A program made the translations under genes and the position numbers. Below, one piece after another: positions 1-62,401 of a DNA stretch of 62,401 nt (positions are counted from its first letter, which is position 1; every line of letters begins with the position of its first letter). Source of the DNA: a virus; IMG/VR virus record IMGVR_UViG_3300042885_000545, positions 1-62,401 of that record. One strand, 5' to 3'. The notes below the pieces were generated by a model, which was given only the letters and a program-made list of their open reading frames with translations, did not search any database and was not told the origin of the DNA.

Positions 1-995
1 GCGTAAGCCATCCAATTCTGAGCCACCGGACTCTCAATAAGAGCCAATAAGTTAAAATAATTCATTGGACGGTTAGTCATCGGTGTCCCGGTTAATAACC
101 ACACTCTTTCACAACTTTTAGAAAAACTATTAACAAGTTTGGTTCTTGCGGCTTGTCCATTACTCACATAATGAGCCTCATCCAAAATAATTAAATCAAA
201 ATTTCCTTGTGTTATTAAAGATTCTGATTTACCTTTCAAATCGTAGAAGTTTTTAAGAATATCGTAATTTACAATAACAAAATCGTGTTCTATTGAAAAA
301 TTCTTACCTTCAGAGATATAAACACTTCTATCGGTATAGTTCTCAATTTCTCTTTGCCAGTTAATTTTAAGAGATGCCGGACAAACAATTAATATTTTCT
401 TTGCACCCGTCTCTAAAGCGGCGATAATGGTTGCGGTGGTTTTACCTAATCCCATATCATCGGCAAGAATAAACCTTTTAGAACCGGCAAGTTTTTCGAT
501 AGCTTCTTTTTGATGTTCTAATGGTGGACGATTAGAGTATTTTGAATAATCTACCACAATATTCTTAATTGTGTGTGTTTTAATCAAAGCACCTTTAGGT
601 AACCAAAAATCGTGGATTGTTTCAGATTCTAAAACTTTTCCCCAAACGTGGTAGGATTTTTCTTTCTCAACTAATAGCTTTTCCACCCATACCTGTTCGG
701 GGATTTTAAGTAATAATTTTTCATCAGCAATTTTTTTGGCAAAGTAGGGGTCTAAATCAACCCATCTTTTGGCTACCTTTGGTGTTACTTCGTTAAAATT
801 TATTATGTAGTCAGATTGTGCCCGAGTCGGGAAGAATCTTTTGTTAGTTTCCTTTTGGAATTTTAATTTTAGGATATAGTTATTTGCCCCCTGATAAGTT
901 TCAAGGATAGATATCGCTCGTTGTTCTATTGTTAAATTAGAATTTTCAGATGTATTGTTTTCCAAATTTAATCTTTTAGTAGAAATATAACACAT
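1..995 (-). CDS. SNF2-type DNA helicase, partial (C-terminal part lies outside the window)
   Basis: Reading the minus strand from the ATG at 995 gives 331 codons that stay open to the window edge. After an N-terminal region of about 155 residues without recognisable motifs comes a superfamily 2 helicase core: motif I DDMGLGKT at 179-186, motif Ia region ILIVCPASLKINW at 201-213, DEAH at 272-275 and LTGTP at 301-305. The DDMGLGKT form and the spacing are typical of SNF2/SMARCAL1-like remodelling or fork-reversal helicases rather than of T4 UvsW. The RecA2 lobe is cut off. In a T4-like phage such an enzyme is likely to act in replication restart or recombination; that role is inference. It is divergent from the gene at 1014, with only 18 bases between the starts. 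No Shine-Dalgarno sequence is visible; the start is the first ATG in the open frame. Confidence 0.85.
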   Translation of the reverse strand, partial: MCYISTKRLNLENNTSENSNLTIEQRAISILETYQGANNYILKLKFQKETNKRFFPTRAQSDYIINFNEVTPKVAKRWVDLDPYFAKKIADEKLLLKIPEQVWVEKLLVEKEKSYHVWGKVLESETIHDFWLPKGALIKTHTIKNIVVDYSKYSNRPPLEHQKEAIEKLAGSKRFILADDMGLGKTTATIIAALETGAKKILIVCPASLKINWQREIENYTDRSVYISEGKNFSIEHDFVIVNYDILKNFYDLKGKSESLITQGNFDLIILDEAHYVSNGQAARTKLVNSFSKSCERVWLLTGTPMTNRPMNYFNLLALIESPVAQNWMAY

Positions 996-1002
996 TTTAT
1001 AA

Positions 1003-1010
1003 TATTTATC
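1003..1010 (+). promoter_or_regulatory. TATTTATC, late-promoter-like motif
   Basis: One mismatch to the recurring TATTTATA motif. It lies only 3 bases before the ATG at 1014, so if it is a promoter the transcript would be nearly leaderless. It falls in the divergent gap next to the helicase gene. Confidence 0.35.
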
Positions 1011-1013
1011 AAT

Positions 1014-1331
1014 ATGAACAACAAACCAATAAATCTTGACCGGGATACAAAGTTAATTAGACGATATCTAAATATATCAAAACCTGAAGGGGTCTCAAAG
1101 ATTGCGTTTGAAATAACTCCCGTAGGAGATGAGAGCGAATATTATATGAAAATAACTTATGTTGTTCCTGATGATAGTAAATATTTGAAAGCTAACGACA
1201 AAAATTTAATTCCTGTTCGTTACAGAGACGAATGGAATCATCATATAACAAAAGATTTAAAAGATTATTTTGGATTAAAAGTGTATATCAACCAATCCGG
1301 AACAAGAAACGAAAATTTTTATAATAGATAA
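1014..1331 (+). CDS. hypothetical protein, 105 aa
   Basis: I do not recognise this protein. It is a small, charged, soluble protein with no signal peptide, membrane segment or cysteine. It opens a run of five same-strand genes (1014-3737) in which the next gene starts 7 bases after its stop. Those neighbours look like neck and tail-completion components, so a small structural or assembly role is possible, but that is inferred from position only. A TATTTATC element ends 3 bases upstream of the ATG. Confidence 0.7.
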   Translation: MNNKPINLDRDTKLIRRYLNISKPEGVSKIAFEITPVGDESEYYMKITYVVPDDSKYLKANDKNLIPVRYRDEWNHHITKDLKDYFGLKVYINQSGTRNENFYNR

Positions 1332-1338
1332 AAACAAT

Positions 1339-1851
1339 ATGGATAATAAAGTACCAATTACAAGGATAGGTAAGTTCTTTGGAGCGGAGGATTTCAAGTT
1401 AGAACAAGACTTTGGGACCGAATGGTTACACGGGGATATGAACTTTACATTAGTTCTATATCGTGTTGATAGATATAAGACCAAAACGGACGATGTTTAT
1501 GGTGAGACGGTATCTGACGGTATCAAATTTTTACCACCGGTGGAGTTCAAAGGATATGTTCAAATTATGGCCCCTGAGAACAAATATTTAGGTAATTCTA
1601 AAATTGACCAAATGGAGCCGGGTAATATGAAAGTATCTGTTTATCAAAGAGATTTGGATGAGTTAGAGGTGGAGATTAGTTATGGTGATTATATCGGATA
1701 CTACGAAACAGAAGACAAAGTAAGATATTACACGGTTAATAATGATGGAAGGGTTACTTCTGACAACAAACATACTTTGGGTGGATACAAACCATTCTAT
1801 AGAACAATTATGGCGTCACCGGTTACAAATAACGAATTTAGAGGGTTATAA
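1339..1851 (+). CDS. gp14-like neck protein (tentative)
   Basis: 170 aa. Several blocks resemble T4 gp14 in order: a YRVDRYKTKTDDVYGE segment near residues 40-56 (compare the gp14 region around 'VPREYVSPDLIFGED'), then a hydrophobic/acidic block, EISYGDYIGYYE with following KVRYYTV near 112-130, and GYKPFYRTI near 148-156 (gp14 has a DPFYQLG block there). It is shorter than T4 gp14 (about 256 aa). The position fits, since the gp15-like gene and the sheath follow, as in the T4 order 13-14-15-18-19. By analogy it would sit at the head-tail neck. Its TAA overlaps the next ATG (ATAATG). The similarity was judged by eye; a structure-based comparison could overturn it. Confidence 0.45.
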   Translation: MDNKVPITRIGKFFGAEDFKLEQDFGTEWLHGDMNFTLVLYRVDRYKTKTDDVYGETVSDGIKFLPPVEFKGYVQIMAPENKYLGNSKIDQMEPGNMKVSVYQRDLDELEVEISYGDYIGYYETEDKVRYYTVNNDGRVTSDNKHTLGGYKPFYRTIMASPVTNNEFRGL

Positions 1852-2252
1852 TGAAAGTATTAATAACAGAAAATAAATTATTTGATTCAATATATTCATA
1901 TATCGAAGGAGATTTTAATAAAGACGATATTCATTGGACTTATGGTATGGATGACGGTGAGGATGGTGATTTAGTTGATTATAATGAAAATGAAAACTTA
2001 TTAATTTTCTATAATGGAGATTGGGAAGGTGAAGAAGATAGTGATGTTATTTTTTATTATTTAGAAGTAGAATATTATAGTGACGAACCATCAGCTAAAC
2101 CATTTAAAGATGATGCACCAACATTAGATGTAACAGGTGAATATTCCGAACATTTAGACTCTATGTTTGGTAACCATTGGAAGGGACCAATGAAAAAATG
2201 GTTTCAAGATAATTTTAATTTACCCGTTAAAACGGTAACAACATATTACTAA
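1851..2252 (+). CDS. acidic small protein with MKVLITE leader
   Basis: 133 aa, strongly acidic (many Asp/Glu, notably in residues 20-75) and rich in Tyr and Phe. Function not recognised. The first seven residues, MKVLITE, are identical to those of the next gene, and the first 21 bases of the two genes are identical as well. The rest of the proteins is unrelated, so this is a shared leader rather than a gene duplication. The leader ends in I-T-E, which fits the T4 prohead-protease rule (L/I)-x-E. The gene starts on the last base of the preceding stop codon and the next gene starts 2 bases after its stop, so the cluster is probably co-transcribed. Confidence 0.65.
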   Translation: MKVLITENKLFDSIYSYIEGDFNKDDIHWTYGMDDGEDGDLVDYNENENLLIFYNGDWEGEEDSDVIFYYLEVEYYSDEPSAKPFKDDAPTLDVTGEYSEHLDSMFGNHWKGPMKKWFQDNFNLPVKTVTTYY

Positions 2253-2254
2253 TA

Positions 2255-2701
2255 ATGAAAGTATTAATAACAGAATCACAAGCAAACAGAATCTTTGAAG
2301 ATGTTTCAAATGATGAAGAAAAGGATTACATCGGTAAAAAAGTTATGATTTATTATAATCTACATAAACACACTTTTTCAATAATATATAAAGGTTTAGT
2401 TGTTAATCATTCTGATTACGTCAAACTAAGTGATGTTGAGTTTAGAGTTAGACCGGGAGGAAGAGAAAAGGTAATAAAAGAGAAAAGAAAGAATGTTCAT
2501 TCATTTGTGATTGGAACATTGATGGATTATTGTAAATATCCTTGTGAAAACCTACCAACCGAACCAAATAGTAATATTGTGACTTACAACCCATACAAAT
2601 ACAACTCTTACGTTATGAAAGACACCGAAGAACCTATATATAGAGCCGGTGAGGTAGAAATGATAAATTCAAGAAACAAAATATTTATAACAAAACAATA
2701 A
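2255..2701 (+). CDS. small conserved-type phage protein with MKVLITE leader
   Basis: 148 aa. After the leader MKVLITESQANRIFEDV comes a compact domain from about residue 28 that includes KVMIYYNLHKHTFSI, a 'VRPGGREK' turn, 'EKRKNVHSFVIG' and 'DYCKYPCENLP'. From memory this resembles a small domain found alone or fused in many marine phage genomes, with no known function; I cannot confirm this here. Two cysteines sit four residues apart (CKYPC), but too few ligands are visible to claim zinc binding. It lies between the gp14-like and gp15-like genes and shares its first 21 bases with the preceding gene. Confidence 0.6.
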   Translation: MKVLITESQANRIFEDVSNDEEKDYIGKKVMIYYNLHKHTFSIIYKGLVVNHSDYVKLSDVEFRVRPGGREKVIKEKRKNVHSFVIGTLMDYCKYPCENLPTEPNSNIVTYNPYKYNSYVMKDTEEPIYRAGEVEMINSRNKIFITKQ

Positions 2702-2702
2702 A

Positions 2703-3737
2703 ATGGGTTTACCAAGTAAAATAAAGAAAAATATACCACTAACGGAGTCCAAAACTCTTTTACCAAGAAGAGAAGAACTTTTGGATAAAATCAATAAAGA
2801 CGGAACTTATCTTCCAAAATCTTTATTGCATGCCGATTTAGATAGAGGTTTTTTAGATTTTGTTAGAGATGATTTAAAAGTGGTGGTTGAGGGTAAAACA
2901 ATACCAACCGTTGATATTATTGTTACCACACAAAATTGGGCTCAGTTTACTGAAACTTGGAATTTCCAAAATATTGATAAAAACACGGAACCTCCTTTTA
3001 TTACAACAATTAGAATCCCGGAGGTTAAATTTGGGACTAACCCGGCTCTTATGTATAATATTCCAAATAGAAGACAATATTTTTACGCTCAAGTACCTAC
3101 TTGGGATGGACAAAGAAATGGGATGGATGTTTATACAATACCTCAACCCGTTCCGGTTGATATAACATATTCTGTTAAAATTATTTGTAACAGAATGAGA
3201 GAGTTAAATAAACTTAATCAGGTTATTTTAGAAAAATTTGCATCAAGACAAGCCTATGCGGTAATCAAAGGACATTACATTCCAATTGTTATGGGTGCGA
3301 TTACTGATGAATCTGTTGTTGATGTTGAGAAAAGAAAATACTACATACAAAGTTATGAATTTACAATGTTAGGGTTTTTAATTGATGAAGATGAGTTTGA
3401 AGTTTCCCCGGCAATAACAAGAGTTTTACAAGTTGTTGAAATAGAAAAAAAAACAACTAAGCGTGGTCGGAAACAAAATGACGAAACCGGTCTTGGTAGT
3501 CAAGCATTGTTTGTTGTTGGTAATAATACGTTAACACAATTGTTTAGTTACATTGTTGATATTAAAATTGGTGAAACAATAAATGTTGAATCATTTGATG
3601 TGTATATCAATGATGATTACTATGGTTCTGATTTAGAGTTAATACAAATTAACTCCGGAGACGTATTAAGGTTAAATATTGTTAAGAAAGATGACTCATT
3701 AGAATCAACAATTCAATTTATTGATAAGATACTTTAG
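2703..3737 (+). CDS. gp15-like tail sheath stabiliser / tail completion protein
   Basis: 344 aa. The middle (residues about 95-245) follows the T4 gp15 pattern: RIPEVKFGTNPALMYNIP near 100-117 (gp15 has LPRINLHLVDFSYN), then a PQPVPVDITYSVKIICNRM block near 150-168 followed by a helix (gp15: PSPIKMIYELSIFTRYEDDM), then IPIVMGAITDESVVDVEKR near 198-216 and YEFTMLGFLIDE near 223-234 (gp15: IKIVLMSAAIDE and LTFEVNGWMYP). It is longer than T4 gp15 (272 aa), with an extra C-terminal domain of about 90 residues after a basic TTKRGRK linker. Near the N-terminus, IPLTESK repeats the L/I-T-E signature of its neighbours. Its place just before the sheath gene supports a tail-terminator role. The stop overlaps by 4 bases with the convergent small gene at 3734-3898. 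Confidence 0.55.
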   Translation: MGLPSKIKKNIPLTESKTLLPRREELLDKINKDGTYLPKSLLHADLDRGFLDFVRDDLKVVVEGKTIPTVDIIVTTQNWAQFTETWNFQNIDKNTEPPFITTIRIPEVKFGTNPALMYNIPNRRQYFYAQVPTWDGQRNGMDVYTIPQPVPVDITYSVKIICNRMRELNKLNQVILEKFASRQAYAVIKGHYIPIVMGAITDESVVDVEKRKYYIQSYEFTMLGFLIDEDEFEVSPAITRVLQVVEIEKKTTKRGRKQNDETGLGSQALFVVGNNTLTQLFSYIVDIKIGETINVESFDVYINDDYYGSDLELIQINSGDVLRLNIVKKDDSLESTIQFIDKIL

Positions 3738-3898
3738 TCTTCCCCATAGATATCTTTAGTCGGTTTACATTTTTCAATAATAAGTCTTTCTAAGAACCGA
3801 TACATTTTAATACCTTTCTTTTCACAGTAAGTTTTAAGAATCTCGTGTGTCTCCACCGATATCTTTAAATTTTTAATCTTTTTGATGTCTTTATCCAT
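3734..3898 (-). CDS. small ribbon-helix-helix-like protein, 54 aa
   Basis: A minus-strand ORF starts at the ATG at 3898 and ends with TAA at 3734-3736. The protein is lysine-rich and carries a beta-strand block NLKISVETHEILKTYC (10-25) followed by a helix with KGIKMYRFLERLI (28-40). This is the usual layout of short ribbon-helix-helix (MetJ/Arc type) DNA-binding proteins: a strand that reads DNA, then two helices around a G-[IV] turn. A TATTTATA element lies on the minus strand at 3941-3934, 35 bases before the start, which supports expression. It is convergent with the gp15-like gene (4-base overlap) and divergent from the sheath gene, so its product could act on the sheath promoter region; that is speculation. 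The gene falls below the length cut-off of many gene callers. Confidence 0.65.
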   Translation of the reverse strand: MDKDIKKIKNLKISVETHEILKTYCEKKGIKMYRFLERLIIEKCKPTKDIYGED

Positions 3899-3933
3899 AA
3901 GTAGAAAAAAGGTAGAAAATAATCTCCCTAAAA

Positions 3934-3941
3934 TATAAATA
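3934..3941 (-). promoter_or_regulatory. TATTTATA motif for the 54-aa gene
   Basis: On the minus strand the sequence reads TATTTATA, 35 bases upstream of the ATG at 3898. It is preceded by C on that strand, as at several plus-strand copies. Confidence 0.5.
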
Positions 3942-3977
3942 GTTGCTACGAAGTAAAGTATTTTGATTTTTTTTTAA

Positions 3978-3985
3978 TATTTATA
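3978..3985 (+). promoter_or_regulatory. TATTTATA late-promoter-like motif of the sheath gene
   Basis: It lies 30 bases before the sheath ATG. It is followed immediately by TATAAATA (3986-3993), the T4 late-promoter octamer, so the pair forms a perfect 16-base inverted repeat. The region up to the ATG is A-rich with no Shine-Dalgarno sequence. Confidence 0.6.
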
Positions 3986-4015
3986 TATAAATAAAATTAT
4001 AAACAAAACAAACTA

Positions 4016-7000
4016 ATGGCAACAAACAGCAAAGTATTCGTATCTCCCGGGGTATATACTTCCGAAGTTGATTTAAGTTTCGTAGCACAAAGTGTGGGGG
4101 TAACCACATTAGGTATTGTTGGTGAAACACAAAAAGGACCAGCATTCGAACCTATCTTTATACGAAATTTCGATGAATTCTCAACTTTTTTTGGAGGAAC
4201 ATCCCCTGAAAAGTTTATTAATACACAAATACCGAAGTATGAAGCTTCGTATATCGCAAAATCTTATTTACAACAATCAAATCAATTGTTTGTTACAAGA
4301 ATTTTGGGATTGTCAGGATATGACGCGGGACCATCTTGGTCTTTTAGAACGATAGCGAATGTTGATAAAACAACAGTTGATTTTGACTGTTCAGGTAGTA
4401 CATATGATTTTACATCATGTGAATCTATATGTACAGGATATACGGAATATTCATTCACATTACCGTTTACCGGATGTAATAATGATATAAGTTCAGTTGT
4501 CTTTGGTGCATTTACAGGTGATGAATCGATAATAACAAATAAATTTAATGAAACTTATGAAAATTTTAACGGAACATCGTCAACAATAATTTCAGATTTC
4601 CAACAACAAGTTTTCAATGTTATTGTTTCCTCAACAACTTTATCAACTTCAGCAACCTCATTATACTGTTATGGTACAATATTAGGTGATGATTACGATA
4701 ATTTAGTTTCAATAGGTTATACAAACGTAACAAACGTATTCGACGTAAACAATGTTGATTCACATTTAGCTGATTATACTGCTCCAGAGAATGACCCTTG
4801 GTATTACGCATTATTTGATAATAATAATGGTAGTTATACAGGTAGTTCTTACTATACGGTAATCGATACTCTTGGACAAAGTTCTACATCATCAAATTGT
4901 TCATCTTTCTATTCATTTAGTGTTCTTGGTGTTGCAGGAAGTATTAATTACAATAACAGCACAATTAGTGTTGTTTTACCTTTTGCGACTTTTTCAGGAA
5001 CAAATTTATCAACTATTGTTCCAACGTTTAGTGCTTGTTGTACAGGTGTAACGGTAAATTTATCAGCACAAACTAGTAATGTATCGGTTGTTAATTTTTC
5101 AACAGGTGCTGTTACATATCTTTTAATACCTAACGATGGTAGTTCAACAGGAACATCTTTTAACGTAACCGTTGAAATACAAAATCCTTGTAACCCACTA
5201 ACATCAGGTAATACTGGAAACTATACTTCAGGTTCAATTAAAACTTGTTATACGGGTAGTGTTAGAGGTTCTGTTTATGTTTATACAGGAACATCTTATA
5301 CAGACTTTGACGATTTAATTCTTGCAACACTTCGTTCAAGAGGTATTGCGACTTATGGTGCGGGTAGTGATGGACCAACTTATCAAGTAAATGATGTGAC
5401 CGATGTAACAATGAATTGTACAGGTGGATACTCAAGTATTGGTAAAAATCCTTATTCTGAATTTGGTTTAAACATAACTGATAAGGATAATAATACATTT
5501 TTCTTTGAAACCTCATTTAGTGAGTCAGATTCTAAATATTTACCAAAAGTATTTGGTTCTTCAAACTTTGCAAAACCAAGAACTACGGTTCCATTATTTG
5601 TAGAAGAGAGATTTCAAACATTATTAAACTATGGTTATAATAAAGGTTATATTAGAGGTATTAATTGTAATTTAGTTGGATTACCAAGAGCTAATAACAG
5701 TAATAACGATATGTCTTCGATAGCGTTTTATTTAGAAAAATACCAAACACCGTCTTCCCCTTGGGTTGTATCTGAATTAAGAGGTAGTAAAGTATACAAT
5801 CTATTCAGATTCACAACAGTTTCTGATGGTGATGACGCTAACACTGAGGTTAAAATTTCAATAGCAAATATGTCATTTGGTAATTTAACTTTTGATATTT
5901 TAGTTAGAGATTTTTATGACACAGATAATAATCCTGTTGTTATTGAGAAATTCACAAATTGTTCGATGAATCCTCAGGATAATGCGTTTGTTGGACAAAA
6001 AATTGGTACTGCCGATGGAGAATACGCGTTGAACTCAAAATACATTATGGTTGAGATGAATGAGGACGCACCGATTGATGCGTTACCTTGTGGTTTCCAA
6101 GGATTTAGATTTAGAAATTACGCAACTTCTAGACCACCGTTCCCAATTTATAAAACTAAATATGATTACCCTGGAGAGGTTGTATTTGACCCACCATTTG
6201 GATTAAGTTCAGGTTCTAACTTGGCAATCCAAAGTCCGGGCGATAATGTTCGTAGAACTTACTTAGGTATTTCTACAGGATATGGTGCAGGATATGACCC
6301 TGATTTCTTCCAATATAAAGGTAAACAATTACCATTAGATTTATGTACAGCTGTGGAAGGGAATGATTGGACATATAAAACAAGAGGATTCCATATGGAT
6401 GTTAACGCATCATCAATTGTTTATCCGGGAACATCTAACCCAGAATTCTTTGTTGGTGACGCACCATTTACATCAGACCCTGATAGTGAAGTTAGTCCTT
6501 ATTACAGAATTTATTCACGTAAATTCTCATTATTAGTTCAAGGAGGATTTGATGGTTGGGATATCTATAGAGAATCTAGAACAAATACCGACACATTTAA
6601 ATTAGGTAGAAGAGGTTACTTAAACGGGGCTTGTACAAGTATACAATATCCAACGGCAACAGGATGGGGAGCATTCAAGAAAATTACTGTTGGAAAAAAT
6701 AATGTTGATTGGGCAAACACCGATTATTACGCTTACTTATTAGGACAACAAACATTCTCTAATCCTGAGGCGGTGAATATTAACTTATTTGTTACTCCGG
6801 GTATTGATTATGTTAATAATTCTGATTTAGTTGAAGATGCGATTGAGATGATTGAATTTAACAGAGCTGACTCATTATACGTTTGTACAACACCGGATAT
6901 TGATTTGTTTATGCCAACAGTAAACTTGGCAACTGATTTAATTTACCCTCAAGAGGCAATAAATAACTTAGAAACTACAGGAGTCGACTCTAACTATACC

Positions 7001-7609
7001 GCAACATACTACCCTTGGGTATTAACAAGAGATAGTGTTAACAATACACAAATCTACTTACCACCAACGGCAGAAGTTGTTAGAAACTTAGCGTTAACCG
7101 ACAACATCGCTTTCCCTTGGTTCGCGGCGGCAGGTTACACAAGAGGTATCGTAAACGCAATCAAAGCGAGAAAGAAACTTACTCAAGAAGATAGAGACAC
7201 CCTTTACCAAGGACGTATCAATCCAATTGCAACTTTCTCTGATGTTGGGACGGTAATTTGGGGTAATAAAACACTACAAGTGGCTCAATCGGCACTTGAT
7301 AGAATAAACGTAAGAAGATTATTACTTCAAGCTCGTAAATTGATTTCAGCGGTATCTGTAAGATTATTGTTTGAACAAAACGACCAAAAAGTAAGACAAG
7401 ACTTCTTAGACGCGGTTAACCCTATCTTGGATGCTATCAGAAGAGACAGAGGTTTATATGATTTCCGAGTTACAGTATCGTCAGATACGGCTGATTTAGA
7501 TAGAAATCAAATGACAGGTAAGATTTACATCAAACCAACCAAATCGTTAGAATTTATAGACATTACGTTCTATATTACTCCAACAGGAGCTTCTTTCGAG
7601 AATATATAA
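4016..7609 (+). CDS. contractile tail sheath protein (gp18-like) with large inserted domains
   Basis: 1197 aa, nearly twice T4 gp18 (659 aa). The N-terminus has the sheath start SPGVYTSEVDLS (10-21) followed by GIVGETQKGPAFEP (33-46) and FGG. The C-terminal 150 residues are the conserved sheath domain: GRINPIATF, ALDRINVRRLLL, FRVTVSSDTADLDRNQMTG and a final beta strand. Between about residues 110 and 470 lies a Ser/Thr/Asn/Cys-rich insertion. Its segment 300-392 reads like a DUF5018-type Ig-like domain (STISVVLPF, LSTIVPTF, VNFSTGAVTYLLI, SFNVTVEI). Such insertions would decorate the outside of the tail, since the contraction core is built from the terminal regions. A hairpin terminator follows the stop. 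It starts a transcription unit behind the double TATTTATA/TATAAATA element. Confidence 0.93.
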   Translation: MATNSKVFVSPGVYTSEVDLSFVAQSVGVTTLGIVGETQKGPAFEPIFIRNFDEFSTFFGGTSPEKFINTQIPKYEASYIAKSYLQQSNQLFVTRILGLSGYDAGPSWSFRTIANVDKTTVDFDCSGSTYDFTSCESICTGYTEYSFTLPFTGCNNDISSVVFGAFTGDESIITNKFNETYENFNGTSSTIISDFQQQVFNVIVSSTTLSTSATSLYCYGTILGDDYDNLVSIGYTNVTNVFDVNNVDSHLADYTAPENDPWYYALFDNNNGSYTGSSYYTVIDTLGQSSTSSNCSSFYSFSVLGVAGSINYNNSTISVVLPFATFSGTNLSTIVPTFSACCTGVTVNLSAQTSNVSVVNFSTGAVTYLLIPNDGSSTGTSFNVTVEIQNPCNPLTSGNTGNYTSGSIKTCYTGSVRGSVYVYTGTSYTDFDDLILATLRSRGIATYGAGSDGPTYQVNDVTDVTMNCTGGYSSIGKNPYSEFGLNITDKDNNTFFFETSFSESDSKYLPKVFGSSNFAKPRTTVPLFVEERFQTLLNYGYNKGYIRGINCNLVGLPRANNSNNDMSSIAFYLEKYQTPSSPWVVSELRGSKVYNLFRFTTVSDGDDANTEVKISIANMSFGNLTFDILVRDFYDTDNNPVVIEKFTNCSMNPQDNAFVGQKIGTADGEYALNSKYIMVEMNEDAPIDALPCGFQGFRFRNYATSRPPFPIYKTKYDYPGEVVFDPPFGLSSGSNLAIQSPGDNVRRTYLGISTGYGAGYDPDFFQYKGKQLPLDLCTAVEGNDWTYKTRGFHMDVNASSIVYPGTSNPEFFVGDAPFTSDPDSEVSPYYRIYSRKFSLLVQGGFDGWDIYRESRTNTDTFKLGRRGYLNGACTSIQYPTATGWGAFKKITVGKNNVDWANTDYYAYLLGQQTFSNPEAVNINLFVTPGIDYVNNSDLVEDAIEMIEFNRADSLYVCTTPDIDLFMPTVNLATDLIYPQEAINNLETTGVDSNYTATYYPWVLTRDSVNNTQIYLPPTAEVVRNLALTDNIAFPWFAAAGYTRGIVNAIKARKKLTQEDRDTLYQGRINPIATFSDVGTVIWGNKTLQVAQSALDRINVRRLLLQARKLISAVSVRLLFEQNDQKVRQDFLDAVNPILDAIRRDRGLYDFRVTVSSDTADLDRNQMTGKIYIKPTKSLEFIDITFYITPTGASFENI

Positions 7610-7617
7610 TAAATAAA

Positions 7618-7648
7618 ATTATGACCCATTGTAATAGTGGGTCATAAT
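7618..7648 (+). terminator. hairpin after the sheath gene
   Basis: ATGACCCA (7621-7628) pairs with TGGGTCAT (7638-7645). The stem extends outwards by three A-T pairs and inwards by a wobble and an A-T pair, giving about 13 bp with a 5-base loop. There is no long T run, so it may act as a processing or pausing hairpin rather than a full intrinsic terminator. Confidence 0.6.
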
Positions 7649-7666
7649 AAGCCTTAATATAAAGAT

Positions 7667-8485
7667 ATGTTAAAAAATAGAATAAAAGAAGGTATTGACG
7701 AGTTTGGTGCCCCCGATGAAAAGTATTACGCGTTTGATTGGGATGATAACATTGTTTCAATGCCAACAAAGATAATCTTGAAAGATGAAGAAGGTGACGA
7801 AGTAGGAATGTCTACTGAAGATTTTGCAACTTACAGAGAAGAAGTTGGAAAAGAACCTTTAGAATTTGATGGTCACACAATCGTAGGGTTTGCAAACGAC
7901 CCTTTTAGATGGTTTGGTGTAAAGGGTGATAAACAATTTATTGTTGATGCGATAACCGCAAAACCGGGTCCGGCTTGGGATGATTTTGTTGAGGCAATTA
8001 ATAACGGTTCAATTTTTTCAATTGTTACCGCTAGAGGACACACACCTTCAATATTAAAAGAGGCTTGTTACAATTATATTGTGTCAAATACAAATGGGAT
8101 TGATTCAGACGAATTGGTTAAAAATTTAGAAAAATATCGTGATTTAGCGGATGAAGAAAATGTCTCTAAAAGAGAAATGATTCGAGAATATTTAGACTTG
8201 TGTAGATTTTATCCGGTAAGTTACGGTGAGGGTTCTGCAACAAATCCGGAACAAGGTAAAATTAACGCATTAAAAGAGTTTGTTCAATATGTTAAGGCGA
8301 TGTCTCAACATATACAAAAGAAAGCTTTCTTAAAAAATAAAATAAATAATTATTTTGTCCCTAAGATAGGTTTTTCAGATGACGACTTAAAAAATGTGGA
8401 TGTAGTGAAAAAACATTTTGAGCAAGACCCAGAGAATATAATTAAAACATATTCAACAGCAGGAGGAATTAAAAAAGAATATTAA
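7667..8485 (+). CDS. HAD-superfamily phosphatase-like protein
   Basis: 272 aa. The four HAD motifs are present in order: motif I YAFDWDDNI with D24 (nucleophile) and D26 (acid/base), motif II SIVTARGH with T121, motif III lysine K198 in EQGKINALKEF, and motif IV IGFSDDD with D238-D240. Residues 30-115, between motifs I and II, would form the cap. So the active site looks intact and Mg-dependent phosphoryl transfer is expected; the substrate is unknown. It resembles in outline the phosphatase half of phage polynucleotide kinase, but no kinase P-loop is present. It lies between the sheath and tube genes, an odd place for an enzyme, and could be a virion-associated or moron-type function. ATG 7667 follows a hairpin; no TATTTATA is seen directly upstream. 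Confidence 0.75.
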   Translation: MLKNRIKEGIDEFGAPDEKYYAFDWDDNIVSMPTKIILKDEEGDEVGMSTEDFATYREEVGKEPLEFDGHTIVGFANDPFRWFGVKGDKQFIVDAITAKPGPAWDDFVEAINNGSIFSIVTARGHTPSILKEACYNYIVSNTNGIDSDELVKNLEKYRDLADEENVSKREMIREYLDLCRFYPVSYGEGSATNPEQGKINALKEFVQYVKAMSQHIQKKAFLKNKINNYFVPKIGFSDDDLKNVDVVKKHFEQDPENIIKTYSTAGGIKKEY

Positions 8486-8487
8486 AA

Positions 8488-8495
8488 TATTTATT
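8488..8495 (+). promoter_or_regulatory. TATTTATT motif
   Basis: It lies 2 bases after the stop of the HAD gene and 153 bases before the tube gene. It could be a distal promoter for the tube transcript. The 163-base gap 8486-8648 otherwise holds AT-rich DNA and the second motif at 8599; I see no gene in it. Confidence 0.35.
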
Positions 8496-8598
8496 ATAAA
8501 ATAATTAATAAATAAAAACTATTAATATAAAAACTAGGATTTCTAGAATGATAGATTTTTTAATTCTAAAAGTCAAGAGAAAAAAATTAAATAGGTTA

Positions 8599-8606
8599 TA
8601 TTTATA
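8599..8606 (+). promoter_or_regulatory. TATTTATA motif of the tail tube gene
   Basis: Exact octamer, 42 bases upstream of the ATG at 8649. The leader between them is A-rich. Confidence 0.55.
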
Positions 8607-8648
8607 ATAAACAAGATAAAAAAATAAAAATTAAAAAACAAATAGAAA

Positions 8649-9137
8649 ATGGCTGATTTATTAATGAAAATGCCCATACCGTATGAACCAAAAAGACAAA
8701 ATAGGTTTATTGTACGATTCCCTTCTACATTAGGGATTAACGAATGGTTTGTAGAGTCGGCTGCTAGACCACATATCACTATTAAAGACGTTGAGATACC
8801 CTTTTTAAACACTTCAACTTATGTTGCGGGTAGATTTACTTGGGGAACAATTAATGTCAAATTTAGAGACCCAATTGGACCTTCAGCATCACAAGCACTT
8901 ATGGAATGGGTGCGTTTATGTGCGGAGTCTGTTACAGGACGTATGGGATATGCTGCGGGGTATAAGAAAAACATTGACCTTGAGATGTTAGACCCAACAG
9001 GTGTTGTTGTTGAAAAATGGATATTAGAAGGAACTTTCTTATCTGATGTTAACTTTGATACTTTAGCTTATAGTTCAGACGCATTGGCAACAATTTCTGC
9101 GACACTTCGTATGGATAGATGTGTATTAGTTTACTAA
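8649..9137 (+). CDS. tail tube protein (gp19-like)
   Basis: 162 aa, almost the length of T4 gp19 (163 aa). Typical tube features are the basic entry PYEPKRQNRFIVRFP (12-26), the strand block ITIKDVEIPFLNTSTYVAGRFTW (43-65, with the tube-family 'tyr-x-gly' turn), the helix ALMEWVRLCAES near 88-99, and the C-terminal strand run that ends RMDRCVLVY. The protein would polymerise as hexameric rings inside the sheath. The gene stands alone between a TATTTATA promoter and a strong intrinsic terminator, which fits the need for high-level expression of a major structural protein. Confidence 0.92.
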   Translation: MADLLMKMPIPYEPKRQNRFIVRFPSTLGINEWFVESAARPHITIKDVEIPFLNTSTYVAGRFTWGTINVKFRDPIGPSASQALMEWVRLCAESVTGRMGYAAGYKKNIDLEMLDPTGVVVEKWILEGTFLSDVNFDTLAYSSDALATISATLRMDRCVLVY

Positions 9138-9160
9138 TCAATTAAAATAAAATATATTAC

Positions 9161-9189
9161 ACCCTACATTTAATTATGTGGGGTTTTTT
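9161..9189 (+). terminator. intrinsic terminator after the tube gene
   Basis: CCCTACAT (9161-9168) pairs with ATGTGGGG (9175-9182) around a TTAATT loop, and a run of six T follows at 9184-9189. This is a classic rho-independent terminator. The T run flows directly into the next TATTTATA. Confidence 0.85.
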
Positions 9190-9196
9190 ATTTATA
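9189..9196 (+). promoter_or_regulatory. TATTTATA motif directly behind the terminator
   Basis: Exact octamer that shares its first T with the terminator's T run, 43 bases before the ATG at 9240. Confidence 0.5.
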
Positions 9197-9215
9197 TAAA
9201 AAAAACATATCCTAT

Positions 9216-9223
9216 TATTTATA
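9216..9223 (+). promoter_or_regulatory. second TATTTATA motif of the chaperone gene
   Basis: Exact octamer, 16 bases before the ATG at 9240. Two copies 27 bases apart precede this gene. Confidence 0.5.
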
Positions 9224-9239
9224 ATAAAAACAAAATTAT

Positions 9240-9995
9240 ATGGAACAAAATTTAATAGACGCTGCAACTGAAAATTTCAGCTTACCACACGATGTGGTTC
9301 AATTACCAACCGGAGGGATTTTTTATAAATCAAAAAAGAAAGCTGTTAAGATTGGTTATTTAACGGCAAATGATGAAAATTATTTAATCGGTTCTGGTCG
9401 TAATAGTGAAAATATTATATTAAAACTATTGAGAAATAAAATGTATGAACACGATTTACGTCCTGAAGAACTATTAGACGGTGATGTTGAGGCGATTTTA
9501 ATTTTTTTAAGAAACTCTTCTTTTGGTTCGGAATATAGTGTTAATTTAATTGACCCGGGAACTGATAAACCATTTATTGGTTCGGTTATTTTAGATGAAT
9601 TAAACATTAGAAAAACTGAAGTTAAACCTGATGAAGATGGGACGTTTACAACTAAATTACCAAGAACAGGTGTTACAGTAAAATTAAGACCAACAACTTT
9701 TTATGATACTATTGAATTAGATAAAATGGTGGAACAATATCCCGTTGGTAGACAAGCCCCTAAAATTACTTGGAAACTGTTAAAACATATTGTTGAAGTT
9801 GATGGTAGTTCAGATAAATCAAAAATTGCGTTATTTGTTGATTCACTACCAATTATGGATTCTAAATACATAAGAAGTTTTTTAAGAGAAAATGAACCGT
9901 CATTGGACTTAAAAAGAAGTGTAATCGCCCCTTCAGGAGAATTGGTATCTTTCGAGATAACCTTTGGGGTGGACTTTTTTCGACCTTTCTTCTAA
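9240..9995 (+). CDS. gp26-like baseplate hub / tail assembly chaperone
   Basis: 251 aa. Recognisable features of the T4 gp26 (PF12322-type) family are VVQLPTGGIFY (19-29), the LTANDENYL block (40-48), LLDGDVEAILIFLR (77-90), and the C-terminal run of basic and beta blocks that ends FEITFGVDFF. Proteins at this position, between tube and tape measure, act as tape-measure/hub assembly chaperones and are usually made as two products through ribosomal frameshifting. Here the zero frame ends with RPFF-stop straight after GAC TTT TTT CGA (9972-9983). The +1 frame continues for 50 more codons with sequence typical of the C-terminal domain (next feature). So this ORF is probably the short product. 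Confidence 0.75.
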   Translation: MEQNLIDAATENFSLPHDVVQLPTGGIFYKSKKKAVKIGYLTANDENYLIGSGRNSENIILKLLRNKMYEHDLRPEELLDGDVEAILIFLRNSSFGSEYSVNLIDPGTDKPFIGSVILDELNIRKTEVKPDEDGTFTTKLPRTGVTVKLRPTTFYDTIELDKMVEQYPVGRQAPKITWKLLKHIVEVDGSSDKSKIALFVDSLPIMDSKYIRSFLRENEPSLDLKRSVIAPSGELVSFEITFGVDFFRPFF

Positions 9996-10134
9996 TCATA
10001 GACAATTATTAATTGAGGAATATTTGTACTTAGCTCAAACAATATACGTATCATATTCGGATTTCCACACAATGCCGACATATGTTAGAAAATATTTAAT
10101 AAATCGAGTAATCGAGAATAACACACCAAACTAG
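9982..10134 (+). CDS. +1-frame extension of the chaperone (predicted frameshift product, gp51/gpGT-like)
   Basis: An open frame shifted by +1 relative to the gp26-like gene runs from the GAC at 9982 to TAG at 10132-10134. It has no start codon of its own at the beginning. It encodes about 50 residues: an acidic/hydrophobic helix RQLLIEEYLYLAQ, a YSDFHTMPTYVRKYLINRVIE block, and a short tail. The 'MP.Y.R.Y.I' segment is what I would expect near the end of gp26-family proteins. Frameshifting could occur at TTT TTT CGA (9975-9983): Phe-tRNA slipping from TTT to TTC while the CGA codon waits. Alternatively, a sequencing error of one T in the T6 run would give the same picture. Confidence 0.6.
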   Translation, partial: DLSSNHRQLLIEEYLYLAQTIYVSYSDFHTMPTYVRKYLINRVIENNTPN

Positions 10135-10158
10135 TGATTTAAAAACTATGTTTGGTGT
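10123..10158 (+). terminator. hairpin between chaperone and tape measure
   Basis: ACACCAAAC (10123-10131) pairs with GTTTGGTGT (10150-10158). An inner TAGT/ACTA pairing extends the stem past a one-base bulge. It overlaps the last codons of the frameshift extension and touches the next TATTTATT motif. Its position just after the proposed shift region makes a second role as a translational stimulator conceivable, but it lies about 140 bases downstream of the slip site, too far for the usual kind. Confidence 0.6.
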
Positions 10159-10165
10159 ATTTATT
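10158..10165 (+). promoter_or_regulatory. TATTTATT motif of the tape measure gene
   Basis: It begins at the last base of the hairpin and ends 17 bases before the ATG at 10183. Confidence 0.45.
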
Positions 10166-10182
10166 TAGAAACACATTTAATT

Positions 10183-11928
10183 ATGGTAGATAAAGCACCG
10201 GAGGGTACTTCAACAGGAGGGATAAAAGGACTAGGGGACGCCCTTGGGTCTAATTTTGACCCAATCGCAATAGCAAAAGTAGTGTTGACACTTGATAATG
10301 CGGCAAGTGAAATGCTTAAGAAATTTGGTCAAGGTCAGGCTATGTCGGATTTATTACGTGGTAGTATGGCGGAGGCTGTTACTTCAGTAAGAAAATTAGG
10401 TGGTGATATTGCAGATGTTCTTGCGACACAAAAAGATGCGTCCGAAACTTTAGGTAGAAACGTTGTTTTATCAGAAAAAACAACTAAAGATTTATACGCA
10501 ACAATGAAAGTTACCGGACAATCTGTTAAAGATATTGTTGCAGGTATGGCGGACGCGGGTATTGGTGCGGGAAGGGCAACAAGTGAAATGTTAAAAGTTG
10601 TTAATGTTGCTCGAGAATCAGGGGTTAATGCTCAGGCGGTGTCAGGTGCAGTTATTAAAAATATGGAGGCTCTTAATAAATTTAATTTTGCTGGTGGTGT
10701 TGAAGGTTTGGCAAAAATGGCAGCACAATCAACAGCGTTAAGAGTTGATATGGGTAAAACATTAGAGTTGGCTGACAGATTATTTGACCCTGAAAAAGCG
10801 ATTGATTTAGCCGCATCAATGCAACGATTAGGTGTTTCACAAAGTTCATTATTAGACCCATTAAAATTAATGGATTTAGCTCAAAATGACCCTGCTGAAT
10901 TACAAAATCAAATTGCACAAATGAGTAAACAATTTGTTCAATTGGGTAAAGATGGACATTTTGAAATTATGCCGGGAGCGAAACGACAATTGAGAGAGAT
11001 TTCAAGTGCTATGGGGATATCATATAATGACATTACTAAAATGGCGTTAGGTAGTGCCGACTTAGATAAGAAAATGAAGGAAATATCCTTTCCAAGCGCG
11101 ACTGAGGACCAAAAGAAAATGATTGCCAATATGGCAGAAATGGGTGCCGGTGGAACTTATGAAATTAAAACAGCCGCGGGAGAAACTAAAGATGTTAGTA
11201 AATTAACAGGTCCTGAAATAGAAGCTCTTGAAAAAATGGCAAATACCGCTCCTCCAACAATGGAAGAGTTAGCCAAACAACAATTAACCGCAACACAATC
11301 TATTACGGCAGCGATAAATAGTTTGGCGGATAGAACGGGTTTAGGTGCTGCTCGTAGTGAAACTGCAGGTGGGATATTAAAAGGGACGAGAGCGGTTGCC
11401 ACCGCGGCGTCAGAAATTCCAGGTGAAGGGTTATCAGCAAAAAACATTGCTCAAGGTATTGATAATACTGTGGACTCACTAAAAACTGCGATTGCAAAAT
11501 ATGCGGCGACAGGGGAAAAAACAGATGTTTTAGGAAATATTATGTCTAGTTTTGGAGGGTTTGTAAAAAAAGAATTAATGGATTCATTTTCAAATGTACA
11601 AGTTCAGGCGGATAAGCTAAGTGCGGAATTTCCTATGGCAACAGGTACAATAAAGGCATTCAACCAAATGATGGCAGGGACCTTACCTCCATCCTCAACA
11701 AATTCATCAATACCTCGAGGAACAGTTGGGACTAGTAGTTCACAAGTGTCAAATCAAAAATCAACAATGGACGTTAATTTAAATGTTAAAGTGGATTCTA
11801 ATTCTCCAAATATTGATGCAAAACAAATGGAACAAATTTTTACAAATCCCGCATTAATGGAAAAATTAACAGTTAGTGTTAGAGATGGTATTAATAAAAT
11901 GAATCCTGTTAAAAATGAACGACCTTAA
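10183..11928 (+). CDS. tail tape measure protein (gp29-like)
   Basis: 581 aa, close to T4 gp29 (590 aa). The composition is typical of tape measures: long Ala/Lys/Met/Gln-rich helices with few aromatic residues and no Cys over most of the length, for example the block around residues 95-250. A Ser/Thr/Pro-rich stretch (about 505-530) precedes a short C-terminal beta/helix domain (MDVNLNVKVDSNSPN). Its place after the tube and chaperone genes and before the baseplate genes supports the call. The protein would set tail length and leave through the tube during infection. Residue count implies a tail about as long as that of T4, if the usual relation of helix length to tail length holds. Confidence 0.85.
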   Translation: MVDKAPEGTSTGGIKGLGDALGSNFDPIAIAKVVLTLDNAASEMLKKFGQGQAMSDLLRGSMAEAVTSVRKLGGDIADVLATQKDASETLGRNVVLSEKTTKDLYATMKVTGQSVKDIVAGMADAGIGAGRATSEMLKVVNVARESGVNAQAVSGAVIKNMEALNKFNFAGGVEGLAKMAAQSTALRVDMGKTLELADRLFDPEKAIDLAASMQRLGVSQSSLLDPLKLMDLAQNDPAELQNQIAQMSKQFVQLGKDGHFEIMPGAKRQLREISSAMGISYNDITKMALGSADLDKKMKEISFPSATEDQKKMIANMAEMGAGGTYEIKTAAGETKDVSKLTGPEIEALEKMANTAPPTMEELAKQQLTATQSITAAINSLADRTGLGAARSETAGGILKGTRAVATAASEIPGEGLSAKNIAQGIDNTVDSLKTAIAKYAATGEKTDVLGNIMSSFGGFVKKELMDSFSNVQVQADKLSAEFPMATGTIKAFNQMMAGTLPPSSTNSSIPRGTVGTSSSQVSNQKSTMDVNLNVKVDSNSPNIDAKQMEQIFTNPALMEKLTVSVRDGINKMNPVKNERP

Positions 11929-11948
11929 AATAGATTATTAATCTATTT
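11928..11948 (+). terminator. short hairpin after the tape measure gene
   Basis: AAATAGATT (11928-11936) pairs with AATCTATTT (11940-11948) around a 3-base loop, a perfect 9-bp inverted repeat. Its 3' arm overlaps the following TATTTATT, so terminator and promoter are interleaved. Confidence 0.5.
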
Positions 11949-11951
11949 ATT
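11944..11951 (+). promoter_or_regulatory. TATTTATT motif
   Basis: It ends 16 bases before the ATG at 11968 and overlaps the 3' arm of the hairpin at 11928-11948. Confidence 0.45.
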
Positions 11952-11967
11952 ATAAAAGAAAAAAAAT

Positions 11968-14900
11968 ATGTCAAATAGTACATTATCATTTGCTTCATCA
12001 TCTTCATTTAGAGATATTTTATTGGCTAAAAATTTAGCCCCATATAATGTTGTCGGAGTATATTCACCACAAGTTGGTAATTTAACTTATGAAACAGTTT
12101 TAAATGTTAGTAATGTTATTGATTCACCAAATGACTTAATTGCTAATGACCCATTTGCTGCACAATTATATCCATTAAATGAATATGGTCCTAATGGAGG
12201 TTATAACACAATAATAGATTATAATGGAGCTCCTCTTCCGGTAAATTCAAATCAGGGTGAGTATAGTCCGGATGATACTGTGTTAGATTTAGTTAATGAA
12301 TTTTTTATTGATACAGCGTATATTGTAAACTATTATGGACCTGTTGGTGGATTTAGCAATTTGTTTGGGGTTACCACACAAATGTTAGCAGCACCAATAC
12401 ATCAACCATATGGGTCTACGTTTATACCTTCAACCTATTCTCCTTATTCAATATTATTATCAACAAATCCTACGGGTAGTGATGGTTCATTATCTCAGGA
12501 TTCGTATTTAGCGAGATTAGGTGCTCTACAATTAAACGAGGCGTTTCAAGATAGGATAGCTAGACAAATTTTTATAAACACAGTTGGTCAAGTAAATTTA
12601 GAATCACTATCGGACCCATTTGAGGCTAGTTTAATTATTTCAGGACAAGAACCTTTAATTTATAGAAATTGGAAGATTACGTCACCTGAGGACCCTATTA
12701 CGGCAGCCGCTGACTTAATTACAAGATTAGGTGGTGCGTATTGGCCTGTTTCACCAATTCCGGGAGATTATTTTACAGATAACACAAGAAATGGTCAAAC
12801 ACAACAAACATCAAACGCGTTAAACGTAGTTAATCAATTAACAGGTGGGTTTTTGGGTCCAATTTTAAATGCTAAAAGAAACCCTTCTGAAATATTTTTG
12901 GCGAACACCGGAAATGGACAAAGGTCTGTTTTATTTAGAAATCTAAATTATAATCGTTATCAACCAAGTTATAATAAAACTTTTGGTGGGTTATTAGGTG
13001 TTGGGCAAGCTATTGTTAGTTTAATAAACCCTGATAATGGAACCTTAGTTGGTGGTTATTATGTTGGTAGTAGAAATGCTGAACCATCTACAATAACTTC
13101 ACCACCAAATCAAGTTCCTGTTAACGCTTTTGGACAACAAGAAGATGTTCCGGTATATGGACCATCTGAATTAGGTATTTTATTTGAGGGTAATCAAGAC
13201 ACTCTTAACTTTGGACTTGCGGCTAAATCATTAAGTGATGGTGGTGGTATTGATGGACAATTTGTTTGGACATCACCAAAATATAAACCAAATGCGGGAT
13301 TCAAAGCGACACCCGGAGGTGGGTCAGGTTCAGCGGATTCTGAATTTAATTTAATTAGTAGCAATTACCTTAAAGACGAATCAACTAATTTTGTGTTTAA
13401 AGCAACATCAATTTTAGATGAAACTCAAAGATTAGTAAATTCTGCTGATAATGTTCAAGGAATTTCAAGACTAAAACACGTCGGTAATGCTATTAATCAA
13501 GTTAGTAAAGTGTTTCACGATGGATATAAAGAAATGACAAAAGGTTCTCAGGTTGTGTCGTATACTGACCAAACAACCGGTGGTGAGGCAGGTATTGAAT
13601 ATTGTAGAGTTTTTACTAAAGACACACCATATTACACATATAATGATTTACAAAAAGTAGATGGTATTACAACATCAGGAAGAAAATTTGCTAGTTCAGT
13701 ATTTGACAACACATTTAATTTAAATATTTCACCAACAAGAAATCCGGGGTCGACAAATATTATTGCCGATGGACCAAATGGTATTGGTGGGTATGCTAAA
13801 AAATATATGTTCTCAATTGAGAATTTGGCTTGGAGAACATCAAGTAAACAAGGTTTTACTTATGATGAACTACCTGTTTGTGAAAAAGGACCAAACGGGG
13901 GTAGAGTTATGTGGTTTCCACCATATGATATTAAATTTAACGATACAAGTAACGCTAATTGGACGGAAACTTCTTTCTTAGGTAGACCCGAACCAATCTA
14001 TACATATAAAGACACTAGAAGAAGTGGAACATTAAGTTGGAAAATAATTGTTGACCACCCTTCGGTTATGAATGTTATTGTTGAGAAACAATTAAAAGGA
14101 CAGAATAAAGAAAGAATTAATTCTATTATTGATTCATTTTTTGCGGGTTGTGTTAAATATGATATTTACGAATTGGCTAAAAAATTCAATACTGTCCCAA
14201 CTAAAGATTTATATACTTATCAACAGATATTAAACGACCCTAATTTAGATAAAAATACCGCAAAAGAGGTTATTAGTAGTAATGAAGGAAATGCGTCGGT
14301 TGGAACGGTAACAACGCCTCGTAATAGTTCGACAAAATCAAACCCTGAGTTATCAATTGCCGATTTAAGTAAGTATAATAATTTAGGGTTCTATTTTGAT
14401 AATGATGTTCCGGGACCAAATAATAAAACTGCGGAAAAACCAAACTCATCATATAAGGCGGATTATGATAATTACACTAGTACTATGAATCAAGACCAAT
14501 ATGTTGCGATATCAACAAATACTTTTAGTCCACCAAGTATTAATTTAAATGTTCAACCATTTTTTACTAATGTTGTTATTGACAATTTTAATCAGATTAA
14601 CTCTGGTTTTGTTGAAGATGCTTTTAAAATATTAAGTGAAAAAACAGGGACTATTCAAATATTATTAACTAGTTCAGCTTCCGCTCCTGCGAGTAAAGAT
14701 TACAATGTAAAATTATCCATAAGACGAAAAAATTCTGTTGTTGAATATTTACAAACAACTAAATTAAAACCATTTATTGATGTGGATAAGACACTAACGT
14801 TTCTTGATGTTAATAAAGGTGAGGGAGAAGTTGTTTCATTCCCACAATCATCGACAGGTGTTTTTGGTGCGTCAGTTAACTGTACTGACGATATTTTATC

Positions 14901-16881
14901 AAAAACAAATAAAGTTACTAAAGATTCTCAAAAGTATTCTGTTAGTGCAATGGCTTGTCGAAGAGTTACATTAAAAGATATAAAAGTAACGGCAACACCT
15001 GTTGATAAACCGGTAGAACCTATTATTGAGGATGTTATAATACCTCCGGTAGTGGCACCAAAACCAAAACCAAAACCAACATATCGAACAGAAAAAACAA
15101 TAAAGGATGGGATTAGTAAACTAATTGTAAGAAGATTACTTTCTGAATGTGATTATTTTGATGTTGTTAAAAAAGAGGTTCCTATGTTATATGATTCTAT
15201 TCAGGAAAAAATCAAATATTTTAATCCTGCGTTCCACTCTATGACACCGGAAGGATTAAACTCTCGTTTAACCTTCTTGAATCAATGTGTTCGTCCTGGT
15301 GAAACAATTCCGGTTATTGGGGATAATGGACAGATAGTTGCAAATGATGCCTTAAATACCTCCTTTGGTGCTCCACCGGTATTAGTTTTAAGGATTGGGG
15401 ATTTTTATAATTGTAAAATAATACCAAAAAGTGTTGCGTTCTCATACGAACCATTAGTGTTTGATTTAAACCCTGAAGGAATTGGTATTCAACCTATGAT
15501 TGCTAATGTTTCAATGAATTTTGATATTATTGGTGGTATGGGTCTTGAAAAACCTGTTGAAGAATTACAAAACGCATTATCATTCAATTACTACGCTAAT
15601 ACTGAAATTTATGACGAAAGAGCTAAAGCGACCGATGATAGTTGGAAAAAATTAGACAAACAATATTTCCAAGATTTAATTGATGAACAACCTACGCAAA
15701 CTCAAGTTGATAATCAACAAACAAATTCTGCGGGAGAAACTATTGGACAAATTCAAACAACTGTTAATGGTGCTAGTGGTCAAACAGGTGATATCACTTA
15801 TATGAAAATTATGGATAGTTTATTGGATGTTAGTAAAGAATATATTGTAAATCTAGTGAATCAATCAGAATCGACAATTAAATCATATAATGGTGGTGTT
15901 TGGCAATTAATGACTCAAGAAAGACAATATACAGGTGGTGAATTTAATATGGGAACATCAAGTCAATTAGTTACAATCTATGGTAAGTCAGTTTATGAAC
16001 AAAGAGTGATTGATTTATTTTCGGCATTATTAAATGATATATCAAGTGGCACTAATTTTATTATTGTTGGTTTAAATAGTGTGTTTACTGACACAACAGC
16101 GGTTAGGAGTGTTACAACTAATTTAACAAATTACATTAAAGCAATGCAGACGGATTTCAGTAACGGGATTGAGGAAATTAGTAATAAGATTGTTGAACAA
16201 GAACAGGGTATGGTACAAGTTTTTAGAAAAATTAATTATGTGACAACATTATCTGATGGTGTGTTGATAGATAGTAAAGCAAAAATTTATACAATTACCG
16301 CAACTGAAGAAGTTGACAGAGGTGATACTCAAGAGAGTGTGGACACATTCCAAGAAATGATATTTGATTATGATTTGGTTGCGACTAGAATGAATAAATA
16401 TAATGAAACTTTAAGTAGTGTAGATTTTAATATAATTAGTAATGGATATACTGAACCGGGAGGATTTACTTCGGCGGTGTTTGATGATTTAACTGATAAA
16501 AGATTTTTTATGGTTATGGCTCAAGTATTCAATAATAGAAGTAATTTCAACACATTTAAATCTGCAATTATTACAAATGAGTTGGATAATACTTATGATG
16601 ACTTATCTAAAAATTTTAACAAAATTGTTGATAAATTTAGAGATAGTGTAATTGAAGAATTAGATTTTGAAGAAAAAAATATTAAATCTCTTAAAAAATC
16701 GCCTGACTATATTGGGTGGACTAAAGATAACATTTATAATAAGGGAAAAGTACGTAAGTTTACGTATACTACAGAACCTTCACCAACAAATGATGAACAA
16801 ACTAATAATTTAATATTATTGTATAAAGGTGATAATACAGGTGATAAAACAATTTGGACGGATAAAACTCAATTTAATTAA
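11968..16881 (+). CDS. giant baseplate/tail-tube-cap region structural protein, 1637 aa
   Basis: I cannot assign a family firmly. The N-terminal half is rich in Asn, Ser, Gly, Pro and Tyr, as in phage structural proteins. A Pro-Lys hinge (PPVVAPKPKPKP) lies near residues 1027-1038. After it comes a compact region (about 1145-1225) with LRIGDFYNCKIIPKSVAFSYEPL and NPEGIGIQPMIANVSMNF, and then an ALSFNYYANTEIYDERA block. This resembles the recurrent core of T4-like tube-cap and hub-adaptor proteins (gp48/gp54 type), which is also what the T4 order predicts after the tape measure. The C-terminal 350 residues are mostly helical and include a likely coiled coil near the end (EELDFEEKNIKSLKK). T4 gp48 and gp54 are 364 and 320 aa, so this would be a greatly expanded version. 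Confidence 0.55.
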   Translation: MSNSTLSFASSSSFRDILLAKNLAPYNVVGVYSPQVGNLTYETVLNVSNVIDSPNDLIANDPFAAQLYPLNEYGPNGGYNTIIDYNGAPLPVNSNQGEYSPDDTVLDLVNEFFIDTAYIVNYYGPVGGFSNLFGVTTQMLAAPIHQPYGSTFIPSTYSPYSILLSTNPTGSDGSLSQDSYLARLGALQLNEAFQDRIARQIFINTVGQVNLESLSDPFEASLIISGQEPLIYRNWKITSPEDPITAAADLITRLGGAYWPVSPIPGDYFTDNTRNGQTQQTSNALNVVNQLTGGFLGPILNAKRNPSEIFLANTGNGQRSVLFRNLNYNRYQPSYNKTFGGLLGVGQAIVSLINPDNGTLVGGYYVGSRNAEPSTITSPPNQVPVNAFGQQEDVPVYGPSELGILFEGNQDTLNFGLAAKSLSDGGGIDGQFVWTSPKYKPNAGFKATPGGGSGSADSEFNLISSNYLKDESTNFVFKATSILDETQRLVNSADNVQGISRLKHVGNAINQVSKVFHDGYKEMTKGSQVVSYTDQTTGGEAGIEYCRVFTKDTPYYTYNDLQKVDGITTSGRKFASSVFDNTFNLNISPTRNPGSTNIIADGPNGIGGYAKKYMFSIENLAWRTSSKQGFTYDELPVCEKGPNGGRVMWFPPYDIKFNDTSNANWTETSFLGRPEPIYTYKDTRRSGTLSWKIIVDHPSVMNVIVEKQLKGQNKERINSIIDSFFAGCVKYDIYELAKKFNTVPTKDLYTYQQILNDPNLDKNTAKEVISSNEGNASVGTVTTPRNSSTKSNPELSIADLSKYNNLGFYFDNDVPGPNNKTAEKPNSSYKADYDNYTSTMNQDQYVAISTNTFSPPSINLNVQPFFTNVVIDNFNQINSGFVEDAFKILSEKTGTIQILLTSSASAPASKDYNVKLSIRRKNSVVEYLQTTKLKPFIDVDKTLTFLDVNKGEGEVVSFPQSSTGVFGASVNCTDDILSKTNKVTKDSQKYSVSAMACRRVTLKDIKVTATPVDKPVEPIIEDVIIPPVVAPKPKPKPTYRTEKTIKDGISKLIVRRLLSECDYFDVVKKEVPMLYDSIQEKIKYFNPAFHSMTPEGLNSRLTFLNQCVRPGETIPVIGDNGQIVANDALNTSFGAPPVLVLRIGDFYNCKIIPKSVAFSYEPLVFDLNPEGIGIQPMIANVSMNFDIIGGMGLEKPVEELQNALSFNYYANTEIYDERAKATDDSWKKLDKQYFQDLIDEQPTQTQVDNQQTNSAGETIGQIQTTVNGASGQTGDITYMKIMDSLLDVSKEYIVNLVNQSESTIKSYNGGVWQLMTQERQYTGGEFNMGTSSQLVTIYGKSVYEQRVIDLFSALLNDISSGTNFIIVGLNSVFTDTTAVRSVTTNLTNYIKAMQTDFSNGIEEISNKIVEQEQGMVQVFRKINYVTTLSDGVLIDSKAKIYTITATEEVDRGDTQESVDTFQEMIFDYDLVATRMNKYNETLSSVDFNIISNGYTEPGGFTSAVFDDLTDKRFFMVMAQVFNNRSNFNTFKSAIITNELDNTYDDLSKNFNKIVDKFRDSVIEELDFEEKNIKSLKKSPDYIGWTKDNIYNKGKVRKFTYTTEPSPTNDEQTNNLILLYKGDNTGDKTIWTDKTQFN

Positions 16882-16883
16882 AA

Positions 16884-17210
16884 ATGACTAATAGACAAAA
16901 TTATAATAGGTATAATGAATTTTTAATAAATGGTGAACAGAGTGTTGTCCCATACATCTCCATTTCAAGTAAATCATCAGATAAAAGAGTAATTTATAAG
17001 ATAGGTCAATCTAGATTGGATAAAATATCTCAACAATATTATGGTACACCAACATTTGGGTGGTTAATTTTAGCCGCAAACCCAATTTTTGGGGGAAATG
17101 AGTGGGCTATCCCGGATGCTGCTATATTGACAATTCCATTTCCTTTAGTATCATCTTTACAAGAATATAAATCTCAATTAGACAATCATTTCTATTATTA
17201 TGGTAGGTAA
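16884..17210 (+). CDS. LysM-like baseplate wedge protein (gp53-like)
   Basis: 108 aa. The LysM-type core is plain: YKIGQSRLDKISQQYYG (residues 33-49), FGWLILAANP (52-61), then an insertion with GGNEWAIPDAAILTIPFPL (64-82). Small LysM-like proteins at this place occur as T4 gp53 and P2 gpX and join the hub to the wedges. T4 gp53 is longer (196 aa), so this is a minimal form. It starts 2 bases after the stop of the giant gene and overlaps the next gene by 11 bases, so the three are translated together. Confidence 0.7.
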   Translation: MTNRQNYNRYNEFLINGEQSVVPYISISSKSSDKRVIYKIGQSRLDKISQQYYGTPTFGWLILAANPIFGGNEWAIPDAAILTIPFPLVSSLQEYKSQLDNHFYYYGR

Positions 17211-20200
17211 ACCCGAAAATATATTAGTCGAATTCGACTATAACAATATTACAATTATTGACCCAAACAAGGTTGTTGATAGTGATAATAAAGTAAAAGA
17301 TAGATTTGTAAAGCAAGAAGATTTAGTAATGTATGCCAATCTTGAGTGTAGTGTTTTACCGAGAACTAAATTAGCTCTTGGTACCGCAAATAATGATTCT
17401 ATTAGAACAGTATCAATCGCTAAAATTAATTTTTTAAAACCGGGTGATAAACCATATTTAGATAATTCATATACTGATGAAATAACAGGTAAAGGTGCGA
17501 TAAGAGGAGAAGGTGTTAACCAACCAACTTTCCAAAGTATTACAAACCCAAATAACAGTGATGATTTTTATCTTAAACAAACAATTAGTTCAGGGGGTAA
17601 ACCCGGAGCGGTAGATAATGGTTTGTTAGGAATCACTTCGATTAATATTAGACAAGGGTTAGATTTCTTACCAACAATTGATATTACTTTAGTTGATGTG
17701 AAAGGACGTGCTTTGTTTGAAGCTGGTGATAACTCACCATATGCGGCATTTTTTAATTTACCATATCCATTATTTCATTTAACAATTAAAGGGTATTTTG
17801 GTAAAGCGGTTAGATTAGGGTTAATGTTACAAAATTTCACAACAACATATGATTCTAATACGGCTAATTTTACAATTGCTTTGAAGTTTTACACATACAA
17901 ATATACTGTTTTAAGTGATGTTACTATGGGTGCTCTTTTAGCAACACCACATATGTATCAATCAAGATTTAATATTACTAGAACTAGTGGTGGTCCATCT
18001 ACAACAACTAAAACAGATAATGTTGTTGTTGAACGAGGTTATCAGAAAATAGTTGAAATGTATAGTGAGTATAAGTCAAAAGGGTTAATACCTAATGATT
18101 TTCCTGAAATCACATTAATGCAGATGAAGGATAGAATAGAAAACTTCATTAAGAATGTTCTTGATTCATTTACAAAACAAAACTTAGACCCATTAACTAA
18201 TTTAGACACTTATGGAACCCAATTGAGGGACTATCAAAAAGAAGTGTTTTATACGGTAAAAACTTCGTGGTTTAATGAATTTATGGATACTGAGAATTAC
18301 TATATTTTAAATAAATTAGACACAAAGGTTTACACCTTCAAGAAAAATTTAGACCCTCAAAAGAAAAGTGACGCGATTTCAAAACTAAAAGGGTTAATTG
18401 GGAAGTATAATACATTACTTAATGAAAATGTTACTTGTGGTAATGTCAATGGTAAAGGTAGTTATACAATCAACGGGAAAGTTACGAAATGTTCTATTCC
18501 AAATAGTGTTAAATACGAAACAAAGGGTGTTTTTACAATAGATATTAACCCTAATGATATTAATTTAACTGAAACATATAAATTACAGAAAAAAAATAGT
18601 CAACCAACACCAGAAGATTTAACAAAATTCCAAGCAGAGTTGGCGACCACAAATCTTTTTAATAATACTGAAATAACCCTTAAAAATGGTGCAAAAGAAG
18701 TTGTTCAAAACTATTTTGTGTTTGAAGGAAAGGGTTCGTTTATCGATTTAACAGATAAAATGAATACTCTTTTAACAACTAACAGAGGATTAGTTGAAGA
18801 CGAGTTAACAAAAGCTCTTGCTGAGTTATTGGAGAATAAAGACAATGGTATCGGGTTTGTACCAACAATTAGAAATGTGTTAGCGGTTGTTTTTGCTAAT
18901 GGAGAGGCGTTTTTACGTTTAATGGATGATGTTCACACAAAAGCTTGGGAGCAAAGAGATTCTAAAATTAGAAAAGGTGTTATTTTTGACAAACAAATTG
19001 CAAACGCTAGTGCGGATAATAAAAGTTCGGGGGACGATAAAAATCAACCGGTATATCCTTGGCCTCAAGTTATTAAAGAAACGACAGGGGAAAATGGTCA
19101 GGAAAAGTATGAGTTAAGATATCCGGGGGATAGTGATATTGTTGGTGAAACTAAAGGTTACCTATATGATGTTTGGCCGGAAATAGAATTTGTTGAAGAA
19201 TTCATTAAGGGTTTGACTCAAAAAACACCACCACCACAACCACCAGCTAAAACTTCTAATGACACAAAAGACACGAATAGAGTTTCATTAGGTGCGATTG
19301 AATTTCCTATCAGTAATGAGGTGTATCAAAATAAAGTTATTAGTAAATTTATTTATGAAATATATGAAAGAGTATTGTTGACCTCACATTATTCCAAATT
19401 AGATAGAACTAATGTTTCAACATCTGAGGCGGATAAAATTGCTAACGTTATTGGTGAAGGAGAAAATATAAATATATCAAAGAGTGTTTCAGATAATAGT
19501 GATGTTGAATTAATTAAAACTTTAAAAGAGTATAATCTTAACTCATCTAATTTTCAAAGTGTGTTAAAACATATATCAAATGAGGGTGTTTCGGTTAGTT
19601 GGCAAAACTACATACGAGGTATTTTCAACACGGGGTATATAAAAAATACTGTTGAAAACGCGTCTTTTGAGTTTAAAACATCTGATGAAATAAATGATTC
19701 AAAATCACAACCATTAGTTTCGTTAAGTAATGAAAAAGATATTGTTGATTATGTTGCGACTTCTACAACATCAAATAAGTATGACTTTACTGACACTTAT
19801 CCGTTTACAGATAAGACTTGGGTAAAAGGTAATTTGGCGAATGGTGTTTCTACAGATGAAACGTTAGCGTTTAATACAACAAAAACGTTAATTTATAACC
19901 CCAATAAAAAAGTTATTTCAAATTTCAGTGATATCCAATCTGAAGATGTTAAAAAACCAATAACAAATTTTGTTTATAAAAATGTTGTAATGCCAACAAT
20001 TGTTGACGATGATTTGAGGAATTTTTATAGTACTAGAACATATACTAATCAATTACCAACTGAAGGGGATGTCAAATATTTAAATTATAGTGGACTTGTT
20101 AGTAGTTATCAAACTACATCAATTTTTAATACACCATATTTTATAAACTCAATTCAAGAGGGTGTGGTGAATTCTATTAATCAAGATGCAAACCCATATA

Positions 20201-23200
20201 TTAGTTCCGCCTATTTGTTTATTAATAGCTTACCTTTATCGACACTAAGGGAAAAATATAAAACATACACAGGTAATGATACAAATTATTCTGATGAGAA
20301 TTTAGACTATATATTCGCGTCTATGAAAAAATATGCGGCTCTTCATAAAGTCCCATATGCTTGGATATTAAAAATAGGTTCAATTTGGCATCGTTATAAA
20401 AAATATGTTAATACTAATGTTGATATTTTAGATAATTGTTGGAAAAAGTTTGACGCGGTTAAAAATTATGACCCGGTTAATAATAGTGCCTCAACAGTTT
20501 ATAATTTTACTATTCCGGGACAAGTTTCTGCGACGACAATGGTGTTGGAAACAACAAACATAATTCCAACATTCTCAATTCCAATGGGGGCAACTAACGT
20601 TCAAACAATAATTAACACAGGATTTTATCCTAAATTAATTAACGATTTTAATGTTTTTTATCAAGGATATAATGTTTATACAGGTTATACTAGTTCTGAT
20701 ATTCAAAATGGGTTTAGTGAAGGTATATTGTTAAATTATGTTCCTGAGGCGGTTATAAATAATGTAACAGGGACTACAACAGGTAATAGTCAAACTATTT
20801 CGGTAATCCCTTGGTCTGTATCTATTGTTGCTGATTATGGACAATATATCTATATTCTACCATCTCATGGGGGATTAATTAACCAAACTAAAAATGAGTG
20901 TTTTGACACATCAGATAATTTAGTTTATCAAGTTACCGGTAATACTGCGATGTACAATGGTTCTGCTAGATTATTTTGGGGTTCACCTAATTATGGATAT
21001 TTTGATAATACTAAAGTAATAAAACCGGAACCTATTCACTACCTAAAACAAATCTTTTCAGGTCAAGAAGCTCAAGAAAATTTCTCCATAAATGGGTTAA
21101 GTCAGGACTATACAAAAATTAGTGAAATTTTTTCAGTTTTTGATAGAGACGCTTTAGATAACTTTGAAACAGAGTTTTTAAATTTCTCAATATCTATCTA
21201 CGATTATGAGACAGATATAAACTCAACAGATACTGAAACACAAAAATCTTTTAAAAATTTCCAATCATTAATGAGGAATATGATGAAAATTCCAAATACG
21301 GCAACAAATAATGTGGAATGGGTGGAAAATATTCAAAATAAACAGTTATCAAATATTTCAAATATAATTAATCAATTTTTAAACTACGATGTTTATTTTA
21401 AATTAGGTAACCCATCTTCGTTTAACAAACAATTGTTTTATACGTTCTCAAGTAACCATAGAATTGAAACTCCGGTTACGTGGGATTATTATAACTATAT
21501 GACACCAAATTCGTTACCTACGGGAAGAACATTAAATAATTCAATTACGACTTATCCGTTAGAATGGGCGGCTTTGGAGACATACGTTGGTTTTTCTGAA
21601 ATACCTCAATTAACGTATAAAGATGGTGGTTCATATATTACTGATTTCTTTATAGATTGTAATGTCGCCTTTGATGTGTATAACATTGAAAAATTGGCAC
21701 CTATTATTAAAATATATGCTACTCAGAAATTAAAAGATAATACTTTAAATTACGAAAAGTTTGTTAAATTAATGAATGATTATTTAGATAATTTAGATTT
21801 GTTTAACAATAGAATTATCAATAATCTTATGATTAAATTACAAAAATCATTACCAAACGTTAATTTTACACCACAAACTAAACCTGAAACGGTGTTAGAA
21901 AGTAAACAAACTAAACTTGAATTATGGGAATCATTTAAAGCAACAAACGATAAATGGATTTCCGGGACTGACTTTAAAGAAAAAACATTATTTGAAGATG
22001 TCTTACTATTAGATAGAGCGAGTAGAGATGTTGGTAATTTAGTTTTAGTGGATGTTCAAAAATTAAAAGATGATTTAAAAGAAATTAATGTTGCTTCAAC
22101 AATGTTAACGTATATTCAAACTATTTTAGTTAGAAATAATTTTGTAGTTATGAATATACCGTCATATGTTAATTTTTATAATGTCCAAGATGCGGTTAAG
22201 AATCCAAAACCAAAACCTGAAGGGACTTTAGAGTTTGCAAACACTTTATTTGGGACATTTATGAATGTTGATTATCGAAATTCATCTGCTAAGATGGTTT
22301 GTTTTTACGCCGGAAAACCAAGTGAACAATTAGACTTAAAAGAGAATGTTGATTACCGTTATAGAAATGATGCGTTTGATTTGAGACGTGTTGATAATCC
22401 ATTGGTTGAAAATCAAATAGGTAAAAATGATTGGGATAAATCAAATAAGGTTGTTGGGTTTAATGTAGATTTTGGACCACAAAATCAATCAATATTTCAC
22501 GGGTTTAATATTAGTCAAAATCCGGGGTTAGCGACTGCGGAATCATTAGAGGTATTAAATCAAATGGCGAATCAATCAAATAATAGAGGAGGGGCAACTC
22601 AGAATACTTCATTATATAATTTATATAAAAATAGAAGTTATTCTTGTACTGTTAGTATGATGGGTAATGCTATGATACAACCAACGATGTATTTTAATTT
22701 AAGACACGTCCCAATGTTTAGTGGTCCATATATGATACAAAAAGTTAATCACTCAATAACACCGGGACATTTTGATACAACATTTGAAGGTATTAGACAA
22801 CCAACAGCATCTTTACCCAAGTTAGATAATTATATTCAATCTCTTAAAACAACATTATTACAATCAATAATTGATGAAAATAAAAAAAATAAACAGGAAA
22901 AAGAAAAGGCGGCACTCTCGGCAACAACCACTAACAGTATTACTCAGAACGCTGCTGTAGTTAGTGATAGTGTTGACCAAGATGGTACAACTCAAAGTAA
23001 TAGTCAAAAATGTCCACCAAGTAAGGTTAAAAATGATAAGTATGTTAAGTTTATCGCGACAGACACTAAAAATGCGACTAGTGCAACATATAAAGAAGTG
23101 GTTGATATAATATCAACAAAAACAACAGACCAAAAAATACGATATGCTGTTTTTGCTAAAATGTATTTAAGCTCGTCTCAAAGTGGGTTGTTGCAATCTC

Positions 23201-24123
23201 AATCATTCAATTATAGTAATACTGATTTGAAACAAGATTGGGGACCATCCGTGGAGACATTCTTTACAACAAAAAAATATTATTGTAGTGATTCAAATAT
23301 TCCTTATATTACATTTAAAAGTTTGAGTCAAAATATTGATTTTTTAATTTCAAGATATAAAGATAGAGTTGGTAAAATTAATAGTATTAGTGCTAAAGAT
23401 ATTACTAAATTTTTAATATTATATGGTGAAAGCGGTATTTCACCGGAGACAGAATATACAACTCTAAACCCGACTGACGTGACAACAATTGAAAATAATG
23501 TTCAAAACGCTATTAATGTTTATAATCCAACAAGTGGGAATAATACTAATCAAACACCTCCGGCGACAACACCGGCACCAACAGCAATACCACCAACAAC
23601 TAGTGGGGATAAAGGTATTCTTGAAGAGTCGTTAGTTTTAAACACTTATTTTTTTAAAAATTTAAAAATAAATAGTAATGGGTCTTTAAGTGGTGATTTT
23701 GTTATTCTTAGTAATGGTAATATTTTAAGTCAATCATATCCTGCTAAATTATATCTTCCGGGTCAAATGGATTTAGTTGAAATTGCTACTTTTACTATGA
23801 ACACTAATAAAAATAATACAGGTTCATTCATAACTAATGCTAACGTTATTGAGGCGATAGAACTAGTTCGTAATGATAATACTTATCAAAATGCTTTTAT
23901 TGTTAAAATTAATGCGTTTTCAGATTTAAGATTTGTACGTAATAAGGTCATTATGCCGTTGGATTGTCCTGGTGAAGGATTTACGTATCGTCAAATAATT
24001 GATGTTGGTGATTGGGATGCAATTAAAGATGACATATGTTGTAATTGTTACCCTAATCCGTATACCGGTATGGAAATTATTTGGGATGGAAAACCTTGTT
24101 CTAAGAATGGAACAAAATGTTAA
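17200..24123 (+). CDS. giant baseplate hub protein, 2307 aa, gp27-like with additional domains
   Basis: The largest gene of the window. Residues about 140-250 (SINIRQGLDFLPTIDITLVD, then LFHLTIKGYFGKAVRLGLML) have the beta-rich look of a hub tube domain. Residues about 1805-1870 (CTVSMMGNAMIQPTMYF, then VPMFSGPYMIQKVNHSITPG) closely follow the second half of gp27/gpD-type hub proteins. The sequence in between is an insertion of more than 1500 residues. Residues about 1945-2095 look like a cell-wall hydrolase-type helical domain (ITFKSLSQNIDFLISRYKDRV), which would parallel T4 gp5; no catalytic residue can be named. A Pro/Thr linker (about 2110-2130) leads to a C-terminal domain with clustered cysteines (ICCNCYPNP). 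The start ATG lies inside the preceding gene. Confidence 0.65.
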   Translation: MVGKPENILVEFDYNNITIIDPNKVVDSDNKVKDRFVKQEDLVMYANLECSVLPRTKLALGTANNDSIRTVSIAKINFLKPGDKPYLDNSYTDEITGKGAIRGEGVNQPTFQSITNPNNSDDFYLKQTISSGGKPGAVDNGLLGITSINIRQGLDFLPTIDITLVDVKGRALFEAGDNSPYAAFFNLPYPLFHLTIKGYFGKAVRLGLMLQNFTTTYDSNTANFTIALKFYTYKYTVLSDVTMGALLATPHMYQSRFNITRTSGGPSTTTKTDNVVVERGYQKIVEMYSEYKSKGLIPNDFPEITLMQMKDRIENFIKNVLDSFTKQNLDPLTNLDTYGTQLRDYQKEVFYTVKTSWFNEFMDTENYYILNKLDTKVYTFKKNLDPQKKSDAISKLKGLIGKYNTLLNENVTCGNVNGKGSYTINGKVTKCSIPNSVKYETKGVFTIDINPNDINLTETYKLQKKNSQPTPEDLTKFQAELATTNLFNNTEITLKNGAKEVVQNYFVFEGKGSFIDLTDKMNTLLTTNRGLVEDELTKALAELLENKDNGIGFVPTIRNVLAVVFANGEAFLRLMDDVHTKAWEQRDSKIRKGVIFDKQIANASADNKSSGDDKNQPVYPWPQVIKETTGENGQEKYELRYPGDSDIVGETKGYLYDVWPEIEFVEEFIKGLTQKTPPPQPPAKTSNDTKDTNRVSLGAIEFPISNEVYQNKVISKFIYEIYERVLLTSHYSKLDRTNVSTSEADKIANVIGEGENINISKSVSDNSDVELIKTLKEYNLNSSNFQSVLKHISNEGVSVSWQNYIRGIFNTGYIKNTVENASFEFKTSDEINDSKSQPLVSLSNEKDIVDYVATSTTSNKYDFTDTYPFTDKTWVKGNLANGVSTDETLAFNTTKTLIYNPNKKVISNFSDIQSEDVKKPITNFVYKNVVMPTIVDDDLRNFYSTRTYTNQLPTEGDVKYLNYSGLVSSYQTTSIFNTPYFINSIQEGVVNSINQDANPYISSAYLFINSLPLSTLREKYKTYTGNDTNYSDENLDYIFASMKKYAALHKVPYAWILKIGSIWHRYKKYVNTNVDILDNCWKKFDAVKNYDPVNNSASTVYNFTIPGQVSATTMVLETTNIIPTFSIPMGATNVQTIINTGFYPKLINDFNVFYQGYNVYTGYTSSDIQNGFSEGILLNYVPEAVINNVTGTTTGNSQTISVIPWSVSIVADYGQYIYILPSHGGLINQTKNECFDTSDNLVYQVTGNTAMYNGSARLFWGSPNYGYFDNTKVIKPEPIHYLKQIFSGQEAQENFSINGLSQDYTKISEIFSVFDRDALDNFETEFLNFSISIYDYETDINSTDTETQKSFKNFQSLMRNMMKIPNTATNNVEWVENIQNKQLSNISNIINQFLNYDVYFKLGNPSSFNKQLFYTFSSNHRIETPVTWDYYNYMTPNSLPTGRTLNNSITTYPLEWAALETYVGFSEIPQLTYKDGGSYITDFFIDCNVAFDVYNIEKLAPIIKIYATQKLKDNTLNYEKFVKLMNDYLDNLDLFNNRIINNLMIKLQKSLPNVNFTPQTKPETVLESKQTKLELWESFKATNDKWISGTDFKEKTLFEDVLLLDRASRDVGNLVLVDVQKLKDDLKEINVASTMLTYIQTILVRNNFVVMNIPSYVNFYNVQDAVKNPKPKPEGTLEFANTLFGTFMNVDYRNSSAKMVCFYAGKPSEQLDLKENVDYRYRNDAFDLRRVDNPLVENQIGKNDWDKSNKVVGFNVDFGPQNQSIFHGFNISQNPGLATAESLEVLNQMANQSNNRGGATQNTSLYNLYKNRSYSCTVSMMGNAMIQPTMYFNLRHVPMFSGPYMIQKVNHSITPGHFDTTFEGIRQPTASLPKLDNYIQSLKTTLLQSIIDENKKNKQEKEKAALSATTTNSITQNAAVVSDSVDQDGTTQSNSQKCPPSKVKNDKYVKFIATDTKNATSATYKEVVDIISTKTTDQKIRYAVFAKMYLSSSQSGLLQSQSFNYSNTDLKQDWGPSVETFFTTKKYYCSDSNIPYITFKSLSQNIDFLISRYKDRVGKINSISAKDITKFLILYGESGISPETEYTTLNPTDVTTIENNVQNAINVYNPTSGNNTNQTPPATTPAPTAIPPTTSGDKGILEESLVLNTYFFKNLKINSNGSLSGDFVILSNGNILSQSYPAKLYLPGQMDLVEIATFTMNTNKNNTGSFITNANVIEAIELVRNDNTYQNAFIVKINAFSDLRFVRNKVIMPLDCPGEGFTYRQIIDVGDWDAIKDDICCNCYPNPYTGMEIIWDGKPCSKNGTKC

Positions 24124-24147
24124 ATTAAATTTTTCTTAACTAACAGA

Positions 24148-24155
24148 TATTTATA
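24148..24155 (+). promoter_or_regulatory. TATTTATA motif
   Basis: Exact octamer, 13 bases before the ATG at 24169, in the 45-base gap after the hub gene. Confidence 0.5.
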
Positions 24156-24168
24156 TATAAAAAAGATT

Positions 24169-24393
24169 ATGGATACAAAATCATTATTAGAGAATTACTT
24201 AGGTAAAAAAACTCGTACTACTGAAAAAGATATGGGTAACGGTTCAAAACAAATTTGTGATTTAGAGTCAGGAGATTGTTATACAATTAGAATGAAAGAT
24301 GGTCTAATAGAAAGAGTTGACAATACAATGAGTCAAAATAGAAAAATTCAAGTTGAAACAACAACTGGTGTAAAACAATTATTAAACGGATAA
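24169..24393 (+). CDS. hypothetical protein, 74 aa
   Basis: Not recognised. The protein is small, soluble and polar, with two cysteines six residues apart (CDLESGDC), which are too few for a metal site on their own. It is the first gene behind a TATTTATA element, and its stop lies 1 base before the ATG of the 218-aa gene, so the pair forms a two-gene late unit closed by a strong terminator. A structural or assembly role is inferred from this setting only. Confidence 0.65.
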   Translation: MDTKSLLENYLGKKTRTTEKDMGNGSKQICDLESGDCYTIRMKDGLIERVDNTMSQNRKIQVETTTGVKQLLNG

Positions 24394-24394
24394 A

Positions 24395-25051
24395 ATGAAA
24401 AAAATAGACAATAGGATTTTAGAAGAGATTGCTAGATATAATTCAATTAATAATTATATTGTAGAGCAAGACGCTACATTACCTCCACCACCGGGTGAAG
24501 ACCCAAACGCTTTACCACCGGCAGGAGGTGCTCCGGCACCTGTTGACCCAAGTATGGCGGCACCGGCAGCACCTACAGGACCTCAACCTGTGGATTTATC
24601 CAATGACCCTGATGTTGAAAAAGTTGAGGGTGATGGAGAAACAGGTAAAACTGAAGAAATGGATATTACTGATTTAGTAAAATCTCAGAAAAAAGTTGAA
24701 CAAAAACAAGAGGAATATTTTGATAACCTATTCCAACATTTAGATAATTTAGAATCTAAGTTAGGTGAAATGGACGGTATTATGACTAAGTTAAATGACT
24801 TAGAAATGAAAATTGAAAAATATAGAGAAAAAACTCCTCAAGAAAGATTAGAATTAAGAACATTAGATTCAGGACCATTCAATCAAAAATTAAGTCAATT
24901 CTTTGATGATAAGGAAGAGGATATGGAAAAATCAGGAAAAAATGAGTATGTTTTAACTCAAGATGAGGTTCAAGATTATTCACCAATCGAAATTAAAAAA
25001 ACATTTAGAAATTTTGATGATTCTTCATCAGGGTTCCAACAAGTAAGATAA
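24395..25051 (+). CDS. Pro/Ala-linker and coiled-coil protein, 218 aa, probably virion associated
   Basis: Family not recognised. The layout is clear: a short helix (residues 3-25, ending IVEQ), then a Pro/Ala/Gly-rich disordered stretch (about 28-68, with PPPPGEDP and APAAPTGP), an acidic segment, a predicted coiled coil (about 95-150, with heptad-like FQHLDNLESKLGEMDGIMTKLNDLEMKIEK spread over 112-142), and an acidic C-terminus with 'DYSPIEIKKTFRNFD'. Such linker plus coiled-coil proteins are common among minor head and tail components. It is expressed with the 74-aa gene and followed by an intrinsic terminator. Confidence 0.6.
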   Translation: MKKIDNRILEEIARYNSINNYIVEQDATLPPPPGEDPNALPPAGGAPAPVDPSMAAPAAPTGPQPVDLSNDPDVEKVEGDGETGKTEEMDITDLVKSQKKVEQKQEEYFDNLFQHLDNLESKLGEMDGIMTKLNDLEMKIEKYREKTPQERLELRTLDSGPFNQKLSQFFDDKEEDMEKSGKNEYVLTQDEVQDYSPIEIKKTFRNFDDSSSGFQQVR

Positions 25052-25053
25052 TT

Positions 25054-25081
25054 AAAAGGGTCTTAGTACCCTTTTTTTTTT
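25054..25081 (+). terminator. intrinsic terminator
   Basis: AAAAGGGT (25054-25061) pairs with ACCCTTTT (25068-25075) around CTTAGT, and the T run continues to 25081. It separates the structural genes from the replication block. Confidence 0.85.
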
Positions 25082-25091
25082 ACAAAACAAT

Positions 25092-25120
25092 TTGACAAAC
25101 ACACGGCTGACACTTATACT
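25092..25120 (+). promoter_or_regulatory. host-type promoter of the replication block
   Basis: TTGACA at 25092-25097 and TATACT at 25115-25120 are separated by 17 bases, matching the general sigma-70 layout. The same region also offers TTTG and TACTTTTA, close to the Bacteroidetes primary-sigma pattern (TTTG ... TAnnTTTG) with one mismatch and a slightly long spacer. There is no TATTTATA before this gene, so early or middle transcription by host polymerase is likely. Confidence 0.5.
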
Positions 25121-25149
25121 TTTATAAACCTTTAAATATTTTAAACACT

Positions 25150-26004
25150 ATGGCGACAAATTCATTAGACGCAGTTTTGGCTCAATACGAGAAAGCAAAA
25201 CAAGGTAGTACTTCTTCTACCTCAAAATTTACACAAGAAGAAAGAATGAAAAAATACTTCGCGGCTATCCTTTCAGATAAGGAAACTCAAGGTCAACGAA
25301 GATTAAGAATCTTACCAACTACAGATGGTTCTTCACCATTTAAAGAAGTTTGGTACCACGAGATTCAAGTTGATGGAAAATTCCAAAAATTTTATGACCC
25401 GGGAAAAAATGACAATGAACGTTCACCTTTAACTGAGGTTTACGAAGAACTTCGTTCGACAGGTAATGAAAATGACAAAAAATTGTCATCTACTTATTTA
25501 TCACGTAAATTCTACATTGTTAAAGTTATCGATAGAGATAACGAAGAAGATGGAGTTAAATTTTGGAGATTTAAATCTAACTACAAAAATGAGGGTATCT
25601 ATGACAAAATCATCCCTATCTACAGAAACAAAGGAGATATTGCTGACCCTGAAAAAGGGAGAGACCTTATCCTTGAATTAACAAAAGCTAAAACTCCAAA
25701 AGGGGCGGTTTACACGGTAATTCAGACAGTTATGTATGATGACGCGGCTCCAATTCACGAAGACACAAAACTTTCTGAAAGTTGGGTTAACGATGAATTA
25801 ACTTGGGAAGATGTTTACTCTAAAAAACCGGTTGAATACTTAGAAGCTATTGCAAGAGGCGAATCTCCAAAATGGAATACTGACAAAGGTGGTTACGATT
25901 ATGGTAACTCTGATGAAAGTGAAACTTCATTTGGTGGTTCTAAACCATCGGCTCCAATTGACCCACAAGCGGGCGCTGAAGAGGATGATGATATGCCATT
26001 CTAA
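25150..26004 (+). CDS. gp32-like single-stranded DNA-binding protein
   Basis: 284 aa (T4 gp32: 301 aa). The N-terminal LDAVLAQYEKAK helix leads to the OB-fold core, with RRLRILPTTDG (50-60), WYHEIQVDGKFQKFYDPG (68-85), LSRKFYIVKVIDRDNEEDGVKFWRFK (115-140, given here in outline) and DLILELTK (172-179). The family usually binds zinc through Cys/His ligands in the DNA cleft, but this protein has no cysteine at all, so the zinc site is absent. The C-terminus is an acidic tail ending DDDMPF, which matches the tip of bacterial SSB proteins. It would coat ssDNA during replication and recombination. It is the first gene of the replication block, behind a host-type promoter. Confidence 0.85.
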   Translation: MATNSLDAVLAQYEKAKQGSTSSTSKFTQEERMKKYFAAILSDKETQGQRRLRILPTTDGSSPFKEVWYHEIQVDGKFQKFYDPGKNDNERSPLTEVYEELRSTGNENDKKLSSTYLSRKFYIVKVIDRDNEEDGVKFWRFKSNYKNEGIYDKIIPIYRNKGDIADPEKGRDLILELTKAKTPKGAVYTVIQTVMYDDAAPIHEDTKLSESWVNDELTWEDVYSKKPVEYLEAIARGESPKWNTDKGGYDYGNSDESETSFGGSKPSAPIDPQAGAEEDDDMPF

Positions 26005-26029
26005 TCAAAAAAAAACTTGGACAAATAAC

Positions 26030-26058
26030 TTGGACACTAAGACATAATTAGTGTCCAA
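26030..26058 (+). terminator. hairpin between SSB and UvsX genes
   Basis: TTGGACACTAA (26030-26040) pairs perfectly with TTAGTGTCCAA (26048-26058) around a 7-base loop. A second TTGGACA lies just upstream at 26017-26023 and TGTCTAA follows at 26061-26067, so alternative pairings are possible. The A-runs on the plus strand flanking it mean it could terminate minus-strand transcripts or attenuate SSB read-through. Confidence 0.6.
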
Positions 26059-26099
26059 CTTGTCTAAAAAAACTCAAAAAATTAATTTAACTTAGACAT

Positions 26100-27104
26100 A
26101 TGGCGATTAAAAAACACGATTTTAAGTCCATTAAGGACAAATTCTCGACATCTGCAAAATACAAACCACAAAGGTTTTTCGACTTAGGTCCTGACTTTTT
26201 GGATGCTGTTGGTATTCCGGGACCGGCTATAGGACACTTAAATATGTTCTTGGGTCACTCAGATACAGGTAAAACAACTGCGTTGGTGAAATGTGCTGTT
26301 GATGCTCAGAAAAAACAAATATTACCGGTATTCATTATTACCGAACAAAAGTGGTCATTTGAACACGCAAAACTTATGGGTTTTGATTGTGAAGAAATGG
26401 TTGATGAAGAAACGGGTGAATTAGAATGGGACGGGTTCTACATCTTCAATAATAACTTTAGTTATATAGAACAAATTACAGATTACATTAATAGTTTACT
26501 TGACGCTCAAGAGAAAGGTGAATTAGATTATAGTTTATTGTTCTTATGGGATTCTGTTGGTTCAGTTCCTTGTAAAATGACTTTTGAAGGTAAAGGTGGT
26601 AAACAACATAACGCGGCGGCGTTGGCTGACAAAATTGGTATGGGTATCAATCAAAGAATATCGGGAAGTCGTAAAGCGGATTCTAAATATGAGAATACTT
26701 TGGTTATTGTTAACCAACCTTGGGTTGAACTTCCGGATAATCCATTTGGACAACCTAAAATTAAGGCTAAAGGTGGTGAGGCGATTTGGTTGAACTCCTC
26801 ATTAGTTTTCCGTTTCGGGAATGAAAAAGGTGCGGGAACAACAAAGATTACCGCGACTAAAGATAAAAGAACTATCAAATTTGCTGTGAGAACTAAAATC
26901 TCAGTAATGAAAAACCACATCAACGGATTGGGTTATGAAGATGGTAAGATTATTGTAACACCTCACGGATTCTTGGCAGGTAAAGAAACTACCGAAGAAA
27001 AAGCGTCTATTGAGAAATACAAAAAAGAATACTCTGAATATTGGAAGAATATCATCGGAACAGATGGTGATTACGATTTGAAAGAGGTAGAAGAAAAAGA
27101 GTAG
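26100..27104 (+). CDS. uvsX: UvsX/RecA-like recombinase
   Basis: 334 aa. Walker A is GHSDTGKT at 52-59, the catalytic-glutamate region is FIITEQ (E82), and Walker B is LLFLWDS (147-152). A further RecA-core block is the ADKIGMGINQRISG segment (near residues 179-192), followed by VIVNQPWVE (L2-like region) and KAKGGEAIWLNSS (the family's GG block). The length is between T4 UvsX (391) and RecA (about 350); the C-terminal region is short and acidic. It would promote strand exchange and recombination-dependent replication with the SSB encoded just upstream. A hairpin separates the two genes, perhaps to keep SSB in excess. Confidence 0.9.
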   Translation: MAIKKHDFKSIKDKFSTSAKYKPQRFFDLGPDFLDAVGIPGPAIGHLNMFLGHSDTGKTTALVKCAVDAQKKQILPVFIITEQKWSFEHAKLMGFDCEEMVDEETGELEWDGFYIFNNNFSYIEQITDYINSLLDAQEKGELDYSLLFLWDSVGSVPCKMTFEGKGGKQHNAAALADKIGMGINQRISGSRKADSKYENTLVIVNQPWVELPDNPFGQPKIKAKGGEAIWLNSSLVFRFGNEKGAGTTKITATKDKRTIKFAVRTKISVMKNHINGLGYEDGKIIVTPHGFLAGKETTEEKASIEKYKKEYSEYWKNIIGTDGDYDLKEVEEKE

Positions 27105-27126
27105 TAACGAATACAAACAAAAACAA

Positions 27127-28131
27127 GTGACTAAAACACTTTTGGTTGACGGAAACAATTTAGTAAAGATTGGATTCCACGGGGTTAAAGATTATTATCA
27201 CAATGGAAAACACATAGGTGCCTTATGGCACTTTGTGAATACCATTAGACGTTTCATAGACGAACAAGACTTTGATAAGGTTGTTGTTATGTGGGACGGT
27301 GATGATAACTCTTCGACTCGAAAACTTATTTATCCCCAATATAAAGAACAACGTAGAGACAGAGACAACGAGTATAAGTTAGATTCTTTCACTGAGCAGA
27401 AAGAAAGAATCAAACAATACTTGGAGGACTGTTATATAAGACAAATCAACGTAGATAATAACGAAGCAGATGATTTGATTGCTTACTACTGCCAAATCTC
27501 GGAGAACGAACAAAAGACCATCTATTCGGGGGATAAAGACCTTACCCAATTAATCTCGGATAAGGTATCGGTGTTTTATCCGAGAACCAAACAAACTTAT
27601 CACGTTGGAAGTAAAATCAAATGTGATTTTTACGAATTTCCGCATCAAAACATTAGAACTTATAAAATTTTATCGGGAGATAAATCGGATAATATTGATG
27701 GTATTTCAGGGTTGGGGGAGAAAACACTTATAAAGTTTTTTCCTGAGCTACTTGAAAAACCGGTTTCAATCACCGATATTTTAGAAAAGGCAGAAACTCT
27801 ACTAAAGGAGAATAAAGATAATAAGACATTACAAAATCTTTTATCCGGTAAAACTAAAAGTGGTGTTTATGGTGATGAATTTTTTGTGATAAATGAAAAA
27901 ATCATAAACTTATCAAACCCATTAATTACTGATGATGCTAAAGAACTTGTTGAATTGTATTATAAAGAAACTTTAGACCCTGATGGTAGGGGTCATAGAG
28001 GACTTATTAAGATGATGATGGAAGACGGGTTTTTTAAGTATCTACCAAAGGGGGATGATGCTTGGGTGAATTTTGTTAGACCCTTTATGAAATTAACAAG
28101 AAAAGAAAAAAGAAATTATAAAAACAATTAA
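27127..28131 (+). CDS. rnh: 5'-3' exonuclease / flap endonuclease (T4 RNase H-like)
   Basis: 334 aa, close to T4 RNase H (305 aa). Metal-binding acidic motifs appear in the usual order: LLVDGNN near residue 8, VVVMWDGDDN near 60, NNEADDLIAYY near 115, IYSGDKDL near 135, and the helix-hairpin-helix GDKSDNIDGISGLGEK near 185. It would remove RNA primers and flaps on the lagging strand. The start is the GTG at 27127, chosen because the conserved TLLVDGNN strand begins 3 residues later and no ATG lies in frame upstream. It follows UvsX by 22 bases. The symbol follows T4 usage. Confidence 0.85.
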   Translation: MTKTLLVDGNNLVKIGFHGVKDYYHNGKHIGALWHFVNTIRRFIDEQDFDKVVVMWDGDDNSSTRKLIYPQYKEQRRDRDNEYKLDSFTEQKERIKQYLEDCYIRQINVDNNEADDLIAYYCQISENEQKTIYSGDKDLTQLISDKVSVFYPRTKQTYHVGSKIKCDFYEFPHQNIRTYKILSGDKSDNIDGISGLGEKTLIKFFPELLEKPVSITDILEKAETLLKENKDNKTLQNLLSGKTKSGVYGDEFFVINEKIINLSNPLITDDAKELVELYYKETLDPDGRGHRGLIKMMMEDGFFKYLPKGDDAWVNFVRPFMKLTRKEKRNYKNN

Positions 28132-28139
28132 CTAAAGCT

Positions 28140-28592
28140 ATGAAAGACCAAGAATCGGTAAAATTAGAATTCTTAATGATGGTAAATGATAACATCATTG
28201 TGCAAAGATTTTTTAACGTGAGAGAGTTCAATAATGAGGGTAAAAACTCTTTGGAACTTTACGAATTACTTCGTGAATTTAAAGACGACATTCAAAAACA
28301 ATTGTCGTTGAAAACCGTAACGTATATGACGGATAATCTGTACGAAATTATTAACAATCCGGCTATTTTGGAAACGTCTAATACGGACGGTCCGGAGTAC
28401 TTTAACATCTTCATCAAACAAAATGATGTGACAATTTGTCATAGACAGGTGGACGCAAAAGTATACCCTCCAAAGATAAGATATACTGTGGATGTACGCC
28501 CACACCTAAAAAACCTATTGATGAACTTGACTGACATCTTTTCATCTAAAAATTTAACAAAAAAATATCTAGATGTTACCCTAAGTGTGTAG
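28140..28592 (+). CDS. hypothetical protein of the replication block, 150 aa
   Basis: Not recognised. It looks like an alpha/beta soluble protein: VKLEFLMMVNDNIIVQRFF (8-26), an ELYELLREFKDDIQKQL helix, EYFNIFIKQNDVTICH and YPPKIRYTVDVRPHLKNLL. It starts 8 bases after the exonuclease stop and lies directly upstream of the helicase gene. A helicase loader or accessory protein (as gp59 in T4) would suit the place, but no gp59 signature is visible, so this is only a positional guess. Next to the stop begins a TATTTATT element. Confidence 0.6.
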   Translation: MKDQESVKLEFLMMVNDNIIVQRFFNVREFNNEGKNSLELYELLREFKDDIQKQLSLKTVTYMTDNLYEIINNPAILETSNTDGPEYFNIFIKQNDVTICHRQVDAKVYPPKIRYTVDVRPHLKNLLMNLTDIFSSKNLTKKYLDVTLSV

Positions 28593-28600
28593 TATTTATT
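28593..28600 (+). promoter_or_regulatory. TATTTATT motif before the helicase gene
   Basis: It starts at the base after the TAG at 28590-28592 and ends 22 bases before the ATG at 28623. AGTGTG on its left and TACACT on its right can pair weakly. This is the only such element inside the replication block, so it may be fortuitous or may reinforce helicase and NrdBA expression late. Confidence 0.35.
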
Positions 28601-28622
28601 ATTACACTAAAAGAAAAAATAT

Positions 28623-30005
28623 ATGGCGTCAAACAAAAATTTCGAGTATCTAGGTAGCACCTTTCAGATACAATTACTAAACCAAATCATTATCGACAAA
28701 GACTTTTCACGGTCAATTATAGATGTGATTGAAACAAGTTATTTTGAGAATAAATATTTCAAATTAATCATCCAAATGATTAAGGAGTATTATACAAAAT
28801 ACGAACACACACCAACCTTTGACACATTAGAACAAATTACAAAATCTGAGATACAACAACCTCTAGCAGCAAAAATAATTATTGATACCCTTACAAAAGT
28901 TAAGGAGTCTACGCTTGAAGGGGCTGAGTTTGTGCAAGAAAAATCGATGAAGTTCTGTAAACAACAGGAGTTACAGAAAGTAATGGTTAAAGCTCAAAAA
29001 ATCATCGACACTGGTGAATTTGAGAGTTACGACACATTAGAAGAGATGGTGAGTAAAGCTCTTCAGGTTGGGGAACACGATAAGGGAACGGAAAGTGTTT
29101 TCAGCAATTTAGATGATGTTCTAAACGAGGATTATCGTCATCCGATACCAATGGGTATTCCGGGGATAGATAGACTCTTAAAAGGAGGGTTGGCTAAAGG
29201 TGAAATCGGTGTTATTTTAGCACCAACAGGTGTAGGTAAATCTACTTTACTTACAAAAATCTCAAATCACGCATTTAATTTGGGATATAATGTGTTACAA
29301 ATATTCTTTGAGGATAACCCAAAGATTATTCAACGTAAACACATTACATTATGGACAAAAATCCATCCGGATGAATTGTCTATTAGAAAAGATGAAGTAA
29401 TAACTAAAGTTCAAGAAATTAAGGAAAAAATGCCTAATGAATTGATACTTAAAAAACTTCCATCCGATACTGTAACAATGATGCAGATTAAGAATCAAAT
29501 CAGAAAAATGATTTCAGAAGGAATCAAAATTGATATGGTATTATTGGACTACATTGACTGTGTGGTACCGGATAAAAACTTGGGGGATGAATGGAAATCT
29601 GAAGGGTCTGTGATGAGAGGTTTTGAATCTATGTGTCACGAACTTGATTTGGTAGGATGGACAGCGACTCAGGGTAATAGAAGTTCAATATCGTCTGATG
29701 TTGTTACAACCGACCAAATGGGTGGGTCTATTAAAAAAGCACAGGTTGGACACGTAATCATTTCCGTGGCTAAATCTTTACAACAAAAAGAAATGAAATT
29801 AGCAACAATCGCAATTACTAAATCACGGATTGGTGATGATGGTGTTGTCTTTGAGAATTGTAAATTTGACAATGGTATGTTGGAGATTGATACTGAAAGT
29901 TCAGTAACATTCTTAGGATTAGAAGAACAAACCGAAGAAAGAAATAGACAAAGAATCAAAGACTTGTTAGACAAGAGAAAAGAAAAAAACCAACAACAAA
30001 ATTAA
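28623..30005 (+). CDS. replicative DNA helicase (DnaB/gp41-like)
   Basis: 460 aa. The N-terminal helical domain (about 1-150) is followed by the RecA-type core: GIPGIDRLLKGGLAKGE (178-194), Walker A PTGVGKST (201-208), FFEDNP (near 230), Walker B MVLLDYIDC (near 308-316), and TATQGNRS (near 343-350, motif H3-like). The length fits T4 gp41 (475 aa). It would be the ring helicase at the phage fork. No primase gene is visible in the window, so that function must lie elsewhere. It is followed after 6 bases by nrdB. Confidence 0.9.
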   Translation: MASNKNFEYLGSTFQIQLLNQIIIDKDFSRSIIDVIETSYFENKYFKLIIQMIKEYYTKYEHTPTFDTLEQITKSEIQQPLAAKIIIDTLTKVKESTLEGAEFVQEKSMKFCKQQELQKVMVKAQKIIDTGEFESYDTLEEMVSKALQVGEHDKGTESVFSNLDDVLNEDYRHPIPMGIPGIDRLLKGGLAKGEIGVILAPTGVGKSTLLTKISNHAFNLGYNVLQIFFEDNPKIIQRKHITLWTKIHPDELSIRKDEVITKVQEIKEKMPNELILKKLPSDTVTMMQIKNQIRKMISEGIKIDMVLLDYIDCVVPDKNLGDEWKSEGSVMRGFESMCHELDLVGWTATQGNRSSISSDVVTTDQMGGSIKKAQVGHVIISVAKSLQQKEMKLATIAITKSRIGDDGVVFENCKFDNGMLEIDTESSVTFLGLEEQTEERNRQRIKDLLDKRKEKNQQQN

Positions 30006-30011
30006 TTTAAA

Positions 30012-30962
30012 ATGAAAGAAAAAATATTAGAACCGAATAATGACCGATTCGTTATCTTCCCTATAGAACATAACGATATATGGGAATTTTATAAACAACA
30101 CCAAGCCGCGTTTTGGACGGCAGAAGAAGTGGATTTATCTAACGATATTAGAGATTGGGAAAATCTATCTGATAATGAGAGGTTCTTCCTTAAAAATGTA
30201 TTAGCGTTCTTTGCGGCGTCTGATGGTATTGTTAATGAAAACTTGGCTGAGAATTTCTTAAAAGAAGTTCAATATGCTGAAGCAAAGTTCTTCTACGGAT
30301 TCCAAATTATGATGGAGAACATTCACTCATTAATGTATTCATTATTGATTGATACTTACGTATCTGACGAGAAAGAAAAGGATGAATGTTTTCACGCAAT
30401 TGACAGATTACCTGCCGTTCAAAAGAAAGCTAAATGGGCTCTTGATTGGATTGAAAACTCTTCATTTCAAGAAAGATTAGTGGCGTTTGCGGCGGTTGAA
30501 GGTATATTCTTCTCCGGTTCATTCTGTTCTATCTTTTGGATGAAATCAAGAGGAATTATGCAAGGATTGTGTAACGCTAATAGTCTTATTTTTAAAGATG
30601 AAAACTTACACTGTGATTTTGCTATCCATTTGATTAACAATCACGTTGAGAACAAACCAACAGAGAAAAGAATTAAAGAAATTTTATTATCTGCGTTAGA
30701 GATTGAAAAAGAGTTTATTACTGAGTCATTACCTGTATCTTTAATAGGTATGAATTCAAATTTGATGAAACAATATCTTGAATTTGTAACTGACGGACTA
30801 TTAGTTAAGTTTGGATGTAAGAAACATTTTAATGTGGAACAACCATTCAAATTTATGGAACAAATAGCTGTCGAGACAAAGGGTAATTTCTTTGAGTCAA
30901 GAACTATGGAATACCAAAAGGCGAAATTAGGTGAGTCATTAACATTTACAGAAGATTTTTAA
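30012..30962 (+). CDS. nrdB: class I ribonucleotide reductase beta subunit
   Basis: 316 aa. Diiron ligands and radical site are present: D41 in the AEEVD block, E102 and H105 in MMENIH, and Y109, which aligns with the radical tyrosine (E. coli Y122). A second ligand pair is supplied by the [10 protein letters not shown] and DENLHCDFA blocks further on. So this should be a canonical tyrosyl-radical enzyme that, with NrdA, makes deoxynucleotides for phage replication. It starts 6 bases after the helicase stop and ends 3 bases before nrdA, in the order nrdB-nrdA, the reverse of the E. coli order. Confidence 0.93.
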
Positions 30963-30965
30963 AAT

Positions 30966-33380
30966 ATGATGTCATTAAAGATAAAAAAAAGAGGGGGTGA
31001 CGAGGTGTCGTTTAACCCCCAAAAAATATACAGTCGAGTAAAAAGAGCTGCTAAAGGGTTAAACGTTAATGCTGATGAGGTATTCATTAAGGTGATTACT
31101 TCTGTTCCGACTGAAGGTGTGATTACCACAAAAGAGTTAGATAAATTGGTTTACGAGATTGCTGCGGCTTATACCGGTAGTCATCACGATTATTCAAGAT
31201 TGGCTTCTTCGGTGGCTATTTCTGCGTATCATAAAGAAACTGACGAAAGTTTCTGTAATACTATGAAACGTTTACACGAGGATGGAGTTATTAATGACAT
31301 ATTAATTGATACTATTAACGAATATGGTTGGGGGGATATTGATTCTGTAATAAATCACGAGAATGATTACAATTTTGATTATTTTGCGTGGAAATCATTA
31401 CAGGAAATGTATTTGTTGAAGACTCCACAAGGTGTTGTTGTTGAAAGACCGCAACATATGTATATGAGAGTTGCTTTATGGGTTACTAAATCATTTGAAG
31501 AGGCGGTTGAATACTACAATTCGTTATCAAATCAACTTATCTCTCCGGCAACCCCAATTATGATTAATGCGGGAACTAAAACACCTCAATTAGCGTCCTG
31601 TGTGTTGAAATACAATAACGGGGATTCAAGACAAGGTTTATTAGACACCTTTAATGATATTTCAACGTATTCATCAGATGCTGCAGGTATTGGATTATGT
31701 ATGTCTAACATTCGTAGTAAAGAGAGTCGTATTAACTCATCAGGTGGATTTGCCGGTGGTTTATTGAAATACCTAAAGATTGTTAACGAAGGACTGAGAT
31801 TCTTTAATCAACAAGGTAGAAGACCGGGTAGCGCCGCCATCTACATAGAACCTTGGCATAAAGACATTATGGACTTACTTGAAATCAAAAAGAATACAGG
31901 TGCTGAGGAGTTGAGAGCAAAAGATTTGTTTACGTCAATTTGGTTACCGGACAACTTTATGAACGCGGTTAAGAACAATGATGATTGGTACTTATTCTGC
32001 CCTAACGACATTGTTAAAGCGGGTATTAAACCATTACAAGAGGCTTACGGTGATGAGTATGAATCAAACTACAACAAAGCGGTTGAACTTGGTTTAGGTA
32101 AGAAAGTGAAAGCTCAGACAATTTGGAATAAAATTATTGAATCTCAGGTTGAAACCGGAGTTCCTTACTTATGTTCTAAAGATAGTGCAAACAGAAAAAC
32201 AAACCATCAAAACATTGGGGTGATTAAACAATCTAACCTATGTAATGAGATTTACCAATATACTGATGAAAACACCACAGCAATCTGTACATTATCATCT
32301 ATGGTATTGAAAAACTTTATTATTAAAGGTGAGTTTGATTTCAAGTTACTTTACAGTGAGGTTAGAAAGGTTGTTAGAGCACTTAACAAAGTTGTTGACA
32401 TTAATAGTTACTCAACTGAACAAGGTAGAAAAGGTGGTTTAGAACAAAGAGCGATTGCGATTGGAACTCAAGGTCTTGCTGACGTATTCTTCTTAATGGA
32501 TTATATCTTCACGACTGAAGAGGCAAAACAATTAAACAAAGAAATTTTTGAAACAATCTATTTTGCTGCAATCACCGAAAGTATGAACTTATGTAAAACA
32601 GGTGAATACAAACCATATAAATTCTTTAAAGGGTCACCAATGTCAAAAGGGATATTTCAATTTGATATGTGGGGATTAGATTACGAAGGATTAGGTAGAA
32701 TGTGGGATTGGGACTCACTTAAATTAGAGGTGTCCAACCACGGGGTTTGTAACTCATTATTTACGGCTCAGATGCCGGTAGCATCTTCGGCTAAAATCAC
32801 AGGTTCATTTGAAATGACAGAACCGGCTCACTCGGCATTATTTAATCGTCGTGTGGTTGGGGGAGAAATTTTAATTGTTAATAAATACTTAATTAACGAT
32901 TTTGAAAAGTTAGGTGTTTGGTGTGAGGATTTAAAAAATGAAATCATAATGAATGAAGGTTCTGTTCAAAACATTAACTTTAATCATTATTTGGACACGG
33001 AAGATAAGAATTACAATAAAAAGGTAAAAAGAATTGAACATTTAATTCCTAAATATAGAACAATTTGGGAAATATCTCAAAGAGAACTTATTGATATGGC
33101 GGCTGACAGAGCACCATTTATTGACCAATCACAGTCGATGAATATCTATATGTCTGAACCAACATTATCAAAGATTTCATCATCTCACTTCCATTCTTGG
33201 GGTAAAGGATTAAAAACTCTTTGTTACTATGTTAGAACAAAAGCAATATCAACCGGGGCAAAACATTTGGCAGTTGATATTACAAAAGTACAACAACCAA
33301 AGACTATTGAAAAACCAACGGTAGATTTAACACAAAAACCTACTGACACAGAATTTGAGTGTTTTGGGTGTGGTTCTTAA
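30966..33380 (+). CDS. nrdA: class I ribonucleotide reductase alpha subunit
   Basis: 804 aa. The N-terminus is an ATP-cone (FNPQKIYSRVKRAAKG near 16-31, then ELDKLVYEI). The catalytic core has PQLASCVL (redox cysteine), the active-site NLCNEI (C near 425, with the glutamate two residues on) and ICTLSSMVL (second redox cysteine). The C-terminus ends CFGCGS, a C-x-x-C pair (C799 and C802) that passes electrons to the active site. All parts needed for activity and allosteric control are visible. Two ATG codons in tandem start the gene (30966 or 30969). A strong TTCG-loop terminator follows. Confidence 0.93.
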   Translation: MMSLKIKKRGGDEVSFNPQKIYSRVKRAAKGLNVNADEVFIKVITSVPTEGVITTKELDKLVYEIAAAYTGSHHDYSRLASSVAISAYHKETDESFCNTMKRLHEDGVINDILIDTINEYGWGDIDSVINHENDYNFDYFAWKSLQEMYLLKTPQGVVVERPQHMYMRVALWVTKSFEEAVEYYNSLSNQLISPATPIMINAGTKTPQLASCVLKYNNGDSRQGLLDTFNDISTYSSDAAGIGLCMSNIRSKESRINSSGGFAGGLLKYLKIVNEGLRFFNQQGRRPGSAAIYIEPWHKDIMDLLEIKKNTGAEELRAKDLFTSIWLPDNFMNAVKNNDDWYLFCPNDIVKAGIKPLQEAYGDEYESNYNKAVELGLGKKVKAQTIWNKIIESQVETGVPYLCSKDSANRKTNHQNIGVIKQSNLCNEIYQYTDENTTAICTLSSMVLKNFIIKGEFDFKLLYSEVRKVVRALNKVVDINSYSTEQGRKGGLEQRAIAIGTQGLADVFFLMDYIFTTEEAKQLNKEIFETIYFAAITESMNLCKTGEYKPYKFFKGSPMSKGIFQFDMWGLDYEGLGRMWDWDSLKLEVSNHGVCNSLFTAQMPVASSAKITGSFEMTEPAHSALFNRRVVGGEILIVNKYLINDFEKLGVWCEDLKNEIIMNEGSVQNINFNHYLDTEDKNYNKKVKRIEHLIPKYRTIWEISQRELIDMAADRAPFIDQSQSMNIYMSEPTLSKISSSHFHSWGKGLKTLCYYVRTKAISTGAKHLAVDITKVQQPKTIEKPTVDLTQKPTDTEFECFGCGS

Positions 33381-33404
33381 TTAAATTAAAATAATTATAA
33401 CAAT

Positions 33405-33430
33405 AATCACGACTTCGGTCGTGATTTTTT
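33405..33430 (+). terminator. TTCG-tetraloop intrinsic terminator after nrdA
   Basis: AATCACGAC (33405-33413) pairs with GTCGTGATT (33418-33426) around TTCG, followed by T's to 33430. It closes the replication and nucleotide block. Confidence 0.92.
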
Positions 33431-33439
33431 ATTTTACTC

Positions 33440-33447
33440 TATTTATA
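33440..33447 (+). promoter_or_regulatory. TATTTATA motif before the gp25-like gene
   Basis: Exact octamer 30 bases before the ATG at 33478 and 9 bases behind the terminator T run. Confidence 0.55.
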
Positions 33448-33466
33448 AGAAATAATTACGACACTA

Positions 33467-33474
33467 TATTTATA
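33467..33474 (+). promoter_or_regulatory. second TATTTATA motif, 3 bases from the start codon
   Basis: Exact octamer with only GTT between it and the ATG at 33478. Two motifs 27 bases apart recur as before the chaperone gene at 9240. Confidence 0.4.
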
Positions 33475-33477
33475 GTT

Positions 33478-33936
33478 ATGGCAGATGGAACAACATATGG
33501 TTTAACTTTTCCTTTCAGAGAATCTTTTGATGGGAAATACTTAGATTTATCAGATTATAATGACCAAGAGATTAGGTCTAACTTAATACACCTTTTATTA
33601 ACAAGAAAAGGTAGTAGATATTATTTACCGGATTTTGGGACAAGATTATATGAGTTTATTTTTGAACCATTAGATGGTCCAACATTTTCAGAAATAGAAT
33701 CTGAAATACGAGAATCCGCGGGAAACTATTTACCGGGGATAACAATAACTAACATTAGTGTCCAAGCCGCCTCAGAGGGTAGTGAAGATAAAGGTAGTTA
33801 TATAAATGATAACGATGAGAGAATATTTCGGGTACCAAATATGTCGAATAAAGAACATACAGCGAAAGTTAAGATTGATTACACCATCAACAATGATGTG
33901 TTTAATAGTAGTGACTTTGTAATTATTAATATATAA
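33478..33936 (+). CDS. baseplate wedge protein (gp25-like)
   Basis: 152 aa (T4 gp25: 132 aa). The gp25/IraD core is clear: LTFPFRES (9-16), IRSNLIHLLLTRKGSRYYLPDFGTRLYEFIFEP spread over residues 31-63, and the IESEIRESAGNYLPGI helix and turn (71-86). The protein forms part of the inner baseplate ring that nucleates the sheath. I place the start at ATG 33478; the longer frame back to GTG 33421 would begin inside the terminator hairpin and add a non-homologous hydrophobic leader. Next gene follows 4 bases after the stop. Confidence 0.88.
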   Translation: MADGTTYGLTFPFRESFDGKYLDLSDYNDQEIRSNLIHLLLTRKGSRYYLPDFGTRLYEFIFEPLDGPTFSEIESEIRESAGNYLPGITITNISVQAASEGSEDKGSYINDNDERIFRVPNMSNKEHTAKVKIDYTINNDVFNSSDFVIINI

Positions 33937-33940
33937 AATT

Positions 33941-35779
33941 ATGGCAAACAAGAAAATTTCCTACACAACAAGGGATTTCCAATCAATCAGAACTGAGTTA
34001 ATTAACTTCACTAAAACGTATTATCCGGACACGATTCAAAACTTCAATGACGCGTCTGTTTTTTCTGTATTATTAGATTTGAACGCTGCGGTAACGGATA
34101 ACTTACAATTTAACATTGATAGAAGTATTCAAGAGACAGTTCTTCAATATGCTCAACAAAGGTCGTCAGTTTTTAATATAGCAAAAACTTATGGATTAAA
34201 AGTTCCGGGTATGAGACCATCGGTTGCTTTAGTTGATTTTTCAATTACAGTTCCTGCTTTTGGGGATAAAGAAGATTTACGATATTGTGGTATTCTAAGA
34301 AGAGGGTCACAAGTTAATGGTGCCGGACAAGTCTTTGAAACTGTATATGATATTGATTTCTCATCACCTATTAATGGTGAAGGTTTTCCAAATAGACTAA
34401 AAATACCTAATTTTGATTCAAATAATAAATTATTAAACTATACAATTACTAAACGAGAAACTGTTGTTAATGGAACAACAAAAGTGTTTAAAAAAGTAAT
34501 AACACCTAATGATGTTAGACCTTTTTATGAATTATTTTTACCGGACAAGAATGTATTGGGTATAACTAGTGTTTTGTTGAAAGATAGTACACAGTATACT
34601 AATATACCGTCAGTTCAGGAGTTCTTAGGGTTAGATAATAGATGGTATGAAGTGGATGCTTTGGCGGAAGATAGAGTATTTGTAGAAGACCCAACAAAAG
34701 TATCGGATTCTCCGGGGATTAAAGTGGGGAAATACATTCAAACAAGTACTAAGTTTATTAGTGAATTTACACCTGAAGGATTTTTAAAAATTACTTTTGG
34801 GGGTGGTTCACAATCTGCGGACGAACAGTTAAGAGAGTTTGCAAGAGATGGTTATCAATTAAATCTATATAAGTATTCCAACAACTTAGCGTTAGGTAGT
34901 ACTTTAAAACCAAATACAACACTATTCATACAATATAGAGTTGGTGGTGGTGTAGGTAGTAATATTGGTGTAAATTCAATTACTCAAATAGGTACAGTAT
35001 CATTCTTTGTGAACGGACCATCAGATAGTATTAACACAACTGTAGTAAATTCATTAAGATGTACAAACGTAACCGCAGCGATTGGGGGAGCTAATTACCC
35101 AACAACTGAAGAAGTTAGAAATTTAGTTTCATATAATTTCTCATCACAAAAAAGAGCGGTAACCGTAAATGATTACGATTCAATAATCCGAACAATGCCT
35201 TCACAATTTGGAGCTCCGGCAAAAGTATCAATAACGGAAAACAATAATAAAATTATTGTCCAAATGTTGTCGTATGATGAAACAGGTAGACTAACAGAGG
35301 TAATTTCAAACACTTTAAAGAATAATGTTGCAAATTATTTATCAAACTATCGTATGATAAATGATTATGTGTCAATACAAAGTGCTAACGTTATTGATTT
35401 AGGATTTAATATTGATGTTGTTTTAGATAATACACAAAACCAAGGAACAGTTATTTCTCAAATCATTACGATTGTTTCGGAATATTTTAATCCGGAAAAT
35501 AGACAAATGGGTGAAAATGTTAATATTTCTGAATTAAGAAGATTAATACAAAGTGAAAACGGGGTAATTTCATTATCCGATATTCAAGTCTTTAATAAAG
35601 TTGGTGGACAGTATTCATCATCTCAAACATCTCAACGATATATTGACAGTACAACTTATCAGATAGGGTTAATTGATGATACAATCTTTGCGGAACCAAA
35701 CCAAACTTACCAAATAAAATATGCAAACAAAGATATAAACATTAGAGTTAAAAATTTAAAAACGGTTAATTTCTCTTGA
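33941..35779 (+). CDS. baseplate wedge protein (gp6/gpJ-like)
   Basis: 612 aa, close to T4 gp6 (660 aa). Family features are YTTRDFQSIRTELINF near the N-terminus, DASVFSVLLDLNAAVTDNLQFNIDRS (near 38-63, written here only in outline), RRGSQV, and in the second half PTTEEVRNLVSYNFSSQKRAVTVNDYDSIIRTMP (about 385-418), the 'gpJ' block that precedes the C-terminal domain. gp6 dimers form the backbone of the iris-like wedge ring. The gene order gp25-gp6 is the usual one in contractile injection systems. Next to it, 31 bases downstream, comes the hydrolase gene. Confidence 0.87.
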   Translation: MANKKISYTTRDFQSIRTELINFTKTYYPDTIQNFNDASVFSVLLDLNAAVTDNLQFNIDRSIQETVLQYAQQRSSVFNIAKTYGLKVPGMRPSVALVDFSITVPAFGDKEDLRYCGILRRGSQVNGAGQVFETVYDIDFSSPINGEGFPNRLKIPNFDSNNKLLNYTITKRETVVNGTTKVFKKVITPNDVRPFYELFLPDKNVLGITSVLLKDSTQYTNIPSVQEFLGLDNRWYEVDALAEDRVFVEDPTKVSDSPGIKVGKYIQTSTKFISEFTPEGFLKITFGGGSQSADEQLREFARDGYQLNLYKYSNNLALGSTLKPNTTLFIQYRVGGGVGSNIGVNSITQIGTVSFFVNGPSDSINTTVVNSLRCTNVTAAIGGANYPTTEEVRNLVSYNFSSQKRAVTVNDYDSIIRTMPSQFGAPAKVSITENNNKIIVQMLSYDETGRLTEVISNTLKNNVANYLSNYRMINDYVSIQSANVIDLGFNIDVVLDNTQNQGTVISQIITIVSEYFNPENRQMGENVNISELRRLIQSENGVISLSDIQVFNKVGGQYSSSQTSQRYIDSTTYQIGLIDDTIFAEPNQTYQIKYANKDINIRVKNLKTVNFS

Positions 35780-35810
35780 TAATTTAATCGGTATTCTCTA
35801 TTTTTAATAA

Positions 35811-36737
35811 ATGGATTATATTACAGATATTTTAACTTTTATTAAAGGGTATAATGGGACTTGGTCTCAATGTTTTGTTGCGGGATTATATCTTAACTTC
35901 AGATTGATTTGTTCTTTTATTATTTTTTTGATTTTTTTTAATCAAATTAGGGTAACTAAAAAAGTAACAAAATTTCAAATTTTTTTATTAATAATTGTTA
36001 GTTCTTTTATTACTTCAGATATTACCGATTTTAATGAAAGAAGAAAATTAGAAACAATCCAACACCCCCAAGATTATTTTAATAAAAATACCAAAAATTT
36101 AGTTATAGTTGTTGAAGGTTCGTTAGGACCATTCAAGGATGTGTCAGGGGCTAATGAGGTTCAAATTGACATTTCTAAGTCGAGGGACTTAGATGGTTTG
36201 GGTTTGGTTGAAAGTAAGGTCGAAACTAAAGAGACAAGTGTAATTACATATATTGGAACAAACAACTATAATTTAACGTCCGAAGAGGTTTTTAAAACAG
36301 TAAAGTATTTTAGGCTATTTAACCCAACAGGTAAGGTTGTTCTTATTGGACATAGTATTGGTGGGTATAATGTTGCTCAGGTGTTGGATAATTTAAATAA
36401 AGAAAAAATTGGTGTTGATTTAGTTGTTTTCTTAGATAGTGCTAACCAATTGTATAATAACTATGATTATCAAATTAAAGATAATGTTGGTTATGTGATA
36501 AACTTTATGTCTGTTAAATGGTCGGACAATATGATTTTCTTCACCAATTCAGGGGGACGAGTGTCCTTATTTAAGGATAATCGAATAACTAAAGTCCTTA
36601 ATGTTGATATTCCTAATACAACTCACACATCTATTGATAACACTGTTCACAAATATGTTATTAGTATTGTTAATAATTTTTTAGAAAAAAAATCAAACCC
36701 TATTGATTTTGTTAAACAATATAAGTTTAAACCATAA
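35811..36737 (+). CDS. membrane-anchored alpha/beta hydrolase (lipase/esterase-like)
   Basis: 308 aa. The N-terminus has two hydrophobic segments, about 23-43 and 55-70, so the protein should be anchored in a membrane with the catalytic part beyond residue 75. That part has the alpha/beta hydrolase layout: a strand LVIVVEGSLG (97-106), the nucleophile elbow VLIGHSIGGYN (177-187) with S182, a strand VVFLDSA with D209, and H272 in TTHTSID. So a Ser-Asp-His triad is possible. The substrate could be a lipid or ester bond; this is inference. It sits between two baseplate genes on the same strand, without an obvious promoter of its own. A role in lysis, envelope penetration or superinfection control is possible. 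It could be a recent insertion into the wedge operon. Confidence 0.7.
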   Translation: MDYITDILTFIKGYNGTWSQCFVAGLYLNFRLICSFIIFLIFFNQIRVTKKVTKFQIFLLIIVSSFITSDITDFNERRKLETIQHPQDYFNKNTKNLVIVVEGSLGPFKDVSGANEVQIDISKSRDLDGLGLVESKVETKETSVITYIGTNNYNLTSEEVFKTVKYFRLFNPTGKVVLIGHSIGGYNVAQVLDNLNKEKIGVDLVVFLDSANQLYNNYDYQIKDNVGYVINFMSVKWSDNMIFFTNSGGRVSLFKDNRITKVLNVDIPNTTHTSIDNTVHKYVISIVNNFLEKKSNPIDFVKQYKFKP

Positions 36738-36756
36738 TTTATTTTCAAAAAAAATG

Positions 36757-36805
36757 TTTTATCTTTTAAAAATGGTATATAAACTATTTATTAAAAAAGA
36801 TAAAA
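36757..36805 (+). repeat. inverted repeat flanking the promoter motif of the 1884-aa gene
   Basis: TTTTATCTTTT (36757-36767) and AAAAGATAAAA (36795-36805) are perfect 11-base inverted arms, with 27 bases between them that include TATTTATT. The right arm ends at the base before the ATG. It could be an operator, or a hairpin in read-through transcripts that hides the start codon. Confidence 0.4.
36785..36792 (+). promoter_or_regulatory. TATTTATT motif of the 1884-aa gene
   Basis: It ends 13 bases before the ATG at 36806 and lies inside the inverted repeat 36757-36805. Confidence 0.45.
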
Positions 36806-39800
36806 ATGTCAAAATCTTATAGAATAAGAACAAAGGTCGGTGTTGACACTTCAGTTAAAGTATTAATTGACCAAGAGTTCGAACATTTAGAAATATTATC
36901 CTTAAAAATATTACAAACAGACATCTATACTAGACAATGTGCTGATTATGGTGTTATTGTTGGACGTGTTAGTGTTAATAATGGATTTGGTGTTCCAAAT
37001 GCCAAAGTATCTATCTTCATACCTTTAGATAGTAAAGACCAAGCTGACCCAATTATTTCTGAGTTATATCCGTATAAATCATTGTTAGATAATAATGATG
37101 ATGGTTATAGATATAATTTACTACCCTATAAACCATCATATAGTGCTCACGTTCCTACCGGGACATTTTTCACTAGAACGGATGTTTTAACTAACCCAAC
37201 TTTAATTGAAGTTTACGACAAGTATTATAAATATAATGCGGTTACAAACGATAGTGGTGATTATATGATTTTTGGGGTTCCTGTTGGTGCTCATCTAATT
37301 GTTTTAGATGTTGATTTGTCTGACATTGGAGAATTTTCATTATCACCTCAAGATTTGATTAGAATGGGTCTTGCAACAGAAGCTCAAGTATCCGGAACAA
37401 ATTTTAAATCATCAAATAATTTAAGAGAATTACCACAAATTGTATCGGTAAATAGAAGTATTGAGGTTGAACCATTATGGGGACAACCTGAAATTTGTAA
37501 TTTAGGTATAACAAGAACAGATTTTGATTTAAGTAGTGAGGCGAATGTTGATATTCGACCAACATCTATTTTTATGGGTTCTATAATTTCTGACTCAGAT
37601 ACTAACGCATTAAAGTCTAATTGTAAACCAACTAACAGGTCGGGGTATCAATGTAGTTTAACTACGGGTCCCGGTGAAATATTGGCGATTAGACAAACAA
37701 TACAACAAGATTCTAACGGGTTACCTATTCTTGAAAATTTTAGTTTAGAGGGGGGTGGTAAAGTTATTGATGAAAACGGAACTTGGTTGGTAGATGTCCC
37801 AATGAATATGGATTACTATGTAACCAATGAGTTTGGAGAACAAGTTCTTTCAAATGACCCTGAGGTTGGTATCCCAACTAAAGCAAAATATAGATTTAAA
37901 GTAAAATGGTCTCAATCACCATCATTATCAGACCTTACTAAAAGAGCTTATTTTTTAGTACCAAATATTAGAGAATATAGTTCCAATCAATTTGAATCGT
38001 ATGCTTTTAGCGTTGATTGGAATGATTATGGAAATACTCAAATGATTCAAGACGCTATAAATTGTGATGATAAGTTTTACATAATGCAGTATAATAAAGT
38101 TTATACTGTATCAGAATTTATATATAATCATAGAGGGGGTAGCGGAAGTGAAAGGTATGTCGGTATTAAAAATATCTTAGAGGAATCTTGTGAAACTGAA
38201 AATAATAAATTTCCAACAAATGATGGTAATTTTAGGTTTGACATACTATACATAATTTTTATGTTTTTCAGTATAATACTTACACCGGTATTCTTTGCGT
38301 TAATATTGGTGATGCACATTTTATATTTTGTTGTGTGGTTATTAAGGCTTATAGTTATACCTGGATTAATTGTTTGGTGTGCTATTAGTATTATTAACTA
38401 CGGGATATTGATTCTTGGTTGTGTTCCATATGCTTTAGGGATGATTGCGGGGTATTTGGCTATGATAGTTATATATATAATATTAGGACTTCTTTTGGCG
38501 TATATTTTAAGGCTGTTATGGAAACTTGACTTAAAAGGGATAAAAGTTCCTATATTAACATATCCGGATTGTGACCTTTGTTCTTGTGAACAAGGACAAA
38601 GTGTTAATGAAAACCCTGACCCGGATGGTAATGATGAGGATGAAGAAAATGAATTAGTACCGTGTCCAACAATATCGTCAGACCCTAAACCAATATCACC
38701 ATTAAATGCTGGTTTAATAAGTGTTCCATTATCTACCTTTGCAACGTTTAAATTACCATCCTTTAATGCTGAGACAAATCCAAATGGGTTTCCGGGTCAA
38801 AGAAAAGTTATTTTTGCTAATGATTTTGCGGGGTATCAATTTGATAATCAATATGGGTCATCCACTATTGGAGCACCTTACTTACAAAGTGAGGTTATTG
38901 CTGTGGGTGAAGGGGGTGATAGTACATCTTTTGCGTATGATTGGTTTACTAACGCATTACCAATGGCGGATAGAATTAACTTATTTAATGTTAAAGCGAA
39001 ATATTTTAATAGTGGTACAACTAATCCGGGAGGTGGTGTTAATAGAATTAATGTTACTTTTGACGAAGCACGTAATCCGGGTAAATTTCATAAAGATAAT
39101 ACTATTGTAATATTATGTGATAAATCAACTGCTAGAAGATTAGTTGCGGGAGAAATGTTGGCTTTTCAAAATCCGACTTTTAGTAAAGACCCAAATTTAA
39201 CGGGAGGTATTAAAAATATATTTAATAACAACGCAATTACAGGAACAACATATACAGGTGATACAACGGTGACAGTTAATTACGCACATCCTAACGGTAT
39301 TAGTAGTATGTTATCAACTACTTATGATGTTAGAGTATTTGATGATGCTGGTCCATATAGTGCAAAAACAACTACAAATACCCATAAATTCCCTATTGAT
39401 ATAGAATATTTCCAAGTTATTACTGCTATGACATACAGTAATTTTAGTGGTCAATGTGTAAATACTTTACCTAATTCATTAAATAAAAAATACTTCAGAA
39501 ATGAGTCGACTTTGTTTCAATTGTTCTCAACTATTAATGGAGGAAGACGGGATTGGACGGGTACTATTTTTAACCCAAATTGTTATTATCGACCTAATGG
39601 TAACACACATCCAGACCCAATACCTTTTGGAGTTCAAAAGTATGATTCGATGAATTATGTTAGAAACCGTAATGAAAACGTTGTTGTGATATTAAATAGA
39701 GGTGTTGACCCATATACCAGTAAAATACCAATTAAATATGGTATTGGTAAACTTTTTGGACATCAAAATGAAAGTGATGTTGAGATTAGTGGTTACTATA

Positions 39801-42460
39801 GAATGAATATTCCGATTCAGGGTAAATTTTTAAATATTAGTCACGATGGTAATGAAAGGGCGGTTACAACACCATTACCTGCTTGGACACCATTACCAAC
39901 TGGTAGCACACCAAATTATGTGACAGGGGCTACTTGGGTAGGTGGAATCCAACCAACGGTAGGTGGAAATATTAATACTGAAACAGGGTACGCTATTGGA
40001 CAAAATTTATATTTTAACTCATTTTCTTATTGTCCTAATCAAAAAGAAACTTGGCAATTTGTTACAGGTTATACTCAGGGAGTGACAGCGTCTACTTGGA
40101 CGCAAATGACATCTAGATTCTCAGGGTTTAATTCAAACTTAATTAGTTATTATTCTAACTTAGATAATCGTTCACTATTTTACGCACCAAGTTGTAAAAA
40201 CGCACAACCTTTACGTGGGACAACTCAAACAAGTGATGATTCACTATCAAATGGAGCTTATCCGAATACACCTACCGTAAGTAATGGTGCAAGTTCTTCA
40301 CCATTTGGTTTACGAATAAGTTTAAATAATGATTTTACTAAAGCGTATACATACACTCCTTATGGGATGATAAGGGATTTTAATGGTTACTGTTATATGC
40401 AGGTACCTACTCCAGATAATCCAAGTGTCTATAATGTGACAGGTAGGACTGAAGGATATATTCCTAATGAGATTGTTGAGGGAGCATCAATGATGCTCAT
40501 GGACATTCAATATTTAAGAATTTCCCTTAATTTCGACCCATCCGATACTCCATATTGGTATCAGTACGGTGATTATCGATTTCCTCCAACTCGAGTTTTA
40601 ACGTATTATTATTCACCAATCTATAGTACGGGAAATACTATGAATTTTACATTAGGTAGGGTTGGTTCTTATTCTGGTGCTAGTAATAATCAAATTGTTA
40701 TGAGAGGCGATAGATTACCGACAGGGACTGTTGTTGAGGAATACTGTTGTAATGGACGTGTTTTACAAAAAAACAGTAAATTAACGTTGTATTTAATACC
40801 TTCGACAGGTGTAATCGGGATAAATTCAATAGCGGGGTCAACAGGGTCTTTTGGTAACGGGTCTTTAGATGATGTTAGGGAAGATTTAGTTGGTTCTCCA
40901 AAAATAAATCGAGTTATAAACACTTTTACCTGTGCTGGTTCCGTTAATTTGGACTGTTATGGTTGTACTCCAAGTCCTGTAAATAGTACTATATTCGTAA
41001 GACCGAGAGGTGGTGATTGTCTCCAATATGAGGGTGAAACGATTTTTGTGGGTGGATGTTATGTCTTTATTACAACAATATTTATTTCTTTATTTAGAGA
41101 TTGGGAATTAATGTTTGAATGGATTGCTCGAAATATGGTGATGCTTGGTGCGTGTAGAAATGTGTTTTCTCACAGATTTAATAATAATTGGGTGAATGGA
41201 GTATTATATGCTTTTCCATTTAAAAATGAGATTAGTGGGTTTAGTTCTCCAACATCAAATCCACCAAACTTTCCGCAAGGAAAGAAATGTAATAGTGTTA
41301 TTATGTATCATAATCCATCTAGAAGTTTTTATTATAGATGTTCACCTTATGACTCCAATTCAGGTGAATTTAGTGCTGACCTAAAGTATCCAACAACAAT
41401 TATGGATTTGGGTCCTAGAGCGGACTTTTTACAAGAATTGGTGATGTCTGACGAGTATGACGGATACTTGGTTAATAAGTTAACAAGTTCAACGTATTCT
41501 CACGTTGATGAAATCCTTAATTTATTTATTATAAGTAGATTTATGGATAATAACTTTTTAAATAATTTGTTAGGGGCGTTTAACATATTTGCGTATTTTC
41601 AAAATAGTAGAAAAGGGAAATATTTAATTGATGCTGATTACTCTCAATTAATTTCAATTAATTCTGAATTAGGTGTTGCAGCATTCCAATCGTCGAATTA
41701 TCCTGATGCACCAACAACGGTAGGTGCGGGTGGTTTTGTAACAGGTATTCGATATAAAATTTTGTCGGGTGGAACGGCTTCTAACCCAACAGATTTTACG
41801 TCGATTGGAGCACCTCCGGGATACGTTGCGGGAACAACAACATTTATCGCAACAGGTCCCGGAACAGGTACAGGAACAGCATTGGTTGACCCTGGTATTC
41901 AAAACCCTATTTTCTTTGATTGTAAGAATTCTTTGGGAATATTCTTTTCATCGGATACTCAAATTAGAGATTATGTTTCACCAAAAAGAACAATAATAAA
42001 TCCAACAGGGACAACATCAAGTATTTGTACATTTAATAATTTTACAGTTTATTCTCAAGAAGTTCCATTATCACAATGGAGAATTGATGGTGGTGGTGAG
42101 CATGCGGGAAGTATTTTTGGTGGTGAATCAAATGATTGGGATTTTCAAACAATTTTTTCTTCAAAATATCAATCTTTGGATAGGTTATTACCGGTATCTA
42201 GATATTTTAGAACTACTAATCAGTCACAAAATGACTTTTTTAAAGGTTACATATACGCAGTCACTAATGGGAATAGTTTACCAACTTACCAAAATAACTC
42301 AATAACTGCAAAACCACAATATTGGAGTCAAAATACTCCTGAAACAGATTTGATTACTGTCGGAGCGCCATTTCACTTTTATTTTGGACTTAGAAGAGGA
42401 GCGTCGGCATTTGATAGATTTAGAACAAAATGGATAAACACTAGTAACGTTATAAATTAA
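36806..42460 (+). CDS. giant tail/baseplate protein with multi-helix membrane segment, 1884 aa
   Basis: Residues 1-470 are a beta-rich structural region (start YRIRTKVGVDTSVKVLIDQ; a carboxypeptidase-regulatory-like block VGRVSVNNGFGVPNAKVSIF near 52-71 and DSGDYMIFGVPVGAH near 149-163). Residues about 477-575 are almost entirely hydrophobic, enough for about four membrane helices (e.g. IIFMFFSIILTPVFFALIL, YLAMIVIYIILGLLLAYIL). They are followed by YPDCDLCSCE and an acidic linker. The rest is Asn/Thr/Gly-rich; residues about 1645-1694 carry the RYKILSGGT ... DFTSIGA ... FIATGPGTGTGTA motif seen in many marine phage structural proteins. By position after gp6 it may stand for gp7 (1032 aa in T4), but I see no specific gp7 signature. 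Membrane helices in a tail protein are unusual and suggest envelope insertion. Confidence 0.6.
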   Translation: MSKSYRIRTKVGVDTSVKVLIDQEFEHLEILSLKILQTDIYTRQCADYGVIVGRVSVNNGFGVPNAKVSIFIPLDSKDQADPIISELYPYKSLLDNNDDGYRYNLLPYKPSYSAHVPTGTFFTRTDVLTNPTLIEVYDKYYKYNAVTNDSGDYMIFGVPVGAHLIVLDVDLSDIGEFSLSPQDLIRMGLATEAQVSGTNFKSSNNLRELPQIVSVNRSIEVEPLWGQPEICNLGITRTDFDLSSEANVDIRPTSIFMGSIISDSDTNALKSNCKPTNRSGYQCSLTTGPGEILAIRQTIQQDSNGLPILENFSLEGGGKVIDENGTWLVDVPMNMDYYVTNEFGEQVLSNDPEVGIPTKAKYRFKVKWSQSPSLSDLTKRAYFLVPNIREYSSNQFESYAFSVDWNDYGNTQMIQDAINCDDKFYIMQYNKVYTVSEFIYNHRGGSGSERYVGIKNILEESCETENNKFPTNDGNFRFDILYIIFMFFSIILTPVFFALILVMHILYFVVWLLRLIVIPGLIVWCAISIINYGILILGCVPYALGMIAGYLAMIVIYIILGLLLAYILRLLWKLDLKGIKVPILTYPDCDLCSCEQGQSVNENPDPDGNDEDEENELVPCPTISSDPKPISPLNAGLISVPLSTFATFKLPSFNAETNPNGFPGQRKVIFANDFAGYQFDNQYGSSTIGAPYLQSEVIAVGEGGDSTSFAYDWFTNALPMADRINLFNVKAKYFNSGTTNPGGGVNRINVTFDEARNPGKFHKDNTIVILCDKSTARRLVAGEMLAFQNPTFSKDPNLTGGIKNIFNNNAITGTTYTGDTTVTVNYAHPNGISSMLSTTYDVRVFDDAGPYSAKTTTNTHKFPIDIEYFQVITAMTYSNFSGQCVNTLPNSLNKKYFRNESTLFQLFSTINGGRRDWTGTIFNPNCYYRPNGNTHPDPIPFGVQKYDSMNYVRNRNENVVVILNRGVDPYTSKIPIKYGIGKLFGHQNESDVEISGYYRMNIPIQGKFLNISHDGNERAVTTPLPAWTPLPTGSTPNYVTGATWVGGIQPTVGGNINTETGYAIGQNLYFNSFSYCPNQKETWQFVTGYTQGVTASTWTQMTSRFSGFNSNLISYYSNLDNRSLFYAPSCKNAQPLRGTTQTSDDSLSNGAYPNTPTVSNGASSSPFGLRISLNNDFTKAYTYTPYGMIRDFNGYCYMQVPTPDNPSVYNVTGRTEGYIPNEIVEGASMMLMDIQYLRISLNFDPSDTPYWYQYGDYRFPPTRVLTYYYSPIYSTGNTMNFTLGRVGSYSGASNNQIVMRGDRLPTGTVVEEYCCNGRVLQKNSKLTLYLIPSTGVIGINSIAGSTGSFGNGSLDDVREDLVGSPKINRVINTFTCAGSVNLDCYGCTPSPVNSTIFVRPRGGDCLQYEGETIFVGGCYVFITTIFISLFRDWELMFEWIARNMVMLGACRNVFSHRFNNNWVNGVLYAFPFKNEISGFSSPTSNPPNFPQGKKCNSVIMYHNPSRSFYYRCSPYDSNSGEFSADLKYPTTIMDLGPRADFLQELVMSDEYDGYLVNKLTSSTYSHVDEILNLFIISRFMDNNFLNNLLGAFNIFAYFQNSRKGKYLIDADYSQLISINSELGVAAFQSSNYPDAPTTVGAGGFVTGIRYKILSGGTASNPTDFTSIGAPPGYVAGTTTFIATGPGTGTGTALVDPGIQNPIFFDCKNSLGIFFSSDTQIRDYVSPKRTIINPTGTTSSICTFNNFTVYSQEVPLSQWRIDGGGEHAGSIFGGESNDWDFQTIFSSKYQSLDRLLPVSRYFRTTNQSQNDFFKGYIYAVTNGNSLPTYQNNSITAKPQYWSQNTPETDLITVGAPFHFYFGLRRGASAFDRFRTKWINTSNVIN

Positions 42461-42461
42461 G

Positions 42462-44339
42462 ATGGATGATATAAGAATAGTATTAGGGTCGTTAAGGTAT
42501 AAAACGTCGACGGACACTAATTTATCGATACCAACACCATTGGTTCAAAACACAAAAAATCTTGAAGAATTTGATAGGAGTATTGATGTTAATTTAGTTC
42601 AAATATTTAACGATGAAAGGCAAAAATCGACAACATTTAGACCGGTTTGTAAGTTTCAAGTGTTATTTAATAACTCATATACGGGTTCAACAAATTATGA
42701 ACCATTAGAAAATAATTTATATTACATTAATGAAACTGCGTTAACTTTAAGACAATGTGGGGCGTTGTCTACCTCAGTAAGTTGGGAAGGATTTCCCCAA
42801 TATGATGAGTTTGATTTTATTAGAAGTGATTACAATGTTTCGGGATACACGGTTCCAATACCATCAACAATTCCAAATGGACAACCACAGGTTCACGTTG
42901 ATTTTGTCGCTAGAAGTGCTTCAACCTATAATTGGAATCATTTTGTTAGTTATCCATATAAGAACATAGATAAGGTTATGAATTTTTATGATGGTACCGG
43001 GTCTAATGTTCCTACTTTTGTTTGGAATGCTGTTGATGGGATTCCTTTTATAATTAATAGTAAGGATAATGACGGTAATGATATTATGGAGGGAGGGAAC
43101 CCTATAATTCAATTTAGATGTCCCGTTAAACACGGATTATCGGAATCTGAATTTGTAAAAATAAAATTAAATAATGGGTATGTTAATACATATCAAGTAT
43201 TTTCTTTTGGAGACGGTTTGCCGGGAACTAATGAGTATATCTTTAACATATTTAATATCGGATACGGGTCTTCAATTTTTGTGGATGACCAAACTACAGG
43301 AACATTTAAAAGAGTTATAAATTATGAAAACCCTAATGATACTACATCCAAATATTATGTGATTCAACATAAAATAATTACAGATGTTAATGACGCTGTT
43401 TTAGTTAATGCCGGGTTTGAAAAAAATATATTTGGGACTAAAAAGAAATTTGAAAGTCCTGTTTATACACCAAATAATGTAAAGAGAGTTTCAATTAAAG
43501 AAAATGCTCAATCATATACTTTATCGTTTAATAAAGATATTGATGTTAGTGAGTTGCGTGACAATCAAAAACGACCAATTAGTGAGTTATATATTACAAC
43601 AATTTGGAAAGGGTATTTTGGATTAACTTTTGGGGGTGTTGATAGTAATGGTAATGATGTGGGATTAAAACAGGGGTTTGATTTTAATTTACCACCGGAT
43701 ACTCAGTTTAATAACCCACAAACTTGGTGGGATGTGGATACGGTAGAATCAAATTTTGTGGATTCAAATAATAACGCATATCCAACGGGGTATTATAACA
43801 CACCTTATGGTGGTAATGTGAATGGAATAAATATTGATTTCACATATCTTAAATCACTTAAAAGTGGTGACACAATAAATGGTAATTACTGTGAGTGGAA
43901 TGATTATGAACAAAAAGAAAGAGTTATTTCTGAAATGTATCATAAGTTTACATTTAATACTGATGTGTTTGATATGAGTTTGGTAGATATGAATAATAAT
44001 CAATTTGGTTATTACTACAAACCAAATAGACGAATGAAAATAAGAGGGTTTTCTGATTATATAGAAACAGGTAGCATTAACAATATGGTGGGTGTTCCGG
44101 ATTACTCATATTTTTCAACAACATACAATTCATTTATTTGGAGAGATTTATATACCTATGGTTTTAATGATGGTCTCGGTAATGGTGTTGATTATCCATT
44201 TTTAAATGGAAAACATTATCCATATGAAAATTTTATTTTTAGAATAATACCGGAAGGAACTAATTATATAGAAAGTACTTTAAATAATTACGCAACTCTT
44301 TATGGAGCTGCTCAACCAACAAAAGACGATTGTGAATAA
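42462..44339 (+). CDS. structural protein of the baseplate/wedge operon, 625 aa
   Basis: Not assigned to a family. The sequence is rich in Asn, Tyr, Phe and Gly, with many short beta-type segments (DFVARSASTYNWNHFVSYP, ELYITTIWKGYFGLTFGG), as expected for a virion protein. No signal peptide or membrane helix. It starts 1 base after the stop of the giant gene and overlaps the next gene, so it belongs to the tail module II operon. T4 has gp8 (334 aa) at the corresponding place, but I see no specific similarity. Confidence 0.6.
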   Translation: MDDIRIVLGSLRYKTSTDTNLSIPTPLVQNTKNLEEFDRSIDVNLVQIFNDERQKSTTFRPVCKFQVLFNNSYTGSTNYEPLENNLYYINETALTLRQCGALSTSVSWEGFPQYDEFDFIRSDYNVSGYTVPIPSTIPNGQPQVHVDFVARSASTYNWNHFVSYPYKNIDKVMNFYDGTGSNVPTFVWNAVDGIPFIINSKDNDGNDIMEGGNPIIQFRCPVKHGLSESEFVKIKLNNGYVNTYQVFSFGDGLPGTNEYIFNIFNIGYGSSIFVDDQTTGTFKRVINYENPNDTTSKYYVIQHKIITDVNDAVLVNAGFEKNIFGTKKKFESPVYTPNNVKRVSIKENAQSYTLSFNKDIDVSELRDNQKRPISELYITTIWKGYFGLTFGGVDSNGNDVGLKQGFDFNLPPDTQFNNPQTWWDVDTVESNFVDSNNNAYPTGYYNTPYGGNVNGINIDFTYLKSLKSGDTINGNYCEWNDYEQKERVISEMYHKFTFNTDVFDMSLVDMNNNQFGYYYKPNRRMKIRGFSDYIETGSINNMVGVPDYSYFSTTYNSFIWRDLYTYGFNDGLGNGVDYPFLNGKHYPYENFIFRIIPEGTNYIESTLNNYATLYGAAQPTKDDCE

Positions 44340-45180
44340 TAACAGTTATAAATTTACCTTACCAAAAGGTGACGACAAATATATCAATATACCGATTGAA
44401 ATTAAATGGGATTTTCTTGGGCAAGGTGATGCCGTTGAAGAATATCAACAAAATGTTGTTGAGGATATTGTTGGATTTCCGGGGGATTTTGAAGTATTAA
44501 GATTTGCTCACGCACCGTATAGTAGTGATACAAAAACGGATATTAAATACGATTTTCATTTTTTTAGTGACTTACAGTTGGATTCAAATGGTAATTTAGT
44601 TCCAACGGTTCCTGTTAATCCATCTTCGTTAGTAACAACTGCTCCGTCAAGTTATTGGGTGACTAGTTATGTTCCGGAAGGATTTACCATAAGTGAAATA
44701 TATTATTATGTAAAACCATTTACTAAATCTTTCTTTAAATTGGATTTTTATGATAGTAAAGATACTATCACTCAAACTAATTATTTTACAGTGATATTAC
44801 CTGTGCAACAAGGGTTTACGGTAACAGAAGTTGTGAGTTCGTATAAACCTTCAGTTCAAATTAAAATACCATCATTTAAGTTAGATTATGTGGGTGACAA
44901 AGAAGGGTTCTTTCTATATTGGTTAAGAAATAAAAAATTCTTAGACATTAGTAAATTTTATATGACAGCAAAATTTTTTGATGCTAGATTGGGTGTTTTT
45001 GTTAAAATGACAAATACACCACAAAGTAATATTACATCAAAATTTATGTTTGACCCTGAGATTTATTTTTATTATGAGGTAAGGTTAAATTATAATGAAA
45101 AAACATATGAAGTTTGGGATAATAGTGTAAGAAGAGGAACATCAGTTCCAATAAAATGGTATGAATATATAAATCCATAA
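44332..45180 (+). CDS. structural protein of the tail operon, 282 aa
   Basis: Not assigned to a family. Beta-rich with Tyr/Phe/Lys-rich strands (SYKFTLPKGDDKYINIPIEIKW at the start, split here as a run of strands; FKLDYVGDKEGFFLYWLR near 190). I prefer the GTG at 44332, which overlaps the preceding stop by 8 bases; an in-frame ATG at 44302 would extend the overlap to 38 bases and give 292 aa. Neither start has a Shine-Dalgarno sequence. It is followed after 1 base by the next gene, so translational coupling along the operon is likely. Confidence 0.6.
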   Translation: MNNNSYKFTLPKGDDKYINIPIEIKWDFLGQGDAVEEYQQNVVEDIVGFPGDFEVLRFAHAPYSSDTKTDIKYDFHFFSDLQLDSNGNLVPTVPVNPSSLVTTAPSSYWVTSYVPEGFTISEIYYYVKPFTKSFFKLDFYDSKDTITQTNYFTVILPVQQGFTVTEVVSSYKPSVQIKIPSFKLDYVGDKEGFFLYWLRNKKFLDISKFYMTAKFFDARLGVFVKMTNTPQSNITSKFMFDPEIYFYYEVRLNYNEKTYEVWDNSVRRGTSVPIKWYEYINP

Positions 45181-45181
45181 T

Positions 45182-46378
45182 ATGACAGAAAGAGATTATC
45201 ATATTAAAATATCACCGGAATTTATTAGTGGAGACATTTTTAAAGTTAATTATAATGCTGGAACTATAACGGGGTCAGGTATTGTTAATAAGTGTTGTAT
45301 TATTCCTGCAGAAACCTTTAAAATTGATTTAGTGGGGGCATCTTACATTTATTCGTCAATGACAGAAGTCTTGTCAGGAGGTACAAACACTACTAATATT
45401 TCGTCGGCGACAACCAAATCAGGTACTTCTTTATTAACCGGATTAACTATCCCAATTTTATTAACAGAAACTGTGACAGACATAGGATATTATTCTGTAT
45501 TTGATGGTATGGTGTTACAACAAGAAACTATGACGAATTTTATCTTTTCGGGCAATAGTTCAAACTCAAAAAGGTGTTATGTTTATAATACATCGGATAT
45601 TGAGTTTAAAAAGTATTTGGAGTTTTCTACATACAAGATTGATTGGGGTGATGGGCAAGTTAGTGCGGTAACATCAACATCAATGTACCATGATTATGCT
45701 AATAATACGGCATATACAATCACTATGTCAGGTATGAGCCCTTGGGGGACAAATGTAATAACAAAAACGGTTAACACACCATTCACGGGTGTAACAATAA
45801 CAAATCCTAAAGGGGTTGCTTATTTTAAACCTGCGGGTGGTAATTGGTCAAATACGTTATTATCGTATGATTATATATTCAGTGGAGATTCAAGTTGTGG
45901 TGCAACATTAAATGATATTAATTTATTTAACCCAATAACATCAATTCCATTTTTAATAACGGGATATACAATGTCATCGTTAAGTGATTTAAAACAATAT
46001 GGAACGACTCAATATATACCTAATCAATGGGTGACGGGTAATACTGGTACGATTGGTAAATATTCAGGAGTAAGTTCAAATGGTTTATATACCGCCTATA
46101 CAATTAATGATATTGATTACTATGATTATTCAAATGGGACAACAATTTTTGTTGTAAAATCTTCGGGTTTAACTTCTGATATGTTAGTTTGTGAAAAAAT
46201 AGTAAAAAATGATTTATTAATGAATATAATTGATGAAGCAGAAGTACAATCCAACATATTTATAGAACGAGGGAAGAACTCAGCACTTGAGAGAGTTGAA
46301 AGATTGGGTGAGGTTGACAACGTAGGTGATTTAGTCAAATACGGATATAAATTTTTTAATGTAAATAATAGTATATAA
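45182..46378 (+). CDS. structural protein with PKD-like domain, 398 aa
   Basis: Most of the protein is Ser/Thr/Asn-rich and beta-type. Residues about 150-190 (YKIDWGDGQVSAV ... YHDYANNTAYTITM) show the PKD-domain signature: a W-G-D-G turn followed by a H-x-Y strand and a Y-T-I strand. PKD domains are common in Bacteroidetes surface proteins and act as spacers or in sugar binding. The last 70 residues (VKNDLLMNIIDEAEVQSN onwards) form a charged helical tail that could anchor it to the baseplate. Second or later gene of a tight operon; function as a baseplate periphery or fibre-connector protein is inferred. Confidence 0.6.
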   Translation: MTERDYHIKISPEFISGDIFKVNYNAGTITGSGIVNKCCIIPAETFKIDLVGASYIYSSMTEVLSGGTNTTNISSATTKSGTSLLTGLTIPILLTETVTDIGYYSVFDGMVLQQETMTNFIFSGNSSNSKRCYVYNTSDIEFKKYLEFSTYKIDWGDGQVSAVTSTSMYHDYANNTAYTITMSGMSPWGTNVITKTVNTPFTGVTITNPKGVAYFKPAGGNWSNTLLSYDYIFSGDSSCGATLNDINLFNPITSIPFLITGYTMSSLSDLKQYGTTQYIPNQWVTGNTGTIGKYSGVSSNGLYTAYTINDIDYYDYSNGTTIFVVKSSGLTSDMLVCEKIVKNDLLMNIIDEAEVQSNIFIERGKNSALERVERLGEVDNVGDLVKYGYKFFNVNNSI

Positions 46379-46379
46379 T

Positions 46380-47288
46380 ATGGCTACAGGAACATATGGG
46401 ACAATAAGACCGGCTGACGTAAGTCCGGAAGATGTTGAGATAATTTTAAATTATACTCCATCAAGAGATGAAACAGATAATTTTGTTTTAACAAAATTGG
46501 ATGCGAAGTCTATTTTAAGACCTTATTATAATAATGATACTACAGGTGTGAATAATGGTATTGAGATATTAGGTGGTTTATATAATTTAAAATTACCTGC
46601 TGAACAATTTAATCAAATTGGGATTTATACGATTTTTATTAGACCTGCTCAAATAAGAACAACAATATTAGATTGTGGTGTTTTATCGGCACTTCCTAAT
46701 GTTAAAGGATTAATTTTTGATTTAAATTCTGTTCCATCTACTTATAGAAACAAATTTGTTAGTCAAGGGTTAGTTGGTTTTAGAATTGAATATCTAAATG
46801 CTGATGGGACAAAGATACCTAATTTCTTTAGAATTATTACCTCATCATTCTTTTGTGAACCGGTTGTTCAAAACTTAACAAATTCATCTCAAAAGGCTAT
46901 TAGATATCGATATACAGATAATAACACTAATTTATTGTTTTGTACATTAACACCATCTTCGGCACCAACAAATAAGCCAAACGCCACACCATATATTGGT
47001 CAACCAAATCAAAATGTTATTATAACAAATACTTTCTTTAATCCAATAACTTTGGATATTGAAATTGGAGAACACGATTTCTCAACATTGGCTATTGCTT
47101 TATATGGTAATCAAACTAAATCTATTGATGATGGTGTGTATACACTATACGATAATGCTAATAACATATACAAACAATACAACTTATATGAGATTAGAGA
47201 CCAATTTAACGAGTTATTATATGAAGTTAGACAAGACAGAGGGAATAACATAGATTTTAGTAAAAACTTTACAAATATAACCCAATAA
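46380..47288 (+). CDS. structural protein of the tail operon, 302 aa
   Basis: Not assigned to a family. The N-terminus (GTIRPADVSPEDVEIILNY) and the central LYNLKLPAEQFNQIGIYTIFIRP block suggest a compact beta-sandwich. The C-terminal part carries a DGVYTLYDNANNIYKQYNLYEI segment followed by a polar tail. Its stop codon shares a base with the next ATG (TAATG), a sign of coupled translation with the 1021-aa gene. A role in the baseplate periphery or as a fibre adaptor is suggested by position only. Confidence 0.6.
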   Translation: MATGTYGTIRPADVSPEDVEIILNYTPSRDETDNFVLTKLDAKSILRPYYNNDTTGVNNGIEILGGLYNLKLPAEQFNQIGIYTIFIRPAQIRTTILDCGVLSALPNVKGLIFDLNSVPSTYRNKFVSQGLVGFRIEYLNADGTKIPNFFRIITSSFFCEPVVQNLTNSSQKAIRYRYTDNNTNLLFCTLTPSSAPTNKPNATPYIGQPNQNVIITNTFFNPITLDIEIGEHDFSTLAIALYGNQTKSIDDGVYTLYDNANNIYKQYNLYEIRDQFNELLYEVRQDRGNNIDFSKNFTNITQ

Positions 47289-50200
47289 TGGCAATAGAAA
47301 AATTTACGTGTCCACCACAGACAGCATCCGGTGCAGGTACATTCTCCGATAATTTAGTTGGATTCCAACTTGTTGCGGGGGGTGGATTGACGCAAGGAAA
47401 TTTTGAGTTCACTAGAGGAGTTAAGGAAAAATCAAATAGAACTTTTACAACAGGAGCATTCTCAAACCCTATTAACTTAGATAGTATGGGGGTTAATAGT
47501 GTTGTTCAATCAAAGGTGATATTTGAAAACAATTTTAAAGTTTATCCTAATTTTGATTTAACTGAAGTAACTAATTTTACATCATACGGTTCAATGGTTA
47601 AAAGAATTTCAACATCGGTTGAAATGATTATTAGTAAATTTCCGGCAGCGTTGGAGGTTACTTTTATGGATGAAAACTATTTAACCGGAGCTACTGCGAC
47701 AAACATTTCATATAATCCAATAGTTAATGAAACAAGTATTGATTTAGATATTTCAAGAATTAGAAACCCTTTTGATATTGATTTTACTGTTAACGCAACT
47801 AGAAATTTAGAACTAAGAGAGATTCAAGTTTCTCCTTTAAGAAATATGACAAATCAATTTGCCAAATACTCCTTATATTATGGTGGTGTTGGATTTGATG
47901 TTACTCATATTGAGCCAACAACGTCATCAACTACAGGAACCCTTAGAATATACCTTAAAGGTGATGTTTTTCCGGGTCAAACTCAGACACAAGATGATTT
48001 AGTTATTAGACCAAATGATTATCAGGTTAATAGAGTTCTTAATGAGGATTTGGATGAAGTTCAACGATTTTTATTAAATAGAAATGTTGTTCCTATTTAT
48101 ACAGCAACTTTCCAAGTTCCAAATGAAAACGATGATGGAACTTTTTATATTCAAAATAAGTTAGTGACTTGGCCGTTATATGGTAATTGGAATTTGGATA
48201 TATTAACCAATTCCTTTACAATATATTTAACAACATTAAATGAGATTAGTTTGTCTTTTGATGGATATCAAACAAATCTTGTTTCAAGATTTTTAACAAC
48301 TGATTCACTTAAAGAATTTGACACCTCTGACCAAAAAATTGAAAAAATATTACAAATTTACGGTAGAAGTTTTGATGAAACTAAGAAATTCATTAATGGT
48401 TTAGCTTATATGAATTCGGTGAATTATAACACCGGAAACGATATTCCGTCTCAATTACTAAAAAATTTATCACAAACATTAGGTTGGGCGACAAATATGT
48501 CCCCAATTACTAACGAGGACTTTTTAGGTTCGGTATTTGGTCAAAAGAATGTTGATAAATCCGCTTTTAGTGGTGTAGGACAGTCTCAAACGCCTGACGA
48601 GTTAAACTACCAATATTATAAGAATTTAGTTCTTAATTCCGCCTATTTGTTTAAATCAAAAGGGACTAGAAAATCCATAGAAACTTTAATGAGGTTAATT
48701 GGTGCTCCGGACGCTTTAATTGATTTTAATGAGTATGTTTGTTTAGCTGACCAAAGAATTAATATGTCAGAGTTCGACTCTCAATATGCTAAAATATCGG
48801 GTGGAACATATTCTAAAACATTACCGACATTAGAGAGTGGATATACATTCAATATACAAGGGGTTCAATATTCTGGTTTTACAACAACATCAGTTCTTCA
48901 AGAAGTTGATTTAAGTAAAGGAGATTATCCAATTAGTGATAGTGGATATCCTATGTCACCGGGTAATTCTGAAACATATTTTTATCAGATGGGTGCTGGT
49001 TGGTTTGAATCAACACCAAAACATAGGTCATTAGAACAACCGGATTTAACTAATAGTGTGTTCACAGGTTCAAATCCTAATTATCAAACAAAATTAGCTC
49101 CATTTACTTATGGGCAAGAATATTTGAATGTATATAAATCATTCCCATTTACTGATTTAGGTTATAACATAAGAACAGCCGTAGATAACAATAAAACGTG
49201 GGTTGATAGTGAAATTGGGGATAGAAATAATTTAGATGGTGGGTATAACGCATTATATAATGTTGGGGCAGAAGGTTTAGTTATTAATGTTAAAAATATT
49301 GATTTATACTTAAACCCCTCTCAAGGATTATCTTACGATGTTTGGTATATGTCAAGACAATACAACTTCCCAATTAATAATCAAGGTTTGGGTTATGTTG
49401 CACCAACAAGATGTAACCCTAATCCGGTATCGTCTTATCCACATAACGGTGGTGTTGACTCAACCCTTATTAATCCCCAACCAAGGAAAGAAACCTTTTT
49501 TGAGTTTGCTCAAACATTTTGGAAAAACACAATTAATGTTAGAAATAGACAATTTGCAACAGATGGTGGAACAAGTGGATATCCAACGTTATCATCAATA
49601 TATTGGAATTATTTACAATCAGAATCTTTAGCTGGAATTCCAAATGATAACTTCACATACAAAACAATGATTGAGTATGTTGAAGGTATGGGTGATTATT
49701 GGATTAGATTAGTTGAACAAATGATTCCGGCAACTACAATTTGGAATACGGGTGTTAAATTAGAGAATTCTATTTTTCATAGACAAAAATTTGTTTGGAG
49801 AAGACAAAGAGGGTGTGCGTTGGTACCAATTATTTGTAAACCTTGTAAATTCACGGGTAGTGTTTATCAACTTAATTGTGATGTTTGGTATACCTTATGT
49901 AATCGATATCCGGAAAATGTAATGGAATTTGATAGTTTTAGTGGTGTTTTTAGTGATGTTATTAATCAGTGGGAAACCGATAATGGAATAGATGTTGGGT
50001 CGTGTTATAGAGACGGAACAATTGTTAGTGAATGGTTTGTTGACATAAGTATAAATGGAACTAATATTATTCAAGATGTGTTCTTTGATGGGGTAGGATA
50101 CTCAAACCCGGTTGGTTACCTTTGTAGTGATGCGATGCCTTGTGTATCTGCATGGGAAACAGCGTTAAATAATAGTCTTTCTACTTTAATATTAATGGGG

Positions 50201-50353
50201 TATGATTATCGTTATGAACGTTCAGTTAATGATGAAATAGGTTCACCACCAACAAAAGTTAAGATATGGAACATAAATTGTTCTGTTTCTCCACTAAATA
50301 CAACTATAAGTATAAATGTAGGAATAAACTTTAATATAACTTGTCCACAATAA
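47288..50353 (+). CDS. baseplate/tail protein I-like structural protein, 1021 aa
   Basis: Residues about 340-480 form a helical region with the flavour of P2 gpI / wedge-tip proteins: KIEKILQIYGRSFDETKKFINGL, then QLLKNLSQTLGWATN, and LNSAYLFKSKGTRKSIETLMRLIGAPD (about 450-477). This 'helix - GTR/KKSIE - LM.LIG.P' pattern is what such proteins use to fold over the wedge. Both ends are beta-rich; the C-terminus has several Cys (IICKPCKFTG, LNCDVWYTLCNRYP). It lies directly before the adhesin gene, as gpI lies before the fibre gene in P2, which suggests that it attaches the fibre. Similarity was judged by eye. Confidence 0.55.
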   Translation: MAIEKFTCPPQTASGAGTFSDNLVGFQLVAGGGLTQGNFEFTRGVKEKSNRTFTTGAFSNPINLDSMGVNSVVQSKVIFENNFKVYPNFDLTEVTNFTSYGSMVKRISTSVEMIISKFPAALEVTFMDENYLTGATATNISYNPIVNETSIDLDISRIRNPFDIDFTVNATRNLELREIQVSPLRNMTNQFAKYSLYYGGVGFDVTHIEPTTSSTTGTLRIYLKGDVFPGQTQTQDDLVIRPNDYQVNRVLNEDLDEVQRFLLNRNVVPIYTATFQVPNENDDGTFYIQNKLVTWPLYGNWNLDILTNSFTIYLTTLNEISLSFDGYQTNLVSRFLTTDSLKEFDTSDQKIEKILQIYGRSFDETKKFINGLAYMNSVNYNTGNDIPSQLLKNLSQTLGWATNMSPITNEDFLGSVFGQKNVDKSAFSGVGQSQTPDELNYQYYKNLVLNSAYLFKSKGTRKSIETLMRLIGAPDALIDFNEYVCLADQRINMSEFDSQYAKISGGTYSKTLPTLESGYTFNIQGVQYSGFTTTSVLQEVDLSKGDYPISDSGYPMSPGNSETYFYQMGAGWFESTPKHRSLEQPDLTNSVFTGSNPNYQTKLAPFTYGQEYLNVYKSFPFTDLGYNIRTAVDNNKTWVDSEIGDRNNLDGGYNALYNVGAEGLVINVKNIDLYLNPSQGLSYDVWYMSRQYNFPINNQGLGYVAPTRCNPNPVSSYPHNGGVDSTLINPQPRKETFFEFAQTFWKNTINVRNRQFATDGGTSGYPTLSSIYWNYLQSESLAGIPNDNFTYKTMIEYVEGMGDYWIRLVEQMIPATTIWNTGVKLENSIFHRQKFVWRRQRGCALVPIICKPCKFTGSVYQLNCDVWYTLCNRYPENVMEFDSFSGVFSDVINQWETDNGIDVGSCYRDGTIVSEWFVDISINGTNIIQDVFFDGVGYSNPVGYLCSDAMPCVSAWETALNNSLSTLILMGYDYRYERSVNDEIGSPPTKVKIWNINCSVSPLNTTISINVGINFNITCPQ

Positions 50354-50356
50354 AAA

Positions 50357-53300
50357 ATGCCTTGTAATTTAACATATAACGCTAGTATAACAGGAGATTG
50401 TGCTAATACTAATTCAGGTTCGTTCACCATTGATATTATTGGTGAAGCTCCTGATTATACCATCCAATGGTTATCACCATCGGCAACAACTATTTCATTA
50501 GGTCCAAGCGCGACAACATATAACGCAACAAGTTTATCCGCAGGAACGTATTCATTCAACATTATTGATAGTTGTGCTCCAACCAATACAATATTACCGG
50601 TAAATATTATTATATCTAGTGGAACCTGTGTTACAATAACATCAGCAACCAACACATTATGTGGGTTCAATAATGGTTCTCTAATTGCGTCAACAATTAA
50701 TGCGTATGATATATCAACTTTTAGTTTATATAATAATACAACAGGGTTTGTATCCTCAGGGGCATCATATTCAAACACATTTGAATTCACAACAATACCT
50801 TATGGAACTTATTATGTGATTGCTGATGACGGAGGTGGTTGTACCGGGAAGTCTGAGACTTGTATTATTAAAAATTCAACAACAATTGATTATGGTTTCT
50901 ACATTGTAAACGATGCGGGATGTGCAGTTAATTCCGGAAAAATGTTTATTTCAGGATTAACAGGTAACCCACCATATACGTATTTATGGTCTGACGGTAG
51001 TGTTGGGGATTCTATTTCTAATTTATCGACAGGGACATACTCTGTGACAGTTACAGATAATACAGGATGTAGTATAAGTAAAAGTGGGTTTGTTGGTAAA
51101 ATAGAACCCGTTGGTTTTGGTGTTGCTTATTTAACACAACCGACTTGTTTTAGTAGTGATGGTGAAGTTAGTATAACTATAACCGGCGGTACACCACCAT
51201 TTTATTACTTAGGGTCAAATGGTGTAACAAATATTACTTTTGACAGAACTGTTGTCTTTAGTGGATTGGGTGCTGGAGGATTTACAATTCAAGTTACTGA
51301 TGCCGGGTTATGTACGTTTACAGCAACAGTTACTCTACAAGTTCCTATGGGGATATCTACAGTTTCTGTTAATACAAGAAACTCAAAGTGTAATGATTCA
51401 TCAGGAGCAATAGGTCCTATTCAAGTTTTTGGTGGGGTTGCTCCTTATACATTTACTTTAACAGATTCTGACGGTAATTCAGACAGTCAAACACCATCAG
51501 ATAGTGGTACTTGGATTTTTGATTTTTTATCGTCAGGAACATATTCATTAACAGTATCTGATTCAGGTTCTGCTTTATGTGTATTTATGGGGACTTACGT
51601 CATTAATAATGATGTTGTGTATGATTTAACAGTTACCACAACCGGAACAACTTGTAACGGAAAAGATGGGTCGGTTAAATTGGAAATAACTTCAGGTGGA
51701 ACTCCACCTTATTTGTATACAATTAATGGTAAATCTATATCAACTTCATTTACGTCATACACTTTTACTAATTTATTTTCAGGTAATTATATTGCAAATG
51801 TGACAGACGCATTGTTATGTAATCAATCATCTCCGTTTACCATTGATGGTTCAAATACTATTGATTTTCATTTATTAAGTACTGACTCTATTAATAGTAA
51901 TGGTTCGTTAACATCTTATATAACAAACGGGACACCACCGTTTACATTATATTTTGATGGAGATACTGTTGGAACTACTGTTATGGAAATAACTGATTTA
52001 CCTCCGGGTGATTATGAGGTTAGAATTGTAGATAGTTCAGGGTGTTCAAAAGCGAAAAGAATGGGTATTAGGGGAGATAAAGTCTACGAAAACCAAGTAG
52101 GTTATTCTAATGTTTGTTTAGGTGAATTAAACAAACCTATGAAAATTTACTCAGGTCCTAGACAATATTTAAATGAGGGATATGCCGAATTAATTATAGG
52201 GAATGAAAATTGTCTTTTAACTCAAACAATATTCTCAGCGTCAACAGTCATTGGTGACTGTGTTAATTCCGCAACATTCTATACAGGGTCTACATTGCAG
52301 GATTACCCTTCAGATAATTTATGGTACTCAACAATCGCATCATTGATTGAATCGTGCCCTCAAATTGGTCCGGGAAATGTTGATATTAATCCATTAACAA
52401 ATGAAATAACAATCTCAACAAATTGTGAACCGGAATCGTTACATAATTCTAATGTTTTAATTAAAATGAGAATTGATTACGATATTGAATGTGAATTTGG
52501 TTGTCTTACACCAACACCTACTCCTACAAATACTACGACAGTTACGCCTACCCAAACTCAAACACCAACTAAAACTCCGACAAATACGCCAACTCAAACA
52601 CAAACACCAACTCATACTCCAAGTCAAACACCAACAATTGGGTCTATACCTCCAACTCCAACACCAACACCAACAAATACGGCTACAGTTACGCCTACAA
52701 ATACTCAAACCCCTACTCAAACTAAAACTCCTACTCAGACTCCAACTAAAACTCCGACAAATACTCCAACTCAAACTCAAACCCCAACTCAAACAATGAC
52801 AATGACTCCAACACCGTCTTCTAAGAAAACGTATTACGCTTATTTAATATGCGGAGAAAGACCGAATAAAACTACTGTAGTTATTCAACCGGTTCCTGCG
52901 GTTCCGGGTAACGTTGTTGGTGGTGTTATTTTGGACTTTACAAATAAACTTTGTTGGGAATTGAAAGAGATTTCTAGTGATTTAGCTCAATTAGAGAACA
53001 ATTGGGGTGGAACAACTTATGATTATAATTGGTTTGACGATGTGTCGCCAACAATATATACAGGTAGTGATGGGGTTAAACCTTGTGAAGAATGTGTTAA
53101 ACTGTTAGATACTGTTATTGTTCCTGTTAAATCAAACTGTCCTACTAAATTAAGAAATTGGAGTGATTGTGCTAGGTCTAACGCAAGTGGTAATATATAT
53201 ATTAATGATATTTTAATCTATTCATTTGATTCAACCTTTGACGCTAATGTATTTATTAGTACTTTAGGTACAAATGAGGGTGACGTTGTAAAAATTGTAT

Positions 53301-53929
53301 TAACACCAAATGTAACTAATAGTGTGGTTACTTTAAATGTTACGTATAATGGAGCATCAGTATTTTCTCAAACAAGTAGTAATAGTGAAATTGGTTTTGT
53401 GTATACGGTTAGGTGTGATAAAAAATCAACCACTCAATACAACATTGATATCTTTTCAACTTGTAAAAAGGGAGAACCATCAATAACATTATACAGTAAC
53501 ACATATACTGAAGGAAATGTTATTCCAACAGCGTATTATTCATCGTTTTGTTACCAATTTAATGACTCTCCTGAGATGAATTGGATTTTAAATTCGTTCG
53601 ATGTTTCAAATGTTGTGAGTTATGAAATACTTTGTGAAGATATAGATGCTTCAGGTAGTAGTCCTGATGGATATTTCATCCATTGGTGGGTGACGGATAT
53701 TGACCCGACCCAATTAAACATACCTATAAATGGTAATTGGAATAGTGGTAATGTTCAACCAACAGATTATGGTTCAGGTGATAATTTTAATGGATGGAAT
53801 GGACCTTGTCCACCTTCAAATCCGGTTCATAATTATAGAATAAGAATATCGGCAACATTATTAAATGGTAATGTTATTGATAGTAACTACTCAACATTTA
53901 CTGCAGGTTGTATATACCCATTCTGTTAA
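50357..53929 (+). CDS. tail adhesin/fibre with SprB-type repeats and Thr-Pro linker
   Basis: 1190 aa. Residues 1-575 hold about seven repeats of 70-90 residues, each with a leading Cys, a GG-TPPY/F or G-APY turn, a G-TY/NY-x-V strand and a D-x-x-x-C ending (for example [21 protein letters not shown] near 435-455, and [13 protein letters not shown] near 396-408). This is the SprB repeat (PF13573) found in the gliding adhesin of flavobacteria. Residues about 575-715 look like a distinct domain. Residues about 716-820 are a Thr-Pro-Gln-rich linker ([20 protein letters not shown] and related). Residues 820-1190 form a terminal globular domain with Cys pairs. It ends the tail operon before a bidirectional terminator, a usual place for the receptor-binding fibre. 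Confidence 0.75.
52507..52815 (+). repeat. degenerate repeats coding for the Thr-Pro linker
   Basis: The linker DNA contains imperfect direct copies. ACTAAAACTCCGACAAATAC occurs at about 52568 and again at about 52744, followed in both by CCAACTCAAAC. Such sequence can expand or shrink by slippage or recombination, so linker length may vary between phage isolates. Confidence 0.65.
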
Positions 53930-53934
53930 TAAAT

Positions 53935-53964
53935 AAAAAAACCCCCTTAATTGGGGGTTTTTTT
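53935..53964. terminator. bidirectional terminator between convergent operons
   Basis: Seven A then CCCCC (53935-53946) pair with GGGGG then seven T (53953-53964) around TTAATT. The symmetric A and T runs let it stop transcription from both the adhesin operon (plus) and the resolvase operon (minus). Confidence 0.92.
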
Positions 53965-53965
53965 A

Positions 53966-54565
53966 TTACCATAAATTTTCTTGATTCATATGACCTAAGA
54001 CACAACAATAAGCGTCTGTTTGGTCGAAGTTCTCTTTTTTAAGAGTGTTGTTTCTTGTGTATTGCCAAGTGATTTGGGGTTCTTTTTTGGCTATTAATTC
54101 CCATATGATTTGTTTTTTATCAATGTCTTTTGGTAGACCACCAAATAAAACAAACTTACCTTTATCATTTTCTTTAACTAATTCGGGGAAGGCGAACTTA
54201 CGAGAGTTATATGTTGATATGAAGTCAGGAACTACCCCTAAAACGTCGTAAATTTCTTTTGTGACTAATGTGTTAAACCTTAATAAAGTTTGGACTGTAT
54301 AGACGTTATTTGAGTTTAATAGAGGTTCCTCAATAATAACTTTAGTGATACCCATATCTTTGTACTCTAAAAGTTTGGTTCTAAAGATTTCACCTTTAAG
54401 AAGTAGTTCTTTTATTTTATTATCTTCCTTTGGTTTTGGTGTTGGTGATACGTGGGTTAGTTCTAATAATTCTCTACTTTGTATGTCAAATAATGCCCAA
54501 CCAATAGTTTTGGTTGATACATCAAGCCCTAAAACTTTAGGGCTTTCTTTTAATGTTTTTTTCAT
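53966..54565 (-). CDS. RuvC-like Holliday junction resolvase
   Basis: 199 aa, RNase H-like fold. The acidic active-site pattern is complete: D15 in VLGLDVSTKTIGW, E79/E80 in KVIIEEPLL, and D181 and D184 in FDQTDAYCC. The first strand with following turn and the final D-x-x-D helix are typical of RuvC and of phage resolvases. It would cut four-way junctions made by UvsX-driven recombination before packaging; in T4 the unrelated gp49 does this. It is the last gene of a minus-strand operon of appendage genes, 3 bases after the preceding stop, a surprising place for a recombination enzyme. Confidence 0.8.
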   Translation of the reverse strand: MKKTLKESPKVLGLDVSTKTIGWALFDIQSRELLELTHVSPTPKPKEDNKIKELLLKGEIFRTKLLEYKDMGITKVIIEEPLLNSNNVYTVQTLLRFNTLVTKEIYDVLGVVPDFISTYNSRKFAFPELVKENDKGKFVLFGGLPKDIDKKQIIWELIAKKEPQITWQYTRNNTLKKENFDQTDAYCCVLGHMNQENLW

Positions 54566-54568
54566 ATG

Positions 54569-56992
54569 TTAAAAATCAAATTTTACTAAAAACTGTTGAA
54601 TCCCCTGTCTAAGAATAGGTGATTGTAGCTTTGATACAATCATAAGATTCATTTTGTCATCGTAAAGCCCAATTTCTGAAATATATGGTGAGACACCTTG
54701 TGACCAAGTTGGGTTTGATGAACGTTGAAATTCTGCTTGACCAAGGTTTATCTTATATCTCATTTCATAGATAGTTGCTTGGATGTCGGTTTCTAATGAA
54801 CCATAGAAATAATATTCGTCACCAAAATTAAGAGTAGGTGTTGTAAGATTTATTGGTGTTTTAGGTGGTAATGAAATGTAATTATTTAAGTTGTATTTTG
54901 TTGCGACAGTAGAGTTAAGCATATCGCTAGTTATAACAAATGTGTTCCCTGTTAATCCGCTTTGAGTTATATAACCATTTACTGTTGACGCACTTAATTG
55001 GTTTGTAAAGTTAATTATTGTCCAAGCGTTTGACAAAGGTCTACTACCGTCCTCAACTATTTGACAAATAATTTGAAATTTATTTGCAATATAACCACCA
55101 AAAAGTGAATTATTTGTTATTTGATTTAAACAATTAAATTCTCCACCAAATCTAACAGCAACGTTTTGACTACCCGGAGTTCCACAGTCAACGTTTGGTC
55201 CGGATATGGTTGAGTAGTAATTACAATGTAATGAATTAGTTGCTCCTGAGGTTGTATTTGTTAATAAATAACTAACATACATAGTTTGATTAGCACTTGT
55301 TAATACACCATTAAATGACCCTTCTTTTGAACTACAACTATTTGGAACGATTAGTGATGTTGTTGCTGCCGGTAAAGTCCAGTTACGGTTTGATTTATAT
55401 GATAACGCCGCAATCAATTCTTCATCATCTATAATTATTATTTTTTGGTCAGGGAATACTTTACCAACTCTATTTGGTAATCCACTACTACTATTTTGGT
55501 GAGTGTCCCATAAAAAATAATATCGAATACCCGGATTATTCATATCACTACTTTTTGTTGATTTAATATAGTGAGGTTCAAAAACGTTAATTAATACCTT
55601 GTCTTCAGGTGGACTAACATAAAATGTTTCACCAAAACAACATTCAGGGTTTTTATGCCACATTAACCAAGGTAAATGTAGTTTAAAGTTTCTAGCGTCT
55701 CCTGTAATATCTTCAGGGATTGTTCCACTAATAGGTTGTTCTAATGCAAATTTTTCACCATAAAAGAAATCAATAGATTGGTTTGTGTAATGAATAATTG
55801 CGATAGCTTTTTGTTCTTTAGGTGCGACTGTTATTTTATTGTAAAATGAGTCGTAGTAATAAACTGAATCTTCAACATCGCCCGCCATATTAACAAAAGT
55901 TTGTCCACTATCGGACATATATCCTAAATATTCTTTAGTTCCAATGTATGATTTAGAGTTAAATGTTTTATAATCTTGAGAAATAGTGTCAATTAATCCC
56001 GCAGGATTCTCCGACCAAGGAATATTCATATTCCAAACTTTAACGTCAAATTCGTCTGTATTACAAACAGATTCATAATTAATTACATCAGTGTTCCAAT
56101 GTGGTGACGGTGTAATACTGTCATATAAATCAGTCATATTTGGCGGATACACTAATGTTCTAACATAAGAACATCCGGAGGCAATATATGAATAGTTTGG
56201 TGTTACTCTATCTAATGTTACAACATTTAAACAAATATCGACAATTCTGTATGTTAATATATTGTAACAACTATTAACATTTACAAAACTATTAATAATT
56301 GGTGTTGGAGTACAACCTGTTGGTGTTGTAACGCAACAAGATGATGACGGTGTTGGTGTTGGATATATGATACAAGCGTCGTATGATGGTGTTGGTGTCG
56401 GTGTTGGTGTCGGTGTTGGGGTAACAGAAATTGGTTCAGTGGTACAAGAACTTGAATTACCGTCAAAATAAATTGTTATTAAATCACCTTTAGCTGGTAA
56501 TCTAACAATGGTTGAATCACCGCAAGCTGAGTATATTATTTTAATGTTTGTTCCTCCGGTAAATGTTGAAATATCAACAACGTAGTTAGAATCAATCACA
56601 TAGTTAGTATCGGTTAATGCACTCCAATTAGATGTGGATGAATCTCCACTAAAAAAACCTCTCATTGTTGCTCTATTATATATTGGAGAAACCGCTGGGT
56701 CTGAAAATGGAATACCAAACGTATTACTGTCATCAGGGTCAACGTAAATTGGATATTTTACATTTTGTTTATTACTTTGTCCCGGAGCGGAATTTTGTGA
56801 ATTAAAATTAGGTTCTAATATATTGTTACTAGATTGATTGTAAGATGTTCCGGTTAGTGTATTATAAGACACTTCACTATCTCCAACTTGGAAATACGAA
56901 ATGTTAAAATTACCTTCAGATAGTTTTTGTCTAGCTGTGTCGGTTAATCTTGTACTAATTAACGCTGATGTGTTTTTAATTATATATGCCAT
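54569..56992 (-). CDS. tail appendage protein with Thr-Pro linker, 807 aa
   Basis: The N-terminus (ALISTRLTDTARQKLSEGNF, then ISYFQVGDSEVSYNT, residues 9-45) has the form of a tail-fibre attachment domain seen in many phages ('T..GR..L..G....I..F..GD'). Residues about 187-235 are a Thr-Pro linker with Cys ([19 protein letters not shown]). The remainder is a long beta-rich region that includes WHKNPECCFGETF and YYFLWDTHQNSSSG, with a C-terminal EMRYKINLGQAEF block close to the end. It would be a distal appendage, perhaps a second receptor-binding protein. A TATTTATA motif precedes its ATG by 4 bases. Confidence 0.6.
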   Translation of the reverse strand: MAYIIKNTSALISTRLTDTARQKLSEGNFNISYFQVGDSEVSYNTLTGTSYNQSSNNILEPNFNSQNSAPGQSNKQNVKYPIYVDPDDSNTFGIPFSDPAVSPIYNRATMRGFFSGDSSTSNWSALTDTNYVIDSNYVVDISTFTGGTNIKIIYSACGDSTIVRLPAKGDLITIYFDGNSSSCTTEPISVTPTPTPTPTPTPSYDACIIYPTPTPSSSCCVTTPTGCTPTPIINSFVNVNSCYNILTYRIVDICLNVVTLDRVTPNYSYIASGCSYVRTLVYPPNMTDLYDSITPSPHWNTDVINYESVCNTDEFDVKVWNMNIPWSENPAGLIDTISQDYKTFNSKSYIGTKEYLGYMSDSGQTFVNMAGDVEDSVYYYDSFYNKITVAPKEQKAIAIIHYTNQSIDFFYGEKFALEQPISGTIPEDITGDARNFKLHLPWLMWHKNPECCFGETFYVSPPEDKVLINVFEPHYIKSTKSSDMNNPGIRYYFLWDTHQNSSSGLPNRVGKVFPDQKIIIIDDEELIAALSYKSNRNWTLPAATTSLIVPNSCSSKEGSFNGVLTSANQTMYVSYLLTNTTSGATNSLHCNYYSTISGPNVDCGTPGSQNVAVRFGGEFNCLNQITNNSLFGGYIANKFQIICQIVEDGSRPLSNAWTIINFTNQLSASTVNGYITQSGLTGNTFVITSDMLNSTVATKYNLNNYISLPPKTPINLTTPTLNFGDEYYFYGSLETDIQATIYEMRYKINLGQAEFQRSSNPTWSQGVSPYISEIGLYDDKMNLMIVSKLQSPILRQGIQQFLVKFDF

Positions 56993-56996
56993 ACTG

Positions 56997-57004
56997 TATA
57001 AATA
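56997..57004 (-). promoter_or_regulatory. TATTTATA motif (minus strand)
   Basis: Exact octamer on the minus strand, 4 bases before the ATG at 56992, in the 27-base gap between two appendage genes. Confidence 0.4.
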
Positions 57005-57019
57005 TTCTGTGTTTTATTA

Positions 57020-58315
57020 TTAGTTAATAATTATTGAACAACAATCGCATCCACTAATAACCGGATTACTAATTGAGTAGTTATCGTTACTATATCCAAC
57101 AACACATTTTCCTGTTGTTGTTTTGTCAACTCTTGATGATGTAGAGATTGTTATTGTATCACTATTAGAGATTGTTAATGAACTCCAAACATCACTAATA
57201 TTTGATTGGTAAACATAATCCGTTTGACATCCTGCGGCGGTATTAACAGATTGATTAACACTATTTGAAGTGCTTGTTAATAATACTTCATCACCATTTT
57301 TATATAATAATGTTGAAGTGGTTAGTATTGATGTTCCACTATTAGGTGATGAATAGAAATTATTGTTATGTATTAAATCAAAAGTTATTGTTGCTCCGTT
57401 AGGTAACGGTGGGTTCACTACTACTGTTGTTTGATATGAATTTGCTAACGACACATTATTGTTAACCGGTTTTGTATTAGTTGTGTAAAGAGATATTGTA
57501 TACGTTGTTGATGGGATTTCAGTTTTTACTATTTCCGTACTTAAATGAACATTCCCAATTGAATCAAGAACTGCTAAAATATAAGTTCCACTACAAAGGT
57601 TTGTAAATATTGGAGATGATGAATAGGTTACACCATTATCAATTGAATAACTGAAAGGTGGGTTATCTAAATCAACATTAAAAATAATACTACCGTCACA
57701 TATACACGTAGGTTGGTTTACACTTCTTCTAAAATTACCTTGTTGTATTACGGGACAATTACCTAAAGTTTGGGTAAAGTATACTGAAACCCCCCCAACA
57801 CTCTGCCAATTACTTGGTGGGTTTGATGTTGAGTTAGTTGGATATTTTGATGAGATAACATTACCTGTTCCCCCCGGTTGATAATTATTTATTACAAATC
57901 TAGCGGGGTTCAGAGTTGCGTCCCAAGTGATTGTAATTGTTGAATTCAATTCATTATCCTTCCAAGAAGGGTATCCACCAACTAAACCATTTGGTATGAA
58001 AGTTTTATGTACAACAGTTCCTAAATAACTAGATTCAAATGATAAACAGAATGGATTATAAGTAATATTCACCGGTGGTAATAATGATAAATTGTTACCA
58101 CAATACGTATTGTAAAGGAAAATTGAGTTTGGTGTGGTGTTAGTTTTTATTGTTACGCCCGCTTGTAATAAAGGTAATGATAAACCTGTTGCTGGGGCGG
58201 CAACAGGATAAAGTGTTGCAACGGTTCCAAAGACACTATCAAGATAAATTGTGTATGGTCCCGGTGATGACGTTGTCCCCGTTATTTTTATTGTGTAATA
58301 TTTTTCTGTGCTCAT
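57020..58315 (-). CDS. appendage protein with SprB-like repeat, 431 aa
   Basis: The N-terminal domain begins with SSPGPYTIYLDS (residues 16-27), which is paralogous to SPGPFNIYLTD in the 751-aa neighbour. Residues about 205-275 (QPTCICDGSIIFNVDLDNPPFSYSIDNG in outline, then LCSGTYILAVLDSIGN) form an SprB-like repeat. The C-terminus ends with a Cys cluster (GCDCCSIII). No transmembrane segment is visible. The gene starts 3 bases after the stop of the 751-aa gene, so the two are co-transcribed. A fibre or adhesin role is inferred from the repeat and the neighbours. Confidence 0.6.
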   Translation of the reverse strand: MSTEKYYTIKITGTTSSPGPYTIYLDSVFGTVATLYPVAAPATGLSLPLLQAGVTIKTNTTPNSIFLYNTYCGNNLSLLPPVNITYNPFCLSFESSYLGTVVHKTFIPNGLVGGYPSWKDNELNSTITITWDATLNPARFVINNYQPGGTGNVISSKYPTNSTSNPPSNWQSVGGVSVYFTQTLGNCPVIQQGNFRRSVNQPTCICDGSIIFNVDLDNPPFSYSIDNGVTYSSSPIFTNLCSGTYILAVLDSIGNVHLSTEIVKTEIPSTTYTISLYTTNTKPVNNNVSLANSYQTTVVVNPPLPNGATITFDLIHNNNFYSSPNSGTSILTTSTLLYKNGDEVLLTSTSNSVNQSVNTAAGCQTDYVYQSNISDVWSSLTISNSDTITISTSSRVDKTTTGKCVVGYSNDNYSISNPVISGCDCCSIIIN

Positions 58316-58318
58316 AAA

Positions 58319-60574
58319 TTATCCGATTATATATGTTGATGATGAATATGTAACATTTCCACCTGAATATCTGTATGCTAATACATCTGGCGGTGTTGGA
58401 ACATAATTAATAATTGGGGTTGCCCATATTTCAAAACTACTAGTATCGGCAGAATTAGGGTATAATGTTGTATATTGACATAATAATGTGTTGTTGTAGA
58501 AACCCCCTTGAAAAGACCCTTCAGAACCAAGATTATTAAAGTTACATACAGAACCGGATAATGATGGTATTATTGAAGGTGATGTTCCTGAATATGGGTA
58601 TGTACTTGTTGACCAATCATTGGTAAATATTTTTTCTCCTATTGTTTGTGCTGAAAATGTGGTTGTGAGTGCTGTGATATAATATAAAAATTCAAATACG
58701 GGGGCATAATAGATACCATACCAACCAAAACTTGTATTGGCAGAAAAGTATTGATTAAATTGTGTATTCCCGGTTGAAGAATCGTTAACAACCGATAATA
58801 CCCCACTAATACGTGATACACAATCGATATCACAAGTAGAAATGGTATATCCGCTTGTGATTGTATTTGCGGTTATATTAAAAAAGTAATTTCCGCCTGA
58901 TGTTGTCCCGGTTAATACCGTTGATGATGGGTGAATTAGTGCCGCGTTTGTACCACTTTGGTCACCACAAGCATGTGGGTGATTCGTTTTTGGAAAATAC
59001 CAACCAAAATATCTATAATACCCCAAATTTGTGTTATTAGGGTTATATCCTAATGAGTTTGAAAGGTTGATGGCGGCTATCCAAGAATCGTAAAATGTTG
59101 ATATTACGGTTGATGAACCGGTAATGCTAAACACTCCTCTATTGCTACCATCAGTTAAAAATGTTTTTTTGTAAGTTATATCATTTGGGTCTGTTTTACA
59201 ACTAGTTAGGGCACCTTGAGGATATTGAAAATCATAAGTACAAACTTTATTATTATAATAAAAATCGGCACTATCATATGGTAAATTACCATTTGTGTCT
59301 GCGTATCTAATATTGTTAAATGTACCTCCAAATTGTTGTTGTGATAAAATACGTTGAGCGTCTTGAAATAATGTACTAACACCATTCAGTTCGGTGGTAT
59401 CGTAATACTTAAAATAATCCTCACTAAATAAAGTATTTGAAGAACATCCGGACACTGTAAACTTTACGTTTATTTTACAATTATTTGTAATTCCTGTTAT
59501 TGTTGAACCAATAATTTTGTATGGGTTAGTATATGCACAACTATTACAATTAAAGTTATCTAAACACGTTATAAGTAAGTCCCAATCAGTATTTGCTTCT
59601 GCGGGGATTACATCAATAATTATTTCATCACCGGGATTTCTTGTTAATCCTGTTAAACAAGTTATTTTTGTAAAATAACTTGCGGTTGCGGCTGATTTAG
59701 AGATTAAAGATGGAGTATATGCGTTGGAACTATTTGTACCAATTACCCAATTTTCCAATCCAATATCATTAAGATAACTACTACCTCTAAATGATAATTT
59801 AATTGTATCCGGATTCGCTTTACCTTGAAATTTCCAAGCAATAAAATTTGTGGTTGGAGACAACACATATGTTGATGAAACTGGTTGAGGTATTCCTTGA
59901 CTTTGTGAACTAAATGTAATGTTATGATTATAACCGCTAGCCCAATATTCAGTTTTTGTGTTAGTTTGATTAAAACAAGTTAATGGTTGTATTGTTGTTG
60001 TTGGAAGACAATTACCATCAAACAATATACTATTGGTCCCACCTGTGTTTGAAAAAGTTAACCCACTTACAATTACTTTTTGAATAATAGGGGTGTAAAT
60101 ACCTTCGGGTAAAGGTATAGAAGATATGCCCAAAAATGGGTGGGGAATATCGTATTGTCCTGAAAAAACTGAACCAAATCCGGTTCTTTTTTGTAATGTT
60201 GTTGTATCGTTTGGACCATACCAATGAATAACATAGTCCGTAATATTTTGACAAGACCCTGTTAAAAAACCACAAGACAATCTTGTTATTGTTGTTGCAG
60301 AATAGTTAGATAATCCTAAATTACAAGTTTGACATATGTTGTTATCTCTAACAGGTATTGTAAAACAATAAAGTAAGTTAACATCTTTTAAGTAAAGGGT
60401 GGTTGTTCCGGTAGGAATATTACTAAAAATAAATGGACATCCAATTGTAAGTTGATTTTTTGTTACAGAACTAAAGGGTGTTGAACTATAATCATCGGTT
60501 AAATAGATGTTAAATGGTCCCGGTGAAACGAAACTTGATGTTAGACAGGTTGCTGCTGAAAATGTTGTTGGCAT
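58319..60574 (-). CDS. large Cys/Ser/Thr-rich appendage protein, 751 aa
   Basis: Not assigned to a family beyond its N-terminal domain, which resembles that of the 431-aa neighbour (SPGPFNIYLTD at about 17-27, followed by a short Cys-containing strand). The protein is rich in Ser, Thr, Asn and Tyr with many cysteines (for example CQTCNLGLSNY near 84-94 and CNSCAYTNPY). A central region with FRGSSYLNDIGLENWVIG and later blocks such as YYRYFGWYFPKTNHPHACGD are distinctive. Composition and operon setting indicate an extracellular fibre. The gene starts 7 bases after the stop of the 220-aa gene. Confidence 0.6.
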   Translation of the reverse strand: MPTTFSAATCLTSSFVSPGPFNIYLTDDYSSTPFSSVTKNQLTIGCPFIFSNIPTGTTTLYLKDVNLLYCFTIPVRDNNICQTCNLGLSNYSATTITRLSCGFLTGSCQNITDYVIHWYGPNDTTTLQKRTGFGSVFSGQYDIPHPFLGISSIPLPEGIYTPIIQKVIVSGLTFSNTGGTNSILFDGNCLPTTTIQPLTCFNQTNTKTEYWASGYNHNITFSSQSQGIPQPVSSTYVLSPTTNFIAWKFQGKANPDTIKLSFRGSSYLNDIGLENWVIGTNSSNAYTPSLISKSAATASYFTKITCLTGLTRNPGDEIIIDVIPAEANTDWDLLITCLDNFNCNSCAYTNPYKIIGSTITGITNNCKINVKFTVSGCSSNTLFSEDYFKYYDTTELNGVSTLFQDAQRILSQQQFGGTFNNIRYADTNGNLPYDSADFYYNNKVCTYDFQYPQGALTSCKTDPNDITYKKTFLTDGSNRGVFSITGSSTVISTFYDSWIAAINLSNSLGYNPNNTNLGYYRYFGWYFPKTNHPHACGDQSGTNAALIHPSSTVLTGTTSGGNYFFNITANTITSGYTISTCDIDCVSRISGVLSVVNDSSTGNTQFNQYFSANTSFGWYGIYYAPVFEFLYYITALTTTFSAQTIGEKIFTNDWSTSTYPYSGTSPSIIPSLSGSVCNFNNLGSEGSFQGGFYNNTLLCQYTTLYPNSADTSSFEIWATPIINYVPTPPDVLAYRYSGGNVTYSSSTYIIG

Positions 60575-60581
60575 ATATGTT

Positions 60582-61244
60582 TTAAGTTATATCAAATGTG
60601 TATCCGGACATTACCGTAGGAAGACATTCTTCCACAAAAGTTTCTTCTATACTAGCACCAAACGTGCAAATTTTTGGTGTGAATATTTCACAAACTGTTG
60701 TTGCCGTGTAATCACCATAAAAATCAACCGTAGTTGCGGTGTATGAACCATTTCCAACCATTTCAAGTGCTGGTGAGACATTTCCGTTATTCAACCAAGT
60801 GACGGTATATGGGGCGGTTCCTCCCGATATTGATACCGAGACTTCGCCATCTTCGAGACCCCAAACTGATGGTGGAGAACTTTCACATACTACACTCATT
60901 GGTAAAATTGTTACAATTCCACATTCGTTTTGATATCCTATGATTGTAGGGGGTACAACAACGGGTGGTGTATAACAAGGAAATAAAATAATACATTGAT
61001 TACAACTATATGAAATAAATATTGGAGGAGTTGAGGATACGTTTTTTAATGGTATAGGCGGGTTTGTGATAACGGTGTTTGAACTACCACTATATGTTAC
61101 GCATCCTGAGTATGAACCAATAACAAGTCCGTATGTTGTTCCAACAGTATCTGTGAAACCATTCCAAGGCACAAACGGGTTAGAGTTATTTGGAACCCCA
61201 AAAACCTTTGTTCTATCACAGCAAGAAGTAAAGTAATATATCAT
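60582..61244 (-). CDS. appendage protein with SprB-like domain, 220 aa
   Basis: The first half is Pro/Cys-rich (MIYYFTSCCDRTK at the start; CIILFPCYTPPVVVPP near 86-101). Residues about 118-190 read like one SprB-type repeat: CESSPPSVWGLEDGEVSV, SISGGTAPYTVTWLNNG and a following G-SYTATTV strand. It leads the minus-strand appendage operon (61244 to 53966), preceded by a TATTTATA element 19 bases upstream. It could be a small tip or adaptor protein for the fibres. Confidence 0.6.
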   Translation of the reverse strand: MIYYFTSCCDRTKVFGVPNNSNPFVPWNGFTDTVGTTYGLVIGSYSGCVTYSGSSNTVITNPPIPLKNVSSTPPIFISYSCNQCIILFPCYTPPVVVPPTIIGYQNECGIVTILPMSVVCESSPPSVWGLEDGEVSVSISGGTAPYTVTWLNNGNVSPALEMVGNGSYTATTVDFYGDYTATTVCEIFTPKICTFGASIEETFVEECLPTVMSGYTFDIT

Positions 61245-61263
61245 TATACAAGTTTTATTTTAC

Positions 61264-61271
61264 TATAAATA
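61264..61271 (-). promoter_or_regulatory. TATTTATA motif of the minus-strand appendage operon
   Basis: Exact octamer on the minus strand, 19 bases before the ATG at 61244. Confidence 0.55.
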
Positions 61272-61336
61272 ATCTAAAGTTTGATTTTATTAAAATATAA
61301 TTGACATTTGTTGTTAATAAATGGTGAGGTAGTTGA

Positions 61337-61344
61337 TATTTATA
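61337..61344 (+). promoter_or_regulatory. TATTTATA motif of the 60-aa gene
   Basis: Exact octamer on the plus strand, 3 bases before the ATG at 61348, divergent from the minus-strand motif at 61264. Confidence 0.4.
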
Positions 61345-61347
61345 GAT

Positions 61348-61530
61348 ATGAAACTTATAGACACAATATCAAATGTTGTTACTGAGGCTAAAAATGTCTA
61401 CGAAACGGCTTGTGACAAAGGTGTTCCTGAGAAGGAACTTGATAGATTAGAAAAAAATTACTACGAATCCTTAAAACTTCTAAGGATATATGAAAATTTA
61501 GGTAAGAGAGAAAATAAACCTATTGATTAA
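61348..61530 (+). CDS. small helical hypothetical protein, 60 aa
   Basis: A short plus-strand gene between minus-strand appendage genes. The product is charged and helical (EAKNVYETACDKGVPEKELDRLEKN in outline, followed by YYESLKLLRIYE), compatible with a two-helix hairpin. It begins MKLIDTISNVVTEA, loosely like the MK-x-LI-x-E leader of the genes at 1851 and 2255. I place the start at ATG 61348; a TTG at 61333 in the same frame would begin before the promoter motif. Its stop overlaps the stop of the convergent 212-aa gene by 4 bases. Function unknown. Confidence 0.55.
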   Translation: MKLIDTISNVVTEAKNVYETACDKGVPEKELDRLEKNYYESLKLLRIYENLGKRENKPID

Positions 61531-62165
61531 TAAATTTTAGTAAGTGTAAAATTTCTTGAAAATATTTGATTTCCCGCATTAGTGGTATTCCATTGGACAT
61601 TCACCGATAATGTGTTGATTATTGTGGTGTCAAATGTCGTATTATTAATCTCACTTAATGGATATCCTTCATAGGTAAGTCCAGAATCTTTAAGGTAGGA
61701 GAATAGTCCACCGGATGATATTGAAGCAACGGTGGTTCCCCCGATTTGTCTTATCGTGAAATATAGTGTTAATAACCAAGGCTTTGAGGTTGAGGTATCC
61801 AAATCTATTACTCCTGTATCAATGAGTAATGTCCCACCAGTTGTTCTAACGTGAACGTGGATTGTTGCGGTGTTAATGCAAGACAAAACGCCATCGAATG
61901 ATGCTTGAAACGAATCACCAACTCTGAAACTATTTGCAGGAACAGACAAAGTCCCAACACCCGGTCCTATTACACTAGTCTCGACAGTGGTTGCGGATAC
62001 CGTAGCGCTATCACCTGTTTGGGCAAATAAACCATATGCCAACGGAAACGGTGTTAATGTTGATTGTTTTATTTTATATGTTGTTCCCGAAAGTTCAACA
62101 GCATATTCTGCATTTGAGGTTGTAGCGGTTAATTCGGGTAATCCTGATATTGGTAAATCTGGCAT
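61527..62165 (-). CDS. tail fibre-like protein, 212 aa
   Basis: The N-terminus (ISGLPELTATTSNAEYAVEL, residues 6-25, then TTYKI) is the short 'I..LP.L......Y.....G..YK.' module often found at the start of phage tail fibre and appendage proteins. The rest (about 45-205) is a beta-sandwich-like domain with TATIHVHVRTTGGTLLIDTG and WLLTLYFTIRQIGG, of the TNF- or C1q-like type used for fibre heads. It has its own TATTTATA element 11 bases upstream. Likely a short side fibre or head decoration. Confidence 0.6.
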   Translation of the reverse strand: MPDLPISGLPELTATTSNAEYAVELSGTTYKIKQSTLTPFPLAYGLFAQTGDSATVSATTVETSVIGPGVGTLSVPANSFRVGDSFQASFDGVLSCINTATIHVHVRTTGGTLLIDTGVIDLDTSTSKPWLLTLYFTIRQIGGTTVASISSGGLFSYLKDSGLTYEGYPLSEINNTTFDTTIINTLSVNVQWNTTNAGNQIFSRNFTLTKIY

Positions 62166-62176
62166 ATCTTTTTATT

Positions 62177-62184
62177 TATAAATA
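62177..62184 (-). promoter_or_regulatory. TATTTATA motif of the 212-aa gene
   Basis: Exact octamer on the minus strand, 11 bases before the ATG at 62165. It overlaps a plus-strand TATTTATA (62173-62180) that faces no gene, because the sequence is partly self-complementary. Confidence 0.5.
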
Positions 62185-62186
62185 GT

Positions 62187-62401
62187 TTATGTTATAATAA
62201 TTTTTGACCCATTGGCTTGTAAAATGTAAAACCCGTTGGCTTGTTCTAAATAATATATTGGAGTCGGTGTAGGTGTTTGTGTGTGGGTTGGAGTTATAGT
62301 TGGTGTCGGTGTTGGAGTAAGAGTGTTTGTTGGGGTTTGTGTGTGGGTTGGAGTTATAGTTGGTGTCGGTGTTGGAGTAAGAGTGTTTGTTGGAGTTATA
62401 G
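62187..62401 (-). CDS. C-terminus of a Thr-Pro-repeat protein (5' part outside the window)
   Basis: The minus strand is open from the window edge to the TAA at 62189-62187, giving 70 complete codons. About 40 residues are a Thr-Pro repeat of period 20 ([20 protein letters not shown]), followed by a 25-residue end, PIYYLEQANGFYILQANGSK and a short hydrophobic tail. The end contains the internal repeat QANGFYILQANGSK. Thr-Pro linkers also occur in the proteins encoded at 50357 and 54569, so this is probably another fibre protein. Confidence 0.65.
   Translation of the reverse strand, partial: ITPTNTLTPTPTPTITPTHTQTPTNTLTPTPTPTITPTHTQTPTPTPIYYLEQANGFYILQANGSKIIIT
62281..62400. repeat. 60-bp tandem repeat, two copies
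   Basis: Positions 62281-62340 and 62341-62400 match at the first 53 positions and then diverge in the last few bases. The repeat codes for a 20-residue Thr-Pro unit and runs to the window edge, so more copies may follow. Confidence 0.9.

Follow-up and report, generated by a model that had tools for sequence, protein, structure and literature searches.

An AT-rich octamer as a likely phage-specific promoter with a leaderless spacing class in a group of lake phages

The stretch of DNA analysed here (the window, 62,401 nucleotides of the virus record IMGVR_UViG_3300042885_000545) repeats a TATTTAT-type octamer in front of genes on both strands. This raises the question of whether the octamer is a promoter and, if so, which sigma factor reads it. 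An earlier note, made from the sequence alone, had listed 17 copies, 13 on the plus and four on the minus strand. We found all of them, with gaps of 3–42 bases to the ATG, and an eighteenth, TATTTATA at 2682–2689 (+), within the end of the preceding gene and 21 nt before the ATG at 2703.

Four copies stand 11 or 12 nt from their start codon and make up a predicted leaderless class discussed below: TATTTATC at 1003–1010 (+, 11 nt before ATG 1014), and TATTTATA at 33467–33474 (+, 11 nt before ATG 33478), at 56997–57004 (−, 12 nt before ATG 56992) and at 61337–61344 (+, 11 nt before ATG 61348, a 60-aa ORF). In G001, a near-complete relative, the orthologs of 33478 (a gp25-like wedge protein) and of 56992 both have the box at 12 nt. 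The other copies are more distant. On the plus strand, TATTTATA is found at 3978–3985 (38 nt before the tail sheath gene, 4016), 8599–8606 (50 nt before the tail tube gene, 8649), 9189–9196 and 9216–9223 (51 and 24 nt before the baseplate-hub gene, 9240), 24148–24155 (21 nt before 24169) and 33440–33447 (38 nt before ATG 33478). On the minus strand, it is found at 3934–3941 (43 nt before a small ORF starting at 3898), 61264–61271 (27 nt before ATG 61244) and 62177–62184 (19 nt before ATG 62165). The variant TATTTATT occurs on the plus strand at 10158–10165 (25 nt before 10183), 11944–11951 (24 nt before 11968), 28593–28600 (30 nt before the DnaB-like helicase gene, 28623) and 36785–36792 (21 nt before 36806).

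The octamer was said to precede structural transcription units. It does stand before the sheath, tube and hub genes, but it is not restricted to them: the helicase gene has a box, and so does its G001 counterpart. The proposed association with hairpin terminators was found at four sites, which lie at most 60 nt after a predicted terminator, whereas 10 of the 14 scanned sites lack one (the scan covered two stretches with 14 of the 18 sites). The two hairpins involved are at 9161–9184, which the box at 9189–9196 adjoins, and at 33405–33426, ahead of the box at 33440–33447. The SSB gene (25150) indeed lacks the octamer, and is preceded instead by a host-type promoter candidate, TTGACA-17-TATACT, at 25092–25120 (+). 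In a scan for standard sigma-70 promoters, consensus matches were no commoner than in shuffled sequences.

The octamer count that the note had proposed as a check gave no raw enrichment (41 TATTTATW on both strands of the window, against 35.6 ± 6.0 in shuffles), but the position and direction of the motif set it apart. Of the window's 49 TATTTAT sites, 18 have a start, among the 40 listed, 8–60 nt downstream; when the letters of the motif are permuted, each of the 20 alternative heptamers has at most five sites at these distances. Among 39 genes, 19 have an intergenic region of 12 nt or more in front of them, and TATTTAT is present in 13 of these 19, compared with a mean of 1.4 and a maximum of five in 500 dinucleotide shuffles, and it came top of an unbiased ranking of 7-mers in these regions. 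The T4 late-promoter octamer, TATAAATA, is present in three of the 19 (shuffles: mean 0.9, maximum 5). Within the coding DNA of the window TATTTAT is balanced, with 14 sense and 12 antisense occurrences.

The same pattern recurs in relatives. TATTTAT was found in 102 of the 199 upstream regions of G001 (shuffles: mean 14.7, maximum 25) and in 240 of the 389 upstream intergenic regions of 79 further loci. A scan for relatives of the tube protein confirmed at least 598 stretches, of which 80 were kept. Gene starts in the relatives were set by our own ORF caller at the longest ATG, and binomial figures count related sites as independent. Unlike in the window, the coding DNA of G001 has more sense than antisense occurrences (73 versus 35), perhaps from promoters within the ends of preceding genes. 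All 79 testable relatives, many of them near-identical, have a box at most 110 nt upstream of the tube gene (one more was too short). Among unique upstream regions of orthologs the box is present in 56 of 57 for the tube gene, and likewise in 31/31 for the sheath gene (at 38–46 nt) and in 29/29 for the 11968 gene (at 20–24 nt). It is absent or rare before orthologs of operon-internal genes (2255, 0/12; 17200, 0/14; 16884, 2/24). Conservation is weak for two genes with a box in the window (2703, 4/29; 9240, 13/42), and two genes without one have homologs that carry it (1339, 22/25; 7667, 16/44).

The box is close to start codons, at times directly behind a terminator hairpin, and might thus act in the mRNA, as a translation-initiation signal or as the T-rich end of terminators. 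We give this reading hardly any credence: its distance from the ATG varies between 11 and over 50 nt and is specific to the gene, as for sheath and 11968; the three operon-internal genes need translation signals too, yet the box is absent or rare there; and most scanned sites have no predicted hairpin before them. Enrichment, direction, conservation and spacing strongly support the note's suggestion of a phage-specific promoter, and TATTTAT(A/T) is very likely a promoter.

The spacing between box and start codon is bimodal, with no site at 8–10 nt, a peak at 11–13, a trough at 14–18 and a second peak at 19–25. The counts at 8–10, 11–13, 14–18 and 19–30 nt are 0, 33, 5 and 51 in G001, and 0, 32, 4 and 100 in the 79 other loci; sites less than 8 nt from the start were excluded (two in G001, one in the other loci). 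From these spacing classes, RNA should therefore start around 11–13 nt downstream of the first T of the box. At leadered sites, A predominates at these three positions (51, 47 and 50 of 62). The predicted leaderless class comprises 33 of the 104 sites in G001 (about a third), 32 of the 247 in the other loci and four of the 18 in the window. It is very probably real, and is the most unusual feature of the system, one that the note missed. The motif does not always come with such spacing, because the complete record Mel-JY01 has TATTTAT in 26 of 115 upstream regions (shuffles: 6.7, maximum 13) and no such site at 11–13 nt. In 42 kb of LR756508, 36 upstream regions have no TATTTAT, although this record encodes a homolog of the candidate sigma described below, and a search there for a replacement motif gave nothing convincing. 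A further comparison, with Tenacibaculum phage pT24, was dropped, its sole match being ribonucleotide reductase.

Bacterial leaderless genes include a TA-led class with the TA box around 12 bp before the start codon, in the sections of PMC3160421 that deal with it, which is the geometry seen here. They use the housekeeping −10 box, whereas the box here is phage-specific. The leaderless share also differs: 33/104 sites in G001 against 5.5% of mRNAs in Flavobacterium psychrophilum, a figure given in part of PMC9723704. We found no −35 element: across the 104 aligned G001 sites, every column from −45 to −2 relative to the box stays at or below 0.12 bits, with at most 0.10 bits in columns −45 to −17 and a weak A/T preference in columns −16 to −14. 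Ahead of the box of the tube gene, a AAAGTAAATAGAAA-like stretch was considered as a second element; of the 29 occurrences of GT[AC]AA[TG]AG in G001, a single one lies in the 50 nt upstream of a box, and therefore the stretch is not general.

The note regarded the octamer as the reverse complement of the T4 late promoter, pointing the other way. The difference from T4 is strongly supported, but an inverted T4 promoter is not the only way to see the box. It matches TATAAATA except at two central bases (T4 positions −10 and −9), and its distance to the start point is probably nearly equal: the first T is at −13 in T4, as given in a section of PMC2988020, and around 11–13 nt from the likely start here. 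Both systems lack a −35 element, use a single −10-like octamer to serve virion genes on either strand, and encode a gp55-like sigma. In the late region of T4, 12 TATAAATA sites point at genes, whereas all five sense TATTTATA sites have a divergent neighbour encoded on the opposite strand; TATTTAT is found there in seven of 24 regions (shuffles 1.1), an excess due to divergent pairs for these five sites. In G001, just seven of the 54 TATTTATA sites have a divergent neighbour. For G001 we hence rejected the reading that the box is a T4-type promoter of opposite-strand genes, as 47 of the 54 sites are more than 60 nt from any gene start on that strand. The T4 octamer itself is in 19 of the 199 upstream regions of G001, against 102 for TATTTAT, and is nonetheless over-represented (4.9 expected from shuffles). 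Among its 14 sites within 60 nt of a start, seven face a divergent gene, four overlap TATTTATAAATA by eye, and three are left. In T4, the shortest distance between any of the 12 sites and its ATG is 22 nt, whereas the clade has the 11–13 nt leaderless class. The T4 system uses gp55, gp33 and gp45. In the clade the gp55-like protein is longer and remotely similar, and no gp45 was found: sliding clamps of T4 or bacterial type (PF02916, PF02767) were matched in 0/7 records, although divergent clamps could escape both models.

A second box in G001 is of host type. The sigma-A promoter of Bacteroidota, TTTG/TAnnTTTG, shares with TATTTAT the initial TA and the spacing to the likely start point, but its box sequence is different. 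In F. psychrophilum the TAnnTTTG box is placed at −12 to −5, in the part of PMC9723704 that describes it, and in G001 the ATG is exactly 12 nt from the box in nine of the 26 cases within 8–30 nt. Among 324 genes of G001, 96 have only TATTTAT, 32 only TAnnTTTG, six both and 190 neither, so that the host box marks a second, mostly separate promoter class. Between 160 and 300 kb, 27 genes have TATTTAT and one has TAnnTTTG, compared with 75 and 37 elsewhere (p 0.0008). Boxes stand before terminase, head protease, head–tail adaptor and wedge genes. Because of gene content, and of published metatranscriptomes of a resembling group (PMC9723584), we infer that the TATTTAT class is likely to be mainly late.

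Which sigma reads it? The note pointed to a gp55-like factor. The window, a fragment, has no sigma match in its 62 kb, but such a protein is present in the clade, with gp55-like ORFs in six of the 12 records searched. They match phrog_234 with E-values of 1.8e-4 to 5.3e-3 in single-record searches, and weakly, with 0.0017 to 0.13, in single-sequence hmmscan searches. Aligned with six gp55s, hhalign gave E 3.7e-5 and a probability of 71%, and a narrower profile gave 15%. A Pfam scan of the protein returned nothing over the cut-off, and searching PDB sequences with the sigma profile (hmmsearch) gave four weak MepR-type matches (E 0.17–0.43). The AF2 model (mean pLDDT 74) matches T4 gp55 (7d7c_F) with Z 9.3 and rmsd 3.0 over 102 residues (model 26–132), tied with region 2 of other sigmas, and thus has the sigma region 2 fold. 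All 50 matches listed in this comparison are sigma-compatible, some by polymerase-complex title and length. The best 12 Foldseek rows are sigma factors (RPSD and RPSH are presumably SigD and SigH) or a polymerase-complex chain that is sigma-compatible by title and length; no Foldseek E-value reached 0.001. Mel-JY01 encodes a homolog (31% identity over 42% of the protein, E 1e-5), as does LR756508 (25% identical). Judged from alignments and a predicted fold, the clade seems to encode a divergent gp55-like sigma. By eye, the C-termini of these proteins are unlike that of T4 gp55, in the region of its sliding-clamp motif.

The base-pocket residues of T4 gp55 are N13, H95, Y97 and T99, according to a section of PMC7892883. 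In the hhalign register, Y97 corresponds to Y109 in 36/36 proteins, H95 to Y and T99 to G in 36/36, and N13 to V in 33/36. The box and its candidate sigma, taken together, suggest that gp55-type sigmas shifted specificity together with their promoters, and offer a concrete residue-to-base hypothesis. The phages phiEco32 and 7-11 are unrelated and have a different box. They too have a sigma-like protein in a phage using the host polymerase, as part of PMC8948821 reports.

We lean towards the gp55-like protein as the reader of the box. The clade's second phage sigma, an RpoD-like protein of 266 aa, could read it instead, leaving the gp55-like protein another role. Its gene (G001, 301298–302098; PHROG sigma match, E 3.6e-53) lies directly behind one with the host box TATCTTTG and could therefore be made early, and G005, G012, G013, G015 and G016 also have over-cut-off Sigma70_r2 matches. 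This is nevertheless unlikely: Mel-JY01 has the motif, yet no Sigma70_r2 match at E ≤ 0.1; the RpoD-like protein has, by eye, a region-4-like end, while the promoter lacks a −35 element; and over-cut-off matches were found in six of the 19 records searched (window included), most of them fragments, with G013 and G016 looking like one virus. Phages of other hosts re-aim the host sigma. A host sigma-A redirected by a phage protein, or a host alternative sigma, would fit the coincidence of the box's first two bases with the TA of TAnnTTTG when both are aligned on the start codon. It is a very improbable reader, as the motif recurs in Mel-JY01, whose host is of another phylum according to its record, and the alternative-sigma motifs SM4–6 of F. 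psychrophilum, as presented in part of PMC9723704, are unlike TATTTATA.

On balance, the box has a good chance of being the −10 element of a phage-specific, mainly late promoter class that lacks a −35 element and is read by a phage sigma. Host core RNA polymerase with a phage sigma, most likely the gp55-like protein, would open the DNA at the box and start RNA some 11–13 nt after its first T. A start codon right there would give a leaderless mRNA; one farther off would give an A-rich leader, usually of at least 8 nt. The class would serve chiefly late genes, namely those for the head, the tail, packaging and candidate packaged proteins, and the host sigma-A box TAnnTTTG would be used by early and host-takeover genes. 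A large group of lake phages, known here from metagenomes alone, thereby gains a promoter code along with a predicted start point and a candidate sigma, and their transcription units would then be predictable from sequence.

The clade consists of lake viruses that probably infect Bacteroidetes, and is probably the same group as the bS21-encoding freshwater Bacteroidetes phages of PMC9723584. Those have 293–331 kb, a GC content of 31.0–33.7% and a coding density of 91.1–94.9%; G001 has 322 kb, 34.0% GC (just above that range) and 92% coding. The main text of that paper makes no mention of TATTTA, sigma or motif. The leaderless class is relevant to the presence of bS21 in these phages, a protein that contributes to concealing the anti-Shine–Dalgarno sequence in Bacteroidia ribosomes, as stated in part of PMC9976891. 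The gp55-like sigma might make leaderless or near-minimal-leader mRNAs, and the phage bS21, itself from a leaderless promoter, might remodel Bacteroidota ribosomes to favour them, though we consider this combined scenario a long shot. In G001 the bS21 gene lies reversed among the terminase, portal-like, protease and capsid genes, and its box is exact, 12 nt from the ATG. In three other records the bS21 box has one mismatch and lies at 12, 13 and 14 nt; the box of G002 has one mismatch.

We confirmed all 17 octamers listed in the earlier note and added one extra site. That note had also proposed a test of enrichment. The raw count in the window was ordinary, but the placement before genes was far from ordinary: 18 of the 49 sites of the octamer core, TATTTAT, lie 8–60 nt upstream of one of 40 listed starts, and each of 20 other arrangements of the same letters gave five such sites or fewer. 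The box occurs in 13 of the 19 upstream intergenic regions (shuffle mean 1.4). Ahead of two window genes, a terminator-like hairpin is followed by a pair of boxes in tandem at a 27-nt interval (9189/9216 and 33440/33467). Of the pair at gene 33478, one box would yield a leaderless and the other a leadered mRNA.

The window, a virus record of 62,401 bases, is AT-rich and probably a fragment. Its genes include those for a tail sheath, a tail tube, baseplate, SSB, UvsX-like and DnaB-like proteins, and ribonucleotide reductase. Divergently from gene 1014 runs an SNF2-like helicase ORF (1–990, minus strand), recognised by eye from a DDMGLGKT motif; the record end truncates it to its N-terminal part. 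At the right end (62200–62401) we noticed by eye short GTTGGAGT/GGTGTCGGTGTTGGAGT-like tandem repeats that may belong to a repeat gene truncated by the record end.

We retrieved relatives by an IMG/VR scan with the tube protein of the window, and kept 80 loci among at least 598 matches listed. One of them lies within a contig of 322,372 bases (G001). In size and coding density G001 is like the freshwater Bacteroidetes phages encoding bS21 described in excerpts of PMC9723584, its GC content being just above theirs, and it shares with them a reversed bS21 gene among orthologs of the terminase, portal-like, head protease and capsid genes. A bS21 match was found in four of seven records searched; upstream of its conserved start, one of the four had a perfect box 12 nt away, and the other three had a box with a single mismatch, at 12, 13 and 14 nt.

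The TATTTAT box is general within this clade. It ranked first among the 7-mers of the G001 upstream regions and occurred in 102 of 199 of them (200 shuffles: mean 14.7, maximum 25). The T4-type late-promoter octamer TATAAATA was found in 19 (mean 4.9, maximum 13). In the 79 further loci, the box was present in 240 of 389 regions versus 7.7% of shuffled regions, and TATAAATA in 34. All 79 testable tube-gene relatives had it, many being near-identical and one more locus being too short, as did the orthologs of the sheath (31/31) and of gene 11968 (29/29), at gene-specific distances. Three operon-internal genes had it in 0/12, 0/14 and 2/24 orthologs. Conservation was weak for the box-bearing genes 2703 (4/29) and 9240 (13/42), and some box-free window genes had homologs with the box (1339, 22/25; 1851, 3/8; 7667, 16/44). 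From 24169 onward each gene had at most one ortholog, in G001. In many relatives (L009–L088) a AAAGTAAATAGAAA-like stretch, conserved by eye, stands about 10–35 nt ahead of the tube-gene box; in G001 hardly any other box has it.

The earlier note had described the motif as the reverse complement of the T4 octamer, which in T4 points the other way, and the comparison with a 49-kb stretch of the T4 late region bears out this difference in direction. In T4, 12 TATAAATA sites aim at genes, the closest standing 22 nt before its ATG. All five sense TATTTATA sites lie opposite a divergent gene, and this explains most of the T4 upstream regions that contain TATTTAT (7 of 24). In G001, 54 TATTTATA sites aim at genes, and only seven have an opposite start nearby. 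Of 14 TATAAATA sites within 60 nt of a start in G001, seven face a divergent gene, four overlap TATTTATAAATA by eye, and three are left over.

Box-to-ATG distances within 8–30 nt fell into two classes. G001 had 0 sites at 8–10, 33 at 11–13, 5 at 14–18 and 51 at 19–30 nt, and the 79 loci had 0, 32, 4 and 100 (two G001 sites at 5 nt and one site at 7 nt in the other loci were excluded); binomial figures on this spacing ignore the relatedness of the sites. The 11–13 class made up 33 of 104 sites at 8–60 nt in G001, 4 of 18 in the window, and 32 of 247 in the 79 loci, a sample centred on tail genes. The host sigma-A box, TAnnTTTG, stood exactly 12 nt before the ATG in 9 of 26 G001 cases. In Flavobacterium psychrophilum this box occupies −12 to −5 (PMC9723704, in part), and therefore a start codon 12 nt away coincides with the start point of the RNA. 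We infer that TATTTAT is in the same register, with RNA starting 11–13 nt on; leadered sites have A at 11, 12 and 13 in 51, 47 and 50 of 62. The mRNAs would then be either leaderless or have a leader of about 8 nt or more, leaders of 1–5 nt being avoided. Excerpts on Flavobacterium give leaderless mRNAs as only 5.5% in F. psychrophilum (PMC9723704) and leaders above 10 nt in 87% of F. johnsoniae transcripts with a probable promoter (PMC6847099). That phages make leaderless transcripts is not in itself new; a remark in PMC5312081 calls them frequent. Titles and abstract openings of the open-access literature searched (late promoters, gp55, phage bS21, leaderless phage or Flavobacterium transcripts, TATTTATA) describe no promoter of this kind.

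The 324 genes of G001 comprised 96 with TATTTAT only, 32 with TAnnTTTG only, six with both and 190 with neither. Of ten hand-picked TATTTAT-led proteins, four matched terminase, head protease, head-tail adaptor and wedge, one was endolysin-like and five had no match. Among nine TAnnTTTG-led proteins, also picked by hand, two were DNA methyltransferases, one matched a helicase weakly, one was a peptidase (its gene bears both boxes), one fell into a family of unknown function and four had no match; the tenth query of this set was an RpoD-like sigma. In the RNA profiles excerpted from PMC9723584, the structural region is not a single operon, and the capsid gene may go with its upstream gene and the head protease gene with its downstream gene. 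G001 has boxes before the capsid-preceding and protease genes, and none before the capsid and protease-following genes. A tag such as MKKVIRLTESDLVRLVKQVINE recurs at the N-terminus of many small proteins (for example G001 37247–37621 and 39107–39478 (L097); window 1851–2252 and 2255–2701). Its end is an I/LxE-like site reminiscent of T4 capsid-targeting sequences. TATTTAT stands before 19 of the 26 tagged G001 genes and before 83 of the 298 untagged ones (Fisher p 6.6e-6), and TAnnTTTG before none of the 26. The tagged proteins are candidates for packaged, injected proteins.

A gp55-like gene, suspected in the earlier note, did emerge: the phrog_234 (T4 gp55) profile gave weak matches in 6 of 12 records searched. 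These ORFs (234–250 aa) adjoin, by eye, an apparent glycosyltransferase gene. An IMG/VR scan found 250 relatives, of which 80 were kept. Single-sequence matches were weak, whereas a profile including homologs from two outside phages, Mel-JY01 (PP395634) and LR756508, aligned with six gp55s (hhalign E 3.7e-5, 71% probability). The AF2 model (36 sequences, pLDDT 74) resembles sigma factors: the best 12 Foldseek rows all fit sigma, none with an E-value below 0.001, and in a second comparison the 50 rows shown fit sigma. There T4 gp55 reached Z 9.3 across 102 residues, level with region 2 of sigma-E, a Z that helical folds can score by chance. In T4 gp55, A-12 stacks on Y97, A-9 touches N13 and H95, and A-8 bonds T99 (PMC7892883, in part). 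In the hhalign register, Y97 is kept in 36/36, as is its base, and where A-9 becomes T, N13 becomes V in 33/36 and H95 becomes Y in 36/36. T99 becomes G though its base stays A, which breaks the pattern. Both outside homologs have F at H95 and S at T99, with the motif in just one of the two phages. This alignment raises the hypothesis of a residue-to-base specificity shift in the gp55-like protein.

The box could instead be read by an RpoD-like phage sigma. A complete one (266 aa) is encoded in G001, a Bacteroidetes-phage contig, at 301298–302098 (L206:1321–2121), following a gene that carries a host-type box, and five more contigs, two of them probably one virus, have Sigma70_r2 matches over the cut-off. 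Yet the complete record of Mel-JY01 combines the motif with the gp55-like homolog and gave no Sigma70_r2 match, which favours the gp55-like protein as reader. LR756508 also encodes a homolog, but none of 36 upstream regions (42 kb) in it contains TATTTAT, which counts against a tight sigma-box coupling, unless its box has changed.

In Mel-JY01 (L219:8764–9534, L200), whose record gives Microcystis elabens as host, the boxes of the TATTTAT class stand mostly 20–60 nt before the ATG. None of its boxes lies at 11–13 nt, which ties the leaderless class to the clade and not to the motif. The Bacteroidota-type TAnnTTTG is enriched in its upstream regions (20/115; shuffles 6.7, maximum 13). Its true host may be worth checking, although many leaders carry, by eye, GGAG-like sequences.
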